A stretch of DNA of 64,000 nucleotides from Mesorhizobium loti (GTDB taxonomy: Bacteria; Pseudomonadota; Alphaproteobacteria; Rhizobiales; Rhizobiaceae): NCBI GenBank assembly GCA_014189435.1, contig CP050294.1, positions 124,001-188,000 of the forward strand. The letters run 5' to 3'. The number at the start of each line of letters is the position of its first letter. Within the stretch, counting starts at the first letter, position 1. The notes beneath the pieces were generated by a model. The model was not told where the DNA came from and searched no databases. It worked only from the letters and a program-made list of their open reading frames with translations. The position numbers were made by a program, and so were the translations under genes. This document shows positions 1 through 64,000 of the stretch, in pieces.

Positions 1-276
1 CTCCTCTATTGGAAGATCGTCAAGGATTCCTTCGCGGCGGTCGCGTAGCACGGTCTCTAGGAAGCACACCTTCAGGGAGTCACCGAGGTAAAGAACGCCA
101 AACCGGTTGGCGTCAAGACGGCGTCGAGGATCGCTGAACCGGCTCGGCGACTTCCCGTACCCCAATGGATCAGGATAGGTGCTCCAATAGATCCGACCGA
201 ACGACCGACCCCGCGGTATGGTCTCGATTTCGAGCTTTGCGCGCGCGAAATCGGGTGGAGGTGGAACGCCGGGCAT
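1..276 (-). CDS. RES-domain toxin, 5' part (runs off window edge)
   Basis: RES-domain proteins are the toxin half of RES-Xre toxin-antitoxin modules and are known to degrade NAD+. The 92 codons present read without a stop from an ATG at 276, placed directly after the antitoxin stop codon. They contain the family-like segments RGRSFGRIYWSTYPDP and RFGVLYLGDSLKVCFLETVL, which include the conserved arginine, tyrosine and glutamate positions. The C-terminal half lies outside the window. The tight abutment to the upstream gene indicates one operon. Confidence 0.72.
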   Translation of the reverse strand, partial: MPGVPPPPDFARAKLEIETIPRGRSFGRIYWSTYPDPLGYGKSPSRFSDPRRRLDANRFGVLYLGDSLKVCFLETVLRDRREGILDDLPIEE

Positions 277-963
277 TCAGTCGAAATCGCCCCTGGCCAT
301 GCCTTCCGCCGCGGCCAAAACCGAGGCGTCATCGCCTTTTTGAAGGGCTTGAAGGCCGGTCCGCCCATCGAGGGCACCATGGCGCGACACCAGAAACCGA
401 TAGACGGCCCAGGCACTATTGCCCAACATGGCATGCAACGCCGGCAATGCGCCGAAGGGACGACCGTCCTTGTCGAGTTGCCAGACAGGGAAGCGGAAAC
501 CACGTTTGGCCCCATCGATCCCGAGCACCTGTCCGCTTTGCCGCCTGGCGTTGACCGTCACGCGCGACGTGCCAAGCAGCTTGGCAAAGGCATCCGCGCT
601 CAGCATCTCCTCGCCGGCGACAATTTCGGCGACACGCTTGCGGCCGCGCGCGCGCGCTCCGGCAAGAGCCGCCTCGAGTTCGGCATCGGGCATGCCCGCG
701 TCCTCGACGGGAAAGGTATCGTCCGAAGCGATCGGTTGCTCTTCGACCGGCGTGATCGTCTGCGCATCAGCCGCCGGATCGACCTCTACCCGAAACGATA
801 CGCGGTGGCCGATCTTGCGGCTGCGTGCGATCGCTTCCTGATAGCGTTCGAGCAATACCTTCTTGAAGTCTGCCTGTGCCGGAAGCTTTGTCGTGAAGCT
901 CAGGGTGGCGACTCCCGCCTGCGATGCGGTCCCGCTATGATTGCTGCGTTTTGGAGCGACCAT
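277..963 (-). CDS. Xre/MbcA/ParS-like antitoxin
   Basis: Antitoxin partner of the adjoining RES toxin. The C-terminal half (about residues 125-228) holds a helix-turn-helix-like stretch (SADAFAKLLGTSRVTVNARR) followed by the MbcA/ParS/Xre toxin-binding type region that ends in a short acidic tail, GMARGDFD. The first 110 residues are a longer, less conserved leader than in classical Xre antitoxins. I place the start at the ATG at 961-963 because an AGGAGG ribosome site sits about 8 bases upstream; a longer reading from 999 is possible but has no such site. The toxin ATG follows the stop without a gap. Confidence 0.7.
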   Translation of the reverse strand: MVAPKRSNHSGTASQAGVATLSFTTKLPAQADFKKVLLERYQEAIARSRKIGHRVSFRVEVDPAADAQTITPVEEQPIASDDTFPVEDAGMPDAELEAALAGARARGRKRVAEIVAGEEMLSADAFAKLLGTSRVTVNARRQSGQVLGIDGAKRGFRFPVWQLDKDGRPFGALPALHAMLGNSAWAVYRFLVSRHGALDGRTGLQALQKGDDASVLAAAEGMARGDFD

Positions 964-1001
964 GATGACAACCTCCTGCTGGCACCAATATGGTTGCAAA
1001 T

Positions 1002-1029
1002 CGAAAGTTCGTCAAGTTCGATAATTTCG
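1002..1029. promoter_or_regulatory. Candidate antitoxin operator
   Basis: Just upstream of the toxin-antitoxin pair there is a 28 bp block with outer arms CGAAA and TTTCG and two direct AAGTTCG repeats (1005-1011, 1014-1020). Xre antitoxins commonly autoregulate through such sites. Assignment is by position and symmetry only. Confidence 0.35.
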
Positions 1030-1067
1030 TAAAGTTAGTAGCGAATGGCTGCGGACTAAACAATTCC

Positions 1068-1655
1068 TCATGCCCGAAAATTTCCCCTGCCCGTCATCTC
1101 GCGCAGGTCGAGCTCGCCGACCAGGTTGAGCGCTCGCTGTTCTGTCACCTTCAGCCCGTCCTGGATCAGGCTTGTCGAGACAAGTGGCCGCGAGACCACC
1201 AGTTCGACCAGGTCGGCCAATTTCGAGTTGGAGCGCCGTTGTTTGAGCCGCCGCTCCATCTGGCTTTTCGCCAGCACGAGACAGTCATGCTCCTTCAGGC
1301 CACTGCTGCATCGTGAATGGCATCGAGAGAGGCCAGCAGGCGATCGCTCCGATTGCGCGCCTGCCGCCGCTCCCTCGGAATGTCTTTGGCGCCGAGATGC
1401 AGGCTGGAGCGATGGTGCGCGGCAAGCGCCTTCCTGCCGCAGGAGCGCGGCCACCAGTGGCGGCCCTAGCCAGGCGGCGTGCTGCAGCACTTCGATGTTT
1501 TGCCAAGCCTCGAGCAGAATCGCGGCGCGCATCACCGACGGCCACTCCCGCGTGGCGGCGAGCTTGGCCTGCCGTGGCGCTAACGATCGACAAGACCGCT
1601 CTCTCGCGCTTGAACTAAACGCAAAGCGATAAGCTGCGGGATTGGCGACCGTCAT
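1068..1655 (-). pseudogene. DUF1612/HTH protein remnant downstream of repC
   Basis: Remnant of the DUF1612 plus helix-turn-helix family common on rhizobial plasmids. Family-like segments occur in order but in different frames: REWPSVMRAAILLEAW and LQHAAWLGPPLVAALLRQ in one frame, LHLGAKDIPRERR to LLASLDAIHDAAVA in a second, then SQMERRLKQRRSNSKLADLV and the HTH end LVGELDLREMTGRGNFRA back in the first. At least two frameshifts (near 1430 and 1310) plus a shortened N-terminus make it non-functional. Its ATG overlaps the repC stop as ATGA, so it was probably once co-transcribed with repC. Confidence 0.6.
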
Positions 1656-2857
1656 CCCGTCATCCTCGCCGTCGCCCCGTTCGCCTTGAGCGCCGCCATC
1701 AGCATCGGCCCGACTGAGAACTGCCCTGCCGTCGCTTTTTCGGTCAGTACCCGCAGATAGCCGCCGGCCGAGCTGATGTGCTGCGCCCTTTGTAGGATGC
1801 AGGCAATCACGATCGCCGCGACCTCCTGGCCCATCACATGGCAAGCCTCCTCATACGCTGACGGCGAAACGCCCAGATATCCCCGCACCTGAGCGGCGGT
1901 TATCATGAGATCGCGCCAATTGCCGATGCCGTCGACGGCATAATCCCCAATTTCGGGGCAGGCCTTCAGCACCATCCCCAGCGGGTATGTTTTCGGCGCC
2001 TCTGCGGTCCTCGTCCTGGGCTCGGCCGTTGCCCCGCTTTTCTCTAAAGCAGGTTCAAATTCAAGAATAGAGTCGGTATTTGAATCAGATTGCTGCCGCT
2101 CGTTTTGAGAGTCATTGCCGATCGGATTCGTGGATTTCATATGGATTTCCAGCAGCTTATCCACATCATCACGCAAGGCGGCCAGATCGGCAACGATGGG
2201 CTCGAGCTCGGCAATACAAGCTCGGCGCGGAATTGCCTCCACAACGCCGCGGAAACGCTTCCACAGGCCTCCCCAGTCTCCCGGGACATCCTCGTCAAGG
2301 GCCGCCTCTATCAGCTTGTGGATGTCACGGCGGTGCAAGGTGATCCGCTCGCGCATAAGCCTGAGCGCCCTTTTGTCGGCGCGAATACGCTCGGCCGCCG
2401 CCTCGAACTCGTAAGCACGGGCCAGCAGGGGCGCCAGGGAGAAGCCGAATGCTTCCTCGATCTCCCCTCCCCGGCCCTTGCGGGCGTAACGTTTGCCGTT
2501 CGGGCTATCCCGACGGATGATCAGCCCGCAGTCAACAAGAGCCGCCAGGTGCCGCCTGACGGTGGGCTCAGGCATTCCGTGCGCCCTGAGCGACAGCTGT
2601 GCGTTCGAGGGAAAGACGATGAGGTCGTTTTCCTCACTCAATTCGCTGTCAGGATAGAATGATATCAACGCATTCAGCACGGCCAAAGCGCGATCGCCAA
2701 TGCCGACGACGCTCTTGCCCTCGCACAGGTTGCGGTAGATCTGCCACTTGTCGACGACCCTGCCCTTGGGGATTTCACGTGAATCGTTTTGCGCTGCCAG
2801 CATGGCAAGCGACATCGGCCGCCGCCCAAAGGGCGTCGTTGCAATACCCGTCTCCAT
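1652..2857 (-). CDS. repC: Replication initiator RepC
   Basis: RepC initiates replication of repABC plasmids, and in this family the origin lies inside the gene. The product is 401 residues, the usual family length, with an N-terminal winged-helix region (QIYRNLCEGKSVVGIGDRALAVLNALISF, PTVRRHLAALVDCGLIIRRDSPNGKRYARKG). The C-terminal part has PSAYEEACHVMGQEVAAIVIACILQRAQHI, typical of the RepC C-terminal domain. An AT-rich stretch at about 2047-2105 is a reasonable place for the internal oriV. The ATG at 2857 follows a GAGGGTGAAAG ribosome site. A 154 bp gap separates it from repB and holds a candidate antisense RNA on the other strand. Confidence 0.93.
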   Translation of the reverse strand: METGIATTPFGRRPMSLAMLAAQNDSREIPKGRVVDKWQIYRNLCEGKSVVGIGDRALAVLNALISFYPDSELSEENDLIVFPSNAQLSLRAHGMPEPTVRRHLAALVDCGLIIRRDSPNGKRYARKGRGGEIEEAFGFSLAPLLARAYEFEAAAERIRADKRALRLMRERITLHRRDIHKLIEAALDEDVPGDWGGLWKRFRGVVEAIPRRACIAELEPIVADLAALRDDVDKLLEIHMKSTNPIGNDSQNERQQSDSNTDSILEFEPALEKSGATAEPRTRTAEAPKTYPLGMVLKACPEIGDYAVDGIGNWRDLMITAAQVRGYLGVSPSAYEEACHVMGQEVAAIVIACILQRAQHISSAGGYLRVLTEKATAGQFSVGPMLMAALKANGATARMTG

Positions 2858-2916
2858 TTTCTTTCACCCTCTATCAGGCAAAAGAAACCTGCTCGCCAAA
2901 ACGACGCCAATGACTC

Positions 2917-2945
2917 TTGACAGTGATTCGTGGAGATGCGATTCT
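2917..2945 (+). promoter_or_regulatory. Candidate promoter of the repABC antisense RNA
   Basis: TTGACA (2917-2922) and a weak GATTCT -10 (2940-2945) are separated by 17 bp, pointing away from repC into the repB-repC gap. This is the expected position for the counter-transcribed RNA promoter. Confidence 0.5.
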
Positions 2946-2951
2946 CAGAGT

Positions 2952-3005
2952 GCTTAGTTCAGAGAGAGGCTTCCACGGCTTGCCGTTTGGGGGCCTTTTT
3001 CTTTT
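2952..3005 (+). ncRNA. Antisense ctRNA (incompatibility RNA) of repABC
   Basis: repABC plasmids make a small RNA antisense to the repB-repC leader that limits repC expression and causes incompatibility. Here the gap contains, on the opposite strand to repC, a TTGACA promoter, about 15 bp of leader, and a GC-rich hairpin followed by a T-run. This predicts a transcript of roughly 50-55 nt, close to the known size of these RNAs. The start point is inferred from the promoter; only the hairpin and T-run are seen directly. Confidence 0.6.
2967..3005 (+). terminator. Rho-independent terminator of the ctRNA
   Basis: Imperfect stem AGGC/GCCT, CCA/TGG and CGG/CCG around a short loop (2967-2996), followed by TTTTTCTTTT. 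Confidence 0.6.
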
Positions 3006-3011
3006 GCGGTT

Positions 3012-4046
3012 TCAGACTCCTTGTTTCGTGGAGGACTTCCGAAAGGCCTCAAACAGGTCGTCCAGTTGTCCGGCGATAAACGCTGCGAAACGCGATCCTT
3101 CAGCCTCTCCCACCGCAATCATGGTAGTTTTTCCGTTGTCTTTGAGGCTGACGCTCACTGTTTTGTCTGGAGCAGCCCAGGATTTCATAGCAATCGTGGG
3201 CTTTGATGGCTTGGCCGGACCCGCAGGGTCTTTGATCGCATCACGATCCAATGGCAGCGTCTCAAGCAGAATAATGAATCTGTCGTCGGACGTTGCCTCG
3301 CGGAATTTGTTTTTGCGAACAAGATCGGAAGCTTTTGCGAGTGAGCCGTCGATGGAATAGCGGTTCGAGAATTCCTGCCATCGTCCTCGACCAATCCCGG
3401 GAGCTTTACCAATCGATTGCAGTATCTCCTTATCGACAGAGGAGGCGATTTTGATCATCTCGGAGACATGCGATTTTCCTGTCGACAACGAAGCGCAGAT
3501 GGTGTCCCGTTTGTAGCCCGCTTCCTGCTGCGCAAGCGCAAAAGCGCACTTTTCAATGTATGAGAGATCCTCTCGAGCAGTGTTTTCTTCGCCTTGGAAA
3601 ATGACTGCTTGTTCATCAGTTAACTCGCGGACGGCCGCTTTGAATCCGATCCCAAGCTGCTTAGCCGCCGCTAGTCTTCTGCGACCATAGACGATTTGAA
3701 ACTCGCCATCCTTGCCTTGTACTGGCCGAACCAATCCAGGGACAATTTGACCGCGCTCCCGCATGGATTCTGTGATCTCAGCAATGGCTGAAACTTCGTA
3801 GGCGTCATCATATCGATCGGTGATAGATGACGGCCGTATTTTGTCGGGATCGAGTTCAATGATCTGTTCGCCTGACTTCAGTAACTTGTCGGCGATATCG
3901 CTACGCTCTTGCATTTGGCGAACACCAGCCGCCACCTTCATCAGGTGTGGCGATGATGTGCGGCGGCTAACCCCCTCCTCCGAATTCTCCTCCCCGAGTT
4001 GCCCCAAAACAGCAGCAAACATGCCCTTAGAATCTTTACGGCTCAC
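3012..4046 (-). CDS. repB: Centromere-binding partition protein RepB
   Basis: ParB-family protein of the repABC partition system; it binds parS and works with RepA to segregate the plasmid. The 344 residues include the ParB-type segments IVPGLVRPVQGKDGEFQIVYGRRRLAA (about 96-122; ParB/Srx fold) and SYIEKCAFALAQQEAGYKRDTICASL (helix-turn-helix region). The start is GTG, overlapping the repA stop as GTGA, which means translational coupling. It lies in the standard order repA-repB-repC. Confidence 0.93.
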   Translation of the reverse strand: MSRKDSKGMFAAVLGQLGEENSEEGVSRRTSSPHLMKVAAGVRQMQERSDIADKLLKSGEQIIELDPDKIRPSSITDRYDDAYEVSAIAEITESMRERGQIVPGLVRPVQGKDGEFQIVYGRRRLAAAKQLGIGFKAAVRELTDEQAVIFQGEENTAREDLSYIEKCAFALAQQEAGYKRDTICASLSTGKSHVSEMIKIASSVDKEILQSIGKAPGIGRGRWQEFSNRYSIDGSLAKASDLVRKNKFREATSDDRFIILLETLPLDRDAIKDPAGPAKPSKPTIAMKSWAAPDKTVSVSLKDNGKTTMIAVGEAEGSRFAAFIAGQLDDLFEAFRKSSTKQGV

Positions 4047-5224
4047 TGTTCACGCCTCCATGCCATTGTGATGAGGCTTTCTATTTCCGCGTTCGCGGCG
4101 TTGATCGATTCGATTGCACGATCATAAGTTTTAGGTGCCGAGAACCGCGATCGTTGCACTTCATAGAGGCTCTGCTTCCAAGTAAGAGCGTCCGCTACCG
4201 CAGTGGATTTGGAGACCGAATTCAGAAGTAGATCCTCGCCAAACACTTGGCGCATTAGGGCCTGCATGTTGGCTTGCGGGTGGTCGTTGGCCTCAAACTT
4301 TGTGATGAGGAATTTGGCGAAATCCCAACGCGCGCCTGCACCAGCCTCATCCAGGATTTGCATATAAGATGCGGCCAGCTCCAAAAACTTCCCTGTGGAG
4401 TCAACATCGAGCATGTGCGCTGGTACTGGGATTAGGACTCCGGTAGCGGCAGTGAGCGACGAAAGCGTCAGGAAATTGAGTGACGGCGCGCAGTCGAGAA
4501 GAACGATATCGTAGCTATCGACGATCTGTTCGAGGGCCTGTGACACTCGAAGCAGGAAACTGGTTCCTCCGCTCTTGCGCATCTCAAGGGTAACGGCCGT
4601 TTCGAATTCTGTTAGCTCAAGACCGGCGCAGATGACGTCGAATCCGATGATATGCGTCTGATGAATAATCTTTTCCGTTGGCACCGGATCATCAAACCGA
4701 ATCGCCGAGTAAAGGGTGTCACCTTCTCGGTAGTCAAATCCGGGTAACGCTCCCTGCAGACTTGTTAACGACGCCTGGGGATCCATGTCGACCGCGAGAA
4801 CACGATATCCACGTAGTGCCAACCAATGACCCAAGTGAATAGTGGTCGCTGTCTTGGACGATCCACCTTTGAAGTTCGTGATCGCGATGATCTGGCAATC
4901 CTCGCCCTTAACACGACGAGGATTGATCCATTTCTTCCGCGCCTTTTCCGCCAGGTGCATCCGTAGGTCCAGCACCTGCTCCACGGAATATAGGCGCTTT
5001 CCGGTGGTCGTTGTCTCTGGCTCGGGTCCCTGCCCTTTTAAGGAGACCTGCCGTATGTAAGCTTCGGTCACTCCTAGCAATGCTGCCACTTCCGTCGAAG
5101 TGAATTTGCGCATCGTGCGAACCGCGTCAGGAGGATACTGAGCCAGCGAAAGATTGTTGAGTGCCTTCTCGAGTTTCGTCGAGAAGGTATTCATGAACTG
5201 AAGGCTACTTAGATGCCGCGTCAC
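4043..5224 (-). CDS. repA: Partition ATPase and autorepressor RepA
   Basis: ParA-family ATPase of repABC. It drives segregation with RepB and in this family represses its own promoter. The 393 residues have an N-terminal DNA-binding region (FTSTEVAALLGVTEAYIRQV, about 41-60), a deviant Walker A KGGSSKT at 119-125, VLAVDMDPQASLT (Walker A') and YDIVLLDCAPSLNFLTLSSL (Walker B). The GTG start at 5222-5224 is chosen because a GAGGAG site lies about 9 bases upstream; an in-frame ATG exists 10 codons later. A dyad just upstream is a plausible RepA operator. Confidence 0.94.
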   Translation of the reverse strand: MTRHLSSLQFMNTFSTKLEKALNNLSLAQYPPDAVRTMRKFTSTEVAALLGVTEAYIRQVSLKGQGPEPETTTTGKRLYSVEQVLDLRMHLAEKARKKWINPRRVKGEDCQIIAITNFKGGSSKTATTIHLGHWLALRGYRVLAVDMDPQASLTSLQGALPGFDYREGDTLYSAIRFDDPVPTEKIIHQTHIIGFDVICAGLELTEFETAVTLEMRKSGGTSFLLRVSQALEQIVDSYDIVLLDCAPSLNFLTLSSLTAATGVLIPVPAHMLDVDSTGKFLELAASYMQILDEAGAGARWDFAKFLITKFEANDHPQANMQALMRQVFGEDLLLNSVSKSTAVADALTWKQSLYEVQRSRFSAPKTYDRAIESINAANAEIESLITMAWRREQ

Positions 5225-5268
5225 CCAGATTCTCCTCTTGCACCCAGCGCCTATTGATAGCGACTGTG

Positions 5269-5285
5269 GTTAACAAGCTGTTAAC
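5269..5285. promoter_or_regulatory. Dyad upstream of repA, candidate operator
   Basis: Perfect 7 bp arms GTTAACA and TGTTAAC around AGC, 45 bp upstream of the repA start. Position and symmetry fit an autoregulatory RepA or RepAB binding site; this is inference. Confidence 0.45.
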
Positions 5286-5380
5286 GCCACGCCAACTACG
5301 CCAACTTTTCGAATTACGCGGTTTTCCCGTTACTGGGCTTATGCCCGATTCGGAGAATTCGGGCAAATGGACATAAGGCG

Positions 5381-5396
5381 GTTCCCAGCTGGGAAC
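5381..5396. promoter_or_regulatory. parS: parS partition site 1
   Basis: GTTCCCAGCTGGGAAC is a perfect 16 bp palindrome and agrees with the published repABC parS pattern GTTNNCNGCNGNNAAC. It lies 157 bp upstream of repA. Confidence 0.85.
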
Positions 5397-6073
5397 TTTT
5401 CGTGATCGCGGGCTTCCTGTACCGTCAAAGTTGCGCATCAGGTCTTGAAAATTGCAGCTATGAAGCTGGAGCATGGGCGCACGGGCAAGCCCGTTGCCCG
5501 CTTTGTTCTCGCACATAGTCGACGTCGGTGTTCCGGTTGGCCTCTAGCTTCCGCGTACGGAGGCGAGCGACCTACAACAGCGTGGGTAGCTTCGGCGCAT
5601 GGAGAGAGACCGCCACATTGGGGCGGCGGCGAAAATCCCGTTGTGACGGCAGGCACGGAGCTCGCACAGGTCCTTCGCGTCGGAGACGATGGGTTGTGTT
5701 TGTGATGCAGCCATGCCACCCACTTCCGATGTCGCTTCGGTGATAGCCTCTACAAGGCTGGCCAGTTAGACGCCCCAGGACCCCTTCCTGCAATAAGGTA
5801 TTCTTTCCGGGCGGGTTCCTGTGAATGGCACTTCAACGAAAAGGATTTGTCGCCAGCCGTCACACGCGATTTGACAGCAATCAACACCGTTTGGCACGTG
5901 GGCGTCCGTCCACGCACCCTCCCCGGTGGGTCGACGACGAGGCAAGCAAGAGGCTGCTGCAGTCGCCAGGCAACTTCCCTCTGGGTCCAAGTGTTGGTGA
6001 AGGATCCTGAGGACGTATCGAAAAGCAAACTTCTCGCACAACTCTAGCCTAGCACGCACCACCCGTACTTTGA

Positions 6074-6089
6074 GTTCCCAGCTGGGAAC
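6074..6089. promoter_or_regulatory. parS: parS partition site 2
   Basis: Second exact copy of GTTCCCAGCTGGGAAC, identical to site 1. Two or more parS copies near repA are usual in repABC plasmids. Confidence 0.85.
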
Positions 6090-6159
6090 TGGATTGACGC
6101 ATCCAGAGTCACCTGCGGTTGGGGGCGAACCAGACCCTACAATGACGCCTTAGGTTAGA

Positions 6160-7130
6160 TAGACTCGAAATCGGTCACGCAGTCTCTGATACTTGCGTGT
6201 CATCTCCGTCGAGGCGTGGCCATCTGCTTTTGCACATAGCGCTCGTCGACCTCGGCTGAGGAGGCGAGGCCGGCGCGCAGTGAATGCCCGGAAAACTTTG
6301 GCCGCGCTCGCCTTCCGAAGGATCCCCGCGCACACCAGCGGCCAAGGCCGCGCGTTTGACCAGCCGCGCCACCTCCTGATCGTTCAGCCGTTCGGCTCCC
6401 ACCGCTTTGCCCTGACCGGCGACGCAGCGGAAGAGGGGCCATGCGCGATGCGGGCCAGCTTCAGCCAAGTCTGCGGGGCGACGACCAAGCAGGTGGTGTT
6501 GGACGAGCCGCGACCAATTTCGTTTTCGCGCCAGCCGGTCTTGCTCCGCAACGTAACCAGCACGCCCTTGTCTGGATAGAATTCGATCGAGCCGCGACCG
6601 TCCTCGGTTTGATCGCGCGCAACATCGAGGCCGACGATTTCAGATCGGCGCAAGCCGGGCGAAGCCCAAAAGCAGCATGGCGTGGTCGCGCAGACCGCGC
6701 AGTGTGCCGCGGTCGAGTGTTTCCAGCATGGCAACAAGATTGTCGCGCAGGATGGCTTCCTTTTGACGGGAGGGGAGGCGTGTCTGTTGCGGATGCCGGC
6801 GAGCACGGTGGCGATATGCCGGTCCTTCCGGTCGAGCGGTTGACCGCGTCGCATATAGTTCCAGGTCAGCGACGACAGGCGGCGCTCGATGGTCGACACC
6901 CGCTTGTTGTCTCTTGGCGTTCCCGAGTCCTGTGGGCCGTGATGTAGAGGCCGACGATTTTTGGGTCTGGCGTCAGCGGATCAAGCGACTGTCGCCGGCA
7001 CCAGGCGCAAAAATGCTTCCAGTCGGTGGTATGGGCGCGACGGGGGTTTGCCGAACTTGCTGCCTCGACATGATCGCGCGCACGGTCAGCTTGATCCGCG
7101 TGCGTGCTAGGGCGGTGGCAGCAGCTTGAA
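6160..7130 (-). pseudogene. Decayed tyrosine recombinase, paralogue of the intact one at 8165
   Basis: The translated pieces match the intact recombinase nearby almost residue for residue, but in several frames: AASSANPRRAHTTDWKHFCAWCRRQ, MSTIERRLSSLTWNYMRRG, GLRRSEIVGLDVARDQTEDG, then GKAVGAERLNDQEVARLVKRAAL in another frame. Frameshifts are seen near 6440, 6700 and 6900, and the N-terminal 90 residues are missing. It cannot make an active enzyme. Together with the intact copy it brackets a RES-Xre module. Confidence 0.8.
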
Positions 7131-7208
7131 TTGGTCGGTCCTGGACTTGAAAACTGTCGAGAACTGCCATATCTTTTGCACACGAAATATGACTCTCAAT
7201 ATGGTAGG

Positions 7209-7607
7209 ATGAATTCTGTGGCCCACGCACTCAAGATCCCCGAGCAGAACGGACCTCTCATCTTGTCCTATATGGACCGGAACGGGAAGATTGCGATCGA
7301 GCAGGTCGCGGACGGTTTTGGCATGTCAAAGGGCCAGTTGGCCCAGACCGCCGGTCTTGCTCGCGAGACCCTTTATCGGTCAGAGCGCAGCGCTACGGTT
7401 AAGACACAGGGGCGTCTGCGGGAGATGCTTGAGATCATCAGCCGCGTGACGGATTGGGCGGGCGGCAAGGAGCAGGCGATGGCTTGGTACCGAGCTCAGC
7501 CGCTTCCAGCATTTGGCGGACGCACTGCTGAAGCGCTGGTGAAGGACGGCAAGGCCGCTGCGGTGCGTGATTATCTCGATCACATGGCCGTTGGCGGGTT
7601 TGCGTGA
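7209..7607 (+). CDS. Xre antitoxin of a RES-Xre module
   Basis: Antitoxin that would neutralise the RES toxin encoded directly downstream. About 132 residues: an N-terminal Xre-type helix-turn-helix (GMSKGQLAQTAGLARETLYR) and a C-terminal MbcA/ParS/Xre toxin-binding domain (LREMLEIISRVTDWAGGKEQAMAWYRAQPLPAFGGRTAEAL). I use the ATG at 7209; a GTG 9 bases later with AGGATG in front is an alternative. The stop overlaps the toxin start as GTGA, so the two are coupled. The reading frame extends further upstream but has no plausible start there. Confidence 0.85.
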   Translation: MNSVAHALKIPEQNGPLILSYMDRNGKIAIEQVADGFGMSKGQLAQTAGLARETLYRSERSATVKTQGRLREMLEIISRVTDWAGGKEQAMAWYRAQPLPAFGGRTAEALVKDGKAAAVRDYLDHMAVGGFA

Positions 7608-8122
7608 GGTTCGTCAGAACCTGCTACCGCGCACACGATCCACGTTGGGCATTCAAGCCGACTTCCGGCGAAGGGGCGGCAATCCGAGGCGCCCGATTCA
7701 ATCCCAAAGGCGTGCCGGCGCTCTATCTGGCACTGACCCTCATGACAGCGATCAAGGAGGCCAACCAGGGCTTCGCGCAGCGGATCGATCCGTGCGTGCT
7801 GTGTTCCTATGAGATCGACTGTAACGACATCGCGGATCTGACAACGCAAGAGGGGAGGGGAGAGTTTTCTGTCGCTTTCGAAGACATGGCCTGCGCCTGG
7901 GCGACGGCGCTTAGCGACGGAGAGCGCCCGGCGTCCTGGTCCATCTACGACCGGCTGCGGTCTCGAAACATTGCCGGCATTGTGGTCCCAAGCTTCGCGC
8001 CAAGTGCTGAGATGGAGGATCGCAACCTGGTCCTTTGGGACTGGGGTCCGGATCTGCCGCACAAGGTAACTGTATTCGACCCGAGCGGTCGGCTGCCGAA
8101 GGACCAGCTATCCTGGCGATAA
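7604..8122 (+). CDS. RES-domain toxin (NAD+-degrading type)
   Basis: Toxin of the RES-Xre class; family members block growth by consuming NAD+. The 172-residue protein has the usual length and landmarks: CYRAHDPRWAF at the start, ARFNPKGVPALYLALTLMTAIKEA (conserved Arg, Tyr and Glu of the RES fold) and a C-terminal SIYDRLRSRNIAGIVVPSFA. Start GTG at 7604 overlaps the antitoxin stop. The module lies between two related tyrosine recombinase genes that point the other way, close to repA, a sensible place for a plasmid-stabilising system. Confidence 0.87.
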   Translation: MRFVRTCYRAHDPRWAFKPTSGEGAAIRGARFNPKGVPALYLALTLMTAIKEANQGFAQRIDPCVLCSYEIDCNDIADLTTQEGRGEFSVAFEDMACAWATALSDGERPASWSIYDRLRSRNIAGIVVPSFAPSAEMEDRNLVLWDWGPDLPHKVTVFDPSGRLPKDQLSWR

Positions 8123-8164
8123 CGCACTCGGGCATCCGAACGGCAGGGGAGGGGTCGTTTCGTC

Positions 8165-9367
8165 CTACAGGCCTGATGCTTTGGTGAGATTGACACGGAA
8201 ACGATCGCGTCTGCGCTGATAGCGGCGAGTCATTTCAGCCGAGGCATGTCCGAGTTGTTTTTGCACAAAGCGTTCGTCGACCTCGGCCGAGGAAGCAAGG
8301 CCCGCGCGCAAGGAATGGCCCGAGAATTTTGTGGCGCGATCCCCTTCGGACAGGTCGCCGCGCACGCCGCCGGCCAACGCCGCGCGTTTGACCAGCCGCG
8401 CCACCTCCTGATCGTTGAGCCGCTCGGCGCCCACCGCTTTGCCTTGCCCGGTGACGCGGCGGAAGAGGGGGCCATGGGCGATCCGCGCCAGCTTCAGCCA
8501 AGTCTGCAGGGCGACGACGGGGCAGGTGGCATCGGACGAGCCGCGGCCGATTTCGACCTCGCGCCAGCCGGTTTTTCCGCGCAGCGTCACCAGCACGCCC
8601 TTGTCGGGAAAAATCTCGATCCAGCCGCGACCGTCTTCGGTCTGATCGCGGCCGACATCGAGACCGACGATTTCGGAGCGGCGCAAGCCGCCGGCGAAAC
8701 CCAGGAGCAGCATGGCGCGGTCACGCAAGCCGCGTAAGCCGGCCCGGTCCAGCGTTTCCAGCATGGCAATCAGGTCTTCAGGCAGAATGGCTTCCTTTTG
8801 CCGGGGAGGGGAGGCGTGGCTGTTGCGAATGCCGGCCATGACGGTGGCGATATGCCGGTCCTTTCTGTCAAGCGGCTGGCCACGCTGAGAAAAATTCCAG
8901 GTCAGCGAAGAGAGACGGCGCTCGATCGTCGAAACGGCGTTCGGTTTTTTATCCCCTGTTACCTTTCCCGACGCACAAGCGGTGATGTAGAGCCCGACGG
9001 TTTGGGGATTTGGCGGCAACACATCGAGATGCTGGCGGCGCGCCCAGGCGCAAAAATGCTTCCAGTCGGCGGCGTAAGCGCGCCGGGTGTTGGCCGAGCT
9101 TGCTGCCTCGACGTAATCGCGAGCGCGCTCGGCGAGCCCTTCCAGGTGAGCCGGAAGGCTGACAATTGGCGGCGCCGCCGCTGCCGTGTTTTCCCCCGAA
9201 AAATCGTCCGACGGCTGTCCCATGGCGAGGACGACATCGATGATATCGGGGAGATCGTCGGCGACTGCCTCCGCCGGCGAATGATCGATGACGGCGGCCG
9301 TGCCGTGGGACGGTCCGGAGGTCGGGTCGACGTGTTTTTCGGGCTTTTGCGCGACGAAAATGGCCAT
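8165..9367 (-). CDS. Tyrosine recombinase/integrase
   Basis: XerC/D-like site-specific recombinase of 400 residues. The N-terminal about 80 residues are low-complexity. A SAM-like core-binding domain follows (ANTRRAYAADWKHFCAWARRQ), then the catalytic domain with the box I arginine in GGLRRSEIVGL, His351-x-x-Arg354 in HSLRAG, His374 in LGHAS and the nucleophile Tyr383. All catalytic residues are present. The ATG at 9367 has GGTGAG upstream. A strong dyad lies 20-54 bp upstream. Its decayed sister lies at 6160-7130. It may resolve plasmid multimers or be an old integrase; the sequence does not decide. Confidence 0.88.
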   Translation of the reverse strand: MAIFVAQKPEKHVDPTSGPSHGTAAVIDHSPAEAVADDLPDIIDVVLAMGQPSDDFSGENTAAAAPPIVSLPAHLEGLAERARDYVEAASSANTRRAYAADWKHFCAWARRQHLDVLPPNPQTVGLYITACASGKVTGDKKPNAVSTIERRLSSLTWNFSQRGQPLDRKDRHIATVMAGIRNSHASPPRQKEAILPEDLIAMLETLDRAGLRGLRDRAMLLLGFAGGLRRSEIVGLDVGRDQTEDGRGWIEIFPDKGVLVTLRGKTGWREVEIGRGSSDATCPVVALQTWLKLARIAHGPLFRRVTGQGKAVGAERLNDQEVARLVKRAALAGGVRGDLSEGDRATKFSGHSLRAGLASSAEVDERFVQKQLGHASAEMTRRYQRRRDRFRVNLTKASGL

Positions 9368-9386
9368 TTCTCACCCTAGCGCAATT

Positions 9387-9421
9387 ACGAACGATAATGC
9401 AACATTATCGATCGTGTTCGT
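9387..9421. promoter_or_regulatory. Dyad upstream of the recombinase gene
   Basis: CGATAATG (9392-9399), CAA, CATTATCG (9403-9410) form perfect arms with a 3 bp spacer, extended outward by ACGAA and TTCGT. It could be a recombinase core site or an operator; a single copy was noticed. Confidence 0.4.
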
Positions 9422-10339
9422 AGCACGACAGGCGCTGCGCTTTTTGTCCATTTCTGTTGCCAAAAGCGCCGTCGTGATTCATCGTGCTTTCGATGATTCT
9501 GCGTCCCAAACCCTCTCCGCGCCACCACGCCACGCTTGTTGGTGCCCCCTTGATGGCAACGGTGCCGACCTGGCTACGCCGGGCCATCCCGGATGCGCAA
9601 AGTCTTGCGGGAAAAGAAGTTGACGACCTCGCGCACACCGCGGGCGCCACTATCGGCGCGAAGGAATATGCCTTGGTGAGCGCTTCGAGAACGTCGAAGT
9701 TGACTCCGCAGCCCTTGCCGTCAACGGGAGGGTCGGACACCGAACCCCTCGGTACCGGCGCTCCTGAGCATGAAGAAACTTGCACACCGGGTCTTTGGCG
9801 CCTTGCCATTGACCGAATGAAGGGCGGACACTTGCCCGAGCGCCTTGCTCACAGCACTTGCCGCCGGCCGCCGAATCCGGCCCTTGCTTTCGAAGACATG
9901 ACTCTCCGTGCGGCGTATGCCGATGAAATGCGGCTGGCAGGGACGCGCCCGTCTTCGGGGTAAGCGGAGTAGTCGGTGAAGTCCATGTGCAACTCGATAG
10001 CCCACCCACATGGACGAGATATTCAATCTTCATCCTGTCTTGCGCGTACCAATGGGTGAATGCCTCGCCGAGCAGGAACGAAACACCGACCTTCTCCGAC
10101 TGCTCGAGATTGCGGAAGTAAAGCGTCGTGTTTAGCGCATTGTCGAGATAGCCAGTCGCCATGGCGACCAGCATTCGTTCCCTCCACCTACCCACGACGC
10201 GCACGGCCGCCCTTCGGCTCGGATACCCCACGGTCAGCAGTGACCGGATAATGTCCGCGCGCGTTGCGGTCAGTGCGACGGTTCCGTTCAGCTTCTTGAA
10301 ACGTCCCGAGAAATTCACCGACGTAATGTTCCCGGCCAT
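9405..10339 (-). pseudogene. Frameshifted gene of unknown function
   Basis: Three consecutive minus-strand segments in three frames read like one protein of about 310 residues: MAGNITSVNFSGRFKKLNGT to about residue 115, then TESHVFESKGRIRRPAASAV to CASFFMLRSAG, then VSDPPVDGKGCGVNFDVLEAL to the stop at 9405. The HVFESKGR segment recalls nuclease-like folds, but I do not recognise the family. Its ATG comes right after the stop of the upstream RES remnant, so the two were probably an operon. At least two frameshifts disable it. Confidence 0.5.
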
Positions 10340-10341
10340 CG

Positions 10342-10765
10342 TCAGGCACCTCCTCGAAGGGAGACACCAATAGACTGCAGAGCAGCTATCAGGTCTGGGT
10401 GCCGCACTAGATTTGTTGCTGGTGACGCGCCCAGCTTTCCCTCAATGGCTCTATCGTAAACGGCCACACACTCGGCGGATGTGAGACGGGATGCATAAAG
10501 CAGGCCGTCAATCGCGAAGGCGCCATGAATCGCCGCGCTGAGTTGTCGCCCTCGCCAATGGTTTTTGGCTCGAGCGGCGTCAGTGCTGACTCCCAACCTG
10601 AGGAGGCCCGTGGTCCGCAGATCGAGTACCGTGAGCGGAGACGTCGCCGTAATCTCCGCTACGGCCCACTCTTCGATCTCGCTTTGATCAAGGACACGCT
10701 TCATCCTGCCCTCGAACCTGTCCCGGACGATGGTCTCGGCAATTGCCGTTGCAAGGTCGTGGGCG
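10342..10765 (-). pseudogene. RES-domain protein, 3' fragment cut by IS6
   Basis: The last about 140 codons resemble the C-terminal half of RES proteins: GRQLSAAIHGAFAIDGLLYASRLTSAECVAVYDRAIEGKLG. The 5' part is missing because the IS6-family element begins at 10766. It is the third RES sequence in the first 11 kb. Confidence 0.6.
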
Positions 10766-11573
10766 GGTGGTGTCACATTGATTGAGGGGTAAGGAAATTG
10801 AGGTAGCAGCGCGCCCATGACCGTGAGTGCACCGACCTACAAGAACCACCGCTATCCGATCGAAATCGTGGCCCGTGCTGTTTGGCTCTACTTCCGCTTC
10901 AATCTGAGCCTGCGCGATGTCGAGGAAATGCTGCTCGAACGCGGGATCGTCGTTTCCTACGAGACCATCCGCCGATGGTGCCGAAAGCACGGCCCTGATT
11001 ATGCGCGCCGCATACGCCGCAAGTCGCCGACGAAAGACGATGTCTGGCACCTGGATGAAGTCGTGGTGCGCATCAACGGTCAGAAATGCTGGTTGTGGAG
11101 AGCGGTTGATCAGGACGGATATGTGCTCGACGAGATTGTCCAGACGCGTCGCAACACCAAGGCCGCCCGGCGCCTGCTGACGCGACTTCTGAAGAAGCAG
11201 GGTCTGCCGCCAAAGCGTATGATCACCGACAAACTGCGCTCCTACGGGGCGGCCCAACGCCAGGTCATGCCGAACGTGGAACACCGCTCGCATAAAGGCT
11301 TGAACAACCGGGCGGAGAATTCTCACCTGCCGTTCCGAAAACGGGAACGAACGCGACAGGGTTTCCGGTCGGTCGGCTCATTGCAGCATTTCGTGTCGAT
11401 CTTCTCCGCCGTTCGAAATCTCTTCGTCCCATCCCAGACCAACCGCTCCGCCGCACAAATTCGAACCCATCGACGCCAAGCCATGGCCGCGTGGGAAGCC
11501 GTGAGTGCACGGCCTGCCTGAAAAGCGCGGTATCGGCCTCACGCGCCCACATTGCAAACAACGTGACAACGCC
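10766..11573 (+). mobile_element. IS6-family insertion sequence, copy 1
   Basis: 808 bp element with imperfect terminal repeats GGTGGTGTCAC and, inverted at the right end, GGCGTTGTCAC. A second copy of the same length and orientation lies at 62914-63721. No matching 8 bp duplication flanks it. It interrupts a RES gene. Confidence 0.8.
10817..11521 (+). CDS. IS6-family transposase
   Basis: 234-residue DDE transposase of the IS6 family, full length. N-terminal HTH (LRDVEEMLLERGIVVSYETIRRWCRKHG) is followed by the catalytic DDE in HLDEVVVRING, ITDKLRSYGAA and HKGLNNRAENSHLPFRKRER. It differs from the copy at 62965 at only about four residues, so one is a recent duplicate of the other. Confidence 0.93.
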   Translation: MTVSAPTYKNHRYPIEIVARAVWLYFRFNLSLRDVEEMLLERGIVVSYETIRRWCRKHGPDYARRIRRKSPTKDDVWHLDEVVVRINGQKCWLWRAVDQDGYVLDEIVQTRRNTKAARRLLTRLLKKQGLPPKRMITDKLRSYGAAQRQVMPNVEHRSHKGLNNRAENSHLPFRKRERTRQGFRSVGSLQHFVSIFSAVRNLFVPSQTNRSAAQIRTHRRQAMAAWEAVSARPA

Positions 11574-11998
11574 CTGACGGCGCCTATGACGGAAACCCGA
11601 CTTACGACGCAGTCATCGATCATAGCGCTGCCGCCGCAATCGTCATTCCGCCTCGTGCCAACGCGGTCGAACCATTCGACGATAAGACCTGCCGGCCAAA
11701 GGGAGCAGCATATCGCCGCAATCGGCAGAGACGGCCGGATGAAATGGCAGGTCTCCAACGGTTATGGCAAACGCTCGCTGGTCGAGACCGCCATAGGGCG
11801 ATACAAGTCCACCATCGGGCGGCGTTTGCGGGCACGGTCGCTTCCCGTTCAGCAGACCGAAGTCGCCATCGGCTGCGCCGTCCTCAACCGCATGCTTGCC
11901 TGCGCACGCCCGAAATCCGCCCGCCGCAAGGCGGCCACGGCATAGTCTGCCGCTTCAAAGATCGACATCCGCTCAAGTCCGGACCCATGCACCAACGC
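11574..11998 (+). pseudogene. IS5-family transposase, 3' fragment
   Basis: Begins inside the transposase at the DGAYDG motif (D of DDE), continues as NPTYDAVIDHSAAAAIVIPP, shifts frame, then gives DGRMKWQVSNGYGKRSLVETAIGRYKSTIG to the stop. It ends at the element terminus CATGCACCAACGCC. The same 3' end recurs at 56351-56634 and 61445-61720. Confidence 0.75.
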
Positions 11999-12136
11999 CA
12001 GCTGGCATCGCTCTGCCACACAACCTCGACGAACAACTCGCCTGAGATCACCCCCAAAATGTAGTGGTAACACGCGCCGGCGCGCGCCTAACGTGCTGAT
12101 ATAATAACATATTCTTACAGGCGGTGTTTAAGTGGG
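11999..12136 (+). repeat. IS1634-family 3' end fragment
   Basis: 138 bp nearly identical to 23571-23708, the terminal codons (ALPHNLDEQLA) and right end of the intact IS1634-family element. It shows that another copy once inserted here and was mostly deleted. Nothing else is seen up to 12233. Confidence 0.85.
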
Positions 12137-12233
12137 GTATGACCGCTGTGCGCACACCTTCATGTCTGCAATCTGCATCGCAGCAACCGTCATCTTCTGG
12201 ATCAATCAATGAGTCCTGAGCCTAAGTTGACGC

Positions 12234-13805
12234 TCAAATATTGCGCCAGAGGCCGCCGTTGAGGCGTAGATTTTCTGGACCCGTTACCAGTACATTCGTC
12301 ACTTCCTCGAAGAAGGCTTGCTGCCAGCGACTGGAAAACTGTCTCAACCCCTCACCTGCCTCGGCGGTCGGCAGCCTTTTGACAACAAACCGAAATTGGT
12401 TTTCTGCCCAGAGGGGAGAGGTAAAGATCGTAGGCACTTTGGTCTTGTAAGAGAGCATCGCGCAAAACGGGGAATATGTTATGGACTTTCCCTCCCAGGT
12501 GATGCGTGGCGCATTGGGGGACATCGCGCCGTCGGCGGCGAGGGTGACGAGGCAGCCGGCACGCAGCGAATCGATGACACATCGCGCCACTTGAACTTCG
12601 TTTAAGTCTGCCGTGGAGATCAAGGTATTCGCAAAGCCGGTGGTCAAAATTCTTGGCGTTGACGATAGCCACCTGTAGGGCGTTCCAAACGAGTGGATGG
12701 CTACAGGGCCTGCAAACATTGGGCCGATATGCGCGCTGACTAGCAACACGCCTTTGCCTTCGTCACGGGCCTCGATGACGGTGTTTCTATTGGCATCGCT
12801 GACATTGAAAAAGCTGGCAATCTCTCCAGCTTGATCAATAGAGCACTCCAGCCAATCTTGGATAAGTTTGTCTAGAAGATGTCCCCATTTTGCGCGCCGA
12901 TCCCAGTCCTCGCGATTGGGTGAAGGTGGGTATCCGAGCTTCTGGCTCACGATTTCCCAAGCCCAGTCGAGTCGCCTCTGCGGCAGCTTGACCTCATCCA
13001 GACGTGCATCGAGCGCAGCCAATCCTGCGGAGAAAGTCCTTGTTAACTTGTTCTTCCGTTCGCTCACCATGTCGCCATAAAGCTGCTTTGCCTCGGCTTC
13101 GCGCCCGACCTGCAACAGCAAGGCAACTGCGCTGCTCCTGTTCGTTACGGAGGGATCGAGCTTCACAGCGGTCAACATCTCGGTACACGCCTCCTCAAGC
13201 CGGTGAGCATGCTTGAGAGCACGGGCCAAAAGAAGCCGGGTATTAGTCGTGTTGGGCCTCAACGATACAATAGGGGCGAGGACATCGACAGCCTCTGCGT
13301 AACGCCCGGCAGACAGCAGAAGTTCGCCGTAGGCACGCAGGAAAATACCGTCGTTGCCGGCCGAACTTTTAGCCTTTTCAAGGATCTCCAATGCTTCTGA
13401 GACCGGTTTATCGCTGGCGAGAGCGGCGCGCGCCGCCGCTTCGGCGAGACGAGGTTCGACCTTTCCGTTGCCCTCAAGAAGAGTGCGGGCAAAGGCGTAG
13501 GCATCGCCGGCTCGATCAGAGCCAAGCAAATGTCGAATGGCCAATACGGCGACTTCAGGCGATGCCTTGCCTTTTGCGACTACGTTGTCGACCAATCGTG
13601 TCGCCGCATCGTTGCGACTACCCTTCAAAAACGCCTGCAGAGACACCTGCGCAAGCCGGGGAAAGTCCGCAGCATAAGAGATGTGGGCGAGAGCAAGGTG
13701 GATCGCTTCTTCGATATTGCCGGTCTGACCGGCGCGCAAAATGCCGACCGATGCCGCAGCGACGGCTCTCGCGTCAGGTTTTTGGGCAGCGATTTCTACA
13801 CTCAT
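12234..13805 (-). CDS. TPR protein with LPLAT acyltransferase-like domain (VexE-like)
   Basis: 523 residues. Residues 1-260 are helical repeats of the TPR type (EAVDVLAPIVSLRPNTTNTRLLLARALKHAHRLEEACTEM). Residues about 290-520 resemble the lysophospholipid/lipid A acyltransferase fold: GKGVLLVSAHIGPMFAGP and GCLVTLAADGA. The usual H-x4-D/E pair is altered: His357 is followed four residues on by Met-Phe rather than an acidic residue. This TPR plus acyltransferase layout matches VexE, which acylates the reducing-end sugar of Vi capsule. Last gene of the polysaccharide locus; its ATG overlaps the upstream stop as ATGA. Function is by analogy. Confidence 0.7.
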   Translation of the reverse strand: MSVEIAAQKPDARAVAAASVGILRAGQTGNIEEAIHLALAHISYAADFPRLAQVSLQAFLKGSRNDAATRLVDNVVAKGKASPEVAVLAIRHLLGSDRAGDAYAFARTLLEGNGKVEPRLAEAAARAALASDKPVSEALEILEKAKSSAGNDGIFLRAYGELLLSAGRYAEAVDVLAPIVSLRPNTTNTRLLLARALKHAHRLEEACTEMLTAVKLDPSVTNRSSAVALLLQVGREAEAKQLYGDMVSERKNKLTRTFSAGLAALDARLDEVKLPQRRLDWAWEIVSQKLGYPPSPNREDWDRRAKWGHLLDKLIQDWLECSIDQAGEIASFFNVSDANRNTVIEARDEGKGVLLVSAHIGPMFAGPVAIHSFGTPYRWLSSTPRILTTGFANTLISTADLNEVQVARCVIDSLRAGCLVTLAADGAMSPNAPRITWEGKSITYSPFCAMLSYKTKVPTIFTSPLWAENQFRFVVKRLPTAEAGEGLRQFSSRWQQAFFEEVTNVLVTGPENLRLNGGLWRNI

Positions 13806-15802
13806 GTTAGGGGGTCACCTTCGTAGTTTCCTGCGAGCAGTTGGATGGTACGAAGCACCATCGCTTCGGTTGAAAACCGCTCCTCGGCAATCAGACGAAT
13901 TCTGGCCAGCGCCTGCGGATCGGCCTGGTTGAATGCAAGCACCTCGTCCACCTTGTCACAGCATTCCTCCAGATCGACATCTTCTACTGTCGACAGGACG
14001 CAGCCAGTGATACCTTCTACCACCGTGTCGGCCGCGCCGCCCGCCGGCGTGGTGACAACCGGAACGCCGCACAACTGCGCTTCAATAAGTGCATTGGGCA
14101 AGCCTTCAAACCGGGAAAGCAGCACGAACGCATCCATGTTCCTCAACCAGAAACCGACATTGTCGGATAAACCAGTGAATAGTACGCGATCGATAATGCC
14201 GAGGCGAGCGGCCTTCTCTTTTGCCTCCTTGAGCATGCGCCCACCGCCGACTAGCACAATCTTCGTCTGCGGATGGCGCTGAAGATAGGCATGAGCGAAA
14301 TGTATCCAGAGAGAGGGCCGCTTATCGGTATCGAAGCGAAAAACGCTGCCGATGGTGGTCGTCGCATCAGCGTTGGACAACTGAAAGTGTTGCCACAAAT
14401 CGACATCGCCATCGGCGGCAGGAAGCAGCGGAACAAGAACGCCGTTATGCACAATGCTAAAACGCAGGTTGTCGACTTTCAGCCAATCCGTATACGCCTT
14501 CACTGCCGCCTCACTGTTGGAGGAAAAGCGCACACCAGGAGTCACTGCGAGTGCGCGATACATATCTTGATAAGCAGGATGAAACAAATGTACACGCAGT
14601 GAAGGTGGTAAGCCGCGAACGGAGACGACGATTCGGGGAACACCCGCTATTAGCGCGGCCAAGGCGGCAAATAAGACTGCCCCATCCTGCCAGATGAATG
14701 CGACTTCGATCTTCTCCTCCCGAAAATAGTTCACCATCCTCTGGACGCCATAGAGCGCAGACTTGGGAAGCATTGGCAGAAGAGTTGATATCTCGTCGTC
14801 GCCCAAGGCAAGGTCTTGAATGCGTACAGTAGGAAAATCATCGATCTCACGTGTTTCCACGTCGTTTCGACGCACGGCTGGGAGGAAAAAATCGTATCCC
14901 TCCGCGCTCTTGAGCGATTTAAGCACGACATGGCACGGCTCGGTTAATACGATGCCCGCGAGGGGTCTTTTCATCCGGAAAGCATCCGTCAAGCGAATGC
15001 CGACGCGCGCTATCTGGCGTTCCGCCCCTCCCGCTGCTAAGCTTCCGGTAATAAGCGAGACTTTCCCAAGTCGGTTCGTTGCCGTCGGCTCCTCGCGTCT
15101 GGATGCGTACTTCTCGATCGCTAAAGCTAGGGCCAATCCTGAAGTGTCTCGCGACTTGACCGAATCATCGTCATAGCGTTTTGCAAGGACCGCCATGCCA
15201 TCGCGCAGCTCCTTAATGAACTGCCCGGAGGCATGGGAGCCGACAGTTGCGGGATCAATGCCGTCCAAAACGGACAGGGCCACGAAACTGTTGCCCCAGT
15301 CCTTAAGGCGGCGCGCATAAGATATCCTTCCGCGCATATCCTCTGGAAATCGTTCGATAAACTGCGTGAAGTAAGTCTGAGCGCGCTCGGTTTTACGCAG
15401 TTCGCAGTACAGTTCTCCCTTTTCTAAGAGGTCGTCTGCGGCTTTCGGCACGGACGGCAGCACGGCTTCGATGAAATCGCACGCCTCGTCCACGCGCTTT
15501 TCCCGGTAGAACCACCGGACGATGTAGCGCAAAGGTTTGAGTTCTTGAGGGAACCGTTCGTGCAACTGGAGCCACAGCGAGAGCATATCATCCCTCGTGC
15601 GACACAACTCCAAGGCGAGGACATGGTTGTAATTGACATCAAATTCCAACGGACAAACGGATACCAGTTCCCGTAGGCGAGGCTCCACGCGCCGCGCGCC
15701 CGTGGCGGTTCCGGTCTCATGCATCAATTGCCGAATTTCGATAAGGTAATCGGCGCTCTGTGGAGAGGGAATTCCCTTGAGTGCCGCGTTCACGTCCAAC
15801 AT
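13802..15802 (-). CDS. TPR-fused GT4-type glycosyltransferase A
   Basis: 666 residues. The N-terminal half is TPR-like (CDFIEAVLPSVPKAADDLLEKGELYCELRKTERAQTYF). The C-terminal half is a GT-B glycosyltransferase of family 4: SLITGSLAAGGAERQIARVG (nucleotide-binding loop), TIGSVFRFDTDKRPSLWI and the E-x7-E motif in SRFEGLPNALIEAQLCGVPVV. It would add a sugar to the capsule in the cytoplasm. I start at the ATG at 15802, which follows AAAGGGG at 7 bases, rather than 23 codons earlier. Closely similar in layout to the gene at 16798. Confidence 0.82.
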   Translation of the reverse strand: MLDVNAALKGIPSPQSADYLIEIRQLMHETGTATGARRVEPRLRELVSVCPLEFDVNYNHVLALELCRTRDDMLSLWLQLHERFPQELKPLRYIVRWFYREKRVDEACDFIEAVLPSVPKAADDLLEKGELYCELRKTERAQTYFTQFIERFPEDMRGRISYARRLKDWGNSFVALSVLDGIDPATVGSHASGQFIKELRDGMAVLAKRYDDDSVKSRDTSGLALALAIEKYASRREEPTATNRLGKVSLITGSLAAGGAERQIARVGIRLTDAFRMKRPLAGIVLTEPCHVVLKSLKSAEGYDFFLPAVRRNDVETREIDDFPTVRIQDLALGDDEISTLLPMLPKSALYGVQRMVNYFREEKIEVAFIWQDGAVLFAALAALIAGVPRIVVSVRGLPPSLRVHLFHPAYQDMYRALAVTPGVRFSSNSEAAVKAYTDWLKVDNLRFSIVHNGVLVPLLPAADGDVDLWQHFQLSNADATTTIGSVFRFDTDKRPSLWIHFAHAYLQRHPQTKIVLVGGGRMLKEAKEKAARLGIIDRVLFTGLSDNVGFWLRNMDAFVLLSRFEGLPNALIEAQLCGVPVVTTPAGGAADTVVEGITGCVLSTVEDVDLEECCDKVDEVLAFNQADPQALARIRLIAEERFSTEAMVLRTIQLLAGNYEGDPLT

Positions 15803-15962
15803 TGCTTGCCCCTTTAACAGTATGCGGGAGTTGATGTTATAGCAATGACAATCACAAGCCTCGCGAGGCACAGGTCAATAATGGTACAAACCTGCGCTGC
15901 GACTCGCTAGAAGTAGGCACTTGCGCATTCGGCGCTTTGAAAGCTTTCGCAGACCATTCCGA

Positions 15963-16734
15963 TTATGTCGCGATGCGGCCTCGACTGTCCGTTTTGCAGC
16001 CTTTCGTGTCAGGTGCTTGAGCTTGGCGAAGACCTGCTCGATCGGGTTGAGGGCTCGGCTGTAGATGGAGCGGCAGGTAGAAGAGCATGGCGACCGCGGC
16101 GCGAATGGGCGCGACGAGTGGCTTGCCCCTTGGGGCTGCCAAGATTGTCCGTGACGACGATGTCACCGGGCGAGATTGTCGGCACTAGGAACTGCTCGAC
16201 CCAGGTCCAAAGCTTGCGATTGATGGGATCGTCGATGATGCAGAGCGGGTCGATGCGTTCGCGGCGCAGCACGGCCAGGAAGGTCAGCGTGCGCCGTGGA
16301 TCAAGCCCGCCCGGTACTTCCTCCGTTGCGCCCGGCGCGTGCAGTCACCGACCTGTCCTACTCGCTGGCGAGCAGCGTTTTTTTAAAGCTGAATTCTTTC
16401 AGCACCCGCCACACCGATATAGGGCTGCCAGGATGCGGCGCTCGGCAAGCGCCAACGCGACTGTGAGGCTACCCGCTCCAGCAACCCGCGATGTGGTTCC
16501 AAATCCCGTCCGGATTGGCGTCCCATGCGTAGCGCTGACGCGCTTCCGCTCGAGCGCTGGCGTTGCGACCACCTCACAACATCGCGACGCTCGCCTGAAC
16601 ACTGCTCCCGTTTCCCGACATGTCCAGCCGGTGCCAACCGCCACGCCAACGCGCTCACGAATCACAAAATCACCCGAGCGTGACTCCGAACCGATTAACA
16701 TCAACGGTAACACTCTCTTGAGTTTTGGAGACAT
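15963..16734 (-). pseudogene. IS630-family transposase remnant
   Basis: Degenerate pieces in two or more frames: an HTH-like start (VIRERVGVAVGTGWTCRETGAVFR), LEPHRGLLERVA, then RRERIDPLCIIDDPINRKLWTWVEQFLVPTISPGDIVVTDNLGS, the middle of an IS630 DDE domain. It fills the gap between two glycosyltransferase genes and looks old. No clear ends were found. The rest of 15803-16797 holds nothing else. Confidence 0.65.
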
Positions 16735-16797
16735 GGCCGCTTTCGTCTAAACAGCTTGCCGAGTTGGACTTCCGCCTCTGTTATGGCCGGTTCCTAG

Positions 16798-18870
16798 TCA
16801 GTTAAGGTAGGCCTCGAGAGTTAGCGCAAGCATGTTGTCAATTGAAAAACGTTCGGTAGCATAGTCCCGAATTTGCTCCGCCAAAAGCTTCTGCTCAGGA
16901 CGAGGACGACACCAAGAAGTCAACACCTTAGCAATCTGCTCCGGGTCTACCTTATCTATGCTGGGTAGCAGTGTTCCCGTTCTTCCGTTTTCAAAAGTTG
17001 CCCCGGAACCTCCAGCGGGCGTGGCTACCACAGGCAACCCAGAGTATTGAGCCTCAATGAGGACATTGGGCAAACCCTCATGCCGAGACAGCAGCAAGAA
17101 AACATCCATTTGCGAAAGCCAAAAGCCTACATGTTGCGATCGTCCGGTGAAAAGAACCCGATCTTCAATGCCTAGCTTTCGAGCATGGTTCATCGCTGCG
17201 CTACGAAGCGGTCCGTCGCCGACCATTATGAACCGCACGTCGGGACGAGATGAGGCGAAGGTTGCCGCGATATCAATCCACTCCAATGGCCTCTTGTTGT
17301 TGTCAAATCGCATTGCTGAGCCAACAGTAAAGCAGTCGCGGGGGTTATTTTTACTGAAGGCTCGCGCCATTGCCAAAGTTGCCTCGTCGGCGGCCAAAGA
17401 CAACGGCTCCAAACCGTTCGGAATGATCCGGACGGTTCCGCGCGGTAGATCGAGCCACTCCTCGTAACGCTTAGCCGCTGCGAGGGAGTTAGAGACGATC
17501 ACCACACCCGGAGCGGACAATAGTAACCGATACACGATTTTATATTCAGGTTTATTTCGTTCGGCTCGGTCGACCGGCGGCAAAGTTCGTACACCCAGCA
17601 CTATACGCGGTACGTTGGCGAATAGCGCGGCTAGTCCCAAGGCCAATACAGACCCGTCCTGCCAGATGTGTATGACATCCGGCGATGCCTGACGCAGAAC
17701 GTCGGCCGCCTGAACCAGGCCCTCACGCATCGGAAATGGAAGGTAGGGGAGACAATGGATTACCTCCCGTAGGCATGACCATCCTGGTCGCCCGGCAAAC
17801 TTGTCGAATTCCACATACTGGTGAACATTGAATCCCGCGTCCGACATCAGCGGAGCAAAGAAATCGGACCCCGAGCGGGAATTGAGCGATCGACATAGAA
17901 TTTGAACCGGGCCAATCACGTCATTCCCGTCAATTGAGCGCCCCGCTTCCATAGCCGATTTGATTGCGAGAGCGGTATTGGTTAACTGGCGCTCGGCGCC
18001 ACCGGAGCCAAGGCCGCCATTGACAAGAATTAGGTGCCCCAAAAATCCTTTATTGTCCGTTGGGCTGCTCGGTCGGAGGCGCTTGGCTTCATTGAAGACG
18101 TGTTCGATAAGAAAGTCTTGTGGATCAATGTCTGCGCCGCTACTGCTTTCGACAGCCTTTTCTAGCGCAGATATATTCGCGTCGACCTGTGAAGCGACGC
18201 TTATATGTTTTACGGTAAGGCCAAATCGATCCTGGCTCGCATTAACGATTTCTCGCGCTCTAAGCGGTTGGTTTATGGATAAGTATAGCTTCACCACGTC
18301 AAGAAGTATGGCCTCGGAAACATCCGCCATTTGGGTTATTTTCGATAGAGCTAGCTCTGCCTCTTCAAAGTCTTTTAGTTCTATTAGCGCACGCGCAAAT
18401 ACGAACATGCCTTCAGAGTGCTTGGGCTCTTCAGGGTATCGCTCAGCGTGGATATTTCGCCCGGCATCTGTCCCGCCTAACCGTATGGTCCAGCGCAAGA
18501 GGCGTACATATGCATGGCGCGAATTTAGAAATCGAGAGTCGATGCCGCGCCAAACGGCTAATGCACGCGGGTCTTGGAACCTTTCGAGTGCCTGCGCGGC
18601 CATCTGTTGAAGCCTCTCTTCGTTGGGGAACCGCGCGATTTCTCCTAGAAGATAAGAGAGAGTGTCAGGCAATTCTGCCATTTCTCGCAATGAACTAACT
18701 CGCTTTTGCGCCCTGCCAACCGCTTTCGTGTCAGCACGTGCTGCGATCTTGCTTTCTTGTAGCCCCTGAAGAACTGCAACTGTGACGGGATCGACATCAT
18801 GTCGCTCAATTGATTGTACCTTGTCGATCCGATTTGGACCCCGCAACCACTTCTTGGCGGTGAATAACAT
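16798..18870 (-). CDS. TPR-fused GT4-type glycosyltransferase B
   Basis: 690 residues. Residues about 45-270 are helical TPR-like repeats (ERYPEEPKHSEGMFVFARALIELKDFEEAELAL). The C-terminal half is GT4: HLILVNGGLGSGGAERQLTNTALAI, TVGSAMRFDNNKRPLEWIDIA and SRHEGLPNVLIEAQYSGLPVV with the E-x7-E pair. The GTG/TTG region before 18870 reads through, but the ATG at 18870 (MLFTAKKWLRG) is the more plausible start. Paralogue of the gene at 13802; both would be cytoplasmic capsule polymerases or sugar transferases comparable in role to TviE. Confidence 0.82.
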   Translation of the reverse strand: MLFTAKKWLRGPNRIDKVQSIERHDVDPVTVAVLQGLQESKIAARADTKAVGRAQKRVSSLREMAELPDTLSYLLGEIARFPNEERLQQMAAQALERFQDPRALAVWRGIDSRFLNSRHAYVRLLRWTIRLGGTDAGRNIHAERYPEEPKHSEGMFVFARALIELKDFEEAELALSKITQMADVSEAILLDVVKLYLSINQPLRAREIVNASQDRFGLTVKHISVASQVDANISALEKAVESSSGADIDPQDFLIEHVFNEAKRLRPSSPTDNKGFLGHLILVNGGLGSGGAERQLTNTALAIKSAMEAGRSIDGNDVIGPVQILCRSLNSRSGSDFFAPLMSDAGFNVHQYVEFDKFAGRPGWSCLREVIHCLPYLPFPMREGLVQAADVLRQASPDVIHIWQDGSVLALGLAALFANVPRIVLGVRTLPPVDRAERNKPEYKIVYRLLLSAPGVVIVSNSLAAAKRYEEWLDLPRGTVRIIPNGLEPLSLAADEATLAMARAFSKNNPRDCFTVGSAMRFDNNKRPLEWIDIAATFASSRPDVRFIMVGDGPLRSAAMNHARKLGIEDRVLFTGRSQHVGFWLSQMDVFLLLSRHEGLPNVLIEAQYSGLPVVATPAGGSGATFENGRTGTLLPSIDKVDPEQIAKVLTSWCRPRPEQKLLAEQIRDYATERFSIDNMLALTLEAYLN

Positions 18871-19090
18871 GTTAGCCGATCCAGTTCGTATGACGATCAA
18901 TAACAAATTTTTGTGGTTCAAAGAGCCGATCAAAAATACCTAATGTAATAGAAGATCCGGCTAAAAGCGCGTGGCGAACGCCTTATCTCTATTAGAGCCA
19001 TCGCGCCAGTATCGCGCAAACAATGGGGAACGACTTTGGCGGTTGCCTATACGGCGTACTTACAATACGTCGCATCTTTACTTAGTTATT

Positions 19091-21244
19091 CTATGCCTGC
19101 ACTAGGCGTTCGGCGGCGGCTGCGACGGTCATGTCGTGGGCTGCGTTGGTTGCTGCTTGCGAAAGTTGTTCCAGGCTGCCCGGCTGAAGGATGAAGGTCG
19201 AGACTGCGTCAACCATTGCCGCGACCATCTCCTCTCCTAAAGCCTCGATGGTTTTCAGGCTGGGTTTCACGGCGCTTGCGATCGGCCCTGCCGCGAGTAC
19301 AGGGCGCCCATACGCAAGGGCTTCTGCGATCTCGAAGCGTGATCGCCCACAGCGCTGGGTCACTGGCATCGCTGGGATGACGACCAGATCAATCGCGGCA
19401 AAGGCGGCTGCGATATGTCCGTTGCGCGGGCGTCCAGGAAATAGGCATCGGTCTCCGTGGCCTAGGGCTTCCAGTTTATCGCGAATCCGGTGGAAGCGCG
19501 TGCCGACGCCAAAAATGAGCAGCCTAACTGGAAGCCCGCGCTTGACCAGTTCATCCAGGATCGCCGGGAAAGATTCGAGATCCACTTCGTCGTAAGCGTC
19601 GCCGATATATCCGATGACGAAGCCGCCTTTGAGAATCGGCGATGAGGACCAGTCGGAGGAATTCTTGTCCGCGTTGAATTGGAAAACCGATTCTCCGATG
19701 GATAGAACCTTATGTGCCGACACGCCAGCTTCGGCTAAGCGGTCAGTGAAGAAGTCGTCACGCACCAGGACCGTATCGGCCTCGGCCAAGAGAGCGTTTT
19801 CCAGCGCAATAAGGATTTCCTCGCGCTCGCTAGCCGGATTGCTCTTCGCTCGAGTCATAGTCGTACAATCGAAAATGAAGCGAGATCCGTTAAGGCGCGC
19901 CGCTATCGCCGCCGGATAGGCAAGTTCAATCGAGCTTGGTGCGACAACAGCCCCGGCATTCGCGGCAGCGATCCTCTCCGCGAGCAGTTCGCTGGCATCC
20001 CAGGAGTAGGTGTCGAGTATGCTACCGTCGACTTCGATAGCCGGCAGTCGGAAGTGGGCAATGCCCGCAACTATATCCTTGGTAAGTTCGACGCGGCCGG
20101 ATTTGTCGATTGCGGGGTAGCCAGGGACGGTCACTATCTTGACTTCGTTGCCGGCCTTCTGGAAGGCACTAGCTAATGAGAGGCCGCGCAAGCTGGAAGC
20201 GGACCAGTGGCCAGGGAAAGAGTTCGGCCAGTAGAAGATGACCGAGTTGGGACTGCCGTTTTGGCTGGCGCTACGGTTCGGCAAGGAAAGCCCAGTCACT
20301 TCGAGCCTGGCAAGCGCGGATAATTCGTCGAAGCGTTTGAGTTCGCTCGGGTTGAAGTTGACACCGGCGGCGATCGCCGATCGCATCACCTCCAAAGCCT
20401 CTTTGACCACCCCAACATCCGCGAGAACGAATGCGAGATGCTTAACTCTCCACTGTTGCGGATCGGCTGCCAGGGCGGCCTTGGCCAACGAGACGGCGAC
20501 GGGAATATCGCTAAAGCGCGCGCGCCGCGATAGTTCCAAAAGCACCCGCGATAAGACGCCCGCGGGCAGCCTCTGATCGCGAACCCATTGCTCGGCAGAA
20601 TGCCAGCCATCATGCCCGGCGATGGCCAGAGCGCGTTCGGCATGCTGTAGGGCTTCGGCCGTTGCCAGATCGAGGCCCAGCTCGACCGGCAAAGCGGCCT
20701 TGTCCTTCATCGCCTGTTCTTGAGCGGCACGGTATTTGGCTGGTAGCGAAAACGCGCGTTTCCAGTCTCCCTTGATTGCCAAGATATCTTCACCCAAACT
20801 GAAGATCGGGCTACTACGCAGCGTCTCGAGCTTATTATTTATAGTTTTGACCTGGGCCAGGAGGTCGAGGTTGAGAACATCAACATTCTTTTTCGCTTGC
20901 TTATAAGATTCCAGCTCCTTCTCGATCTGGTTCACTCGTAACGAAATGTCGCCTCTCGATCTTTCGATGGTGAGCGCATGAATATTGGCTTCGAGCTCAC
21001 GGATACGCTCCCGGTCCCGGGCCTCCTTTTGGCTGGCCAGGTCGATCTGCACTTCATAAGCTTTTCGCTCCGCAACTGACAGCGCATCTATCTGCGCTGT
21101 CTTGAGAGGTTCCCCATTCTTGGCACCTTTGGGGAGCGGCGGGAGATTTTCGTCGATCAATCGCGAAACCGACTTCGTCCCGAGACCTTCCCCAAATAGA
21201 CTATTGAGCAGATGACCGCTTTGATGATCTTTAGCCCCTGCCAT
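19091..21244 (-). CDS. Coiled-coil glycosyltransferase (GT-B fold)
   Basis: 717 residues. The first 160 are charged and coiled-coil-like (EARDRERIRELEANIHALTIERSR, NQIEKELESYKQAKKN). Residues about 330-717 resemble a GT-B glycosyltransferase: VIFYWPNSFPGHWSASSLRGLSLASAF, GGFVIGYIGDAYDEVDLESFP and SRFEIAEALAYGRPVLAAG. The classical GGAER loop of its two neighbours is absent. The ATG lies only 6 bp from the end of an IS3-family element at 21250, so the natural start and ribosome site may have been removed by that insertion. Confidence 0.75.
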   Translation of the reverse strand: MAGAKDHQSGHLLNSLFGEGLGTKSVSRLIDENLPPLPKGAKNGEPLKTAQIDALSVAERKAYEVQIDLASQKEARDRERIRELEANIHALTIERSRGDISLRVNQIEKELESYKQAKKNVDVLNLDLLAQVKTINNKLETLRSSPIFSLGEDILAIKGDWKRAFSLPAKYRAAQEQAMKDKAALPVELGLDLATAEALQHAERALAIAGHDGWHSAEQWVRDQRLPAGVLSRVLLELSRRARFSDIPVAVSLAKAALAADPQQWRVKHLAFVLADVGVVKEALEVMRSAIAAGVNFNPSELKRFDELSALARLEVTGLSLPNRSASQNGSPNSVIFYWPNSFPGHWSASSLRGLSLASAFQKAGNEVKIVTVPGYPAIDKSGRVELTKDIVAGIAHFRLPAIEVDGSILDTYSWDASELLAERIAAANAGAVVAPSSIELAYPAAIAARLNGSRFIFDCTTMTRAKSNPASEREEILIALENALLAEADTVLVRDDFFTDRLAEAGVSAHKVLSIGESVFQFNADKNSSDWSSSPILKGGFVIGYIGDAYDEVDLESFPAILDELVKRGLPVRLLIFGVGTRFHRIRDKLEALGHGDRCLFPGRPRNGHIAAAFAAIDLVVIPAMPVTQRCGRSRFEIAEALAYGRPVLAAGPIASAVKPSLKTIEALGEEMVAAMVDAVSTFILQPGSLEQLSQAATNAAHDMTVAAAAERLVQA

Positions 21245-21309
21245 TGGTCTGCCCCCTGAAAAGTGGTCCTCCCTGATGTATGGCTTTCGAGCCGATGGAG
21301 GACTTAAGA

Positions 21310-21588
21310 ATGCCGAGAAAGAGACACGCTGCAGAAGAGATCGTCACGAAGCTTCGGCAGGTTGACGTGCTGAGTTCGCAGGGCAAATCGATGGCCGAAG
21401 CGATCCGATCGATAGGCGTGACGGAAGTAACATATTACCGTTGGCGGTCCGAATACGGCGGTCTGAAGGGCGACCAGGTTAAGCGTCTGAAGGAACTTAA
21501 GACGGAGAACTCGCGGCTTCGGCGGGCCGTCTCCGACCTGACGCTGGACAAGATGATCCTGGCGGAAGCTGCGCGGGGAAACTTCTAA
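21310..21588 (+). CDS. IS3-family OrfA
   Basis: Short HTH protein of an IS3-family (IS407-like) element: RHAAEEIVTKLRQVDVLSSQGKS, then GVTEVTYYRWRSEYGGLKGDQVKRLKEL and the leucine-zipper end ENSRLRRAVSDLTLDKMILAEAA. A GGAGG site 8 bases before the ATG at 21310 sets the start. OrfB follows in another frame, as usual when the transposase is made by frameshifting. Confidence 0.88.
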   Translation: MPRKRHAAEEIVTKLRQVDVLSSQGKSMAEAIRSIGVTEVTYYRWRSEYGGLKGDQVKRLKELKTENSRLRRAVSDLTLDKMILAEAARGNF

Positions 21589-21824
21589 GCCCCGCGCGTC
21601 GCCGTGCTTGCGTGGATCGTGTTGTTGCTGAACTTGGCGTTCCCGAACGACGGGCGTGCCGGGTTCTCGGTCAGCACCGCTCCACGCAGCGCAAGGTTCC
21701 GACGACACCTGATGATGAAGTGGCCTTGACCGCCGACATCATCGCGCTTGCCCTCCAATACGGCCGCTACGGCTATCGTCGCATCACGGCGATGCTGCAT
21801 CGTGCGGACTGGGTGAACGTCAAA

Positions 21825-23708
21825 CCCGACTTGAACAGTTGGAGGTGAACGGATGGCGAACGCTGTCCGTTAAGCTATTGAATTCACTCGCCTTGAGTTT
21901 TCGGCGCGAAAATGTGTGGTAACAACAGTTGATCTGCTCGCCGTATGTTGTATGGATTTTATGGCATTTATTCGCTAACAACGCTGGCATGTTTGTCGTT
22001 GAGAGAGTCGCGCGCGGCCACCGCTATCTTTACCTCGTGGAAAGTGTCCGCGACGGCAAAACCGTTCGCCAGCGCACGATAAAGGCGCTGGGCCGCAAGG
22101 ATGCGCTGGTTGCCAGCGGCGAACTTGACAGATTGGCGGCCTCGATTGCGCGCCATGGCGAACGCAGCCTCATCCTGTCCGACATTGACGCGGGGCGAAT
22201 TGCCTCTCGCCGCATCGGCGGTCCGCTGTTGTTCGGGCGGCTGTGGGAGCGGCTCGGGATCGGCGAGGTGCTGGAAGAGGTGCTGGAAGGGCGCCAGTTC
22301 GGCTTTGCGGTGGAACGGGCGGTGTTCGTTGGCACGCTGCATCGGCTGTTCGTCTCGGGCTCGGACCGCGACTGCGCGAACTGGATGGCCGATTATGGTA
22401 TCGAGGGCGCCGAGGGTCTGGCGCTCCATCACTTTTACCGGGCAATGGCGTGGCTGGGCGAGGAACTCGGCGAAAAGGCGCAAGGCGCGCTGGTGGCGCG
22501 CTGCGTGAAAGACGCGATCGAGGAAAAGCTCTTCGCGCGCCGGCAGGACCTGTTCACCGACCTCAGCCTTGTGTTCATGGACACCACCTCGTTGTCCTTC
22601 TACGGCGCGGGCGGCGAGACGCTGGGCAAGCGCGGGCATTCCAAGGACTTCCGCCCCGATCTGGCGCAAATGATCCTGGCGCTGGTCGTTGATGCCGAGG
22701 GCCGGCCGATCTGCACCGAGATGGTGCCCGGCAACACCGCTGACGTGACCGTCCTGTTGCCGGTGGTCGATCGGCTGCGAACGCGCTTCGGCGTCACACG
22801 CGCCTGCGTTGTCGCCGATCGCGGCATGATCAGCGCCGATACCATCGCCGCGCTCGAAAAGCTGGGCATGGAATACATTCTGGGGGCCCGCGAACGCTCG
22901 AGCAGCGTGATCCACAACGTCGTGCTCAATGACGCGGCACCGATGGTTCCGCTCGTTCTCGAGCGCCAGCGCGGTGAAACTCAGTTGTGGGTCAAAGAGG
23001 TCAAGGTCGGTAAAGACCGCTATATTGTCAGCCGCAATGACGCCGAGGCCGAGAAGGACAAGGCCGACCGCCAGGCGATCCTCGCCGGCCTCGAGGCACA
23101 GCTCAAGAAGGGCGACAAGGCACTGGTCGGCAACTCGGCCTACCGGCGTTACCTCAAGGCCAGCGGCAAGAACTTCAAGATCGATGTCGGCAAGCTTGCC
23201 GAGGAAGCCCGGTACGACGGCATCACCGTGGTGCGGACCAACGCGAAGGTGACCCCGCTCCAGGCCGTGCTGCGGTATCGCGATTTGCTCGAGGTCGAGA
23301 GCCTGTTCCGCGCCGCCAAGGCAACCTTCAATACCCGGCCGATCTTCCACCAATCCGATGCCGCCATCCGCGGGCATGTGTTCTGCTCGTTCCTGGGGCT
23401 CGTACTCAGCAAGGAACTGCGCCGCCTCTGCCGGGCCAAAGGCCTGACGCCCGAATGGCAGCCGCTCCTACGCGATCTCGATCGCCTCCAGGAAGCCACC
23501 ATCGAAAAGGATGGTCGCATCGTCACCACCAGAACCCACGTTACGGGCCAAGTGGGCAACGTCTTCAAGGCAGCTGGCATCGCTCTGCCACACAACCTCG
23601 ACGAACAACTCGCCTGAGATCATCCCCAAAATGTAGTGGTAACACGCGCCGGCGCGCGCCTAACGTGCTGATATAATAACATATTCTTACAGGCGGTGTT
23701 TAAGTGGG
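21825..23708 (+). mobile_element. IS1634-family element
   Basis: 1884 bp inserted in IS3 orfB. The repeated hexamer GTCAAA at 21819-21824 and 23709-23714 is the target duplication. Ends are similar in inverse: CCCGACTTGAACA at the left and TGTTTAAGTGGG at the right. A 138 bp copy of its right end lies at 11999-12136. Confidence 0.85.
21989..23617 (+). CDS. IS1634-family transposase
   Basis: 542-residue DDE transposase (IS4 superfamily, IS1634 type), apparently intact. Landmarks are MFVVERVARGHRYLYLVESVR at the start, LVFMDTTSLSFYG (first D), CVVADRGMISADTIAALEKLGMEYILGAR (second D) and LLEVESLFRAAKATFNTRPIFH (E region). I use the ATG at 21989, where the family N-terminus begins. It is probably the active gene of the element. 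Confidence 0.9.
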   Translation: MFVVERVARGHRYLYLVESVRDGKTVRQRTIKALGRKDALVASGELDRLAASIARHGERSLILSDIDAGRIASRRIGGPLLFGRLWERLGIGEVLEEVLEGRQFGFAVERAVFVGTLHRLFVSGSDRDCANWMADYGIEGAEGLALHHFYRAMAWLGEELGEKAQGALVARCVKDAIEEKLFARRQDLFTDLSLVFMDTTSLSFYGAGGETLGKRGHSKDFRPDLAQMILALVVDAEGRPICTEMVPGNTADVTVLLPVVDRLRTRFGVTRACVVADRGMISADTIAALEKLGMEYILGARERSSSVIHNVVLNDAAPMVPLVLERQRGETQLWVKEVKVGKDRYIVSRNDAEAEKDKADRQAILAGLEAQLKKGDKALVGNSAYRRYLKASGKNFKIDVGKLAEEARYDGITVVRTNAKVTPLQAVLRYRDLLEVESLFRAAKATFNTRPIFHQSDAAIRGHVFCSFLGLVLSKELRRLCRAKGLTPEWQPLLRDLDRLQEATIEKDGRIVTTRTHVTGQVGNVFKAAGIALPHNLDEQLA

Positions 23709-24259
23709 GTCAAACGGGTCGAACGGATCTGGCGGCGTGAGGGGCTGAAGGTTCCGCAGAAGCAGCCCAAACGTGGCCGTCTCTGGCTGAATGATGGTTC
23801 GTGCATCCGGCTGCGGCCGGAATATCCCAACCATGTCTGGTCCTACGACTTTGTTGAAGATCGCACCCACAATGGAAGGAAATTCCGCATGCTCAACGTG
23901 ATCGATGAGTTCACAAGGGAATGCATCTCTATCAGGGTAAGCCGGAAGCTAAAGGCCGTCGACGTGATCGATGTTCTGGCCGACCTTTTTATCCTGCGCG
24001 GCATCCCAGGCCACATCCGGTCCGACTACGGCCCAGAGTTCATCGCCAAGGCTTTGCGCGAATGGATTGCGGCTGTCGGTGCCAAGACGGCTTACATCAT
24101 GCCCGGCAGCCCTTGGGAGAATGGCTATTGCGAGAGCTTCAACTCAAAGCTCCGTGACGAGCTGCTCGACGGCGAAATCTTCTACACGCTGAAGGAAGCC
24201 CAGATCGTCATCGAAGGATGGCGACAACACTACAATCCTGTTTCATAACACCCATCTGT

Positions 24260-26219
24260 CTATGTTGTTGAAGCGAATAGGTTTTGCTGGTCAGGGTGCG
24301 ATCCTGTGGGGTGTCTTGGGTTCTGCCTCGCACGCCAGACAATGCTCTGAGCCCCCGGTTCGCCGAGCGTTGATCGGCTGTAGATCCACGGACCATCCGG
24401 TAGGGGATGAACACCTTCGATCTCGCCTGCTTCTGCGGCGAGCCTGAGCGTCTTCGGTGCAATGCCGAGCAAACGCGCCGCCTTGTTCAGATTAAGCCAT
24501 GGCTCATTCCCGTCTGGCGCCGGCCGGAATACTGGAATCTTGTGATGCGACCTGAGCGCAGTGACCCGCTCCCGTGTCCAGCGATTGCCGTGGCCGGTCA
24601 CCAGGCCGTTCCGGTTGAGGATGCCGGCAATCAGGTCATCATTGGCGATGAGAACCAGTTGCCGGACGGCGGCCAGGATGTCGGCCGAAGTGCTGTTGCG
24701 CTGTCCGCGCCGCCTCCTCGGCAGGCGCAGTTCGGTGTGGACGCCGCCAATCCAATGGATCAGGAGAACGATCTCTGACGCTTCTTCATCGATATCGGCG
24801 ACCACCTCGTGGATGACGGTGCGCACGATGCGCTTCTTGAGCCTCGCGTCGGTCGTCGGCGCCGACCAGACAGTCTTGAGATCGGCGGCGAGCGCGGCGG
24901 CGTGTATTGGCGACAGAAGTGATGGTTCCAATGTCGAGCCATCATGCGCGGCAATCCTGCTCTCTATCTCGCCGACACGCGTGAGCGCCCGGTTCCATCG
25001 CAACTCCAGTTCCGCCGCGACCAGCCGGTTCTGCGGATCGATGGCGTCGTACTGCCGGAATGCCCGATCAGCGCTGTAGCGTGCCGCCTCGAGATCGCGC
25101 ACCAGCGCATCACGAACCTGATCGCGGCGACTGGCCGCTTGTGCTTCGGCCTCGACGGCCGCGGTAATCGCTCCCGGCTCGACAACCCGCAGAAGAGCTT
25201 CCTCGATGGCGTCGTCGACGCGCAATCCTCCGAATGCGATGCAGCGCGGCTCGCCATTGTCAAGCAAGCCCCGCCAACACGAATAGCGCGGAATGTTATG
25301 TCTGGTCCCTGTGTAGCGGACCGTCAGCTTGCGTCCACAGCGCCGGCAGCGGACAAGGCCGGCGAGCAGAGCGTCGCCATGCTTGGGCGCTCCGTGATGC
25401 CGGCCGGTGGGCACGTTGTCGCTCACCATCTTGCGGATCGCCTCCGCCCGTTCCCAACTGACATAACCCTCATGGACATCCGGGATCAGAGCCAGCCACT
25501 CGGCTCTCGCCTTACGGCGGCTCCTGGGTCGGATCACTCCCGTTGCATCATATCCTGTCGCGACACGACTCTTACCATAGGCGTAGGCGCCGCCGTAGAT
25601 CGGGTTCTCGATCATCCGGTGGATGGTCGCATAATTTGGCCGACGCCAGACCACGTCACCGTTGTTGCGGCTTGGCTGGCAAATCCAGCCCATGCTCGAG
25701 GAACCAGAGCAGGGCCTGCCGGGCGCTGCCGAGTTCGGCCACCTTGTCGAAGACGAGAATGATGGCGTCCTGGACACGGCGATCGGGATCCTTCTCAAGC
25801 CTGTCGCCGACCTTCACGAAGCCGACCGGGGCCGTGACAATGAGCTCGCCGCGCCGGGCCTTCTCGTAGCGTGCCGACAGGGAGCGCTGACGCAGAAGAT
25901 CGAGTTCGTACTCGTTGAGGCTGCCCTTCAATCCCAGCAGCAGCCGGTCATTGCCCTGACGCGGCGCATAGACCGTCTCTTGGTCGACCAGTACGGTGTC
26001 GACCACGCGACACATCTCGATGAGTTGCTGCCAGTCGCGGCTGTTGCGGGCAAACCGGGACACCTCTCGCGCCGCCACTGCGCCGACCTTGCCGAGACAG
26101 ACCTCGGCAACCATACGGTCGAAACCGGCGCGTGCGACGCCGCCGGCGGCAGAGCGGCCGAGATCGTCATCAATCGTCTCAATGCGAGACCAGCCGAGCG
26201 CTGTTAGGCGGTCGCGCAT
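24260..26219 (-). pseudogene. Large serine recombinase, frameshifted and N-truncated
   Basis: Resolvase-type N-domain remainder ([38 protein letters not shown]), then after a frameshift near 25675 the recombinase domain (VVWRRPNYATIHRMIENPIYGGAYAYGK), a zinc ribbon (CRRCGRKL...YSCWRG), a coiled coil and an HTH-like tail (LNLNKAARLLGIAPKTLRLAA). The segment that should hold the catalytic serine (YVRQS-type) is absent: the frame begins in [15 protein letters not shown]. It cannot be active. Confidence 0.78.
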
Positions 26220-26314
26220 GGCATATTGAAGCGTGCTGTCCCAGTAGAGCGCGGAAAACCAGCGCCGAACATGCCGGGTTCAGTGACCTACGCCCATTCT
26301 TGCGCCTCTTTGCC

Positions 26315-26640
26315 TCAGAAACGGCGGTAAATCGAGGTGTCCAATGGGGTGCCCGAAGCGGGTGTTACATCCTGCAGCAGCGTCGCCAAGGCGCGTAGCG
26401 CAGCAATATCGACATGGGGAGCGGCGCCAACCTGCAAGGCGGCATTAGCCGCCCGATCAAACATCCATGCTGGAATCTCCAGCCACCGATCGGATCCCCG
26501 ACCAGAGAGGCTGCAACGGAAAACCTCTCTACCAGCCTTCTCGACCACCTCATGAATATGGACCAGGCTCCCGGCCCAAGGATGCCACGGGTAAAAAAGC
26601 TCGTGCTCCGCGATCCCGTGGGCGTTCTGTCGTCGTGTTG
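26315..26640 (-). pseudogene. Small recombinase-associated protein (DUF5372-like), start missing
   Basis: Frame with HELFYPWHPWAGSLVHIHEVVEKAG and DRWLEIPAWMFDRAANAALQ, which resembles the small DUF5372-type proteins often encoded just before serine recombinases in rhizobial elements. There is no start codon within the inserted segment, so the 5' end was probably lost at the junction. Family assignment is from memory. Confidence 0.45.
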
Positions 26641-26882
26641 TACAACACGGTGCGCCCGCATTCATCTTTAGGCTACAGACCCCCGGCGCCAGAAGCAATC
26701 CTGTGGCCGGCTGCGCAACCCGGACCAGCTTCGCCGGCCACCCCGGCTGTAGCGCCGAGACCAAGCATGCACTAACATTCAACATGGATCACCCGATGGG
26801 GGCCGGCCACCATGTCGAAATCCTTATGATCCGATTTTCCGCGACGCCATGTGCAAGAAGATGAGCGCAGGGCATCGCGCCC

Positions 26883-28253
26883 TTAAGCTACTGGCGCAAA
26901 AGCGGTGACAATTTGCTCTGCAATTTGATTTCCAGGCTCAATGGAAAGGCATCTCCTTGCGGCTTCAACAGCTGCGGGAAGATCGCCAAGCTTTTTGCGG
27001 CTGCGGGCCAGTCCGATCCAAGCCTTCACATTCGACCCGTCTACGGATGCCAACCGCTCATAGTAGGATACTGCCTGTTCGAAATTTGTGACCTTGAAGG
27101 AGTATTGGGCGAGGTTCGCCAACGCAAATTGATTGTTGCTGTCGATATCCAGCACCAATTCTGCCAACTGGGTAGATTCCTTAACGCTCCCATCCTTCAT
27201 TAAGCGTTTGTACTCACGGACGGTGCCGCGGAAGACGCGCTCCTCGATGTTGTCGTATCTGGACAAGTCCAAAGAGGATTTCTTAAGGACGGAGAAACGA
27301 TGGGCAGCCAAGAGATAATTGTGGGTGCGCAGGAATTCCCTAAGCTGAAGGAAGACAGCGCGTCGGGTTGCTTCGCCGATCTTATCATCGGGCACGGCAG
27401 CACCTACGCTCGCCAAAAGGACAAGAGCGTCCAGTTCCTGGTTAGTCAAAAGCGCCAGCCGCAAAACGCGACGCACCACCGATGGATTTTCAGGTGTCAG
27501 GCGCACCAGACGCGCCCATAACTCCAGAGAGGCTTCGTTATGTCCGCCTTTTTCATACGCGGTCGCCAATCTTTTCAAAGCGGTACTGTGATCGGGACTG
27601 AGCGCCAGGACACCGTGCCAGGTTCGAATATAGGTATTTGCGTCCGTTTCAAAATTGGCCTCGATCGCCTTTACGGCGGCGGCATGAATGAGTTGGCGCA
27701 ACCTGCGCTTCATCTTGGCGTCTCCGGGACTGAGGCTCAGTCCCAATTGCCAAAGCCTGGCAGCCTTCTCTTCGTCGCCTTCGTTTTTCGCCTGGAGTCC
27801 GGCGGCCGCCAATTGGGCGGCGATGCGCCGTGACAAGGTTTCGCGCTGTTCCGTTTTCTCCGCGTTTTCCGGTAGAGCTAGCAGTAACGTGGCTGCATCC
27901 TCCCACCTTCGTTTCGCGGCGAGCTGGTGAGCCGCACTTTGCACGTCGGGCGCGGCAATGGCCGCTGCGGCGCGAGCAGTTGCGACGAGGTCTGTGTCGT
28001 CCCCTCTGCGAATGGCGGCTTTCAGTTGGAGTTTAAGCGCATTCTGGTTGTCGGGGATCAGTGCCAACAGCGTTGCCGCGGCGTCTCCGACGCGGACATA
28101 GTCTCTCTGCTTCCAGGAGACTTTCAACTCCCTGTGTGCGCTGACGACGCTTTCAAAAAATCCGAGATCAGGTGATATACTGGCGGTGGCGGACACGTTT
28201 TCGGGGTTCCTCATTTGCGTTTTAGGTTGGTACTTTCGAGACTTGGCTTTCAT
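26883..28253 (-). CDS. TPR-repeat protein of the polysaccharide locus
   Basis: 456 residues made almost entirely of helical TPR-like repeats, for example RYDNIEERVFRGTVREYKRLMKDGSVKESTQLAELVL and NFEQAVSYYERLASVDGSNVKAWIGLARSRKKLGDLPAAVEAARRCL at the C-terminus. No signal peptide, membrane segment or catalytic domain is seen. Its repeats resemble the N-terminal halves of the neighbouring glycosyltransferases and acyltransferase, so it may be a scaffold for the synthase or a homologue that lost its enzyme domain. It follows the SGNH/esterase gene by 30 bp on the same strand. Confidence 0.72.
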   Translation of the reverse strand: MKAKSRKYQPKTQMRNPENVSATASISPDLGFFESVVSAHRELKVSWKQRDYVRVGDAAATLLALIPDNQNALKLQLKAAIRRGDDTDLVATARAAAAIAAPDVQSAAHQLAAKRRWEDAATLLLALPENAEKTEQRETLSRRIAAQLAAAGLQAKNEGDEEKAARLWQLGLSLSPGDAKMKRRLRQLIHAAAVKAIEANFETDANTYIRTWHGVLALSPDHSTALKRLATAYEKGGHNEASLELWARLVRLTPENPSVVRRVLRLALLTNQELDALVLLASVGAAVPDDKIGEATRRAVFLQLREFLRTHNYLLAAHRFSVLKKSSLDLSRYDNIEERVFRGTVREYKRLMKDGSVKESTQLAELVLDIDSNNQFALANLAQYSFKVTNFEQAVSYYERLASVDGSNVKAWIGLARSRKKLGDLPAAVEAARRCLSIEPGNQIAEQIVTAFAPVA

Positions 28254-28283
28254 GCTACCTAATCCTATTTTCGCGTATACTGG

Positions 28284-30645
28284 CTATTGGTAGGGCAACT
28301 CGACGGTCTCTGAGCAGGCCCAATCATACATTTCCGTATTGTCGTGCGGATCTACATAGTACCGAACTTTCGTACGAATGCCGCTTCGCGCTCCTTCATG
28401 TCGCCCGCAATTAGTCCCAGTTATGCGTGCAGCTATGAAAAGCTTGGCGCCAGATCGGCTTATTGGGTTCGAAAAATGTATTTCGAGGAGTTTGTCGTCG
28501 CGAGCGGATATGGCGAGGGAAGTTATTGTCGGGCCAGCCGCTCCCATCCCTACTGCATCAATACCTAACCCAGCCCCCAGATTTGATACATTTATGCGGT
28601 CATCGTTTTGCTCGAGCGTGATTGTTCTGGAATATTCAAGACCGATCACATTTGGTCGCAGCAACCGGACATGACTGACGCGTAGCGGTTCCAATCCAGG
28701 CCCGAAAAGGTCATCAAGTATAAAATGGCCGAATTGGAAGCCAATGCGGCGGTAGCCGATTGCTTTCAGATGAGCCGACCGACCATCGGAACGCATTTCG
28801 GGCTCGTGATGGTAAACAGGCCCAACACATCGTATATGCGGGTCAGCTTTTGCCACCCGAAGCTGTGACCAGACGCTTTCTGCTATTATTCCTGGTCGCG
28901 ATGCTCCGCGATTGGCTTGATATGTGAGCATAGGTACAGAAGCCACTTGGCCAGTTAGGTGCCGGATATCCGCGTCATATTGCTGCCGGAGCAGGATCAG
29001 GCCTCGCTGATAAGAATCGGCAGGCGTTCCCCGTCCGGCGTCGGACTCGCCGTGTGCGAGACAAATCGCCAGGACTCGGACACGTTTGCCTTCGGCACGG
29101 GCAAATTCCGCTGCCTTCGCCACCAAACGCATGACCTCCAGATGCTGTGCTGATCCTCGAAGTAACCCGTCAGCGCTCCCCTGATTAAGCCCGCTCAGGG
29201 TTGTGCCCCCGCGTCCGACAGAGGCAAACACCACGGTGGGCTTCTTTCCGAATCGACTTTCGCAGGTACGCATCAAGTAATCGGCCAAACCTCCGCAGGG
29301 TGTTTCCTTGGTCGAGCCGGTGGCCCGCTCAAACAGGTCAACCAGTTTTGACACGCGCCTGCCTCGAGGAGCAGATCCGGCATCGAACATCAGCGCGCGC
29401 CCAGGATGTTCTGGCACGGCGGTAAGAGGCGCGTCCCCTGCCTCATCGTTATTGCCCCCAAGTGCCCAAGACTGGCCGACGACAAGAATCATGTTGAGCA
29501 CATTCGCGTCGAAATCGAAATGAGACGCCGTTTCCGGGTGATAAACGAGATCGTCTGCGCTCAACGTCCCACAGTCTGTGCCCGGTTGTAACTCTCCAGC
29601 ATCTCTCGGGGGAATCTCACGCCCAACCGTTGAGTTGTCCTTCTCGCTCTCGTCGACGCTAGTGGTTTCGCTCGGACGCTTGTCTGGACTCTGGCTCTTA
29701 TTTGGGATCTGTGGTGGTTCGTCGTTTTCGAGCTCGGTTGGAACGAACGTCCTCTCAATGAGATCCTCCGGCGTCCCTCGCCCGGCGACTCTGCTTATGA
29801 ATTTATATAGATGGTTGGCGATCTCGGGAAAAAACTCGGGGTTCCAATGACGGCAATCATCGGCGAGGACACGTTTCACGCCGTGGCGTGCTACGAAAGG
29901 GGCAAAGTCCATCTCGTAGGCTTTGAGCCGATGTGCGACCTCGATCGATTGGTCCTTAAGTTCAGTGGGCCAGGAGATAGGTCGCCCGTCGGGCATGTAT
30001 CTAAAATTGTGATGAACCATCGCTAGCGGGACATCCAGCGTTTCTTTGATGCGCCCGATGTAATTGGTCATATCGTCAACGTTCAATTGACGCGTAGTCG
30101 TTCGTCCGACTAGATCGTGAAGCCACTCGAACTTCTCCGTAAGAGGAACCAATTCGAGGAGATGTTGTGCATACTTGGCGCGTTCGGATTCGTTCTGTTT
30201 AACAAGAGACGACCTCCATTTGGCCACTATGCGTGGCGGCACATTTAGATGTTCTAGCTCTGGCAGGATGATTTCTTGAAACCGATTCGTGTTAACAACG
30301 AAGTCATCGTACAAGATATCGATAGAGGTGCTCATTTCGACAATTATTATGTCAGCCGTATATGGGATGCCCATCTGCTCTCTGTTAGGCTCTCGGCTGC
30401 TATCGAGATAACAGAACCGCCGCACGTGCGGCGGGGATTGTTTTGCCGCCCGTTATAAAGCCCAGGAGCTGGACAGCACTCGCGGCAGAAATAGAGAACG
30501 GCGTCCTGAGAAATCCCATCTCCTTGTATATTCCGCCCAGCTTATTATTCTGATGCAGAGCCGAAATTAAATTATTGAGCAAGCAACCGCCGAATGATAT
30601 CGGGCGAATATTATCCAATGCGATAACTCCTTTCATCGGCCACAA
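28284..30645 (-). pseudogene. Two-domain SGNH/carbohydrate esterase protein, one frameshift
   Basis: N-terminal SGNH-like piece in one frame (30400-30645: NIRPISFGGCLLNNLISALHQ), continuing after a one-base shift near 30430 with DIIIVEMSTSIDILYDD and DDCRHWNPEFFPEIANHLYKFI. A proline/serine-rich linker (about 29650) leads to a second domain like sialate O-acetylesterases: MILVVGQSWALGG (nucleophile Ser), ICLAHGESDAG, and SDGRSAHLKAIGYRRIGFQ (Asp-His). It probably modified O-acetyl groups on the polysaccharide, a TviD-like role. An 18 bp palindrome (30417-30434) sits at the shift. The 713-residue second frame may still make a product. Confidence 0.62.
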
Positions 30646-30768
30646 CGACTCTGCTCACAGCGTTTTTAACGCCAATCCATCACCAATAACGGACGCGATT
30701 TGGCTCGCACATCGGTGCGCTATGGATCTTCGCCCTTCCTCAAGGTGAATGACTAGAGCATGTCCTGT

Positions 30769-31178
30769 TTAATCGGGTTCATATCCTGCGGCTTTGAAGT
30801 AGTTGGCACATTCGGCTGGGGTGAAGAGGTCGACGACCGCGCCGACCGCGTCCCACAGAGCCTTGATGGTTCTCTCGGCCTTTGCTCGCAGCAGCGCCTT
30901 GAGTTTGGCGAAGGCGTTCTCAATCGGATTGAAGTCGGGACTGTAGGGCGGCAGGTAGAGCAGGCTCGCGCCTGCGGCCTCAATCGCGTCGCGCACGCCG
31001 GCGGCCTTGTGGGCGGGCAGGTTGTCCATGACGACTACGTCGCCCTCCGACAATGTCGGGACCAGCACCTGCTCGACATAGGCCAGGAACACGTTGCCGT
31101 TCATGGCGCCGTCGTAGACGAAGGGCGCAGTCATGCCCGTCAGCCGCAGCGCTCCGGTGAAGGTCGTGGTCTTCCAGT
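30769..31178 (-). pseudogene. IS630-family transposase, 3' portion
   Basis: DDE end of the transposase: [51 protein letters not shown] and [30 protein letters not shown]. It is separated from its 5' portion at 37950-38486 by the IS110-type insertion. Confidence 0.82.
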
Positions 31179-31570
31179 GATGGGATGGACGCCCCCCTGA
31201 CGGCATCGATGTGCCAGAGTGGTGGCGTTGAGAACCACCGAAGGGAGACGTCCATGACACAAGTTAGCACCATTGGCCTGGATCTGGTATAGCGCGACAT
31301 ATGTGGAACGGCCCGCGTTGCAAGGGCTTTTTTAGTCGATTTCATCACGCGGGAACGGTGCAGTCATATGTCCGGCCTTTCAGCGCGGCCCATGACCGCT
31401 GGCCTCGATGAAGTCCGCGAAGCGGGTGGCTGATCAATCTGACGTGCTCGAAGCACATTGTCGCGCAAGCCTCTCCCGCGTCGGGATTTCGTCCCGTGGA
31501 ATCATCGTCTGCTCAATGCACCTCGCCTCTTCCTGGCTCTTCTCCGGTAGCTCGTGTCGGTACTCTGCCC

Positions 31571-32614
31571 TCAGGCGTTTGCCGCACGAACCGCCATCCC
31601 ACCAGGTTTCCGATAGGTCCCGCCCTTCGTTAGCAGGGCCCAGATGATCCTCGCGATCTTGTTGGCAAGCGCGATGGCGACGACCTTGAAGGGCCGACGC
31701 GCTAGCAACGCGGTCAACCAGGGCAGTGCCCTGTCGTTGTTTCTGGCATGGCGCAGGACAGAGGTAGCGCCATTTACAAGGAGAGATCGAAGCTCCGTGT
31801 TGCCCATCTTCGAGATGCCGCCCAACAGCTCCTTGCCGCCGCTCGAATGCGACCTCGGCGTGAGCCCAAGCCAAGCGGCAAGGTGACGGCCCGACCTGAA
31901 CCCGTCCGGATCGGGAACCAGCGCCTTGACGGTCGCCGCTGTGATCGCGCCGACGCCCGGGATCGTGGTCAGACGGCGCATGTCTTCGTCATGCTTTGCC
32001 TCGGTGACGATCTCGCGCTCAAGTCGTTCGACCTGTTCGCTCAGAGTGTCTAATTGGTCGACAAGGGCCGTCAGGGCGAAGCGCGCCGCCGCAGGCAGGC
32101 GAGCATCTGTCGGGTCACGCACGATCGCGGCTAATGCCGCCACCTTCGCCGGGCCGGCAGCCGCAATGATGCCCAATTCGGACATATGAGCGCGCAAGGC
32201 GTTGATCACTTGTGTTCTTTGGCGCAGCAGCAGAGCTCGCGTCCTCAGCACCATCGCCGCCGCCTGTTGCTCGGCCGACTTGATCGGCACAAAGCGCATG
32301 GTCTTGCGGGTTACCGCCTCGCTGATCGCCTCGGCGTCGGCAGCATCGGTCTTGCCGCGCTTGACAAAGGGCTTGACGTAGGCCGGCGGGATCAACCGGA
32401 CGTCATGGCCGAGTGCTGCGATCTCACGCGCCCAGTAATGTGCCCCGCCGCAGGCCTCGAGGCCGACGAGACAGGTTGGCTGCTTCTCGAAGAAGCGCAG
32501 CACTTCGGCCCGGCGCAACCGCCTGTTGAACAGCGGCGCGCCTTCGGCGTCTGCGCCGTGAACTTGGAAAACCTGCTTGGCCAAATCTAGCCCGATGGTG
32601 TTAATCTGCGTCAC
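31571..32614 (-). CDS. IS110-family transposase A1
   Basis: 347-residue DEDD transposase. N-terminal RuvC-like domain: [48 protein letters not shown] (DEDD acidic residues). C-terminal transposase_20 domain: LTTIPGVGAITAATVKAL and GRHLAAWLGLTPRSHSSGGK with the serine region. GTG start at 32612-32614, with GGAGGGA about 7 bases upstream, is preferred over a longer frame reading into the element end. Confidence 0.9.
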   Translation of the reverse strand: MTQINTIGLDLAKQVFQVHGADAEGAPLFNRRLRRAEVLRFFEKQPTCLVGLEACGGAHYWAREIAALGHDVRLIPPAYVKPFVKRGKTDAADAEAISEAVTRKTMRFVPIKSAEQQAAAMVLRTRALLLRQRTQVINALRAHMSELGIIAAAGPAKVAALAAIVRDPTDARLPAAARFALTALVDQLDTLSEQVERLEREIVTEAKHDEDMRRLTTIPGVGAITAATVKALVPDPDGFRSGRHLAAWLGLTPRSHSSGGKELLGGISKMGNTELRSLLVNGATSVLRHARNNDRALPWLTALLARRPFKVVAIALANKIARIIWALLTKGGTYRKPGGMAVRAANA

Positions 32615-32990
32615 GGAACGGTCCCTCCTTGGTGGCGTTGAAACAACGGCCACGTTAGCACTTGATGCTGTCGGAGCGGGCCGTTCCACCTCATCAATCT
32701 GGAAGAGAGGTGCGCGACATATGTGGAACGGCCCGCGTTGCAAGGGCTTTTTTAGTCGATTTCATCACGCGGGAACGGTGCAGTCATATGTCCGGCCTTT
32801 CAGCGCGGCCCATGACCGCTGGCCTCGATGAAGTCCGCGAAGCGGGTGGCTGATCAATCTGACGTGCTCGAAGCACATTGTCGCGCAAGCCTCTCCCGCG
32901 TCGGGATTTCGTCCCGTGGAATCATCGTCTGCTCAATGCACCTCGCCTCTTCCTGGCTCTTCTCCGGTAGCTCGTGTCGGTACTCTGCCC

Positions 32991-34034
32991 TCAGGCGTTT
33001 GCCGCACGAACCGCCATCCCACCAGGTTTCCGATAGGTCCCGCCCTTCGTTAGCAGGGCCCAGATGATCCTCGCGATCTTGTTGGCAAGCGCGATGGCGA
33101 CGACCTTGAAGGGCCGACGCGCTAGCAACGCGGTCAACCAGGGCAGTGCCCTGTCGTTGTTTCTGGCATGGCGCAGGACAGAGGTAGCGCCATTTACAAG
33201 GAGAGATCGAAGCTCCGTGTTGCCCATCTTCGAGATGCCGCCCAACAGCTCCTTGCCGCCGCTCGAATGCGACCTCGGCGTGAGCCCAAGCCAAGCGGCA
33301 AGGTGACGGCCCGACCTGAACCCGTCCGGATCGGGAACCAGCGCCTTGACGGTCGCCGCTGTGATCGCGCCGACGCCCGGGATCGTGGTCAGACGGCGCA
33401 TGTCTTCGTCATGCTTTGCCTCGGTGACGATCTCGCGCTCAAGTCGTTCGACCTGTTCGCTCAGAGTGTCTAATTGGTCGACAAGGGCCGTCAGGGCGAA
33501 GCGCGCCGCCGCAGGCAGGCGAGCATCTGTCGGGTCACGCACGATCGCGGCTAATGCCGCCACCTTCGCCGGGCCGGCAGCCGCAATGATGCCCAATTCG
33601 GACATATGAGCGCGCAAGGCGTTGATCACTTGTGTTCTTTGGCGCAGCAGCAGAGCTCGCGTCCTCAGCACCATCGCCGCCGCCTGTTGCTCGGCCGACT
33701 TGATCGGCACAAAGCGCATGGTCTTGCGGGTTACCGCCTCGCTGATCGCCTCGGCGTCGGCAGCATCGGTCTTGCCGCGCTTGACAAAGGGCTTGACGTA
33801 GGCCGGCGGGATCAACCGGACGTCATGGCCGAGTGCTGCGATCTCACGCGCCCAGTAATGTGCCCCGCCGCAGGCCTCGAGGCCGACGAGACAGGTTGGC
33901 TGCTTCTCGAAGAAGCGCAGCACTTCGGCCCGGCGCAACCGCCTGTTGAACAGCGGCGCGCCTTCGGCGTCTGCGCCGTGAACTTGGAAAACCTGCTTGG
34001 CCAAATCTAGCCCGATGGTGTTAATCTGCGTCAC
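32991..34034 (-). CDS. IS110-family transposase A2
   Basis: Second, identical copy of the transposase encoded 1420 bp away, with the same GTG start and ribosome site. Both copies keep all recognisable catalytic residues. In tandem arrangement the abutted ends could form a promoter for the downstream copy, as described for circular junctions of IS110/IS1111 elements. Confidence 0.9.
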   Translation of the reverse strand: MTQINTIGLDLAKQVFQVHGADAEGAPLFNRRLRRAEVLRFFEKQPTCLVGLEACGGAHYWAREIAALGHDVRLIPPAYVKPFVKRGKTDAADAEAISEAVTRKTMRFVPIKSAEQQAAAMVLRTRALLLRQRTQVINALRAHMSELGIIAAAGPAKVAALAAIVRDPTDARLPAAARFALTALVDQLDTLSEQVERLEREIVTEAKHDEDMRRLTTIPGVGAITAATVKALVPDPDGFRSGRHLAAWLGLTPRSHSSGGKELLGGISKMGNTELRSLLVNGATSVLRHARNNDRALPWLTALLARRPFKVVAIALANKIARIIWALLTKGGTYRKPGGMAVRAANA

Positions 34035-34210
34035 GGAACGGTCCCTCCTTGGTGGCGTTGAAACAACGGCCACGTTAGCACTTGATGCTGTCGGAGCGGG
34101 CCGTTCCACCTCATCAATCTGGATGAGAATCTGGTGTCGCGGTGATGCTGATGATCGCGGCATTGATTGTCGCGCGCAAGAGGTTTTATCGGTTTGATTG
34201 TCGCGGCGCG

Positions 34211-37209
<2,999 letters not shown>

Positions 37210-37949
37210 CTACGCCGCTTGCAGGATCAGGTTAGGTCGCTGGACGCGGAGATTGCGAAGCGGGCCAAAGCTGACGAAACGGCCCATCGGCTAATGAGCG
37301 TGCCTGGCATTGGGCCGCTGATCGTAACCGCGCTTGAGGCGATGGCTCCACCAGCAGAGACGTTCCGCTCTGGGCGCGATTTCGCAGCCTGGATCGGGCT
37401 GACGCCGATCCAGCGTTCGACCGGCGGCAAGGAGCGCCTCGGACGAACGTCGCGGATGGGAGAGCGAACGCTGCGACGCCTGCTCATCATCGCATCCAGC
37501 GCGGTAGTGCGCTGGGCCAAGCGCAAAGGCGTGCCATCCGGCTCGTGGCTCCATCGAATGCTGGCGCGCAAGCCGCCAATGCTGGTGATCGTGGCACTGG
37601 CCAACAAGACCGCGCGCATCGCATGGGCATTGATGACGAAAGGTGGAACCTACCGAGCTCCGACCGCCGCCGCATGAGTGCAGTGCAGTGAGCGAACGCG
37701 AGGCTGCCAGGAGGACGTGAGAAGGTCGAAGGACAGGTATGGCGCAACGTCGGCGAGGCGGGATCAGGAGAACCAGACGCATGGGGAGCGCTTCGAGCGC
37801 GTTCCAGTGATGTGGACCTGATCCTCGAACTCCCATACGGGCCCGCGGCCATGACGAAGCCGCAAAGAGAGGCCGAACACATGGCAGCACCCGATCACGC
37901 GCAGCAGCCTGAACCGAAGATTCTTCTTGCATCCGGCGGGGCGTCCACA

Positions 37950-38486
37950 CATGGCCATGGGGCACGCCGGCCCGGCAGCGCTCGCCGCGCGGCGCTCTTC
38001 CACGCAGGCGGGCCATCTTTGTGGAGAGGCCGGTCTCATCGATGAACACGAGCTTCGCCGGATCGAGATCGAGCTGGCCGTCGAACCAGTCCCGGCGCCG
38101 CTTCAGGACGTCGGGGCGATCCTGCTCCAGTGCGTGCGCGGACTTTTTTTGAATGTCCAGCCGTGGCCGCGAAGCCAGGCGCTCAAGGCGCTGCGGCTGA
38201 TCCGCACCGACTGCTCGGCGACGAGCCGCTCCACCATCTCGTTCAGCGTGATGTCCTTGCGCTCCTCGATCAGCCCGACGATGAAGGCTTCTTGCGCATC
38301 GAGGCTGGAGGCGCGGCGGCGGCCCTGCGGGCGTGGCGCCAGTTCGCCGATCTTCGCCCGCGCAATCCAGCGGATCGCGCTGGACACTCCCACGCCGAAC
38401 CGCGCCGCCGCTTGCCGCGCCGACATGCCCTCGTTCGAAGCCTTCAAGACCCGCGACCGAAGATCCCCGCTCAATGCTCTTCCCAT
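37950..38486 (-). pseudogene. IS630-family transposase, 5' portion
   Basis: HTH half MGRALSGDLRSRVLKASNEGMSARQAAARFGVG to the linker RALSAWLRGHGWTFKKS, then after a frame change near 38110 DWFDGQLDLDPAKLVFIDETGLSTKMARLRG (first DDE aspartate). It stops where IS110-B begins. The frame change may be the programmed shift of two-ORF IS630 elements or a mutation. Confidence 0.78.
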
Positions 38487-38588
38487 CGTCAACCTCCATC
38501 GAGGTGGATGTTGAATCAGCACAAAACGCAGCCGTCACATCACAATCGATTCATCGATCACAGGACGTGCTCTAGTTCTCGATCCGAC

Positions 38589-39191
38589 CTATTGTGGATT
38601 ACGGACCAGAACGCGAATCGGAAAGTCAGATTCAGATTGACACTGAAATCCTAGCGATTTGTGCAGTTTTATGACGATCGCGTTTGTGTTCGCAGCGTGT
38701 AGGTATATTGGAGTATTAGGATAGCGATCAAGCACATGATGCATCAACCGCCGCGCAACTCCTTTTCCCCGAGCCGCCTCGGCCACGGCCATACGCGGGA
38801 GATATTTTCCCTCCCCTGATGCAAGGGTTTCAACATTCGAGCCATGGCCTTCGAGGGCTCTCTTGAAATTCATCCTAGCGTCCCGATCCAGGTGCCGCAC
38901 GATGTCCAACATTCCCATCCGCTGGGATGCATCCAGTTCGCCTGCGTCGACAACTGATAGAAGCCCCAAAATTGCACCCTCTTCCCACAGGGTCCAAGTT
39001 TCTGAGAGCTCGGTCGACGGTGAATCAATTTGATCGGCTAAAATGAGGTTGAGCTTCGGACGGTCGATCGGAACCTTGTCATACAACTCCGGCAACGCTT
39101 GATATACGAGGTCACCCAAAAACGCCTTTCCCTCTTCTGAAAAGTCGTTCTCAATCTCTCCCTTCACCAATCGCCTGATATTCTGGTCCAA
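38589..39191 (-). CDS. GNAT-family N-acyltransferase
   Basis: About 200 residues. The C-terminal half has the acetyl/acyl-CoA-binding GNAT signature KYLPRMAVAEAARGKGVARRLMHHVLDRYPN followed by IYLHAANTNAIVIKLHKSLGFQ. The TTG at 39191 lies 8 bases after AAGAGG and is my preferred start; a GTG at 39200 overlaps that ribosome site. It lies 49 bp after a carrier-protein gene and may move an acyl or aminoacyl group from the carrier protein to a sugar amine, as some GNAT enzymes do. That role is inferred from context only. Confidence 0.75.
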   Translation of the reverse strand: MDQNIRRLVKGEIENDFSEEGKAFLGDLVYQALPELYDKVPIDRPKLNLILADQIDSPSTELSETWTLWEEGAILGLLSVVDAGELDASQRMGMLDIVRHLDRDARMNFKRALEGHGSNVETLASGEGKYLPRMAVAEAARGKGVARRLMHHVLDRYPNTPIYLHAANTNAIVIKLHKSLGFQCQSESDFPIRVLVRNPQ

Positions 39192-39249
39192 GGTATCCAC
39201 CTCTTGTAATATAAGAATAATGCACGCTGAATATAAAGAAGCTTATTTC

Positions 39250-39501
39250 TTACTTCCTCGATATCTTCTCTTTAAGAACATCGAAAAGGCCGCCGACATT
39301 ATCGAAAGTGACGATCTCCGCACCGATGAAACGAACGCTGAATGCCTCTTCAATCATTGCGATGAGACTAACATGCGCCATGCTGTCCCAACCAATGACA
39401 TCTTCCGCAACGGTCTCCCGTGCAATTTCGGTGTCATTCTCAGGAAACTCGCCGTTTATGATTTCGACGACTTTCTGAAACAATTTGCTGTCCTCTATCA
39501 T
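39250..39501 (-). CDS. Acyl carrier protein
   Basis: 83-residue carrier protein of the phosphopantetheine-binding family. The attachment motif is GWDSMAHVSLIAMIEEAF with Ser40. Length, acidity and helix pattern fit an ACP/PCP. The start overlaps the stop of the adenylation enzyme gene as ATGA, so the two are translationally coupled and the adenylating enzyme most likely loads this carrier. Confidence 0.88.
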   Translation of the reverse strand: MIEDSKLFQKVVEIINGEFPENDTEIARETVAEDVIGWDSMAHVSLIAMIEEAFSVRFIGAEIVTFDNVGGLFDVLKEKISRK

Positions 39502-40985
39502 GTCCGCTCCTTCTTCATAATAAGATTGTCCTCGAACCAGACTGCTGCTGCTGTGCGATCCAGTTTGTCATTCTCGCTGCGCGGTGCTCTCTGAATCTCA
39601 AGGATCCATGTCGGTATGGCATGGGCTTCGACGATTTCTGACAACGCTGCTTTCAACTCGCGCTCATTGAGCGGTCCCAGCCCGTTAGATTCCACGACAG
39701 CCGCGAGTCCATCGCCTCGTTTAAAGACGACAGCCACAGGCCACCCGCACTGCCGAATGGCGGAAACGATCTCATCGAGCTCGATCCGGTATCCCTTTAC
39801 CTTAACCTGAAAATCAATCCGCTCCTTGAAGAACAAGCGATCGTCACGGATTTCCGCCCAGTCACCGGTCAGATACCCACGCTCCCCCGACAACTCATCC
39901 AATACGCGGAACTGCTGCTCGGTCTTTTCCGGATCGTTCCAATAGCCCTCGGCAAGTTGGGGACCGCTAATCACAATCTGACCCTCGGTGGGAGAACGCC
40001 CGCCAATAAGCGAGATCTTCATGCCTGGTATGGTCTGACCCAGGGCGGCAGACGTATGGCAGTAAGATCCGTAGTTGTCGGAGGTCAGAACTTGCTCAGT
40101 TACAGAGATCGTAGCTTCGGTGGGGCCATAGGTATTTTGGGCGAGCGTGTCTGGCAATGCGGAAAAAATGGCGTCCAGTTGCTGTCTGACGAGCGGTTCC
40201 CCGCAGAAATTAAACAGCCGAACACTCCCTAGGTCTTTCCTTGTTACTTGCCGCGCCCGCATCATCAAGCTAACGGCGCTAGGCGTGGAATTCCAGATCG
40301 TAATAGCTTGCCTCGCGATAAATTCGGCGGGCGACATTCTGTCGCCCTCATCCAGCAAGGGGTGAAGCGAAGCGCCATGGCATAGTGCCCCAAATATATC
40401 TGTCATGCTGATATCGAATGCTAGATTTGGCTGTTGCGAGAGACGATCATCCGGGGTGATATGAAGGCTCTCCAGCCAGGACACGTAGTTTGCCAATGCT
40501 TTGCGTGAAACCATTACGCCCTTTGGCTCGCCAGTCGATCCTGACGTGAACATGACATAGGCTAGTTCGTGGCGCGTTCCATTACCCAAGAAACAGCGAT
40601 CTGTATTGATCATATCTGGATCCAAGACCTTCAAGTTAGGAACTGCAGTGACAATTTCAGCCGCCAACTGTGGCTTGGCCACGAGAAGATCAGGTTGCAA
40701 CCGATGCAGGATTCGCCGAAGCTTTTGTATCGGCGCAACCGTGTTCAGGGGCGTATGGAAGCCCCCGGCTAATCCGGACGCCAGGATGCACGCATAAGCA
40801 TCGGCCTCTTGAGGGAGCGCGATCGCAATTCGCGGCTGCTCGAATGACGAATAAATCTGTGCGTAGATTCGGACTCGCTCCTCAAGCCAAGCATAAGAAT
40901 ATTGACGCGCGCCAACGTCTATGGCCAAGCGCCCAGGATGGCGAGAAGCTACCGAGAGAAACCTGTCAACTACATCCACCATCAT
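39498..40985 (-). CDS. Adenylation enzyme (AMP-binding, NRPS/Dlt-like)
   Basis: 495-residue member of the ANL superfamily. Core motifs are all present: A3 YVMFTSGSTGEPKGV (143-157), A5 AQNTYGPTEATISVTE, A7/A8 GYLTGDWAEIRDDRLFFKERIDFQVKVKGYRIELDEI and an A10-like lysine in NDKLDRT. It would activate an amino or other carboxylic acid with ATP and load it on the adjacent ACP. It is closer in layout to stand-alone amino-acid adenylation domains than to long-chain acyl-CoA ligases. ATG at 40985 follows GGAG. The substrate cannot be read from sequence by eye. Confidence 0.87.
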   Translation of the reverse strand: MMVDVVDRFLSVASRHPGRLAIDVGARQYSYAWLEERVRIYAQIYSSFEQPRIAIALPQEADAYACILASGLAGGFHTPLNTVAPIQKLRRILHRLQPDLLVAKPQLAAEIVTAVPNLKVLDPDMINTDRCFLGNGTRHELAYVMFTSGSTGEPKGVMVSRKALANYVSWLESLHITPDDRLSQQPNLAFDISMTDIFGALCHGASLHPLLDEGDRMSPAEFIARQAITIWNSTPSAVSLMMRARQVTRKDLGSVRLFNFCGEPLVRQQLDAIFSALPDTLAQNTYGPTEATISVTEQVLTSDNYGSYCHTSAALGQTIPGMKISLIGGRSPTEGQIVISGPQLAEGYWNDPEKTEQQFRVLDELSGERGYLTGDWAEIRDDRLFFKERIDFQVKVKGYRIELDEIVSAIRQCGWPVAVVFKRGDGLAAVVESNGLGPLNERELKAALSEIVEAHAIPTWILEIQRAPRSENDKLDRTAAAVWFEDNLIMKKERT

Positions 40986-41251
40986 TTCATCTATCTCCGC
41001 GTAACGATAAGAATATTAGCCGTTGGCTTCCGGAACGGAGTGTCCACTTGACCTTGCACCCGCGCCTGTCAACTGCAAATGGTGACGCGATGCATGACAT
41101 ATCCGAACCGAATGACCGGCAACGTCATACAGGATCCTTAAGTGTGTAGACGACCATAGGCGTGTGAGAAACCGTAGGGCCTTGTTGTGAGTATCTCGTG
41201 CTTGTCGCAGGCAAATTGTTCACACGAGCACGACGGCTGGCGGGGGCAAAT

Positions 41252-42409
41252 TCAATTGGCGAAAGCGACACCTCGCAACGAGCCTGCTGTTGAGGTAATC
41301 CCTCTGACCATCGTTACAAATTTGTTGAACTGAACCACCGGCGAGTTGGCGACGTATATGATGTCCCTATCACGAATGGCGAGCTGCTGTGCATAGAAGT
41401 AGTTATCCGCCTTATTGAGTCGCAGACGATAGATAACTGGAACTGGGTCAGACCCCATAAGATGAGTTGAATTGGGCTTCAATGCGCGTACTAAGCTTGC
41501 CTCTTCGCGCCGAAAAAGAAATATCGCACTACTGTCGGCTTGCGCATCGTGAAGCCCGCCCGCTTTGGCGATGGCTTGAAGGAGAGACATGGGTTCTTTG
41601 TCTATGGGGTAGTCTTTTTGGGCGGTAACGGCACCAAGCGCCACAAAAATCGGAGGGTCGCGATACACATAGATATTGTCCCCCGGATATACGAAGACAT
41701 TTTGACTGGGATCTTTTAGGATCGTGTCGAGAAGAGTCACCTCGCTCAGGGCGCCGCGTGTTAGGCGAACCTTGGTCTCCTGCGGCATTGTCCTTATGCC
41801 TCCAGATTGAGCAATAACCTCCAGTAGACGATCACCTTTCAAAGAAAGCGCCACGCGCGCCGAGCCGGTCGCGTCGCCTGAAACCGTCGCGGTAGCCGCG
41901 CTGCCCTGCGTCGAAACGATGACCTGTGGCTCAACGGCTTTATTTGCCAATCGCGCCTCTATCGCCTTTGCCAGGGAGCCTGGCGTGCGGCCGGCTGCAG
42001 TGATACGGCCTGCGTAGGGCACGCTGATTGATCCATCACGGTCGACGGTTTGCTGTGGAAGTGAAATGCTGTGCGAGCTTCCCATGGGCGCACCTGGCGT
42101 CGATGATCCGGAGAAAAGTCCGCCGGAAGCCGCTTCGAAAATCGTCACGACAATCTGGTCTCCGATCGTGAGTGCCTGCGAAGGCGCTGGCGGATGGCGT
42201 GAGAATTGACTGGCAAGATCACCGGATGGGCGGTTACGTAGCACAGCCAGGGTAGCATCAGTGATATCGACTACCTCATAGAGTGCGGAATCGGCACCTT
42301 TACCCTGCGCATTAACCACTGCACTGGCCGTGGGCCCCGAGGCCGGCAAGTTAACGCAGCCCATCAACAGCGCGGGCAAAAGTAATAATAAGTGACTTGT
42401 TTTTTTCAT
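41252..42409 (-). CDS. Capsule export outer-membrane lipoprotein (VexA/Wza-like)
   Basis: 385 residues. A lipoprotein signal peptide, KKTSHLLLLLPALLMGCVNL, places Cys18 as the lipidated residue. A polysaccharide-export domain follows (LTIGDQIVVTIFEAASGG, VDRDGSISVPYAGRITAAGRTPGSLAKAIEARL) with SLBB-type repeats (VYPGDNIYVYRDPPIFVALGAV, SLLQAIAKAGGLHDAQAD). It would form the outer-membrane channel for the polymer. It precedes the adenylation gene by 266 bp, in which I see no gene. Confidence 0.88.
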   Translation of the reverse strand: MKKTSHLLLLLPALLMGCVNLPASGPTASAVVNAQGKGADSALYEVVDITDATLAVLRNRPSGDLASQFSRHPPAPSQALTIGDQIVVTIFEAASGGLFSGSSTPGAPMGSSHSISLPQQTVDRDGSISVPYAGRITAAGRTPGSLAKAIEARLANKAVEPQVIVSTQGSAATATVSGDATGSARVALSLKGDRLLEVIAQSGGIRTMPQETKVRLTRGALSEVTLLDTILKDPSQNVFVYPGDNIYVYRDPPIFVALGAVTAQKDYPIDKEPMSLLQAIAKAGGLHDAQADSSAIFLFRREEASLVRALKPNSTHLMGSDPVPVIYRLRLNKADNYFYAQQLAIRDRDIIYVANSPVVQFNKFVTMVRGITSTAGSLRGVAFAN

Positions 42410-42625
42410 CAGCTTGATAATGTCCCCTAGCGGTAGCAGCTATTGGTACGGAATCGTCGTAGAGCAAGCGGAAGGAGACCTGCACTGGACTTCGGACCGA
42501 CACTCGCCATCGGCCGCGGCGGCGACGATCGTAATGGCGAACTGCATAGCTATGTTGACCTTGAGGCGCGCAGGCGCGGCGCCGTCGTCATCGACCCTGT
42601 TGCGCTGGCCAAAGCCTGCCGGACG

Positions 42626-43933
42626 TCACGCGGCGAATTGTGATCGAACGATGCTTACTATCAGAGAGCCGAAAAAGGCGAGACCGACACCGATGATCGA
42701 TGCCGCCAGTAGGCTTGTGATCGGGTCCGGATAAGACGGTCTTCCATCCGCCCTGGGCTCGGCGATCACAATCACATATTTTTGCTGTCGGATGGCGGCT
42801 TGCCGAGCGTAATCGAGCGCCTGCCGGGCCGATGTCAAATTGGTCTCGGAATATTCCAGGGCAGCGTTCAGAGCCTCATAGCGGGAGATCTGGTCAGTTG
42901 CTGATCCACTGGGGCCGACTAATCGCTTGCGCGTCTCCGCGATCCGATCCGTCAATGTCTTGATGTCGAGGAGGAGCGGTCGACGCCGAGGATGATCGCT
43001 CGCACCGGACGCGTCGATCGTGGCGAGCTCGTTTTGATCAGCTGTCCGCTGTGTTTCCAATTGATTGATCAATCCGTTTAGCATTGTCACGTCAGCCGTC
43101 GGATCGACGATGCCGGTCTCGCTCCGCCAATTAGCCATTTGCTGCCTGGCTTCTGTGGCACGCCTCTCTGCGCGGGCCAATTCTTGCTCGCTGAATCGCA
43201 AAGCATCTTCACGAGCGCGTTGGTTCATTTGATCTGCGAATTCCTCGGTCATCCGAACGAGAGAGGACGCGATGAGCACCGAGTCCTCTGGCTTAAAAGA
43301 GCTGACGTCCATCACGACGATCTGTTCCAGCATATTGAAGCGCGCTGTCACGCGCGCCCTATAAGCGTCGAAGAGCTGATCGTCATCCGCATTCTGCGGT
43401 AACCGCACCAAGGGATCGGAATTCGTTCTGATAAATAGCTTCCGGATATCGATCCGGTGTCCTAGCCTCGCCAAAGCCTCCCGCGAAACCAGAAAGTCCC
43501 GGGCCGCATATCCATCAACATAGCCATCCATCGGTCCACTACCTGACGAGAATAACGAGCTGACAGGTGACGTCGCTTGCATGGTGTCGGATCCTCCGCG
43601 GATGGCGAACCTCACCTCCGTCGTATACATCGGGGTGGCGATGAAGAAAACGAACAGCGACGTCGTCAAAATCGGCAGCGTTACACAGAGAGCCGCCGCC
43701 CAGGTACCCCATTTTGATCGCCTGCGCGTTACGCGACGTAGTTGGATAAATCGGGCTTGGTCGTCCACCCCTCCAGGTGAGACTGGGAAGGTTGGAGCCT
43801 CTGCAGGTGAGACCGGGAAGTTTGGGGTTTCTGCATCAGAGAGGGTCGTCGGCAAGGTCGTCTTCGAACTCTTTCTGAGCATCGTAAGAGGCAACACGAG
43901 GCGGATACCGATCAAGGGCCTTTTTGAGATCAT
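42626..43933 (-). CDS. Capsule export inner-membrane protein (KpsE/CtrB/VexD-like)
   Basis: About 435 residues. One membrane segment lies near residues 75-98 (WAAALCVTLPILTTSLFVFFIA) and a second near the C-terminus (PITSLLAASIIGVGLAFFGSLIVSIV), with a long periplasmic coiled coil between (FSEQELARAERRATEARQQMANWR). This is the polysaccharide co-polymerase layout that links inner and outer membrane. The N-terminus holds a short duplicated PNFPVSP/PTFPVSP segment. The start is uncertain: ATG at 43933 or 43882; both overlap the end of the ATPase gene. The 216 bp to the next gene shows no frame of interest. Confidence 0.85.
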   Translation of the reverse strand: MISKRPLIGIRLVLPLTMLRKSSKTTLPTTLSDAETPNFPVSPAEAPTFPVSPGGVDDQARFIQLRRVTRRRSKWGTWAAALCVTLPILTTSLFVFFIATPMYTTEVRFAIRGGSDTMQATSPVSSLFSSGSGPMDGYVDGYAARDFLVSREALARLGHRIDIRKLFIRTNSDPLVRLPQNADDDQLFDAYRARVTARFNMLEQIVVMDVSSFKPEDSVLIASSLVRMTEEFADQMNQRAREDALRFSEQELARAERRATEARQQMANWRSETGIVDPTADVTMLNGLINQLETQRTADQNELATIDASGASDHPRRRPLLLDIKTLTDRIAETRKRLVGPSGSATDQISRYEALNAALEYSETNLTSARQALDYARQAAIRQQKYVIVIAEPRADGRPSYPDPITSLLAASIIGVGLAFFGSLIVSIVRSQFAA

Positions 43934-44537
43934 TCGCAATTGTCACTCGTCCCCTATTAACGACAATAGCCCTGTCGCAGTATTTGCTGAGATCGGCAAC
44001 CCGATTGCTCCCTGCTATGAGCATCTTGCCAGCCGATCGCTTTTCGAAGAGTGTCTTCCACAGGTAGCTGAAGCGGTCTTTAAGGAACGGGAATACCGCT
44101 TCAACTATATAAATATCGAAAGGCGGCAGAAGCGCGGCGGCAAGGCCGTATTCATACCGAAATTCCGCCGGCCAATGTTCTACTTTCCCATTTATATGCC
44201 TAGGGTCCGTAACCATCGTCTCTAGCATCGCATTTGATACATGCATATCCAAGCCGTAAAGCCTGCATATCAAGGCAATCACGTGTCGGCCAGTCACATT
44301 GCCACGCAAAAAAGCCGGCCGGCCAATCGGCCACGACGTCAAGCCAATGAAACTTATCCTCCCCACCTGCGGAGGCCTGAGCCCGGCCAGAAGATCAACC
44401 GCGGGCTTTTTCGCAAGCGGATCACTTGTAAGCAGTGCATATCGTCCCGTTGGGATATCGAGGTCTACAGACGAAGCGATTTGTCGACGAATGCCAGCGA
44501 TCTCAGGCTCGTCTGATGTTCGTTGAAAGGAAATCAT
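43836..44537 (-). CDS. KpsT-like ABC ATPase domain with degenerate catalytic motifs
   Basis: 233 residues aligning by position with KpsT/VexC, the ATPase of capsule exporters. The fold markers SWPIGRPAFLRGNVTGRHVIALICRLYG and DIYIVEAVFPFLKDRF are clear. Walker A (normally GxNGAGKST) reads TSDPLAKKPAV, the signature region reads WPAEFRYEYG instead of YSSGM, the Walker B catalytic Glu is Ala (IVEAV) and the switch His is missing (AGSN). It looks like a non-hydrolysing homologue. I start at the ATG at 44537 (MISFQRTS), where KpsT proteins begin; a TTG at 44696 would add 53 residues. Confidence 0.75.
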   Translation of the reverse strand: MISFQRTSDEPEIAGIRRQIASSVDLDIPTGRYALLTSDPLAKKPAVDLLAGLRPPQVGRISFIGLTSWPIGRPAFLRGNVTGRHVIALICRLYGLDMHVSNAMLETMVTDPRHINGKVEHWPAEFRYEYGLAAALLPPFDIYIVEAVFPFLKDRFSYLWKTLFEKRSAGKMLIAGSNRVADLSKYCDRAIVVNRGRVTIANDLKKALDRYPPRVASYDAQKEFEDDLADDPL

Positions 44538-44751
44538 CAAACTTAGCACATCGCTGGCGATGCAGTTGCTTTCCAGCGATTTATTTCTGCTACCAGTCTT
44601 GTTATATCCGTGCTGCCACGCGCCGCGGAAGCCGGCGGCCATCTCATCCACGTTTGCGCCAAAACTGCTGGCATTAGGAGTTGGGAGCTCCAGCAATTCA
44701 TGTCAGTCTCACCCATGTTGTCGAAGGCCGCCAAGCGTTTCTAGAGACCAG

Positions 44752-46014
44752 TTAGACCGGCTGCACGTGTCGCCGGAACCATCCCTCCAAAATAAGGGCA
44801 GAGCAAGCCAAGGAAATAACCGCAAGCCAAAAATATGAAGGCTTTGCGTCAGTGCATGGATATGAATGGAAATACGCGCCACGTAAAAGTTGCATCCCAT
44901 GACTCAAGGGGTTCCAAAGAACATAGTTTCTATATACTTCTGGGAATTGCTCCGTAACGTAAAACACCGAAGAAACAATCTGCAACGAACGCTCGGCGGC
45001 GCCGGTCAATCGCGCAAAAAACGGCCACACCCCGATAATAACACCAAAAATGAAACCTATACTTACGCCACACAGCCACATACCAACGAAGTAAAAAAAC
45101 GCGGTAAGAATATCGTCCGGCAATGATATCACACCAAGATAGCGGCCGATACCGAAGAGAAGCGCAATAGAAACCATGTAAACGATCAAGTACAGTATTG
45201 CTGTGGTTATGCCCTGGTGGAAAGGGGAAACCATTGGCAGGTTTAACATTACGCGGTTGTGAGCTATTTGCCCACTCACGCGAAAAATCGTCATGCGGCA
45301 GGCTACCCACGTTCCTGATCCAAGCAGGGCAAATGTAGGAACGTCCATGTTGAGAATGTAGTGAGTTCCGACCAATAAATAGACCGAGCTAATAATTCCC
45401 AACATAATCATCGGTTGAATCAATAGCCATATAAAAGCAAATGGGCCGTCTCCGTTTATAGCGTGGAAATTATGGATAAATAGCGCCCATATTATTTTTA
45501 TCGACCTCAAGGTATGTTTGTGAGCGTCGTTTGCGTTACCAGCTAGGCTGGTATTGAAGTTCGTAATGGCGTCCATGTATTCTAATGTTTCGTCGTGGCT
45601 TTGTATTAGCGCGGCGTAGTCGCCGTCCTTCTTTGCTCTAAGTGTCTCTCGCTCTGCACGTATCACCATTAAATCGCGACGTGCCTGGATGTTAATTTTA
45701 GCCTGTTCGTTCTTTTGAATGAGCGCGTCCAATTCCGCGGGTTGGTATCCCGCGCGCCAAACATCTACGCCGGCTCGAATGTCTTGCTCCAAGAGACGGA
45801 TCGTCTGTCTTAGTATCCTAAGTTCGATATCCTGCAGCTCACTGTCGAGCGGAGCGCGCATATTTCCCATGGAGATCTTAAGTTGCTCTTGAGCTTTATC
45901 ATAGATTTCGCGCCGCTCGCCCATCTTTATATTCGGGTTACGTGCCAGAATTCGAAGGATTATCCTCAAATATGGGACTCTTCTTGATGATGTGCCGCCG
46001 ACCGTAGATTCCAT
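44752..46014 (-). CDS. ABC-2 capsule export permease with N-terminal extension (KpsM/VexB-like)
   Basis: 420 residues, where KpsM is about 260. Residues about 175-420 are the ABC-2 permease with six hydrophobic segments (FAFIWLLIQPMIMLGIISSVYLLVG, ITTAILYLIVYMVSIALLFGIG, FFYFVGMWLCGVSIGFIFGVIIGVW) and the KpsM-like SSVFYVTEQFPEVYRNYVLWNPLSHGMQLLR. The first about 170 residues are a charged helical extension (RREIYDKAQEQLKIS, ELRILRQTIRLLEQDI) that recalls a motif widespread in alphaproteobacterial proteins. It would pair with the ATPase encoded next. The 307 bp before it (46015-46321) hold no recognisable gene. Confidence 0.85.
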   Translation of the reverse strand: MESTVGGTSSRRVPYLRIILRILARNPNIKMGERREIYDKAQEQLKISMGNMRAPLDSELQDIELRILRQTIRLLEQDIRAGVDVWRAGYQPAELDALIQKNEQAKINIQARRDLMVIRAERETLRAKKDGDYAALIQSHDETLEYMDAITNFNTSLAGNANDAHKHTLRSIKIIWALFIHNFHAINGDGPFAFIWLLIQPMIMLGIISSVYLLVGTHYILNMDVPTFALLGSGTWVACRMTIFRVSGQIAHNRVMLNLPMVSPFHQGITTAILYLIVYMVSIALLFGIGRYLGVISLPDDILTAFFYFVGMWLCGVSIGFIFGVIIGVWPFFARLTGAAERSLQIVSSVFYVTEQFPEVYRNYVLWNPLSHGMQLLRGAYFHSYPCTDAKPSYFWLAVISLACSALILEGWFRRHVQPV

Positions 46015-46321
46015 TCCTCATCCTCAAGCAGCCAGGTGGTCGCCAACTGAGCCTTGTTCGTCTGAGCCGGCGTTTCACGAGCGCCGCAGCTAGTACGACC
46101 TCGTGTCGGAGCCTCGACGCCGGCCTATGTGGAACGCCGACTGAAGTGGATCGGTGGCAATCGCCTTTTCGGACCGGCGACGACGAACGACACGATCGCC
46201 CCGATCGAAGCCAATTCGGCCGATGCGTCAGCGGGCATCAATGTCGGGAGAGGCCCAAGTTGACGTCGACGCCGGAGCGAGATGAAAGTCTTTCAAAATT
46301 GCTGAAAGCATGGAGCGTTCA
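46015..46321. other. Intergenic stretch, no gene seen
   Basis: 307 bp between the epimerase and permease genes. It is GC-rich with short frames that resemble nothing known. No terminator hairpin with T-run was noticed. Confidence 0.5.
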
Positions 46322-47356
46322 TCATCGGAATGCGCTGCCGCCGAAATACGCCTGATACCAGTCCACAAACCGGCCGACGCCCTCGGGCACGGACGTGCCC
46401 GGGCGGTAGCCGACGGCCTGCTCCAGCGCCGAGGTGTCGGCGAAGGTATCGGGCACGTCGCCAGCCTGCAGTGGCAACAGTTCGACAATCGCCCTTCTGC
46501 CCAGCGCAGCTTCCAGCGCCATGACATAGTCGGTCAGCTTAACCGGATTGTTATTGCCGATGTTGAAAACGCGCCAAGGTGCATTGCTGGTGGACGAGTC
46601 CGGATTGGAGGAGTCCCACGCATCATTGGGTGTGGCTGGCTGGTCGCTCGCGCGCACCACGCCTTCAGCGATATCCTCGACAAAGGTGAAGTCACGCGTG
46701 TGGTTGCCATTGTTGAACAGCTTAATCGGGAGTCCAGCAAGGATGTTCCTGGTGAACAGGAACAGCGCCATATCGGGTCGACCCCAAGGACCATAGACCG
46801 TGAAAAAGCGCAGGCCTGTGGTCGGCAACCGGAACAGATGGCTGTAGCTGTGCGCCATCAGCTCGTTGGCACGCTTGGTGGCCGCGTAGAACTGCAAGGG
46901 GTGATCAGCTGGCCTGTGCTCGGAAAACGGCATGTTTGTGTTGGCACCATAAACGCTGGACGTGCTGGCATAGGTCAAATGCGCTACGCTAGCATGGCGG
47001 CACGCCTCGATGATGTTGGTGAAAGCAATGATGTTGCTCTCAACATAGGCATGCGGATTCTCTAAACTAAAGCGCACGCCTGCCTGCGCGGCAAGATGGA
47101 TGACGCGGTCGAAGTTGTGCTCGGCAAAGCAGGATTTGACGGCGGCGCGATCGGCCAGGTTGGCGCGGATGAAATGGAAGCCGGAATTGTTCGTCTTGTT
47201 GAATTCCTGAAGGAGTTTCAGGCGCCCTTCCTTGATGCCTGGGTCGTAATAGGCGTTGACGCTATCAATGCCAACGACCTCGTCGCCGCGCTCCAGCAAT
47301 CGCCTAGCGACATGATAGCCGATGAAGCCGGCCGCGCCGGTGACCAGAACCTTCAT
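46322..47356 (-). CDS. NAD-dependent nucleotide-sugar 4-epimerase (TviC/CapI/LpsL-like)
   Basis: 344-residue extended short-chain dehydrogenase. Nucleotide-binding GAAGFIG at 7-13, catalytic Tyr157-x3-Lys161 (YAATK) and STSSVYG before it. The overall sequence ([21 protein letters not shown]) is that of UDP-glucuronate or UDP-GlcNAcA C4-epimerases. It would turn the uronic acid made by the dehydrogenase into its galacto-epimer. Its ATG overlaps the dehydrogenase stop as ATGA, so the two enzymes are coupled. Confidence 0.88.
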
Positions 47357-48630
47357 CAGAAACGCCCATCCGTATGTTCCTTAGGGAAGATGCCTTTTAT
47401 ATCGTAGATAACTCCGGGATTCTTGCGCAGCTCCTTCAGGCCGACAATGCCATTCGTCTGGAACTCTCTGTGCCCGACCGCCACGACGATTCCGTCATAG
47501 CGGCCTTCGGGCTTGCTCCTCGTGCTGGGAAGGCCGACTTCATAGGCGCATTCTGCTGGCGAAACCCAAGGGTCCCAGATATCTATTACGGCATTGTATT
47601 CTTGAAGCCGACTGACGATGTCGGCGACTTTGGAATTGCGCAGATCCGGGCAGTTTTCCTTGAAGGCCGCGCCCATAACCAAGATCCTGCTGCCGACGAC
47701 CGATATGCCCTTGCGCATCATCAGGCGCGCCGCTTGGTCCGCAGCATGCTGCCCCATGCCGTCATTGATACGGCGGCCGGCCAGGATCACCTCGGGGTGG
47801 TAGCCAAGCTCCTGCGCCTTGTGCGTGAGATAGTAGGGGTCGACGCCTATGCAATGGCCGCCAACCAGGCCGGGCGTGAAACGCAGGAAATTCCATTTGG
47901 TACCGGCGGCGGCCAGCACCTCGGATGTGTCGATTCCCAGCCTGCCGAAGATCAGCGAAAGCTCATTCATTAGCGCGATGTTGAGATCGCGCTGCGTGTT
48001 CTCGATGACCTTGGCGGCTTCCGCCACGGCGATACTGCCGACCAGATGTGTCCCCGCAGACACTATGGAAGCATAGAGCGCATCTATGGCGTTGGCTGCT
48101 TCCGGGGTCGAGCCGCTGGTCACCTTCACGATCGTTTGCAGGCGGTGTTCGCGATCGCCTGGATTGACGCGTTCGGGGCTGTATCCCAAAAAGAAATCCT
48201 TGTTGAAACGCAGGCCTGAGGTTTTCTCTATCCACGGCGCGCAGACTTCCTCGGTACAGCCGGGATAGACTGTCGACTCAAAGACAACGACAGCGCCCGG
48301 AGAGATCGCTTCGCCCACTGTCTTTGATGCGGCAACAAGCGGTGCCAGATCGGGGCGATTGGCCTTGTCTATGGGGGTCGGCACGGTGACGATGAAGATC
48401 CCGCAGGCTTTGAGTTTCGTCCTGTCGGTCGTGAAAACCAGGCCTGTAGCAGCAGATATCTCGGCTCCGTCGGTCTCGAGCGTGGAATCCTCGCCGCGCC
48501 TTAGGGCGGCAATGCGCGCCTCGCTTATGTCGAAGCCTATAACGGGCCGCCTCACGCCAAAGGCGACGGCGAGTGGAAGCCCGACGTAGCCGAGCCCGAT
48601 AATCGCTATCTTCTTATCATCCAGATTCAC
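47356..48630 (-). CDS. UDP-sugar 6-dehydrogenase (TviB/WbpA-like)
   Basis: 424 residues, matching the length and sequence style of TviB (UDP-GlcNAc 6-dehydrogenase of Vi antigen). NAD-binding [18 protein letters not shown] at 8-25, [34 protein letters not shown] and the catalytic Cys260 in [20 protein letters not shown]. It oxidises C6 of a UDP-hexose or UDP-HexNAc to a uronic acid. The resemblance to TviB favours UDP-GlcNAc. Start is GTG at 48630 with GGAG 10 bases before. An ops-like element and hairpin lie 60-92 bp upstream. Confidence 0.9.
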
Positions 48631-48690
48631 CTGTCCCGGCTCCGTATCTTTACCTGTTCATGCTCAGGATTATCGGACGTAGCCAAACCA

Positions 48691-48700
48691 CAGCTACCGC
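48691..48700 (-). promoter_or_regulatory. ops/JUMPstart-like element
   Basis: On the transcribed strand the leader reads GCGGTAGCTGTGGTTTGGC. The core GCGGTAGC matches the RfaH ops element (GGCGGTAG) at 7 of 8 bases, and GGTAGCTGT also occurs in enterobacterial JUMPstart sequences. It lies between a NusG-like antiterminator gene and the first sugar gene. Confidence 0.55.
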
Positions 48701-48722
48701 ACTTCCGGGTGAAACCGGAAGT
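48701..48722 (-). promoter_or_regulatory. Hairpin before the ops-like element
   Basis: Perfect 8 bp stem ACTTCCGG/CCGGAAGT with a 6 base loop, directly before the ops-like core in transcription order. There is no T-run on this strand, so it is more likely a pause or attenuation hairpin than a simple terminator. Confidence 0.5.
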
Positions 48723-48770
48723 TTTCACATGCAGTCGTGAAATTGCGAAACGAGAACGAACGCCCTCTGA

Positions 48771-49370
48771 TCACGCAATTCCGACAAGACCCCTGGACTC
48801 CAGATCGACAGGGATTTCGCCATTCATGAAAGAGATCAGGACCCGGGCGCGCCCTGTAGGATCAAGCCTATCAAGGCGACCTATCAACTCCGCAAAAGGA
48901 CCTGATACAATTCGAACCGAAGATCCCGGCAAAAGGCCACCGCTGAAATCAAGCAGGCCGTCTTTGCCGGTCAATGCAATGAACCGCTCGACTAAGCCAA
49001 AAGGGACCGGAAGCGGCCTATCCCCTTGCGTGATCAAAGAGCGGATACCGATAGTCCCGTTGACAGAGCGCCAGCGTTGCTGAGTGACGTCGAAGGCTAC
49101 AAACATGTACCCGGGAAAATACGCTGATATTCGTTTTGAGAGCCGCCGGGCGTGACGAACTGTTCTCTCCCCACGTGGCACGAAAGAAGCAAAACCCTGC
49201 AGGCGAAGATGTTGTTCAGCTATGGACTCCTTACCCTGAAGTACGCCAGCCACATGCCAACGGACTCCAAGGTCGGCGCGTGCCTTCTCATGCTCGCCGT
49301 TGACGCCGGCTGCCGTCATCGGCACTTCAGACACGGCCATGGTCTCAGCCCGATTCCCTGTTCTATTCAT
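48771..49370 (-). CDS. NusG/RfaH-like transcription antiterminator
   Basis: 199 residues. After a variable 35-residue leader comes the NusG N-terminal domain (RWHVAGVLQGKESIAEQHLRLQGFASFVPRGERTVRHARRLSKRISAYFPGYMFVAFD) and a C-terminal KOW domain (GSSVRIVSGPFAELIGRLDRLDPTGRARVLISFM). Specialised NusG paralogues such as RfaH keep RNA polymerase processive through long surface-polysaccharide operons. Its place at the head of a 37 kb locus fits that role. ATG overlaps the preceding stop. Confidence 0.9.
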   Translation of the reverse strand: MNRTGNRAETMAVSEVPMTAAGVNGEHEKARADLGVRWHVAGVLQGKESIAEQHLRLQGFASFVPRGERTVRHARRLSKRISAYFPGYMFVAFDVTQQRWRSVNGTIGIRSLITQGDRPLPVPFGLVERFIALTGKDGLLDFSGGLLPGSSVRIVSGPFAELIGRLDRLDPTGRARVLISFMNGEIPVDLESRGLVGIA

Positions 49371-49611
49371 GTTGGTGGGCCATGCTCACCCGTTGACCAA
49401 TATACGCCGTCGCAAGCGTGAGCCTCTCAAAAGGGTCTCGCTTGCGTTGATCATAAATCTTGGCAAGCGGCAAAATATCCAGCAACTGGTCGGCTTTGGC
49501 AGGGTCTAATGCCGGGAAGTGGACTGTTTCGACGTCTTGATCTTCGGTCTTGGCCATTTCGTTATCCTTCTGGTCGACGATCTCACTGATGTGCGCATGC
49601 TCTTTTTGCAT
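49363..49611 (-). CDS. Small protein leading the polysaccharide operon
   Basis: 82 residues, charged, no membrane segment or signal peptide. I do not recognise the family. The C-terminal half (DPAKADQLLDILPLAKIYDQRKRDPFERLTLATAYIG) looks like a compact helical domain. The ATG follows AAAGGAG, and the stop overlaps the NusG-like start (ATGAATAG), so it is coupled to the antiterminator. It could be a regulator or a leader peptide; no stronger claim is possible. Confidence 0.55.
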   Translation of the reverse strand: MQKEHAHISEIVDQKDNEMAKTEDQDVETVHFPALDPAKADQLLDILPLAKIYDQRKRDPFERLTLATAYIGQRVSMAHQHE

Positions 49612-50002
49612 TGCACGAGGGCTCCTTTCGCGCTGGGCAAGCCAAGCGCCGAGTTTTCGTTCGCCGGTCGTTATCTTCTCTACCGTTTCTCACTAGTCGA
49701 GGATGGCGATGTCACACGCGGCTTACCGAGTGCAAAATGACATGTACACGTTAGCACAGTATATAACTGTCCAAATAATTTTAGTTGTTAAGCTTATGCT
49801 ACATTGTGGCGCGCGCCCTTTACAATTTTGACGCGGTTATGATTTTGTCATTGCGGAAGATCTGAGCGTGCCGTTTCAGCCATACTCAAGTAATTACTCA
49901 CGCCCTTGTCAGGGGCAAGAATCCCTGAACCTATGGGGATTATGGATCGCACTGGCACCGTAACGTTAACCGGGCATCGATCAAAATGTGGGATCTGGCG
50001 GC
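49612..50002. promoter_or_regulatory. Upstream region of the polysaccharide operon
   Basis: Contains an AT-rich block (49741-49800) with a 13 bp dyad CAGTTATATACTG on the operon strand. No convincing -35/-10 pair was found. The stretch nearer 50000 is the left end of an IS6-family fragment. Confidence 0.4.
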
Positions 50003-50196
50003 ATGACCAGATTTTCCCGTGATCCTCTTTATCGTCGCCACCGATTTCCGGCGCAGGTGATTGCCCATGCCGTTTGGCTCTATTTCCGGTTTCCGCTCAG
50101 CCTGCGGATGGTCGAGGATATGCTGGCAGCTCGTGGCGTCATCGTCTTCTCACCAGACCGTGCGACTTTGGGCTGAGAAATTTGGCAGACACTTTG
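50003..50196 (+). pseudogene. IS6-family transposase, 5' fragment
   Basis: MTRFSRDPLYRRHRFPAQVIAHAVWLYFRFPLSLRMVEDMLAARG, then after a one-base shift SHQTVRLWAEKFGRHFG: the HTH end of an IS6 transposase, different from the complete IS6 copies in this window. It is cut off by the IS5-family element at 50197. Confidence 0.8.
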
Positions 50197-51308
50197 GGCG
50201 TTGGTGCGCGGATATGAAATCGAACGCATTTCGATCTTTAATGTAGTTGGTTATGCCTGCGTGACTTGACGCCGGATAGACTCCGGGCGTGCCCATGCCA
50301 GCATGCGGTTGAGAACGATGCAACCGATGGCAACCTCGGTCTGTTGAGCCGGAAGAGAGCGTGCTCGCAGGCCCCGTCCGATCAGCCCCTTGTATCGTCC
50401 GATGGCTGTTTCGCTCAGCGCCCGCTTGCCGTAGCCGGTGGCTGCCTGCCATTTCAGCCGACCGTCGCTGCGATTGCGGCAATGTGCTTGTCCCTTTTAC
50501 CAGGCGGTCCGGTATCACGGCTTTCCACCGCCGTGGAACGCGGTGGAATGACGATGTTCGCGGTTGCGCTGTGCTGCAGGATAGACCGATAGGTTGGCTT
50601 GCCGTCATAGGCTCCGTCGGCTGTGAACTGGTCGATCTCGCCGTCGATCTGATCGAGCAGCGGTGCCACCTGGGAAGGATCATCCGTGTCCTGATCTGTC
50701 AGCCTTTGGGCAATGATCGCGCCACTTTTGGCATCCACTGCCAGATGCAGCTTGCGCCAGTTGCGACGTGATCTGGCGCCATGTTTCTGCTCCAGCCATT
50801 GCCCGGCGCCGTAGACTTTCAATCCCGTGCTATCGACAAGCACATGCAGCGGGCCGTCCGGCAGCGGCGGGTTTCGTCGGGCTGATGGCTCCCACTTCTG
50901 TGCCCGACGGCTCAGCGTCGTATGATCTGGAACTGGGACTTTCAGCCCCATGAGATCCAGCAGCGAGTGGAGCAATCCCTCGGTCTGGCGCAGCCGCATT
51001 GCGAAGACGCAACCCAGCGTCAGCGCTGTCTCAATGGCGAGATCGGAATACCGGGCTTGGCCGCCGCGGGTCTTGCGTCGCGGAGCGCGCCATCCCGCCA
51101 GTGCCTCCGGCGTTACCCATAAGGTCAGGCTACCACGCCGGCGCAGACCTGCTTCGTAGTCACGCCAATTCGTCACCCTGAATGTCATCTTTCCGACGTG
51201 ATGACGACGATCTGCGTTGTGTTTGTACGGCATGGCACTCAAATCAAGCTGATTTCGATCCTGCCTGCCTATCGCCAAACCGTTGACAAAAGATCCATGC
51301 ACCAACGC
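50197..51308 (-). mobile_element. IS5-family element, transposase frameshifted
   Basis: 1.1 kb with terminal repeats GGCGTTGGTGC (left) and GCACCAACGC (right). The transposase starts MPYKHNADRRHHVGK at 51233 and reads VLVDSTGLKVYGAGQWLEQKHGARSRRNWRKLHL and DQFTADGAYDGKPTY, then needs a one-base shift near 50478 to continue DGRLKWQAATGYGKRALSETAIGRYKGLIG to VTQA at about 50253. It sits between an IS6 fragment and an IS66 fragment. Confidence 0.8.
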
Positions 51309-51557
51309 TACGCCGAACGCTTGCGCGACCTCGGTCACCGACGACCCCGCCGCGCTCGCTAGGTCGACCAACGCGCGCTTCTCGGTGCAACTCCACAGCC
51401 TTCGTTGCCGCACGCGCCCGGGCACCGTTGTAAGATCTTCGGCCGCCGCGGCGCCGCTTAACTCGGCGACCATATCGCCCCTTGCATGTTCCAATGTCAT
51501 GGCCCGAAACCTCCATGTTCATCGGCCTCTTGCAAGGTGCCTTGGCGCACCGCTTAC
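51309..51557 (-). pseudogene. IS66 right-end fragment with TnpA N-terminus
   Basis: Codes for the first about 65 residues of IS66 TnpA (MTLEHARGDMVAELSGAAAAEDLTTV), nearly identical to the full copy at 55856. It ends in the IS66 terminus at 51557. The rest was lost where the IS5-family element joins. Confidence 0.8.
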
Positions 51558-51582
51558 GATCTTGTCTTCACAGCGTTAAGTT

Positions 51583-51774
51583 TACGGTGCCCGTTTCAGC
51601 CATGACGCGACCGTGTTGGCATTTCGGTCGGGCAACAGATCGAGGACGCGGTTGCGCTCCAGATCGCAGATGATCGTTCCGTAGCGCTGCCCCTTGCGCC
51701 AGGCCCAGTCGTCGATGCCGACCACCCGCGGCGCGGCCGGCGGCTCGAACCCGGCTGCGCGGATCATCCGCAAC
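51583..51774 (-). pseudogene. ISL3-family transposase fragment
   Basis: LTLRMIRAAGFEPPAAPRVVGIDDWAWRKGQRYGTIICDLERNRVLDLLPDRNANTVASWLK matches the central D-containing part of ISL3 transposases. Both ends are missing; the right side abuts the IS66 terminus at 51775. Confidence 0.75.
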
Positions 51775-51856
51775 GTAAGCGATGCGCCAAGGCACCTTTC
51801 CCGAAATAGTGCTCTATAGTAGATAGTAGGAAGCCGTTGGTCCGCGTCGCCGCCGA

Positions 51857-52458
51857 TCACTGCGGATCGTCATAACGGGTGACGTAGTGGAGTTCGCGCA
51901 GGGCGGGGATGACGAGGGCGATGTCTTTGTAGGCCTCATGCTCGATGAAGCGCGCGGTCTCTGGCCCTGGCCTGGGCTTGCCGAGGACGGGCCGCCCCTT
52001 TTGTCGACGCAGTAGATCAGGATCGGCAGCAGCAGGCCGTGGTTGGGGTTGTCGAGGTCGAGTAGCCGTTTCCATTTTTTGATGTTGAGATTGATGGCCG
52101 CGTAGAACCCCTGGCACCACGGCCGCGGGTCGATGCCGCCGCTGGGCTTGGTGGCGAAACGGGGCGCATAATCCTGCGGTCTGTCGAAGAGCGTCTCGTT
52201 GATCCGGTTGTGGATCCTGGCGACGCTGGCAAACACGGCGTGATCGGTTGCAGATCCTTTGGCCAAGACGTCGCGCGGCAACCCCATGAGCGGGCACATC
52301 CAGTATTGCGGGTCCGGGAACCGCGGCCCGGTGACCGCCGCCGTTACGAAGCCATCCAGCGCCGACATCGTCCGCACCAGCGGGCGGGGGGCGGGTTTGA
52401 TGGCCATCCAGGCCTCGAGCGCCTCGTCCGACAGCGCCATGTCATCGATTGCGCTCAT
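51857..52458 (-). pseudogene. UPF0149/YecA-like passenger protein, frameshifted
   Basis: About 200 codons. MALSDEALEAWMAIKPAPRPLVRTMSALDGFVTAAVTGP and CQGFYAAINLNIKKWKRLLDLD are typical of UPF0149/YecA-like proteins. A one-base loss in the AAAAGGGG run near 51998 shifts the frame; the family C-terminus RFIEHEAYKDIALVIPALRELHYVTRYDD follows in the other frame. Its ATG overlaps the tnpC stop as ATGA, so it belongs to the IS66 element. Its function in transposition is not known to me. Confidence 0.7.
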
Positions 52459-52500
52459 GCCGCCAAGGAGAGCGGCATCGCTTGGCGGCGCACCCAATTC

Positions 52501-53899
52501 CATATGTGGACGGCTCCCACTTGCAAGTGTTTTTTGCGGATATTTTTGATCGGATCGCTTGCATCCATATGTGCGGCCTTTGTGTGTGGTCGCACATGAC
52601 CACTGGCCAAGATGGTTTCCGCAACGCGTGTTCCTAACACGGCAACGACCTCGAAAGGCCACTGGAATTGGCGGAGTGTCACGCGTCTTGGATCGATCGA
52701 TCGCACCATCTGCTTTTCTCTTGCAAGTTCACAGCATCAGCTCAACACGGTAGCATTTTTATCGTGCTCGCCGTGGTGGCCAATTTCCTAAATTGCCTGT
52801 GTTTGTTCTTCCGGTCGCCGGTACGTTTCGCCGCTCACCATAAGCTTCCAGGCAATTCGGGCGATCTTATTCGCGAGCGCCACCGCCACAAGCTTCGGTT
52901 TCTTCCGTTGCAGGAGTTCGATCAGCCATCGGGAAGCATGTCTGCTTCGACCTGTTCTGACATGCTGAAGAAGGGCAGTTGCGCCAACCACCAATATGCT
53001 CCTCAGCATTTCGTCGCCAGCTCGGGTGATCACCCCGAGCCTGATCTTGCCTGCGGTGGAATGGTCTTTGGGCGTGAGTCCTATCCAAGCGGCAAAATCG
53101 CGACCTGACTTGAACGTTCGGGGATCTGGGGTCTTCATCATCAAAAGCGACGCGCCGACCGGTCCGACACCCGGAATTTCGGCCAGGCGCCTGCTGCATT
53201 CATCGGAGCGATGCAACGCGGTTAATTTCTCCTCGACGACTTTCGTTTCGGCAAGCAAGTCTCGATACTCAACGCCATGCATGGCAAAGAGCTCGCGGGC
53301 CAATTCAGGCAGGGCTTGATCGGCCGCAATGCGCTCCAATAGCGGTTCGATCCGGCACATGCCGGTGGCCGCGACGATGCCGAACTCCATGGCAAAACCG
53401 CGAATAGCGTTGGCAAGCTGTGTCCGATTGCGGATGAGTCTCTCTCGCACACCGACCAGCATTAACGAAGCCTGCTGTTCCGCGCTCTTTACCGGCACGA
53501 AGCGCATGGTGGGTCGGCTCATCGCCTCACACAAGGCTTCCGCATCCGCCGCGTCGTTCTTGCCGCGCTTGACATAAGGCTTGGCCAATTGCGGCGCGAT
53601 CAATTTTACGTCGTGGCCAAAGGAACCTAACAACCTCGCCCAATGATGAGAGCCACCGCAAGCTTCGAGTGCGACGGTGGTCGGTGGTGCTTTCTCGAAG
53701 AATTTCACCATCTCCCTACGCGAAAGCTTCTTGCGCAGGATTGGTTGCTCGGCTGCGTTCACGCCATGCAATTGGAAAACGCTCTTTGACGTATCGACAC
53801 CAATTCGGATAATCTCTTCCACGGACGGTCTCCCTCGATTGAGCTTTCAACGAACTCATTCTGGCACATCGCGATGCCGTTGGGAGCCGTCCACCCCAA
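52501..53899 (-). mobile_element. IS110-family element C inside IS66 tnpC
   Basis: 1399 bp. Joining 53900 to 52500 restores an uninterrupted tnpC frame of 528 codons, which fixes both ends to within a base or two. Subterminal inverted repeats are GGACGGCTCCCA and TGGGAGCCGTCC. Confidence 0.85.
52788..53822 (-). CDS. IS110-family transposase C
   Basis: 344-residue DEDD transposase, intact: [59 protein letters not shown] for the RuvC-like domain, then LAEIPGVGPVGASLLMM and GRDFAAWIGLTPKDHSTAGKIRLG for the C-terminal domain. Distinct from the A and B elements at 31-38 kb. Confidence 0.92.
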   Translation of the reverse strand: MEEIIRIGVDTSKSVFQLHGVNAAEQPILRKKLSRREMVKFFEKAPPTTVALEACGGSHHWARLLGSFGHDVKLIAPQLAKPYVKRGKNDAADAEALCEAMSRPTMRFVPVKSAEQQASLMLVGVRERLIRNRTQLANAIRGFAMEFGIVAATGMCRIEPLLERIAADQALPELARELFAMHGVEYRDLLAETKVVEEKLTALHRSDECSRRLAEIPGVGPVGASLLMMKTPDPRTFKSGRDFAAWIGLTPKDHSTAGKIRLGVITRAGDEMLRSILVVGATALLQHVRTGRSRHASRWLIELLQRKKPKLVAVALANKIARIAWKLMVSGETYRRPEEQTQAI

Positions 53900-55508
53900 C
53901 ACGGCATCAGCTCATCCCATCGCGAGGCTGGCCAGTCGTTCTGGATGCGCTCGGTGACATCGGCCATGTAGGCTTCGGCATCGACGCCGCAGAGCTTGCA
54001 GGTCTCGATGATGCTGAGCATGACCGCTGACCGCTCCGCCGCGGCGAAGTTGCCCGAGAAAAGCCAGTTGCGTCGGCCGACTGTAAATCCACGAATGGCC
54101 CGCTCCGCGATCAGGTTGTCGGGCTCGAGCTGGCCATCGTAGAGGAAGCGATTGAACGCGCGCCATCGTCTGGTGCCATAGGCGAAGGCCTTCGCAATAT
54201 CCGCATGGCGCGACAAACCGTTGCCCTGGCGCGTGAGCTGTCGTCGCAGCGCCCGGACCAGTGGTCGGGTCCGACTTCGTCGTGCGGCCAATCTCTCGGC
54301 GGGCGGGAGTCCCCGTATCTCTTCCTCGATCCGGTAGACCGCCTGGATACCGGCCATCGCCGTCGTGCTGAGCTCGGTCGGCTGGCTGTCGTGAACGTCG
54401 AATATCTTGCGACGCAGATGGGCCAGGCAGGCTGCTTCTCGAATGGCGCCGCCCTTGTAGAGCTGGTTATAGCCGCTGAATCCGTCGGCTTGGAGCGTGC
54501 CGGCAAATCCGGCGAGTTCGCTCATCACGCTCTCGCCGGCGCGGCCCATGGTGGCGCGATACCAGGCGATCGGCGGCTCCTTCGAACCCGAGTTGCGGTC
54601 GTCGGCGACATAAACCCAGAGCGCGCCCTTGTGTGTCTTGCCGGTGCCGGGCGCCAGGATCGGAAGCCGCGTGTCGTCGGTGTGAATCTTGCTGCGGGTA
54701 CGGCCGATCTCACGGATGCGGTTGTAGATGGGATCGAGCAAAGCGGCGGCGTAGCCGGCGCTGCGCGCAAGCGTGGAACGCTCGATATCGACGCCCTTGG
54801 CGGCCATCATCTGTACCTGACGGTAGAAGGGCAGATGATAACCCCACTTGGCCATCATGATATGGGCGAGCGCAGCATAGCTGAGCTTACCGCGTGCAAT
54901 GGCCTTGGCTGGTGCGGGCGCCTGGATGATTTTATCGCAGGTCCGGCAGCTGTACTTGGGTCTAATGGTCTCGATCACCTGCCAGGCCTGAGCCACCAGA
55001 TCGAGCATCTCGTCGCCATCTTCGCCCATGGCGCGAAGATCGCCGCCGCAGCCCGGGCAACATGCGCAAGAGGGCTCGCGAACGACCCGCTTGCGCGGCA
55101 GGTTCGGGTTGAGCTTACGCACCGGCAACACCCGCACCTTGTCGCTGTCCGCGACGATAGGCAGTTCGAGATCGGGCACGCTGGCGGCGAAATCGGTCTC
55201 GAGATCTTCGAGTTCGAGCTGCATCTGGCCGAGCTTCTCGGAGGAGCGGCCGAAGGCCTTGCGGTTGAAGCGATCGATCCGCAGCTGCAGGCGCTGGATG
55301 CGAAGCGCGGCCTCGGCGCGCTCTCTTCGCAGCTGCTCATCCCGTTCGGCAATGGCGATGTCACGGGCACAAACCGCCGCCTCCAGAGTGGCGATCCGGG
55401 CGAGGAAATCAGCGATGGAGGGAGCTTGTTCCGACACCCAAATTACATACCCGAAAGACCTCGTCTACGGAAGCAAAATCGACACAAAATCAATGAGAAC
55501 GGCCGAAT

Positions 55509-55859
55509 TTAGCCGGCCAGACGTGGTCGATAAATCTTGTTCGGCCGGCGCCAATCGATCCCGTCCAAAAGTAGCGAAAGCTGTGCCTTAGTGAGCGACA
55601 CGGTCACCTGATCCTTGGTGGTCGGCCAGGCGAAACAACCATCGGAAAGCCGTTTTGTAAAAAGGCAGAACCCCTGGTCGTCATGCGCCAAAACCTTGAT
55701 GATATGACCCTTGCGTCCACGGAAGCAGAAGATCGCGCCGGTATGCGGGTCGAGCGCGAGCACCTGCTGCACCATCCGCGCCAGGCTGTTGATCCCGCGG
55801 CGCATATCGGTCTCACCGCAGCACAAGTAAATCCGGTCGGTCGGCACCACTGTGATCAA
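55509..55859 (-). CDS. tnpB: IS66 accessory protein TnpB
   Basis: 116 residues: VVPTDRIYLCCGETDMRRGINSLARMVQQVL, IFCFRGRKGHIIKVLAHDDQGFCLFTKRL and VSLTKAQLSLLLDGIDWRRPN, the IS66 Orf2 family. The start is a TTG overlapping the tnpA stop as TTGA. Essential for IS66 transposition in known elements. Confidence 0.9.
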   Translation of the reverse strand: MITVVPTDRIYLCCGETDMRRGINSLARMVQQVLALDPHTGAIFCFRGRKGHIIKVLAHDDQGFCLFTKRLSDGCFAWPTTKDQVTVSLTKAQLSLLLDGIDWRRPNKIYRPRLAG

Positions 55860-56293
55860 CTGGTCAACTCCGCCAGGACGATACGTAGCGCCGTCGGATC
55901 GACGGTCCCCTCGATCCGCAATCGCGCGCCGTTCGGAAAGGCCACGACGATCCTGCCGGCCGGGTCCGGGCAATCGGCGACGGGACGCTCGACCTCGGGC
56001 AGATCGTTCACTTCGATCCGCGCGAAAGTTGCCATCGCCTGATCGGCCTCGAGCTCGCCGCCGGCCATCTGCTTGCGCCAGGCATAGAGCTGTGACGGAG
56101 CTACGCCGAACGCCTCCGCGACCTCGGTCACCGACGACCCCGCCGCGCTCGCCAGATCGACCAACGCGCGCTTCTCAGTGCAACTCCACAGCCTTCGTTG
56201 CCGCACGCGCCCGCGCACCGTTGTAAGCTCTTCGGTCGCCGCGGCGCCGCTTAACTCGGCGACCATATCGCCCCTTGCATGTTCCAATGTCAT
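55856..56293 (-). CDS. tnpA: IS66 accessory protein TnpA
   Basis: 145 residues, IS66 Orf1 family, with an HTH region (KRALVDLASAAGSSVTEVAEAFGVAPSQLYAWRKQM) and a C-terminal part NGARLRIEGTVDPTALRIVLAEL. A partial second copy lies at 51309-51557. First gene of the element, reading toward tnpB. Confidence 0.88.
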   Translation of the reverse strand: MTLEHARGDMVAELSGAAATEELTTVRGRVRQRRLWSCTEKRALVDLASAAGSSVTEVAEAFGVAPSQLYAWRKQMAGGELEADQAMATFARIEVNDLPEVERPVADCPDPAGRIVVAFPNGARLRIEGTVDPTALRIVLAELTS

Positions 56294-56350
56294 GGCTCGA
56301 AAACTCCATGTTCATCGGCCTCTTGCAAGGTGCCTTGGCGCATCGCTTAC

Positions 56351-56634
56351 CCGCAATCGGCAGAGACGGCCGGATGAAATGGCAGGTCTCCAACGGTTAT
56401 GGCAAACGCTCGCTGGTCGAGACCGCCATAGGGCGATACAAGTCCACCATCGGGCGGCGTTTGCGGGCACGGTCGCTTCCCGTTCAGCAGACCGAAGTCG
56501 CCATCGGCTGCGCCGTCCTCAACCGCATGCTTGCCTGCGCACGCCCGAAATCCGCCCGCCGCAAGGCGGCCACAGCATAGTCTGCCGCTTCAAAGATCGA
56601 CATCCGCTCAAGTCCGGACCCATGCACCAACGCC
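56351..56634 (+). pseudogene. IS5-family transposase, 3' fragment
   Basis: Encodes DGRMKWQVSNGYGKRSLVETAIGRYKSTIGRRLRARSL to KAATA and the element end CATGCACCAACGCC. Almost identical to the pieces at 11720-11998 and 61445-61720. Joined on the left to the IS66 terminus. Confidence 0.8.
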
Positions 56635-56926
56635 GTCCATATGCCACTTGCCGGTGACGGTCCGCTTGCGTTTGTTGAAACGCTCCAGAAGCTGGGGCGA
56701 GAAGTGGACGACCCAACGATGCACGGTGGAGTGGTCGACGTTCAGGCCTCGCTCGGCCATCATCTCTTCCAGATCACGCAAGCTCAGATTGTAGGCCAGA
56801 TACCACCGCACGCACTGAAGGATCACGGATCGATCGAAGTGCCTGCCTTTGAACATTGAGCGCTCCCGAAAATCGAAGAGCTGTCATGCCCCAGTCAAGT
56901 TACCGAAAAGTTTGCGACACATCCCC
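56635..56926 (-). pseudogene. IS6-family transposase, 5' fragment
   Basis: MFKGRHFDRSVILQCVRWYLAYNLSLRDLEEMMAERGLNVDHSTVHRWVVHFSPQLLERFNKRKR, reading from 56856 and cut at the first catalytic Asp (KWHMD) by the IS5 end. The IS6-type terminus GGGGATGTGTCGCAAAC ends at 56926. A third IS6 type in this window. Confidence 0.8.
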
Positions 56927-57103
56927 GATGGCGGCATCACCTTCAAATCGGCCGTAGCTGTCTTTGGTTGATAAAGGCCGCGTTGTTTGGCGTACTTTCA
57001 ACGCGATGCCCTCTCCTTGGCCTTGGCACGTTAAGTTTACGATGCCGTCGCCGGAGTTCCGCTGGCTCGAATTCCATCATTGATGGGAAGGCGGTTTCAT
57101 CAT

Positions 57104-60100
57104 TCACAGCTGCCGGGGCTCTTCCTCGTGCGGCAAACGCCTCCTCAGCCGGTCTTGCAGCGCCTGCCGATCAGCGACGAGGTCGTCAAGGGGCAGCGGC
57201 TGGTGGTCCGGCCCCTCCCCGCCGATCAATCGTCCAACCAGCGCCCACGTGCCGTCCAGCACATAGACGCCGCAATCAACAAGGTTGTCCTGCTGGGCCA
57301 TGGCGGGTGTCACCAGGGTAGCCTTCATGATTTCTGCTAGCTGTTGTGCAATGCGGCGGTTGCAGTGCCCGGCGGAGTCGTAGTGATAGGCGACCGCTCT
57401 TTCCCGGTTGCGGCGATCAACGAACAGCAGTGACCAATGGGTGCCGAGGGAACTAAGATCATCAGGACTGGCATTGTTCACCGGCAGGAACAGGAAGTCG
57501 GCTGTGTCGTTGTCGCGACCATAGATGCCCTGCAATCTGCTTTGCACCTGCTGCTCGTCCAGGTGGGGCGAACGCAGTTGCACGGATATCAGCCCTTCCA
57601 GCAGCCGCGTCCGGGCGGCGAGCGCTGGATTGGCCCCCTGCAGTTCCTGCTCCAGCAACAGGTAATCCCTGCCGATATGGGCGTCGCTCAGGTGTTCGGT
57701 GGCGCCGAGCACCGTCGCCTCGGCCAATGCGGTCGCATCCAAGGCTTCGATCTCAGCATCGGAGGAGGCGGTCAGATCAACCACGGGAACACCGCGATAG
57801 GTGTCTGACAGCCCGGCCGTCACTGGCGAGGCGGGTTGGGGAGCCCTTGCCGGTGGCGCTGGCGCAGCTTCACTCATCGGCGAAAGTCGACCGCGATGGA
57901 CGGGCTGAACGTCATCGGACCCTCCCGCCCCCGGGACGGCGGCGGACCCTGTCCCGTGCATCATGGGCTGCCACTCCGTGTCGCGGAGCATCTGCCCGCG
58001 CGGACGCACCGGTGCAGAATGAGCATCATCACGCAAGTCGGACGGCGTGGGCGCATTCAGATCAACAAAAGATTGAAGGCCGCCGAAAATGTCGGAGCGA
58101 GCCCGGGCAGAGGGCGCTGGCGCAGCAGCTTCCCCGACGCGCCTCGCGACCGCGTCTTCGGGACGAGGAACAGGGGCAATATGGCCCCCAGATCCCAACT
58201 CTCCAGCGCCCGATTGCCGCAGTTGCACCAGCGCGGCGCGGATCCCTATGTAACCACCGGGATAGAGCTTGGCGTCATCATCCAGCGTCTTGTCGTTGAG
58301 CCGAGCGGCAATGCCCGTCTTTCCATTTTTCTGCAGGAAATCACTAAAACGTCTAAGAGCAGATGAGTACCTCATGACTCTATCTCTGTCGGCGTTTTTC
58401 GCAGACGGAGTTGCATTGTACAGTTTGATGAGGGCTTCGTCCTGGGGATAGGGATTGCGGAGAGCGTGTCCTGCAATTGGCACGCCGCCGGCCTTCGCAG
58501 TCTTGACATGGCGCATCGACGCTTCGAGGGACGGACCACCCGATCGCTCGTACTGCTTCAAATCCTGTTTCAGTGACGCCTCGTCAAGGCGAGTAGCAAA
58601 GCCCTGCTTTCCGCTGTCAACGAGCCAACGAGCGAACTGCAAAAGAGGATTTACATTGTACTTGAAGGTGGTCTCCGCTACCTTGCCCTTGCGGAGCGCT
58701 TCCTCCAGCACTCCGATAAGGGACGCATCTTTGGAACAAAGAGCACGCCTGTCGCCACCCACGGTAACCAGTGTTGAATTTTGGGTCACATTGGAAGGAC
58801 GCTTGAATCCGTCAAGATCTTTCTCCGGCGCATCAGGGTTGTTGATTCGGCCCCGCCCGATCTGCGCTTCGTTGACAGCGGGCCGCAACCAGGTGGCGGG
58901 CTGCATCAGCACGCGAGCGCTTGAATTACCGCTTTCGCTCAGCAGCCCCTGAACGGCGACTTCTTGCCGATTGTTTAGTGTCCTCTGCCTCTTCGCCGGC
59001 GCGCCATCCTCATCGGCCCGATCCGCGGCACTACCCAAAAGCCGCTCCTCACCGAAACTTTGCACGGGCAAGTGGGCCGCTGATGGTAACGCCGGTTCTT
59101 GGATCCGCCGCTGCACCAACTCCTCGCCCAACCACGCCAAAGCTTCATCGTCCGAGGAGGCTGGCACGGGAGAAAGCCCCTGCGGCGCGCCGGGTTGTCG
59201 AGCGCCCTGGTGATGAACCGGTACTGGCCCGGTAAACGGCGGCGGAAAATCAGGCGCTGGAACCCAAGCATTGAGCTCGAATGGTGTGGGCGGATTCTGA
59301 TGGACCATTGCCTCGAACCCGCCGTCCTGCCGCCTCGGCAGGACGTTGCTCCCGGCCAACTCGTCCGCGGCCGACTGGTAGTCGTGGCGCCCGTTCAAAG
59401 CATGAACGGCTCCTGCAGAAGCCGGCGGCTGATAATGGCTCGCACTTGACCCTAGAGATGGCAGTGGGCCGGCCTTATCCACTCCCTCCCAAAGTAGATC
59501 CTGATCGTAATCTTCCATAGGAACGACGGATCGCGAAGCGATAGCGTCATGCGGGGCACTGTGCTGCGCAGTGGCGCCTCCGATGCCTCTAGGCTCCGAC
59601 TGCAGCCTTGGGATGTATTCGGACTCGCTCCCGGGCATCAATGCGCCCACCTCGTAGGTGGAGGGCTGGATCGGCCTGCGGCCGCCTAAATTGCCGATCC
59701 CGCTCAGCTGCTGCTGAATGGCGACGGCTGGCGGCGCATTCAGGTTCCTCTGCCGCTTCGCTGGCCTCAACAGCGCTGTGGAATGTTCATTGTTGATGTT
59801 GACCCACTCGGTTGGCAGGAGGTTGCCCCTGTCAGGCGCGCCAGGCGCGCCAGGCGAGCGGCGAATCTGCTGTTCGCTAAGCGCTAACGACGGCCGGGCG
59901 GCAGCCTGAACCCCAGCGTGCCGAGAGCCGGCTGCTCCGAAAGCGCCCGCCCCGATGCTGTTAAGGTTATCCGGCCCAGCGGGCAACTTCCCTGGAGCGA
60001 TGAAAAATGACGGGGCTGGTTGATTATCCTGCTGTGCCCGAAGCTCCTTTGGCCAACTGACAGCTTCCTGCGACGCGCTGTGCTGCGCAATCGCCTCGCC

Positions 60101-60931
60101 GACCCGCGTCGGCTCCATCAGTGCCGCGTCCACGGGAATAGGAACGAGGGGAACCCGGCGCTCGAGCTCCATCGCTTTAACGCCGGCCTGCGATTTTCGG
60201 AGATCAGTCAGTGCGTAACCGATGTTCCGATGACCACCGGCGTCCTCTTTATAGCCCTTGACATCTCCATCCAGCTTCTTGCCGGAAAGCCGACCAGCAA
60301 TGCCCTCCTTGTTGTTTTGACGCAGGTAGTCACTGAAGCTCCTAAGATCAGCTGCATACCTCTTGCCGGTATTTGTCGCCACTTCGTTTTTGTACTCATC
60401 GATCAGGGCCACATCCTGAGGATACGGAATCAACTCAGCGCAGCCTGCGATCGGCACGATTCCGCCCGTCGACTGCGAGGTCCGGAGATGATCTATTGCC
60501 GTAAGGAGTGTCTTGGGATTACGCTTTCCGATGAACTCGCGCGCATCATCGGCCAGCGACTCGTGATCGAGCCGATCCTTAATGGTGTCTTTGTTGTTTA
60601 CGAAAAGCCAGTGGCCAAAGCGGAGAAGAGAACCTAAATAGAACTTGGTGGTGTTCTCGGCGGCGTTGCCCTTGATGAGGGCCGCCTCAAGGGCCGAAAT
60701 AGACTCAGAATCCCCGGGGTGAAGAGGGCGATTGCTGAGCCTTTTCACAAACTGAGGCGGCTGCGGCGCCGAGCCGGTCGGCATTGCTCCACCACCTCCA
60801 CCTGAATTGGCGATCTCGCTCAGTTGCCGCTCAAACGCGGCCGCACCTGCGAACGGAGCCGCACGTGAGCTATCTTGCAGGCCGGCCCTGTTCGATTGTC
60901 CGCGCACCCGCTTGGTTGAGGTGAAATCCAT
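57104..60931 (-). CDS. Probable type III effector with C48/Ulp1 SUMO-protease domain (NopD/XopD-like)
   Basis: 1275 residues. The C-terminal about 200 are a C48 cysteine protease: HIGRDYLLLEQELQG, His1165 in THWSLLFVD, Asp1185 in YHYDSAGH, Gln1214 and Cys1220 in QQDNLVDCGVYVL. The Q-to-C spacing of six is as in Ulp1. Two pairs of about 90-residue helical repeats lie at about 66-260 and 735-920 (TTKFYLGSLLRFGHWL / TTFKYNVNPLLQFARWL). Basic KRQR-type stretches near 391 and 647 may be nuclear signals. No secretion signal peptide. A tts-box-like promoter 54 bp upstream suggests TtsI control. Similar rhizobial proteins remove SUMO in plant cells. The protein is longer than the NopD I recall. Confidence 0.85.
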   Translation of the reverse strand: MDFTSTKRVRGQSNRAGLQDSSRAAPFAGAAAFERQLSEIANSGGGGGAMPTGSAPQPPQFVKRLSNRPLHPGDSESISALEAALIKGNAAENTTKFYLGSLLRFGHWLFVNNKDTIKDRLDHESLADDAREFIGKRNPKTLLTAIDHLRTSQSTGGIVPIAGCAELIPYPQDVALIDEYKNEVATNTGKRYAADLRSFSDYLRQNNKEGIAGRLSGKKLDGDVKGYKEDAGGHRNIGYALTDLRKSQAGVKAMELERRVPLVPIPVDAALMEPTRVGEAIAQHSASQEAVSWPKELRAQQDNQPAPSFFIAPGKLPAGPDNLNSIGAGAFGAAGSRHAGVQAAARPSLALSEQQIRRSPGAPGAPDRGNLLPTEWVNINNEHSTALLRPAKRQRNLNAPPAVAIQQQLSGIGNLGGRRPIQPSTYEVGALMPGSESEYIPRLQSEPRGIGGATAQHSAPHDAIASRSVVPMEDYDQDLLWEGVDKAGPLPSLGSSASHYQPPASAGAVHALNGRHDYQSAADELAGSNVLPRRQDGGFEAMVHQNPPTPFELNAWVPAPDFPPPFTGPVPVHHQGARQPGAPQGLSPVPASSDDEALAWLGEELVQRRIQEPALPSAAHLPVQSFGEERLLGSAADRADEDGAPAKRQRTLNNRQEVAVQGLLSESGNSSARVLMQPATWLRPAVNEAQIGRGRINNPDAPEKDLDGFKRPSNVTQNSTLVTVGGDRRALCSKDASLIGVLEEALRKGKVAETTFKYNVNPLLQFARWLVDSGKQGFATRLDEASLKQDLKQYERSGGPSLEASMRHVKTAKAGGVPIAGHALRNPYPQDEALIKLYNATPSAKNADRDRVMRYSSALRRFSDFLQKNGKTGIAARLNDKTLDDDAKLYPGGYIGIRAALVQLRQSGAGELGSGGHIAPVPRPEDAVARRVGEAAAPAPSARARSDIFGGLQSFVDLNAPTPSDLRDDAHSAPVRPRGQMLRDTEWQPMMHGTGSAAVPGAGGSDDVQPVHRGRLSPMSEAAPAPPARAPQPASPVTAGLSDTYRGVPVVDLTASSDAEIEALDATALAEATVLGATEHLSDAHIGRDYLLLEQELQGANPALAARTRLLEGLISVQLRSPHLDEQQVQSRLQGIYGRDNDTADFLFLPVNNASPDDLSSLGTHWSLLFVDRRNRERAVAYHYDSAGHCNRRIAQQLAEIMKATLVTPAMAQQDNLVDCGVYVLDGTWALVGRLIGGEGPDHQPLPLDDLVADRQALQDRLRRRLPHEEEPRQL

Positions 60932-60984
60932 CCGTTCTCACTTTCAGCAATATAAGCGCGTTTGAAGCTGGGCTTGCATCTGAC

Positions 60985-61012
60985 ATAGAGAAGCTGTCGA
61001 GAACCTGACGAC
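60985..61012 (-). promoter_or_regulatory. tts-box-like promoter element
   Basis: Reads GTCGTCAG, GTT, then CTCGACAGCT followed by TCTCTATG on the effector strand, matching the main conserved blocks of the rhizobial tts box (TCGTCAG, TCGA and AGCT). It ends 53 bp before the effector start, a typical distance for TtsI-activated genes. Confidence 0.75.
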
Positions 61013-61030
61013 AAGTGCCCGCTAAGACGG

Positions 61031-61444
61031 ATGTGCTGCAAAGTTTTCGGCAACCCTTCGGTGTTTTGCCGGAGGGCTCAGACGTTCAAGCCCAGCGGCT
61101 AATGAAGACGATTTCAGTCTGAAGGCGCGCTGCCTTCATGACCGTCGAAGACAACGATGCGGTTGACGCAATGAAGCTCCTTGCAAATCCGAACGGATTC
61201 GATCCCGCGATCGTGGCTGATGAAGCGGCGGCGTTGGCGTGGCAGCGCTCTTCAAGGTGGCCTCGGACAAGAGGCTTCGGAAGTCGGCCTCGATCGCGGG
61301 ATCGAATCCGTTCGGATTTGCAAGGAGCTTGTTGGCGAAACGCCAGAGGAAGTCGCGGCTAAGAATTTCTTGAGAGCCGGAGCGCTGGAACCGCTACCTG
61401 ACGACGGTAGCTCCCACCAGAGCAACACGAGAAGCCATCGCAAC
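61031..61444. other. Region without a convincing gene, holding a large inverted repeat
   Basis: No start-to-stop frame resembles a known protein. The central part is a 40 bp inverted repeat listed separately. A plus-strand segment at about 61330-61430 reads ELVGETPEEVAAKNFLRAG, which may be a gene scrap, but I do not recognise it. Confidence 0.5.
61174..61330. repeat. Perfect 40 bp inverted repeat
   Basis: Arms 61174-61213 and 61291-61330 are exact reverse complements, separated by 77 bp. Both arms encode KLLANPNGFDPAI when read outward to inward, so this looks like an inverted duplication of a gene segment. Confidence 0.9.
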
Positions 61445-62383
61445 GGCGTTGGTGCATGGGTCCGGACTTGAGCGGATGTCGATCTTTGAAGCGGCAGACT
61501 ATGCTGTGGCCGCCTTGCGGCGGGCGGATTTCGGGCGTGCGCAGGCAAGCATGCGGTTGAGGACGGCGCAGCCGATGGCGACTTCGGTCTGCTGAACGGG
61601 AAGCGACCGTGCCCGCAAACGCCGCCCGATGGTGGACTTGTATCGCCCTATGGCGGTCTCGACCAGCGAGCGTTTGCCATAACCGTTGGAGACCTGCCAT
61701 TTCATCCGGCCGTCTCTGCCGATTGCGGCGATATGCTGGTCCCTTTGGCCGGCAGGTCTATCGTCGAATGGTTCGACCGCGTTGACGCGAGGCGGAATGA
61801 CGATTGCGGCGGCAGCGCTGTGATCGATGACTGCGTCGTAAGTCGGTTTTCCGTCATAGGCGCCGTCAGCAGTAAACTGTCCGATCGGACCGCCAATCTG
61901 GTCGAGTAGTGGCTCACTTGAGAGACATCGCCAGTGTCCTGATCAGTCAGGGTATGGGCAATGATCTCGCCGCTGTCGGCATCCAGTGCCAGATGCAGCT
62001 TGCGCCAACTGCGACGGGATCTGGCGCCGTGCTTCTCCTCCAGCCACTGACCCGCGCCGTAGACCTGCAGGCCGGTGCTGTCGACAAGAACATGCACTGG
62101 TCCCTCCGGCGCAACCTGGCGATCATGCCGTTTGTTGGGCGATTGCCATTTCCGCGCCCGACGGCTCAGGGTGGTATGATCGGGGACAGCGAGCGCCAGC
62201 CCCATCAGTTGCAGCACCGATTCCAGCAAGCCTTCTGCCTGGCGCAGCCGCAGGCCAAACACAAGGCCCAGCGTCAAGGTGGTCTCGATCGCCAGATCAG
62301 AATAGCGGTGCTGGCCGCCACGTGTCTTGCGTCTTGGCGCTTGCCACCTGGACAGGGCTTTCGGCGTCACCCACAGGGTCACT
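61445..62383 (-). pseudogene. IS5-family element, 5'-truncated, frameshifted
   Basis: Starts within the transposase at LTLWVTPKALSRWQAPRRKTRGGQHRYSDLAIETTLTLG and keeps VLVDSTGLQVYGAGQWLEEKHGARSRRSWRKLHLALDADSG. One frameshift occurs near 61915, before TADGAYDG, and another near 61720, before DGRMKWQVSNGYGKRS. It ends in the terminus GGCGTTGGTGCATGG at 61445. The first about 40 codons and left end are missing. Confidence 0.8.
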
Positions 62384-62506
62384 ATCTACCCCGCCCGACT
62401 ATGTCGGGTAGCTAGAGTTCTGCCCACGAATCCAAGGGTTTATGCGATAACATGTAGAGATAGTTTGTAGCCCTTCCGGCAATCCAGCTTGGAAAGGGAG
62501 CAAACA

Positions 62507-62913
62507 ATGAAGTGTTTCATCAATGATGATTTGGCGTTGTCGCGGCCACCAGAGGGCCCGGTGGCGAGTTATATCGTTCCGTTTGCCGAATGGCTCGGTG
62601 ATCGAGGCTACGGTCTTGTTTCCATGAGGAACCAGGTGCTGCTGGCCGCAGGCTTTAGCAAGTGGCTCGGGCAAAAGGGGATTGAGCTAAGCGACATAAG
62701 TGGAGACCATCCTGGGCGTTATTTGCTGGACCGAGCGCAGCGGCCAAAGCTTGGAGATACCGCCGCTCTTCGACATCTACTGGCTTTTCTGCGAAGCCAG
62801 AACGCAATCGCCGAAGAGATTGAGGCCGAGTACAACCCATCACCGGTAGAACAACATGTGCTCGCATATGAGCGGTATTTGCATCACGCGCGGGCGCTGT
62901 CTGGTCAAACGAT
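62507..62913 (+). pseudogene. Tyrosine recombinase N-terminal fragment (RIT element type)
   Basis: MKCFINDDLALSRPPEGPVASYIVPFAEWLGDRGYG and VLLAAGFSKWLGQKGIEL look like the first recombinase of recombinase-in-trio elements (y4rA-like on pNGR234a). The ATG at 62507 has GGGAG upstream. Only the SAM-like N-terminal part remains; the catalytic domain was removed by the IS6 insertion at 62914. The short inverted sequence near 62388-62413 (CCCGAC...GTCGGG) may be the element end. Confidence 0.65.
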
Positions 62914-63721
62914 GGTGCTGTCACATTGATTGAGGGGTTAGGAAATTGAGGTAGCAGCGCGCCCATGACCGTGAGTGCACCGACCTACAAGAACCACCGC
63001 TATCCGATCGAAATCATGGCCCGTGCTGTCTGGCTCTACTTCCGCTTCAATCTGAGCCTGCGCGATGTCGAGGAAATGCTGCTCGATCGCGGGATCGTCG
63101 TTTCCTACGAGACCATCCGCCGATGGTGCCGAAAGCACGGCCCTGATTATGCGCGCCGCATACGCCGCAAGTCGCCGACGAAAGATGATGTCTGGCATCT
63201 GGATGAAGTCGCGGTGCGCATCAACGGTCAGAAATGCTGGTTGTGGAGAGCGGTTGATCAGGAGGGATATGTGCTCGACGAGATTGTCCAGACACGTCGC
63301 AACACCAAGGCCGCCAGGCGCCTGCTGACGCGACTTCTGAAGAAGCAGGGCCTGCCGCCAAAGCGTATGATCACCGACAAACTGCGCTCCTACGGGGCGG
63401 CCCAACGCCAGGTCATGCCGAACGTGGAACACCGCTCGCATAAAGGCTTGAACAACCGGGCGGAGAATTCTCACCTGCCGTTCCGAAAACGGGAACGAAC
63501 GCGACAGGGTTTCCGGTCGGTCGGCTCATTGCAGCATTTCGTGTCGATCTTCTCCGCCGTTCGAAATCTCTTCGTCCCATCCCAGACCAACCGCTCCGCC
63601 GCACAAATTCGAACCCATCGACGCCAAGCCATGGCCGCGTGGGAAGCCGTGAGTGCACGGCCTGCCTGAAAAGCGCGGTATCGGCCTCACGCGGCCACAT
63701 TTCAAACAACGTGACAACGCC
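62914..63721 (+). mobile_element. IS6-family insertion sequence, copy 2
   Basis: 808 bp, same length, orientation and ends (GGTGCTGTCAC / GTGACAACGCC) as copy 1 at 10766. No matching direct duplication at its flanks. Confidence 0.82.
62965..63669 (+). CDS. IS6-family transposase
   Basis: 234 residues, intact, with catalytic segments HLDEVAVRING, ITDKLRSYGAA and HKGLNNRAENSH. Differs from the copy at 10817 at about four positions (for example Met for Val in EIMARAV and Asp for Glu in LLDRGI). Confidence 0.93.
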   Translation: MTVSAPTYKNHRYPIEIMARAVWLYFRFNLSLRDVEEMLLDRGIVVSYETIRRWCRKHGPDYARRIRRKSPTKDDVWHLDEVAVRINGQKCWLWRAVDQEGYVLDEIVQTRRNTKAARRLLTRLLKKQGLPPKRMITDKLRSYGAAQRQVMPNVEHRSHKGLNNRAENSHLPFRKRERTRQGFRSVGSLQHFVSIFSAVRNLFVPSQTNRSAAQIRTHRRQAMAAWEAVSARPA

Positions 63722-63813
63722 TGAAATCCGTCCTCCTTCGAGGTTCGCTGCCCTCCGCGCCTGCTGATCTTTTCGCGGAACCAGTACCCGTCGGGAATTC
63801 GTGCGTTAATCAT
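63722..63813 (-). pseudogene. 5' end of an unidentified gene cut by IS6
   Basis: MINARIPDGYWFREKISRRGGQRTSKEDGFQ is read from an ATG at 63813 with GGAGAGG upstream, then runs into the IS6 element. It starts 46 bp after the kinase gene, perhaps as part of its operon. Family unknown. Confidence 0.4.
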
Positions 63814-63858
63814 ACCTCTCCTTCCGCCCTGCTTTCACAAGGATATGCGCCCGCCGTA

Positions 63859-64000
63859 TCAAGATATTGCCGGAAACGTGACGACAAAGCAGGCGCCGCC
63901 GTCGGATGGCGATTCGTGGTGCACGGTTGCGCCGTGACGCAAGGCGATCTTGCGCACCAGCGACAGGCACCGAGGCCCCAGCCGGCGGCCGTCTCGCTGC
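63859..64000 (-). CDS. Sensor histidine kinase, 3' end
   Basis: The last 46 codons match the end of a histidine kinase ATPase domain: RRLGPRCLSLVRKIALRHGATVHHESPSDGGACFVVTFP. This is the G2-box region and final strand; the usual GLGLS appears as GPRCLS. The rest lies beyond the window. Its signal and partner cannot be read here. Confidence 0.6.
   Translation of the reverse strand, partial: QRDGRRLGPRCLSLVRKIALRHGATVHHESPSDGGACFVVTFPAIS

Follow-up and report, generated by a model that had tools for sequence, protein, structure and literature searches.

A Vi-type capsule locus on a Mesorhizobium repABC replicon with a nucleotide-binding subunit lacking the ATP-site motifs

The 64,000-nucleotide stretch of Mesorhizobium loti DNA analyzed here (the window) carries a repABC replicon, as a preliminary description had stated: repA, repB and repC, the ctRNA and the S-element were all found. 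Beside it, TviB-, TviE- (two), VexE-, VexA-, VexD- and VexB-like genes occupy the minus strand in the region 12234-49611, which bears out the earlier claim of Vi-type families on one strand; the named Vi-type families, placed by Pfam and NCBIfam profile matches, fall between 12234 and 49370 (Table 1). TviB, TviE and VexE were the best-scoring models for the dehydrogenase, for two of the glycosyltransferases and for the acyltransferase, respectively. The matches listed included no rkp-named family, in line with the earlier view that known rkp genes lack this combination. The rhizobial rkp-3 K-antigen ABC systems resemble the window in carrying KpsE/KpsM/OPX exporter parts, and we know of no VexE or TviE class enzymes in them. 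In the TviB-like protein, we take the Cys of an 11-residue motif to be the catalytic one. The catalytic His and Asp of VexE, 66 residues apart as in H466/D532 (residue numbers as given in the available text of PMC9597891), were present in all four aligned sequences.

Table 1. Features of the window. Scores with NCBIfam Vi models are far above chance and all below the equivalog cut-offs, which are given in brackets.
Feature	Position	Strand	Evidence or remark
Small ORF, 82 aa, head of locus	49363..49611	-	No family match; hypothetical gene annotated at same place in M. huakuii 583
RfaH/NusG-like antiterminator	48771..49370	-	Pfam NusG 1.5e-13; NCBIfam RfaH 69 bits
TviB-like UDP-sugar 6-dehydrogenase	47356..48630	-	TviB 542 bits (592); next family 373
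TviC-like NAD-dependent epimerase	46322..47356	-	Epimerase 3.6e-57; GalE 151 bits; TviC 112 bits (760)
VexB/KpsM-type permease, ~170-aa N-terminal extension	44752..46014	-	KpsM 64 bits, residues 172-401; extension HMM; VexB 26 bits (297)
Pseudo-VexC, KpsT-fold nucleotide-binding subunit, no recognisable ATP site	43836..44537	-	Likely start 44537; ORF to 44696; VexC 20 bits (313)
VexD/KpsE-type polysaccharide co-polymerase, start uncertain	42626..43939	-	BexC/CtrB/KpsE 181 bits; 8tsh_E KpsE 1.5e-21; VexD 79 bits (905)
VexA-type OPX outer-membrane exporter	41252..42409	-	Poly_export 1e-14; SLBB_2 4e-16; VexA 76 bits (456)
DltA-like stand-alone amino-acid adenylation enzyme	39498..40985	-	AA-adenyl-dom 264 bits, DltA 234 bits, both below cut-off
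Acyl/peptidyl carrier protein	39250..39501	-	NCBIfam acyl carrier protein 27 bits; PP-binding E 0.002, below cut-off
GNAT acyltransferase	38589..39200	-	Acetyltransf_1 3e-9
Mobile-element insert: two IS110-type transposases, IS21-type pair, further transposase-like frames	30760..38538		
SGNH-esterase-like gene, frame-shifted near 30.44 kb vs M. huakuii 583 copy	28284..30618	-	tblastn, two frames
TPR protein adjoining glycosyltransferases (conserved placement)	26883..28253	-	TPR_2 1.3e-12; Labrys homologues ~30% identical
Mobile-element insert: IS1634-type transposase, serine recombinase	21304..26785		
Third glycosyltransferase, GT4 type	19091..21244	-	Glyco_trans_4_4 1e-7; Labrys homologues ~37%
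TviE-like TPR glycosyltransferase b	16798..18933	-	TviE 512 bits (733); EX7E motif
TviE-like TPR glycosyltransferase a	13802..15871	-	TviE 514 bits (733); EX7E motif
VexE-like TPR-LPLAT acyltransferase for lipid anchor	12234..13805	-	VexE 355 bits (1200); His and Asp kept
RepA	4043-5224		
RepB	3012-4046		
RepC	1652-2857		

Two inserts (~21.3-26.8 kb and 30.7-38.5 kb) split the operon. M. huakuii 583 had inserts at the same two places, and none was found at either place in Mesorhizobium sp. 131-2-5 and AR02. Three other Mesorhizobium strains carried the same gene set on plasmids. The gene earlier called 'esterase/SGNH', a label that presumably goes back to a motif, is present, but it had no Pfam or NCBIfam match and is frame-shifted; the M. 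huakuii 583 copy is nearly identical except for this shift. With these interruptions and a frame-shift in one gene, the window strain may not make the capsule.

Like viaB of Salmonella Typhi and Citrobacter, the window has TviB, TviE, VexE, VexA and VexD families in a single-strand operon and a predicted VexE-type lipid anchor. It differs from viaB in having two TviE-like and a third glycosyltransferase, an adenylation/ACP/GNAT cassette, a degenerate VexC and a long VexB, and no full-length TviD (none of the 20 proteins searched matched the NCBIfam TviD model). The Vi-antigen-like label holds for the TviB, TviE and VexE families, though the product may not be Vi itself: the three glycosyltransferases and the DltA-like/ACP/GNAT cassette predict a different polymer. 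Judged from gene content, the three glycosyltransferases suggest a heteropolymer in place of poly-GalNAcA, and the GNAT enzyme would move a carrier-bound acyl group to the sugar. In the Caballeronia-family loci (the family being presumably Burkholderiaceae), unlike in the window, TviD is complete, TviE occurs once and a VexL-like PL1 lyase is encoded; the cassette was absent from the annotated Caballeronia-family locus. A split TviD was first rejected on pairwise comparisons, which gave weak similarity between TviD and window proteins; a profile of 10 TviD proteins then revealed such a split in Labrys, where the catalytic domain is a separate gene (124-127 bits), and made it possible for the window. 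With this profile, the TPR gene (26883..28253) scored 37 bits over positions 458-822, the TPR half, in which similarity can be generic, and the SGNH-like protein reached 8-10 bits with the catalytic half directly and 22 bits via a Labrys homologue (L064:9154-10323). The TPR gene and perhaps the N-terminal part of the SGNH-like protein may represent a split, very divergent TviD, as in Labrys. This re-check left the odds on the exporter reading given below unchanged.

All parts of a KpsMT-type exporter were found, namely a KpsM-type permease, a KpsE-type PCP, an OPX protein and a KpsT-fold NBD, but the catalytic ATP-site motifs were absent. VexC kept the KpsT fold and had lost the P-loop glycines, ABC signature, Walker-B glutamate and H-loop histidine, and the vexC ORF failed to match ABC_tran at a threshold as loose as E = 10. 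The vexC of the preliminary description thus stands as a KpsT-fold gene and not as an ordinary ATPase, and the term 'ABC capsule' does not apply in its usual sense, since the nucleotide-binding subunit has no catalytic motifs. The KpsMT-KpsE group 2 exporter (PDB 8TSH, 8TSI, 8TSL, 8TSW and 8TUN; PMC11041684, available text) is similar to the window in the VexC fold, the VexB transmembrane part and the VexD family; however, KpsT has a working ATP site, KpsM has 274 aa without an N-terminal domain, and the anchor is described as Kdo-phosphatidylglycerol, not VexE-type, in the portions available of PMC11041684 and PMC9597891.

The P-loop glycines, Walker-B Glu, signature Gly and H-loop His were absent together in 136 of 136 aligned relatives, including proteins from Bordetella, Achromobacter, Caballeronia, Paraburkholderia and Erwinia, and three Labrys VexC proteins showed the same motif loss. 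Such loci had been described as known from Salmonella and some Burkholderiales, which proved too narrow: Labrys has them, and a relative of the degenerate VexC bears the name Erwinia. A one-sequence artefact was ruled out, since the loss recurred in 136 proteins as well as in four strains of Mesorhizobium. An ordinary pseudogene was ruled out by purifying selection (dN/dS 0.06-0.36; the value of 0.000 for the window against M. huakuii 583 rests on almost no change). The pseudo-VexC relatives formed one clade in a quick tree computed without bootstrap. Degeneracy is not common in KpsT, either: the P-loop was kept in 23 of 24 other KpsT-family hits, which came from 19 of the 385 genomes sampled from the class. 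The single exception (L053 in G713) may be a loss separate from the pseudo-VexC clade; its locus had a short permease and no VexE match, and its position in the tree is unsure (long branch). Another hit (L058 in G581) retained the P-loop and had lost the Glu.

The idea that Salmonella VexC is also degenerate was not favored by the NCBIfam VexC model, with which two canonical KpsT proteins aligned through the P-loop (75 and 88 bits). Masking the motifs in a KpsT cost 11.9, 9.5 and 7.1 bits with this model, and four of five pseudo-VexC proteins scored 20-31 bits in alignments that began at profile position 42, the fifth giving no match. The behavior of the model indirectly suggests that Salmonella VexC is canonical. 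The stretch replacing the P-loop was highly conserved among the 136 relatives (Pro 134/136, Arg 126/136, His 118/136), and the Mesorhizobium copies kept a Lys at the aligned position. Such conservation would be expected if a re-made site let pseudo-VexC bind or hydrolyse nucleotide; with all four elements above jointly gone in every relative, however, we regard this as very unlikely.

The loss of the ATP site was accompanied by an enlarged VexB. In 16 of 16 loci with a degenerate VexC that were read, VexB was longer by ~170-200 presumably cytosolic residues. In this count, the window and M. huakuii 583 (99.9% identical) hardly amount to two observations, a contig end truncates L096, and L100 stops where a circular record ends, with vexE lying at the start of that record. 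The N-terminal extension is predicted to be helical and is probably cytosolic; confidence in the AF2 model of VexB was moderate (pLDDT 75.7, pTM 0.55). The transmembrane part of VexB matched 8tsh_C; all PDB matches fell in this part and none in the extension. An HMM of the extension built from Mesorhizobium and Labrys found eight of nine independent VexB proteins and missed the equally long L096. Two other VexE loci, from one bacterial family, had a P-loop VexC paired with a short VexB.

All nine Caballeronia-family loci read resembled the window in having a degenerate VexC, a long VexB and VexE, but they were first found with the degenerate-VexC profile and carry that ascertainment; for Achromobacter and Bordetella, the sequences covered were VexC and VexB proteins. 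The unbiased tests were VexE in the 249 genomes that had yielded these nine loci, plasmid records with VexE, and Labrys genomes found by VexE. Six of six plasmid records with VexE had a degenerate-VexC hit, and a VexE search of 397 genomes yielded three Labrys genomes. One of these had a second VexE locus, without vexB, vexC or vexD in the 27 kb read, and no OPX (VexA) gene was found in the stretches read of the three Labrys loci. In one genome (G1236), vexA and vexE were each read in two frames.

Could a functional NBD encoded elsewhere, such as a Wzt-like ATPase, pair with or serve pseudo-VexC in an asymmetric or shared-motor ABC exporter? Each of the 13 genomes tested encoded an NBD to which the KpsT profile gave 140-176 bits and which we regard as Wzt-like, an observation that makes an ATPase in trans possible. 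Known asymmetric ABC transporters, however, encode both NBDs in one operon, and the intact loci scanned contained no P-loop frame. Canonical KpsT was absent from the window's genome and from eight of nine Caballeronia-family genomes; a true KpsT lay elsewhere in the genome in Labrys and in the ninth. Outside partners would also be needed for both seats on the VexB dimer. Thus, in spite of the precedents with one degenerate site (TM287/288, BmrCD and TmrAB; PMC8277102, available text), such an arrangement appears rather unlikely.

The best reading of these data is a second class of VexE-type exporters, in which the nucleotide-binding subunit is a scaffold and the energy for export comes from elsewhere. 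For the window, we consider it fairly probable that a capsule locus of the VexE class uses the pseudo-ATPase VexC as a scaffold, with extrusion driven by chain growth or by an ATPase in trans. The locus would make and export a lipid-anchored, uronic-acid-type capsule: the TviB/TviC-like enzymes would form UDP-N-acetyl-uronic acid, cytoplasmic assembly of the chain would fall to the two TviE-like and one further glycosyltransferase, VexE would supply an acylated UDP-GlcNAc terminus, and the DltA-like/ACP/GNAT cassette would add an aminoacyl or similar group. VexB-VexC-VexD-VexA would be the trans-envelope conduit, in which VexC, with its KpsT fold and presumably its seat on VexB, would act as scaffold and not as motor, since an ATP site cannot be recognised in it. 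VexB's enlarged N-terminal domain, which we infer to bind the synthesis complex, would probably replace the lost coupling and hold the TPR glycosyltransferases and VexE at the channel, where chain growth or the ATPase in trans would extrude the polymer.

The lost motor, the long VexB and the Labrys loci read without an OPX gene would also fit VexB-VexC as a membrane anchor for the synthesis complex that is an exporter no more, the polymer leaving otherwise or staying inside. The chance of this seems slim, as all loci read as far as that gene contained VexD, and those of Mesorhizobium and the Caballeronia family contained VexA as well. Moreover, Vi production is ascribed to A. denitrificans (PMC9597891), and insertions in the Vi locus of A. 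xylosoxidans gave a phenotype (PMC9430717), both according to the available text of these sources and with VexC known here from other strains; one long VexB (P0150) is named A. xylosoxidans.

Returning to the scaffold reading, its wider form is more tentative and, in our view, somewhat doubtful: a widespread group of VexE-type capsules, those of Burkholderiales Vi-type loci included, might leave the cell through an exporter that hydrolyses no ATP, its ABC subunit being a scaffold and polymerisation, tethered to the channel through the N-terminal domain of VexB, pushing the chain, an ABC exporter having evolved into a synthase-coupled extruder. In recent structural work (PMC11041684, available text), ATP hydrolysis by KpsT is taken as the driver of such capsule export, which one Walker-B change in canonical KpsT is enough to abolish. 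A conserved NBD family without ATP-site motifs, in loci that are intact and under selection, breaks this assumption and turns the export of such capsules into a testable question. Two matched exporter types within one bacterial family offer a natural experiment on how long polysaccharides cross membranes, with a bearing on the Vi-type capsules of Achromobacter, Bordetella, and plant and insect symbionts. Among the open-access matches listed, none of the titles, abstract openings or passages covered mentions a degenerate VexC; the source databases mostly name these proteins 'ATPase' or 'ATP-binding protein'.

The long KpsM-type permease VexB went together with dead VexC, a KpsT-fold subunit lacking the P-loop glycines, ABC signature, Walker-B glutamate and H-loop histidine. 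All 16 dead-VexC loci read (four from Mesorhizobium, the window included, three from Labrys and nine from the Caballeronia family) had a VexB with approximately 170-200 residues ahead of the transmembrane part, as measured on stop-to-stop frames, of which that in L093 is longer and another is truncated where its stretch ends. Among 15 permease frames beside other KpsT-family genes, the transmembrane part started within 14-68 residues in 11, two of which adjoin the odd KpsT-family genes of L053 and L058; three others reached the stretch end and one (L046) was long. A profile of the extension built from Mesorhizobium and Labrys VexB detected eight of nine independent VexB (L096 was missed), and a permease search separated 23 long proteins (410-479 aa), one named Achromobacter xylosoxidans, from the next match (260 aa). 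The extension was predicted to be helical by a moderate-confidence model.

The decisive control came from the Caballeronia family, in which 11 of 249 genomes possessed VexE and nine of these 11 had dead VexC, in the order tviB-tviD-tviE-vexA-vexB-vexC-vexD-vexE-tviC-lyase (L096 is cut by a contig end, L100 by the end of a circular record). In the other two, G1087 and G1111, VexC retained the P-loop, signature and Walker-B DE and scored above the Pfam cut-off, and VexB (247 and 254 aa) had no extension. Within one family, short VexB pairs with P-loop VexC and long VexB with dead VexC. These capsule exporters, in which a conserved pseudo-ATPase accompanies an enlarged permease, outweigh Vi-likeness in importance and make the source of export energy a directly testable question.

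No frame of at least 90 aa with a P-loop pattern was found in the ranges scanned of L001, L002, L066, L059-L061 and L099. Such matches in L093 and L094 lay near stretch ends, by our reckoning outside the gene run, and those within the window were mobile-element or chance frames only. The best live match to the canonical KpsT profile in the window's genome reached 140 bits (150 of 485 first-look candidates scored), versus 288-322 for true Labrys KpsT; among the nine Caballeronia-family genomes, one reached 263 bits and eight at most 176 bits. The matches of 140-176 bits look Wzt-like, so a nucleotide-binding subunit of this kind could conceivably serve the exporter in trans.

Whether the pseudo-ATPase exporter works can be approached from related systems. 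A. denitrificans has been described as producing Vi (PMC9597891), and a screen with macrophages yielded insertions in a Vi capsule locus of A. xylosoxidans GN050 (PMC9430717); both may lend indirect support to a working machine. On the other hand, the Labrys stretches read contained no OPX gene (OPX domains occurred elsewhere in the same genomes), and in Caballeronia sp. SL2Y3 (L100 and the start of G1236:C3) vexA and vexE were each in two frames, either broken genes or sequencing errors; these would count against it. Export from a cloned Salmonella locus is reported as blocked by a vexC insertion (PMC3448643), and secretion by a thermophile KpsT as stopped by one Walker-B change (PMC11041684). 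B. pertussis KpsT, for which 40% identity with its E. coli counterpart is reported (PMC4264864), is presumably canonical and outside the dead-VexC clade.

The locus had been described preliminarily as Vi-like, and this proved real: TviB, TviE and VexE models were clearly the top named matches for window proteins. The VexE-like protein kept the catalytic His and Asp at the published spacing of 66 (PMC9597891). TviD, described as an O-acetyltransferase (PMC9597891) and as needed for Vi polymer assembly (PMC3448643), was not found as a single gene in the window's locus by family-model and pairwise comparisons. With a profile built from 10 TviD of Caballeronia-family loci, Labrys showed a stand-alone catalytic domain (279-281 aa, 124-127 bits) adjoining vexD, with a separate TPR protein, so that TviD occurs there in naturally split form. 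The window's TPR gene matched the TPR half at 37 bits, possibly generic similarity, and the SGNH-like protein matched the catalytic half at 8-10 bits (22 bits for an intermediate Labrys homologue). Because of these profile matches, a split, divergent TviD is possible in the window. The polymer is probably a heteropolymer, since there are three glycosyltransferases, and the adenylation/ACP/GNAT cassette suggests an aminoacyl or similar substituent. The locus would resemble a Vi-type capsule locus in working and is best called Vi-like. With regard to anchor type, Vi is treated as the only outlier known, and the existence of other variants is left in doubt (PMC9597891); the window's locus is a candidate variant.

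Features of the window and of two Labrys stretches
Feature	Stretch	Coordinates	Strand	Content
repABC	window	1652-5224		with ctRNA and S-element
Locus	window	49370 to 12234	minus	RfaH/NusG-like, TviB-like, TviC-like, VexB/KpsM-like permease, 'VexC', VexD/KpsE, VexA/OPX
Locus, after VexA/OPX	window		minus	DltA-like adenylation enzyme, carrier protein, GNAT, mobile insert
Locus, after first insert	window		minus	SGNH-like, TPR, mobile insert, glycosyltransferase, two TviE-like glycosyltransferases, VexE-like
SGNH-like gene	window	28284-30618		two frames relative to M. huakuii 583
Ulp1/C48 protein	window	57104-60931	minus	1275 aa
TviD-type catalytic domain	L060 (Labrys)	4351-5190		between vexD and tviC
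TviD-type catalytic domain	L063 (Labrys)	3138-3980		between vexD and tviC

The window (G000, contig C2, 124001-188000) belongs to a genome of 8.33 Mb in three contigs, and its locus is near-identical throughout (99.9%) to that on plasmid p_3 of Mesorhizobium huakuii 583. Copies without these mobile inserts, in which vexE is followed by a hypothetical gene (~458 aa) and glmS, are borne by plasmids of Mesorhizobium sp. 131-2-5 and AR02. The two-frame reading of the window gene that we presume to be SGNH-like stems either from a genuine mutation or from faulty assembly. VexE matches above 300 bits occurred in four of 397 genomes of the order (the window's and three Labrys); the many weaker ones resemble TPR noise. 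None of the eight other same-genus genomes in this sample reached that level, and thus the locus looks like an accessory, plasmid-borne one in Mesorhizobium. One Labrys genome has a further VexE, sharing 64% identity with that of the window, on a 2.16-Mb replicon (L064; G198, contig C2). Glycosyltransferase, TPR, SGNH-like and ACP genes lie beside it, and vexB, vexC and vexD were absent from the 27 kb read.

Other KpsT-family proteins also departed from the canonical motifs. A second one without P-loop, signature or H-loop (L053 in G713; L102) lay in a locus with a short permease and no VexE match; its loss is possibly independent of that in the dead-VexC clade. L058 (G581) kept the P-loop and lost the Walker-B glutamate (IADG), and its genome has in addition a P-loop KpsT-type copy (L050). 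In the VexC of G1087 and G1111, Arg replaces the H-loop His; their VexE loci (L105, L106) lie in genomes of 2.1-2.5 Mb. Finally, elsewhere in the window, the C-terminal part of a large protein matched the Ulp1/C48 cysteine protease family (PF02902, E 6e-7); we take this protein to be reminiscent of rhizobial injected effectors.
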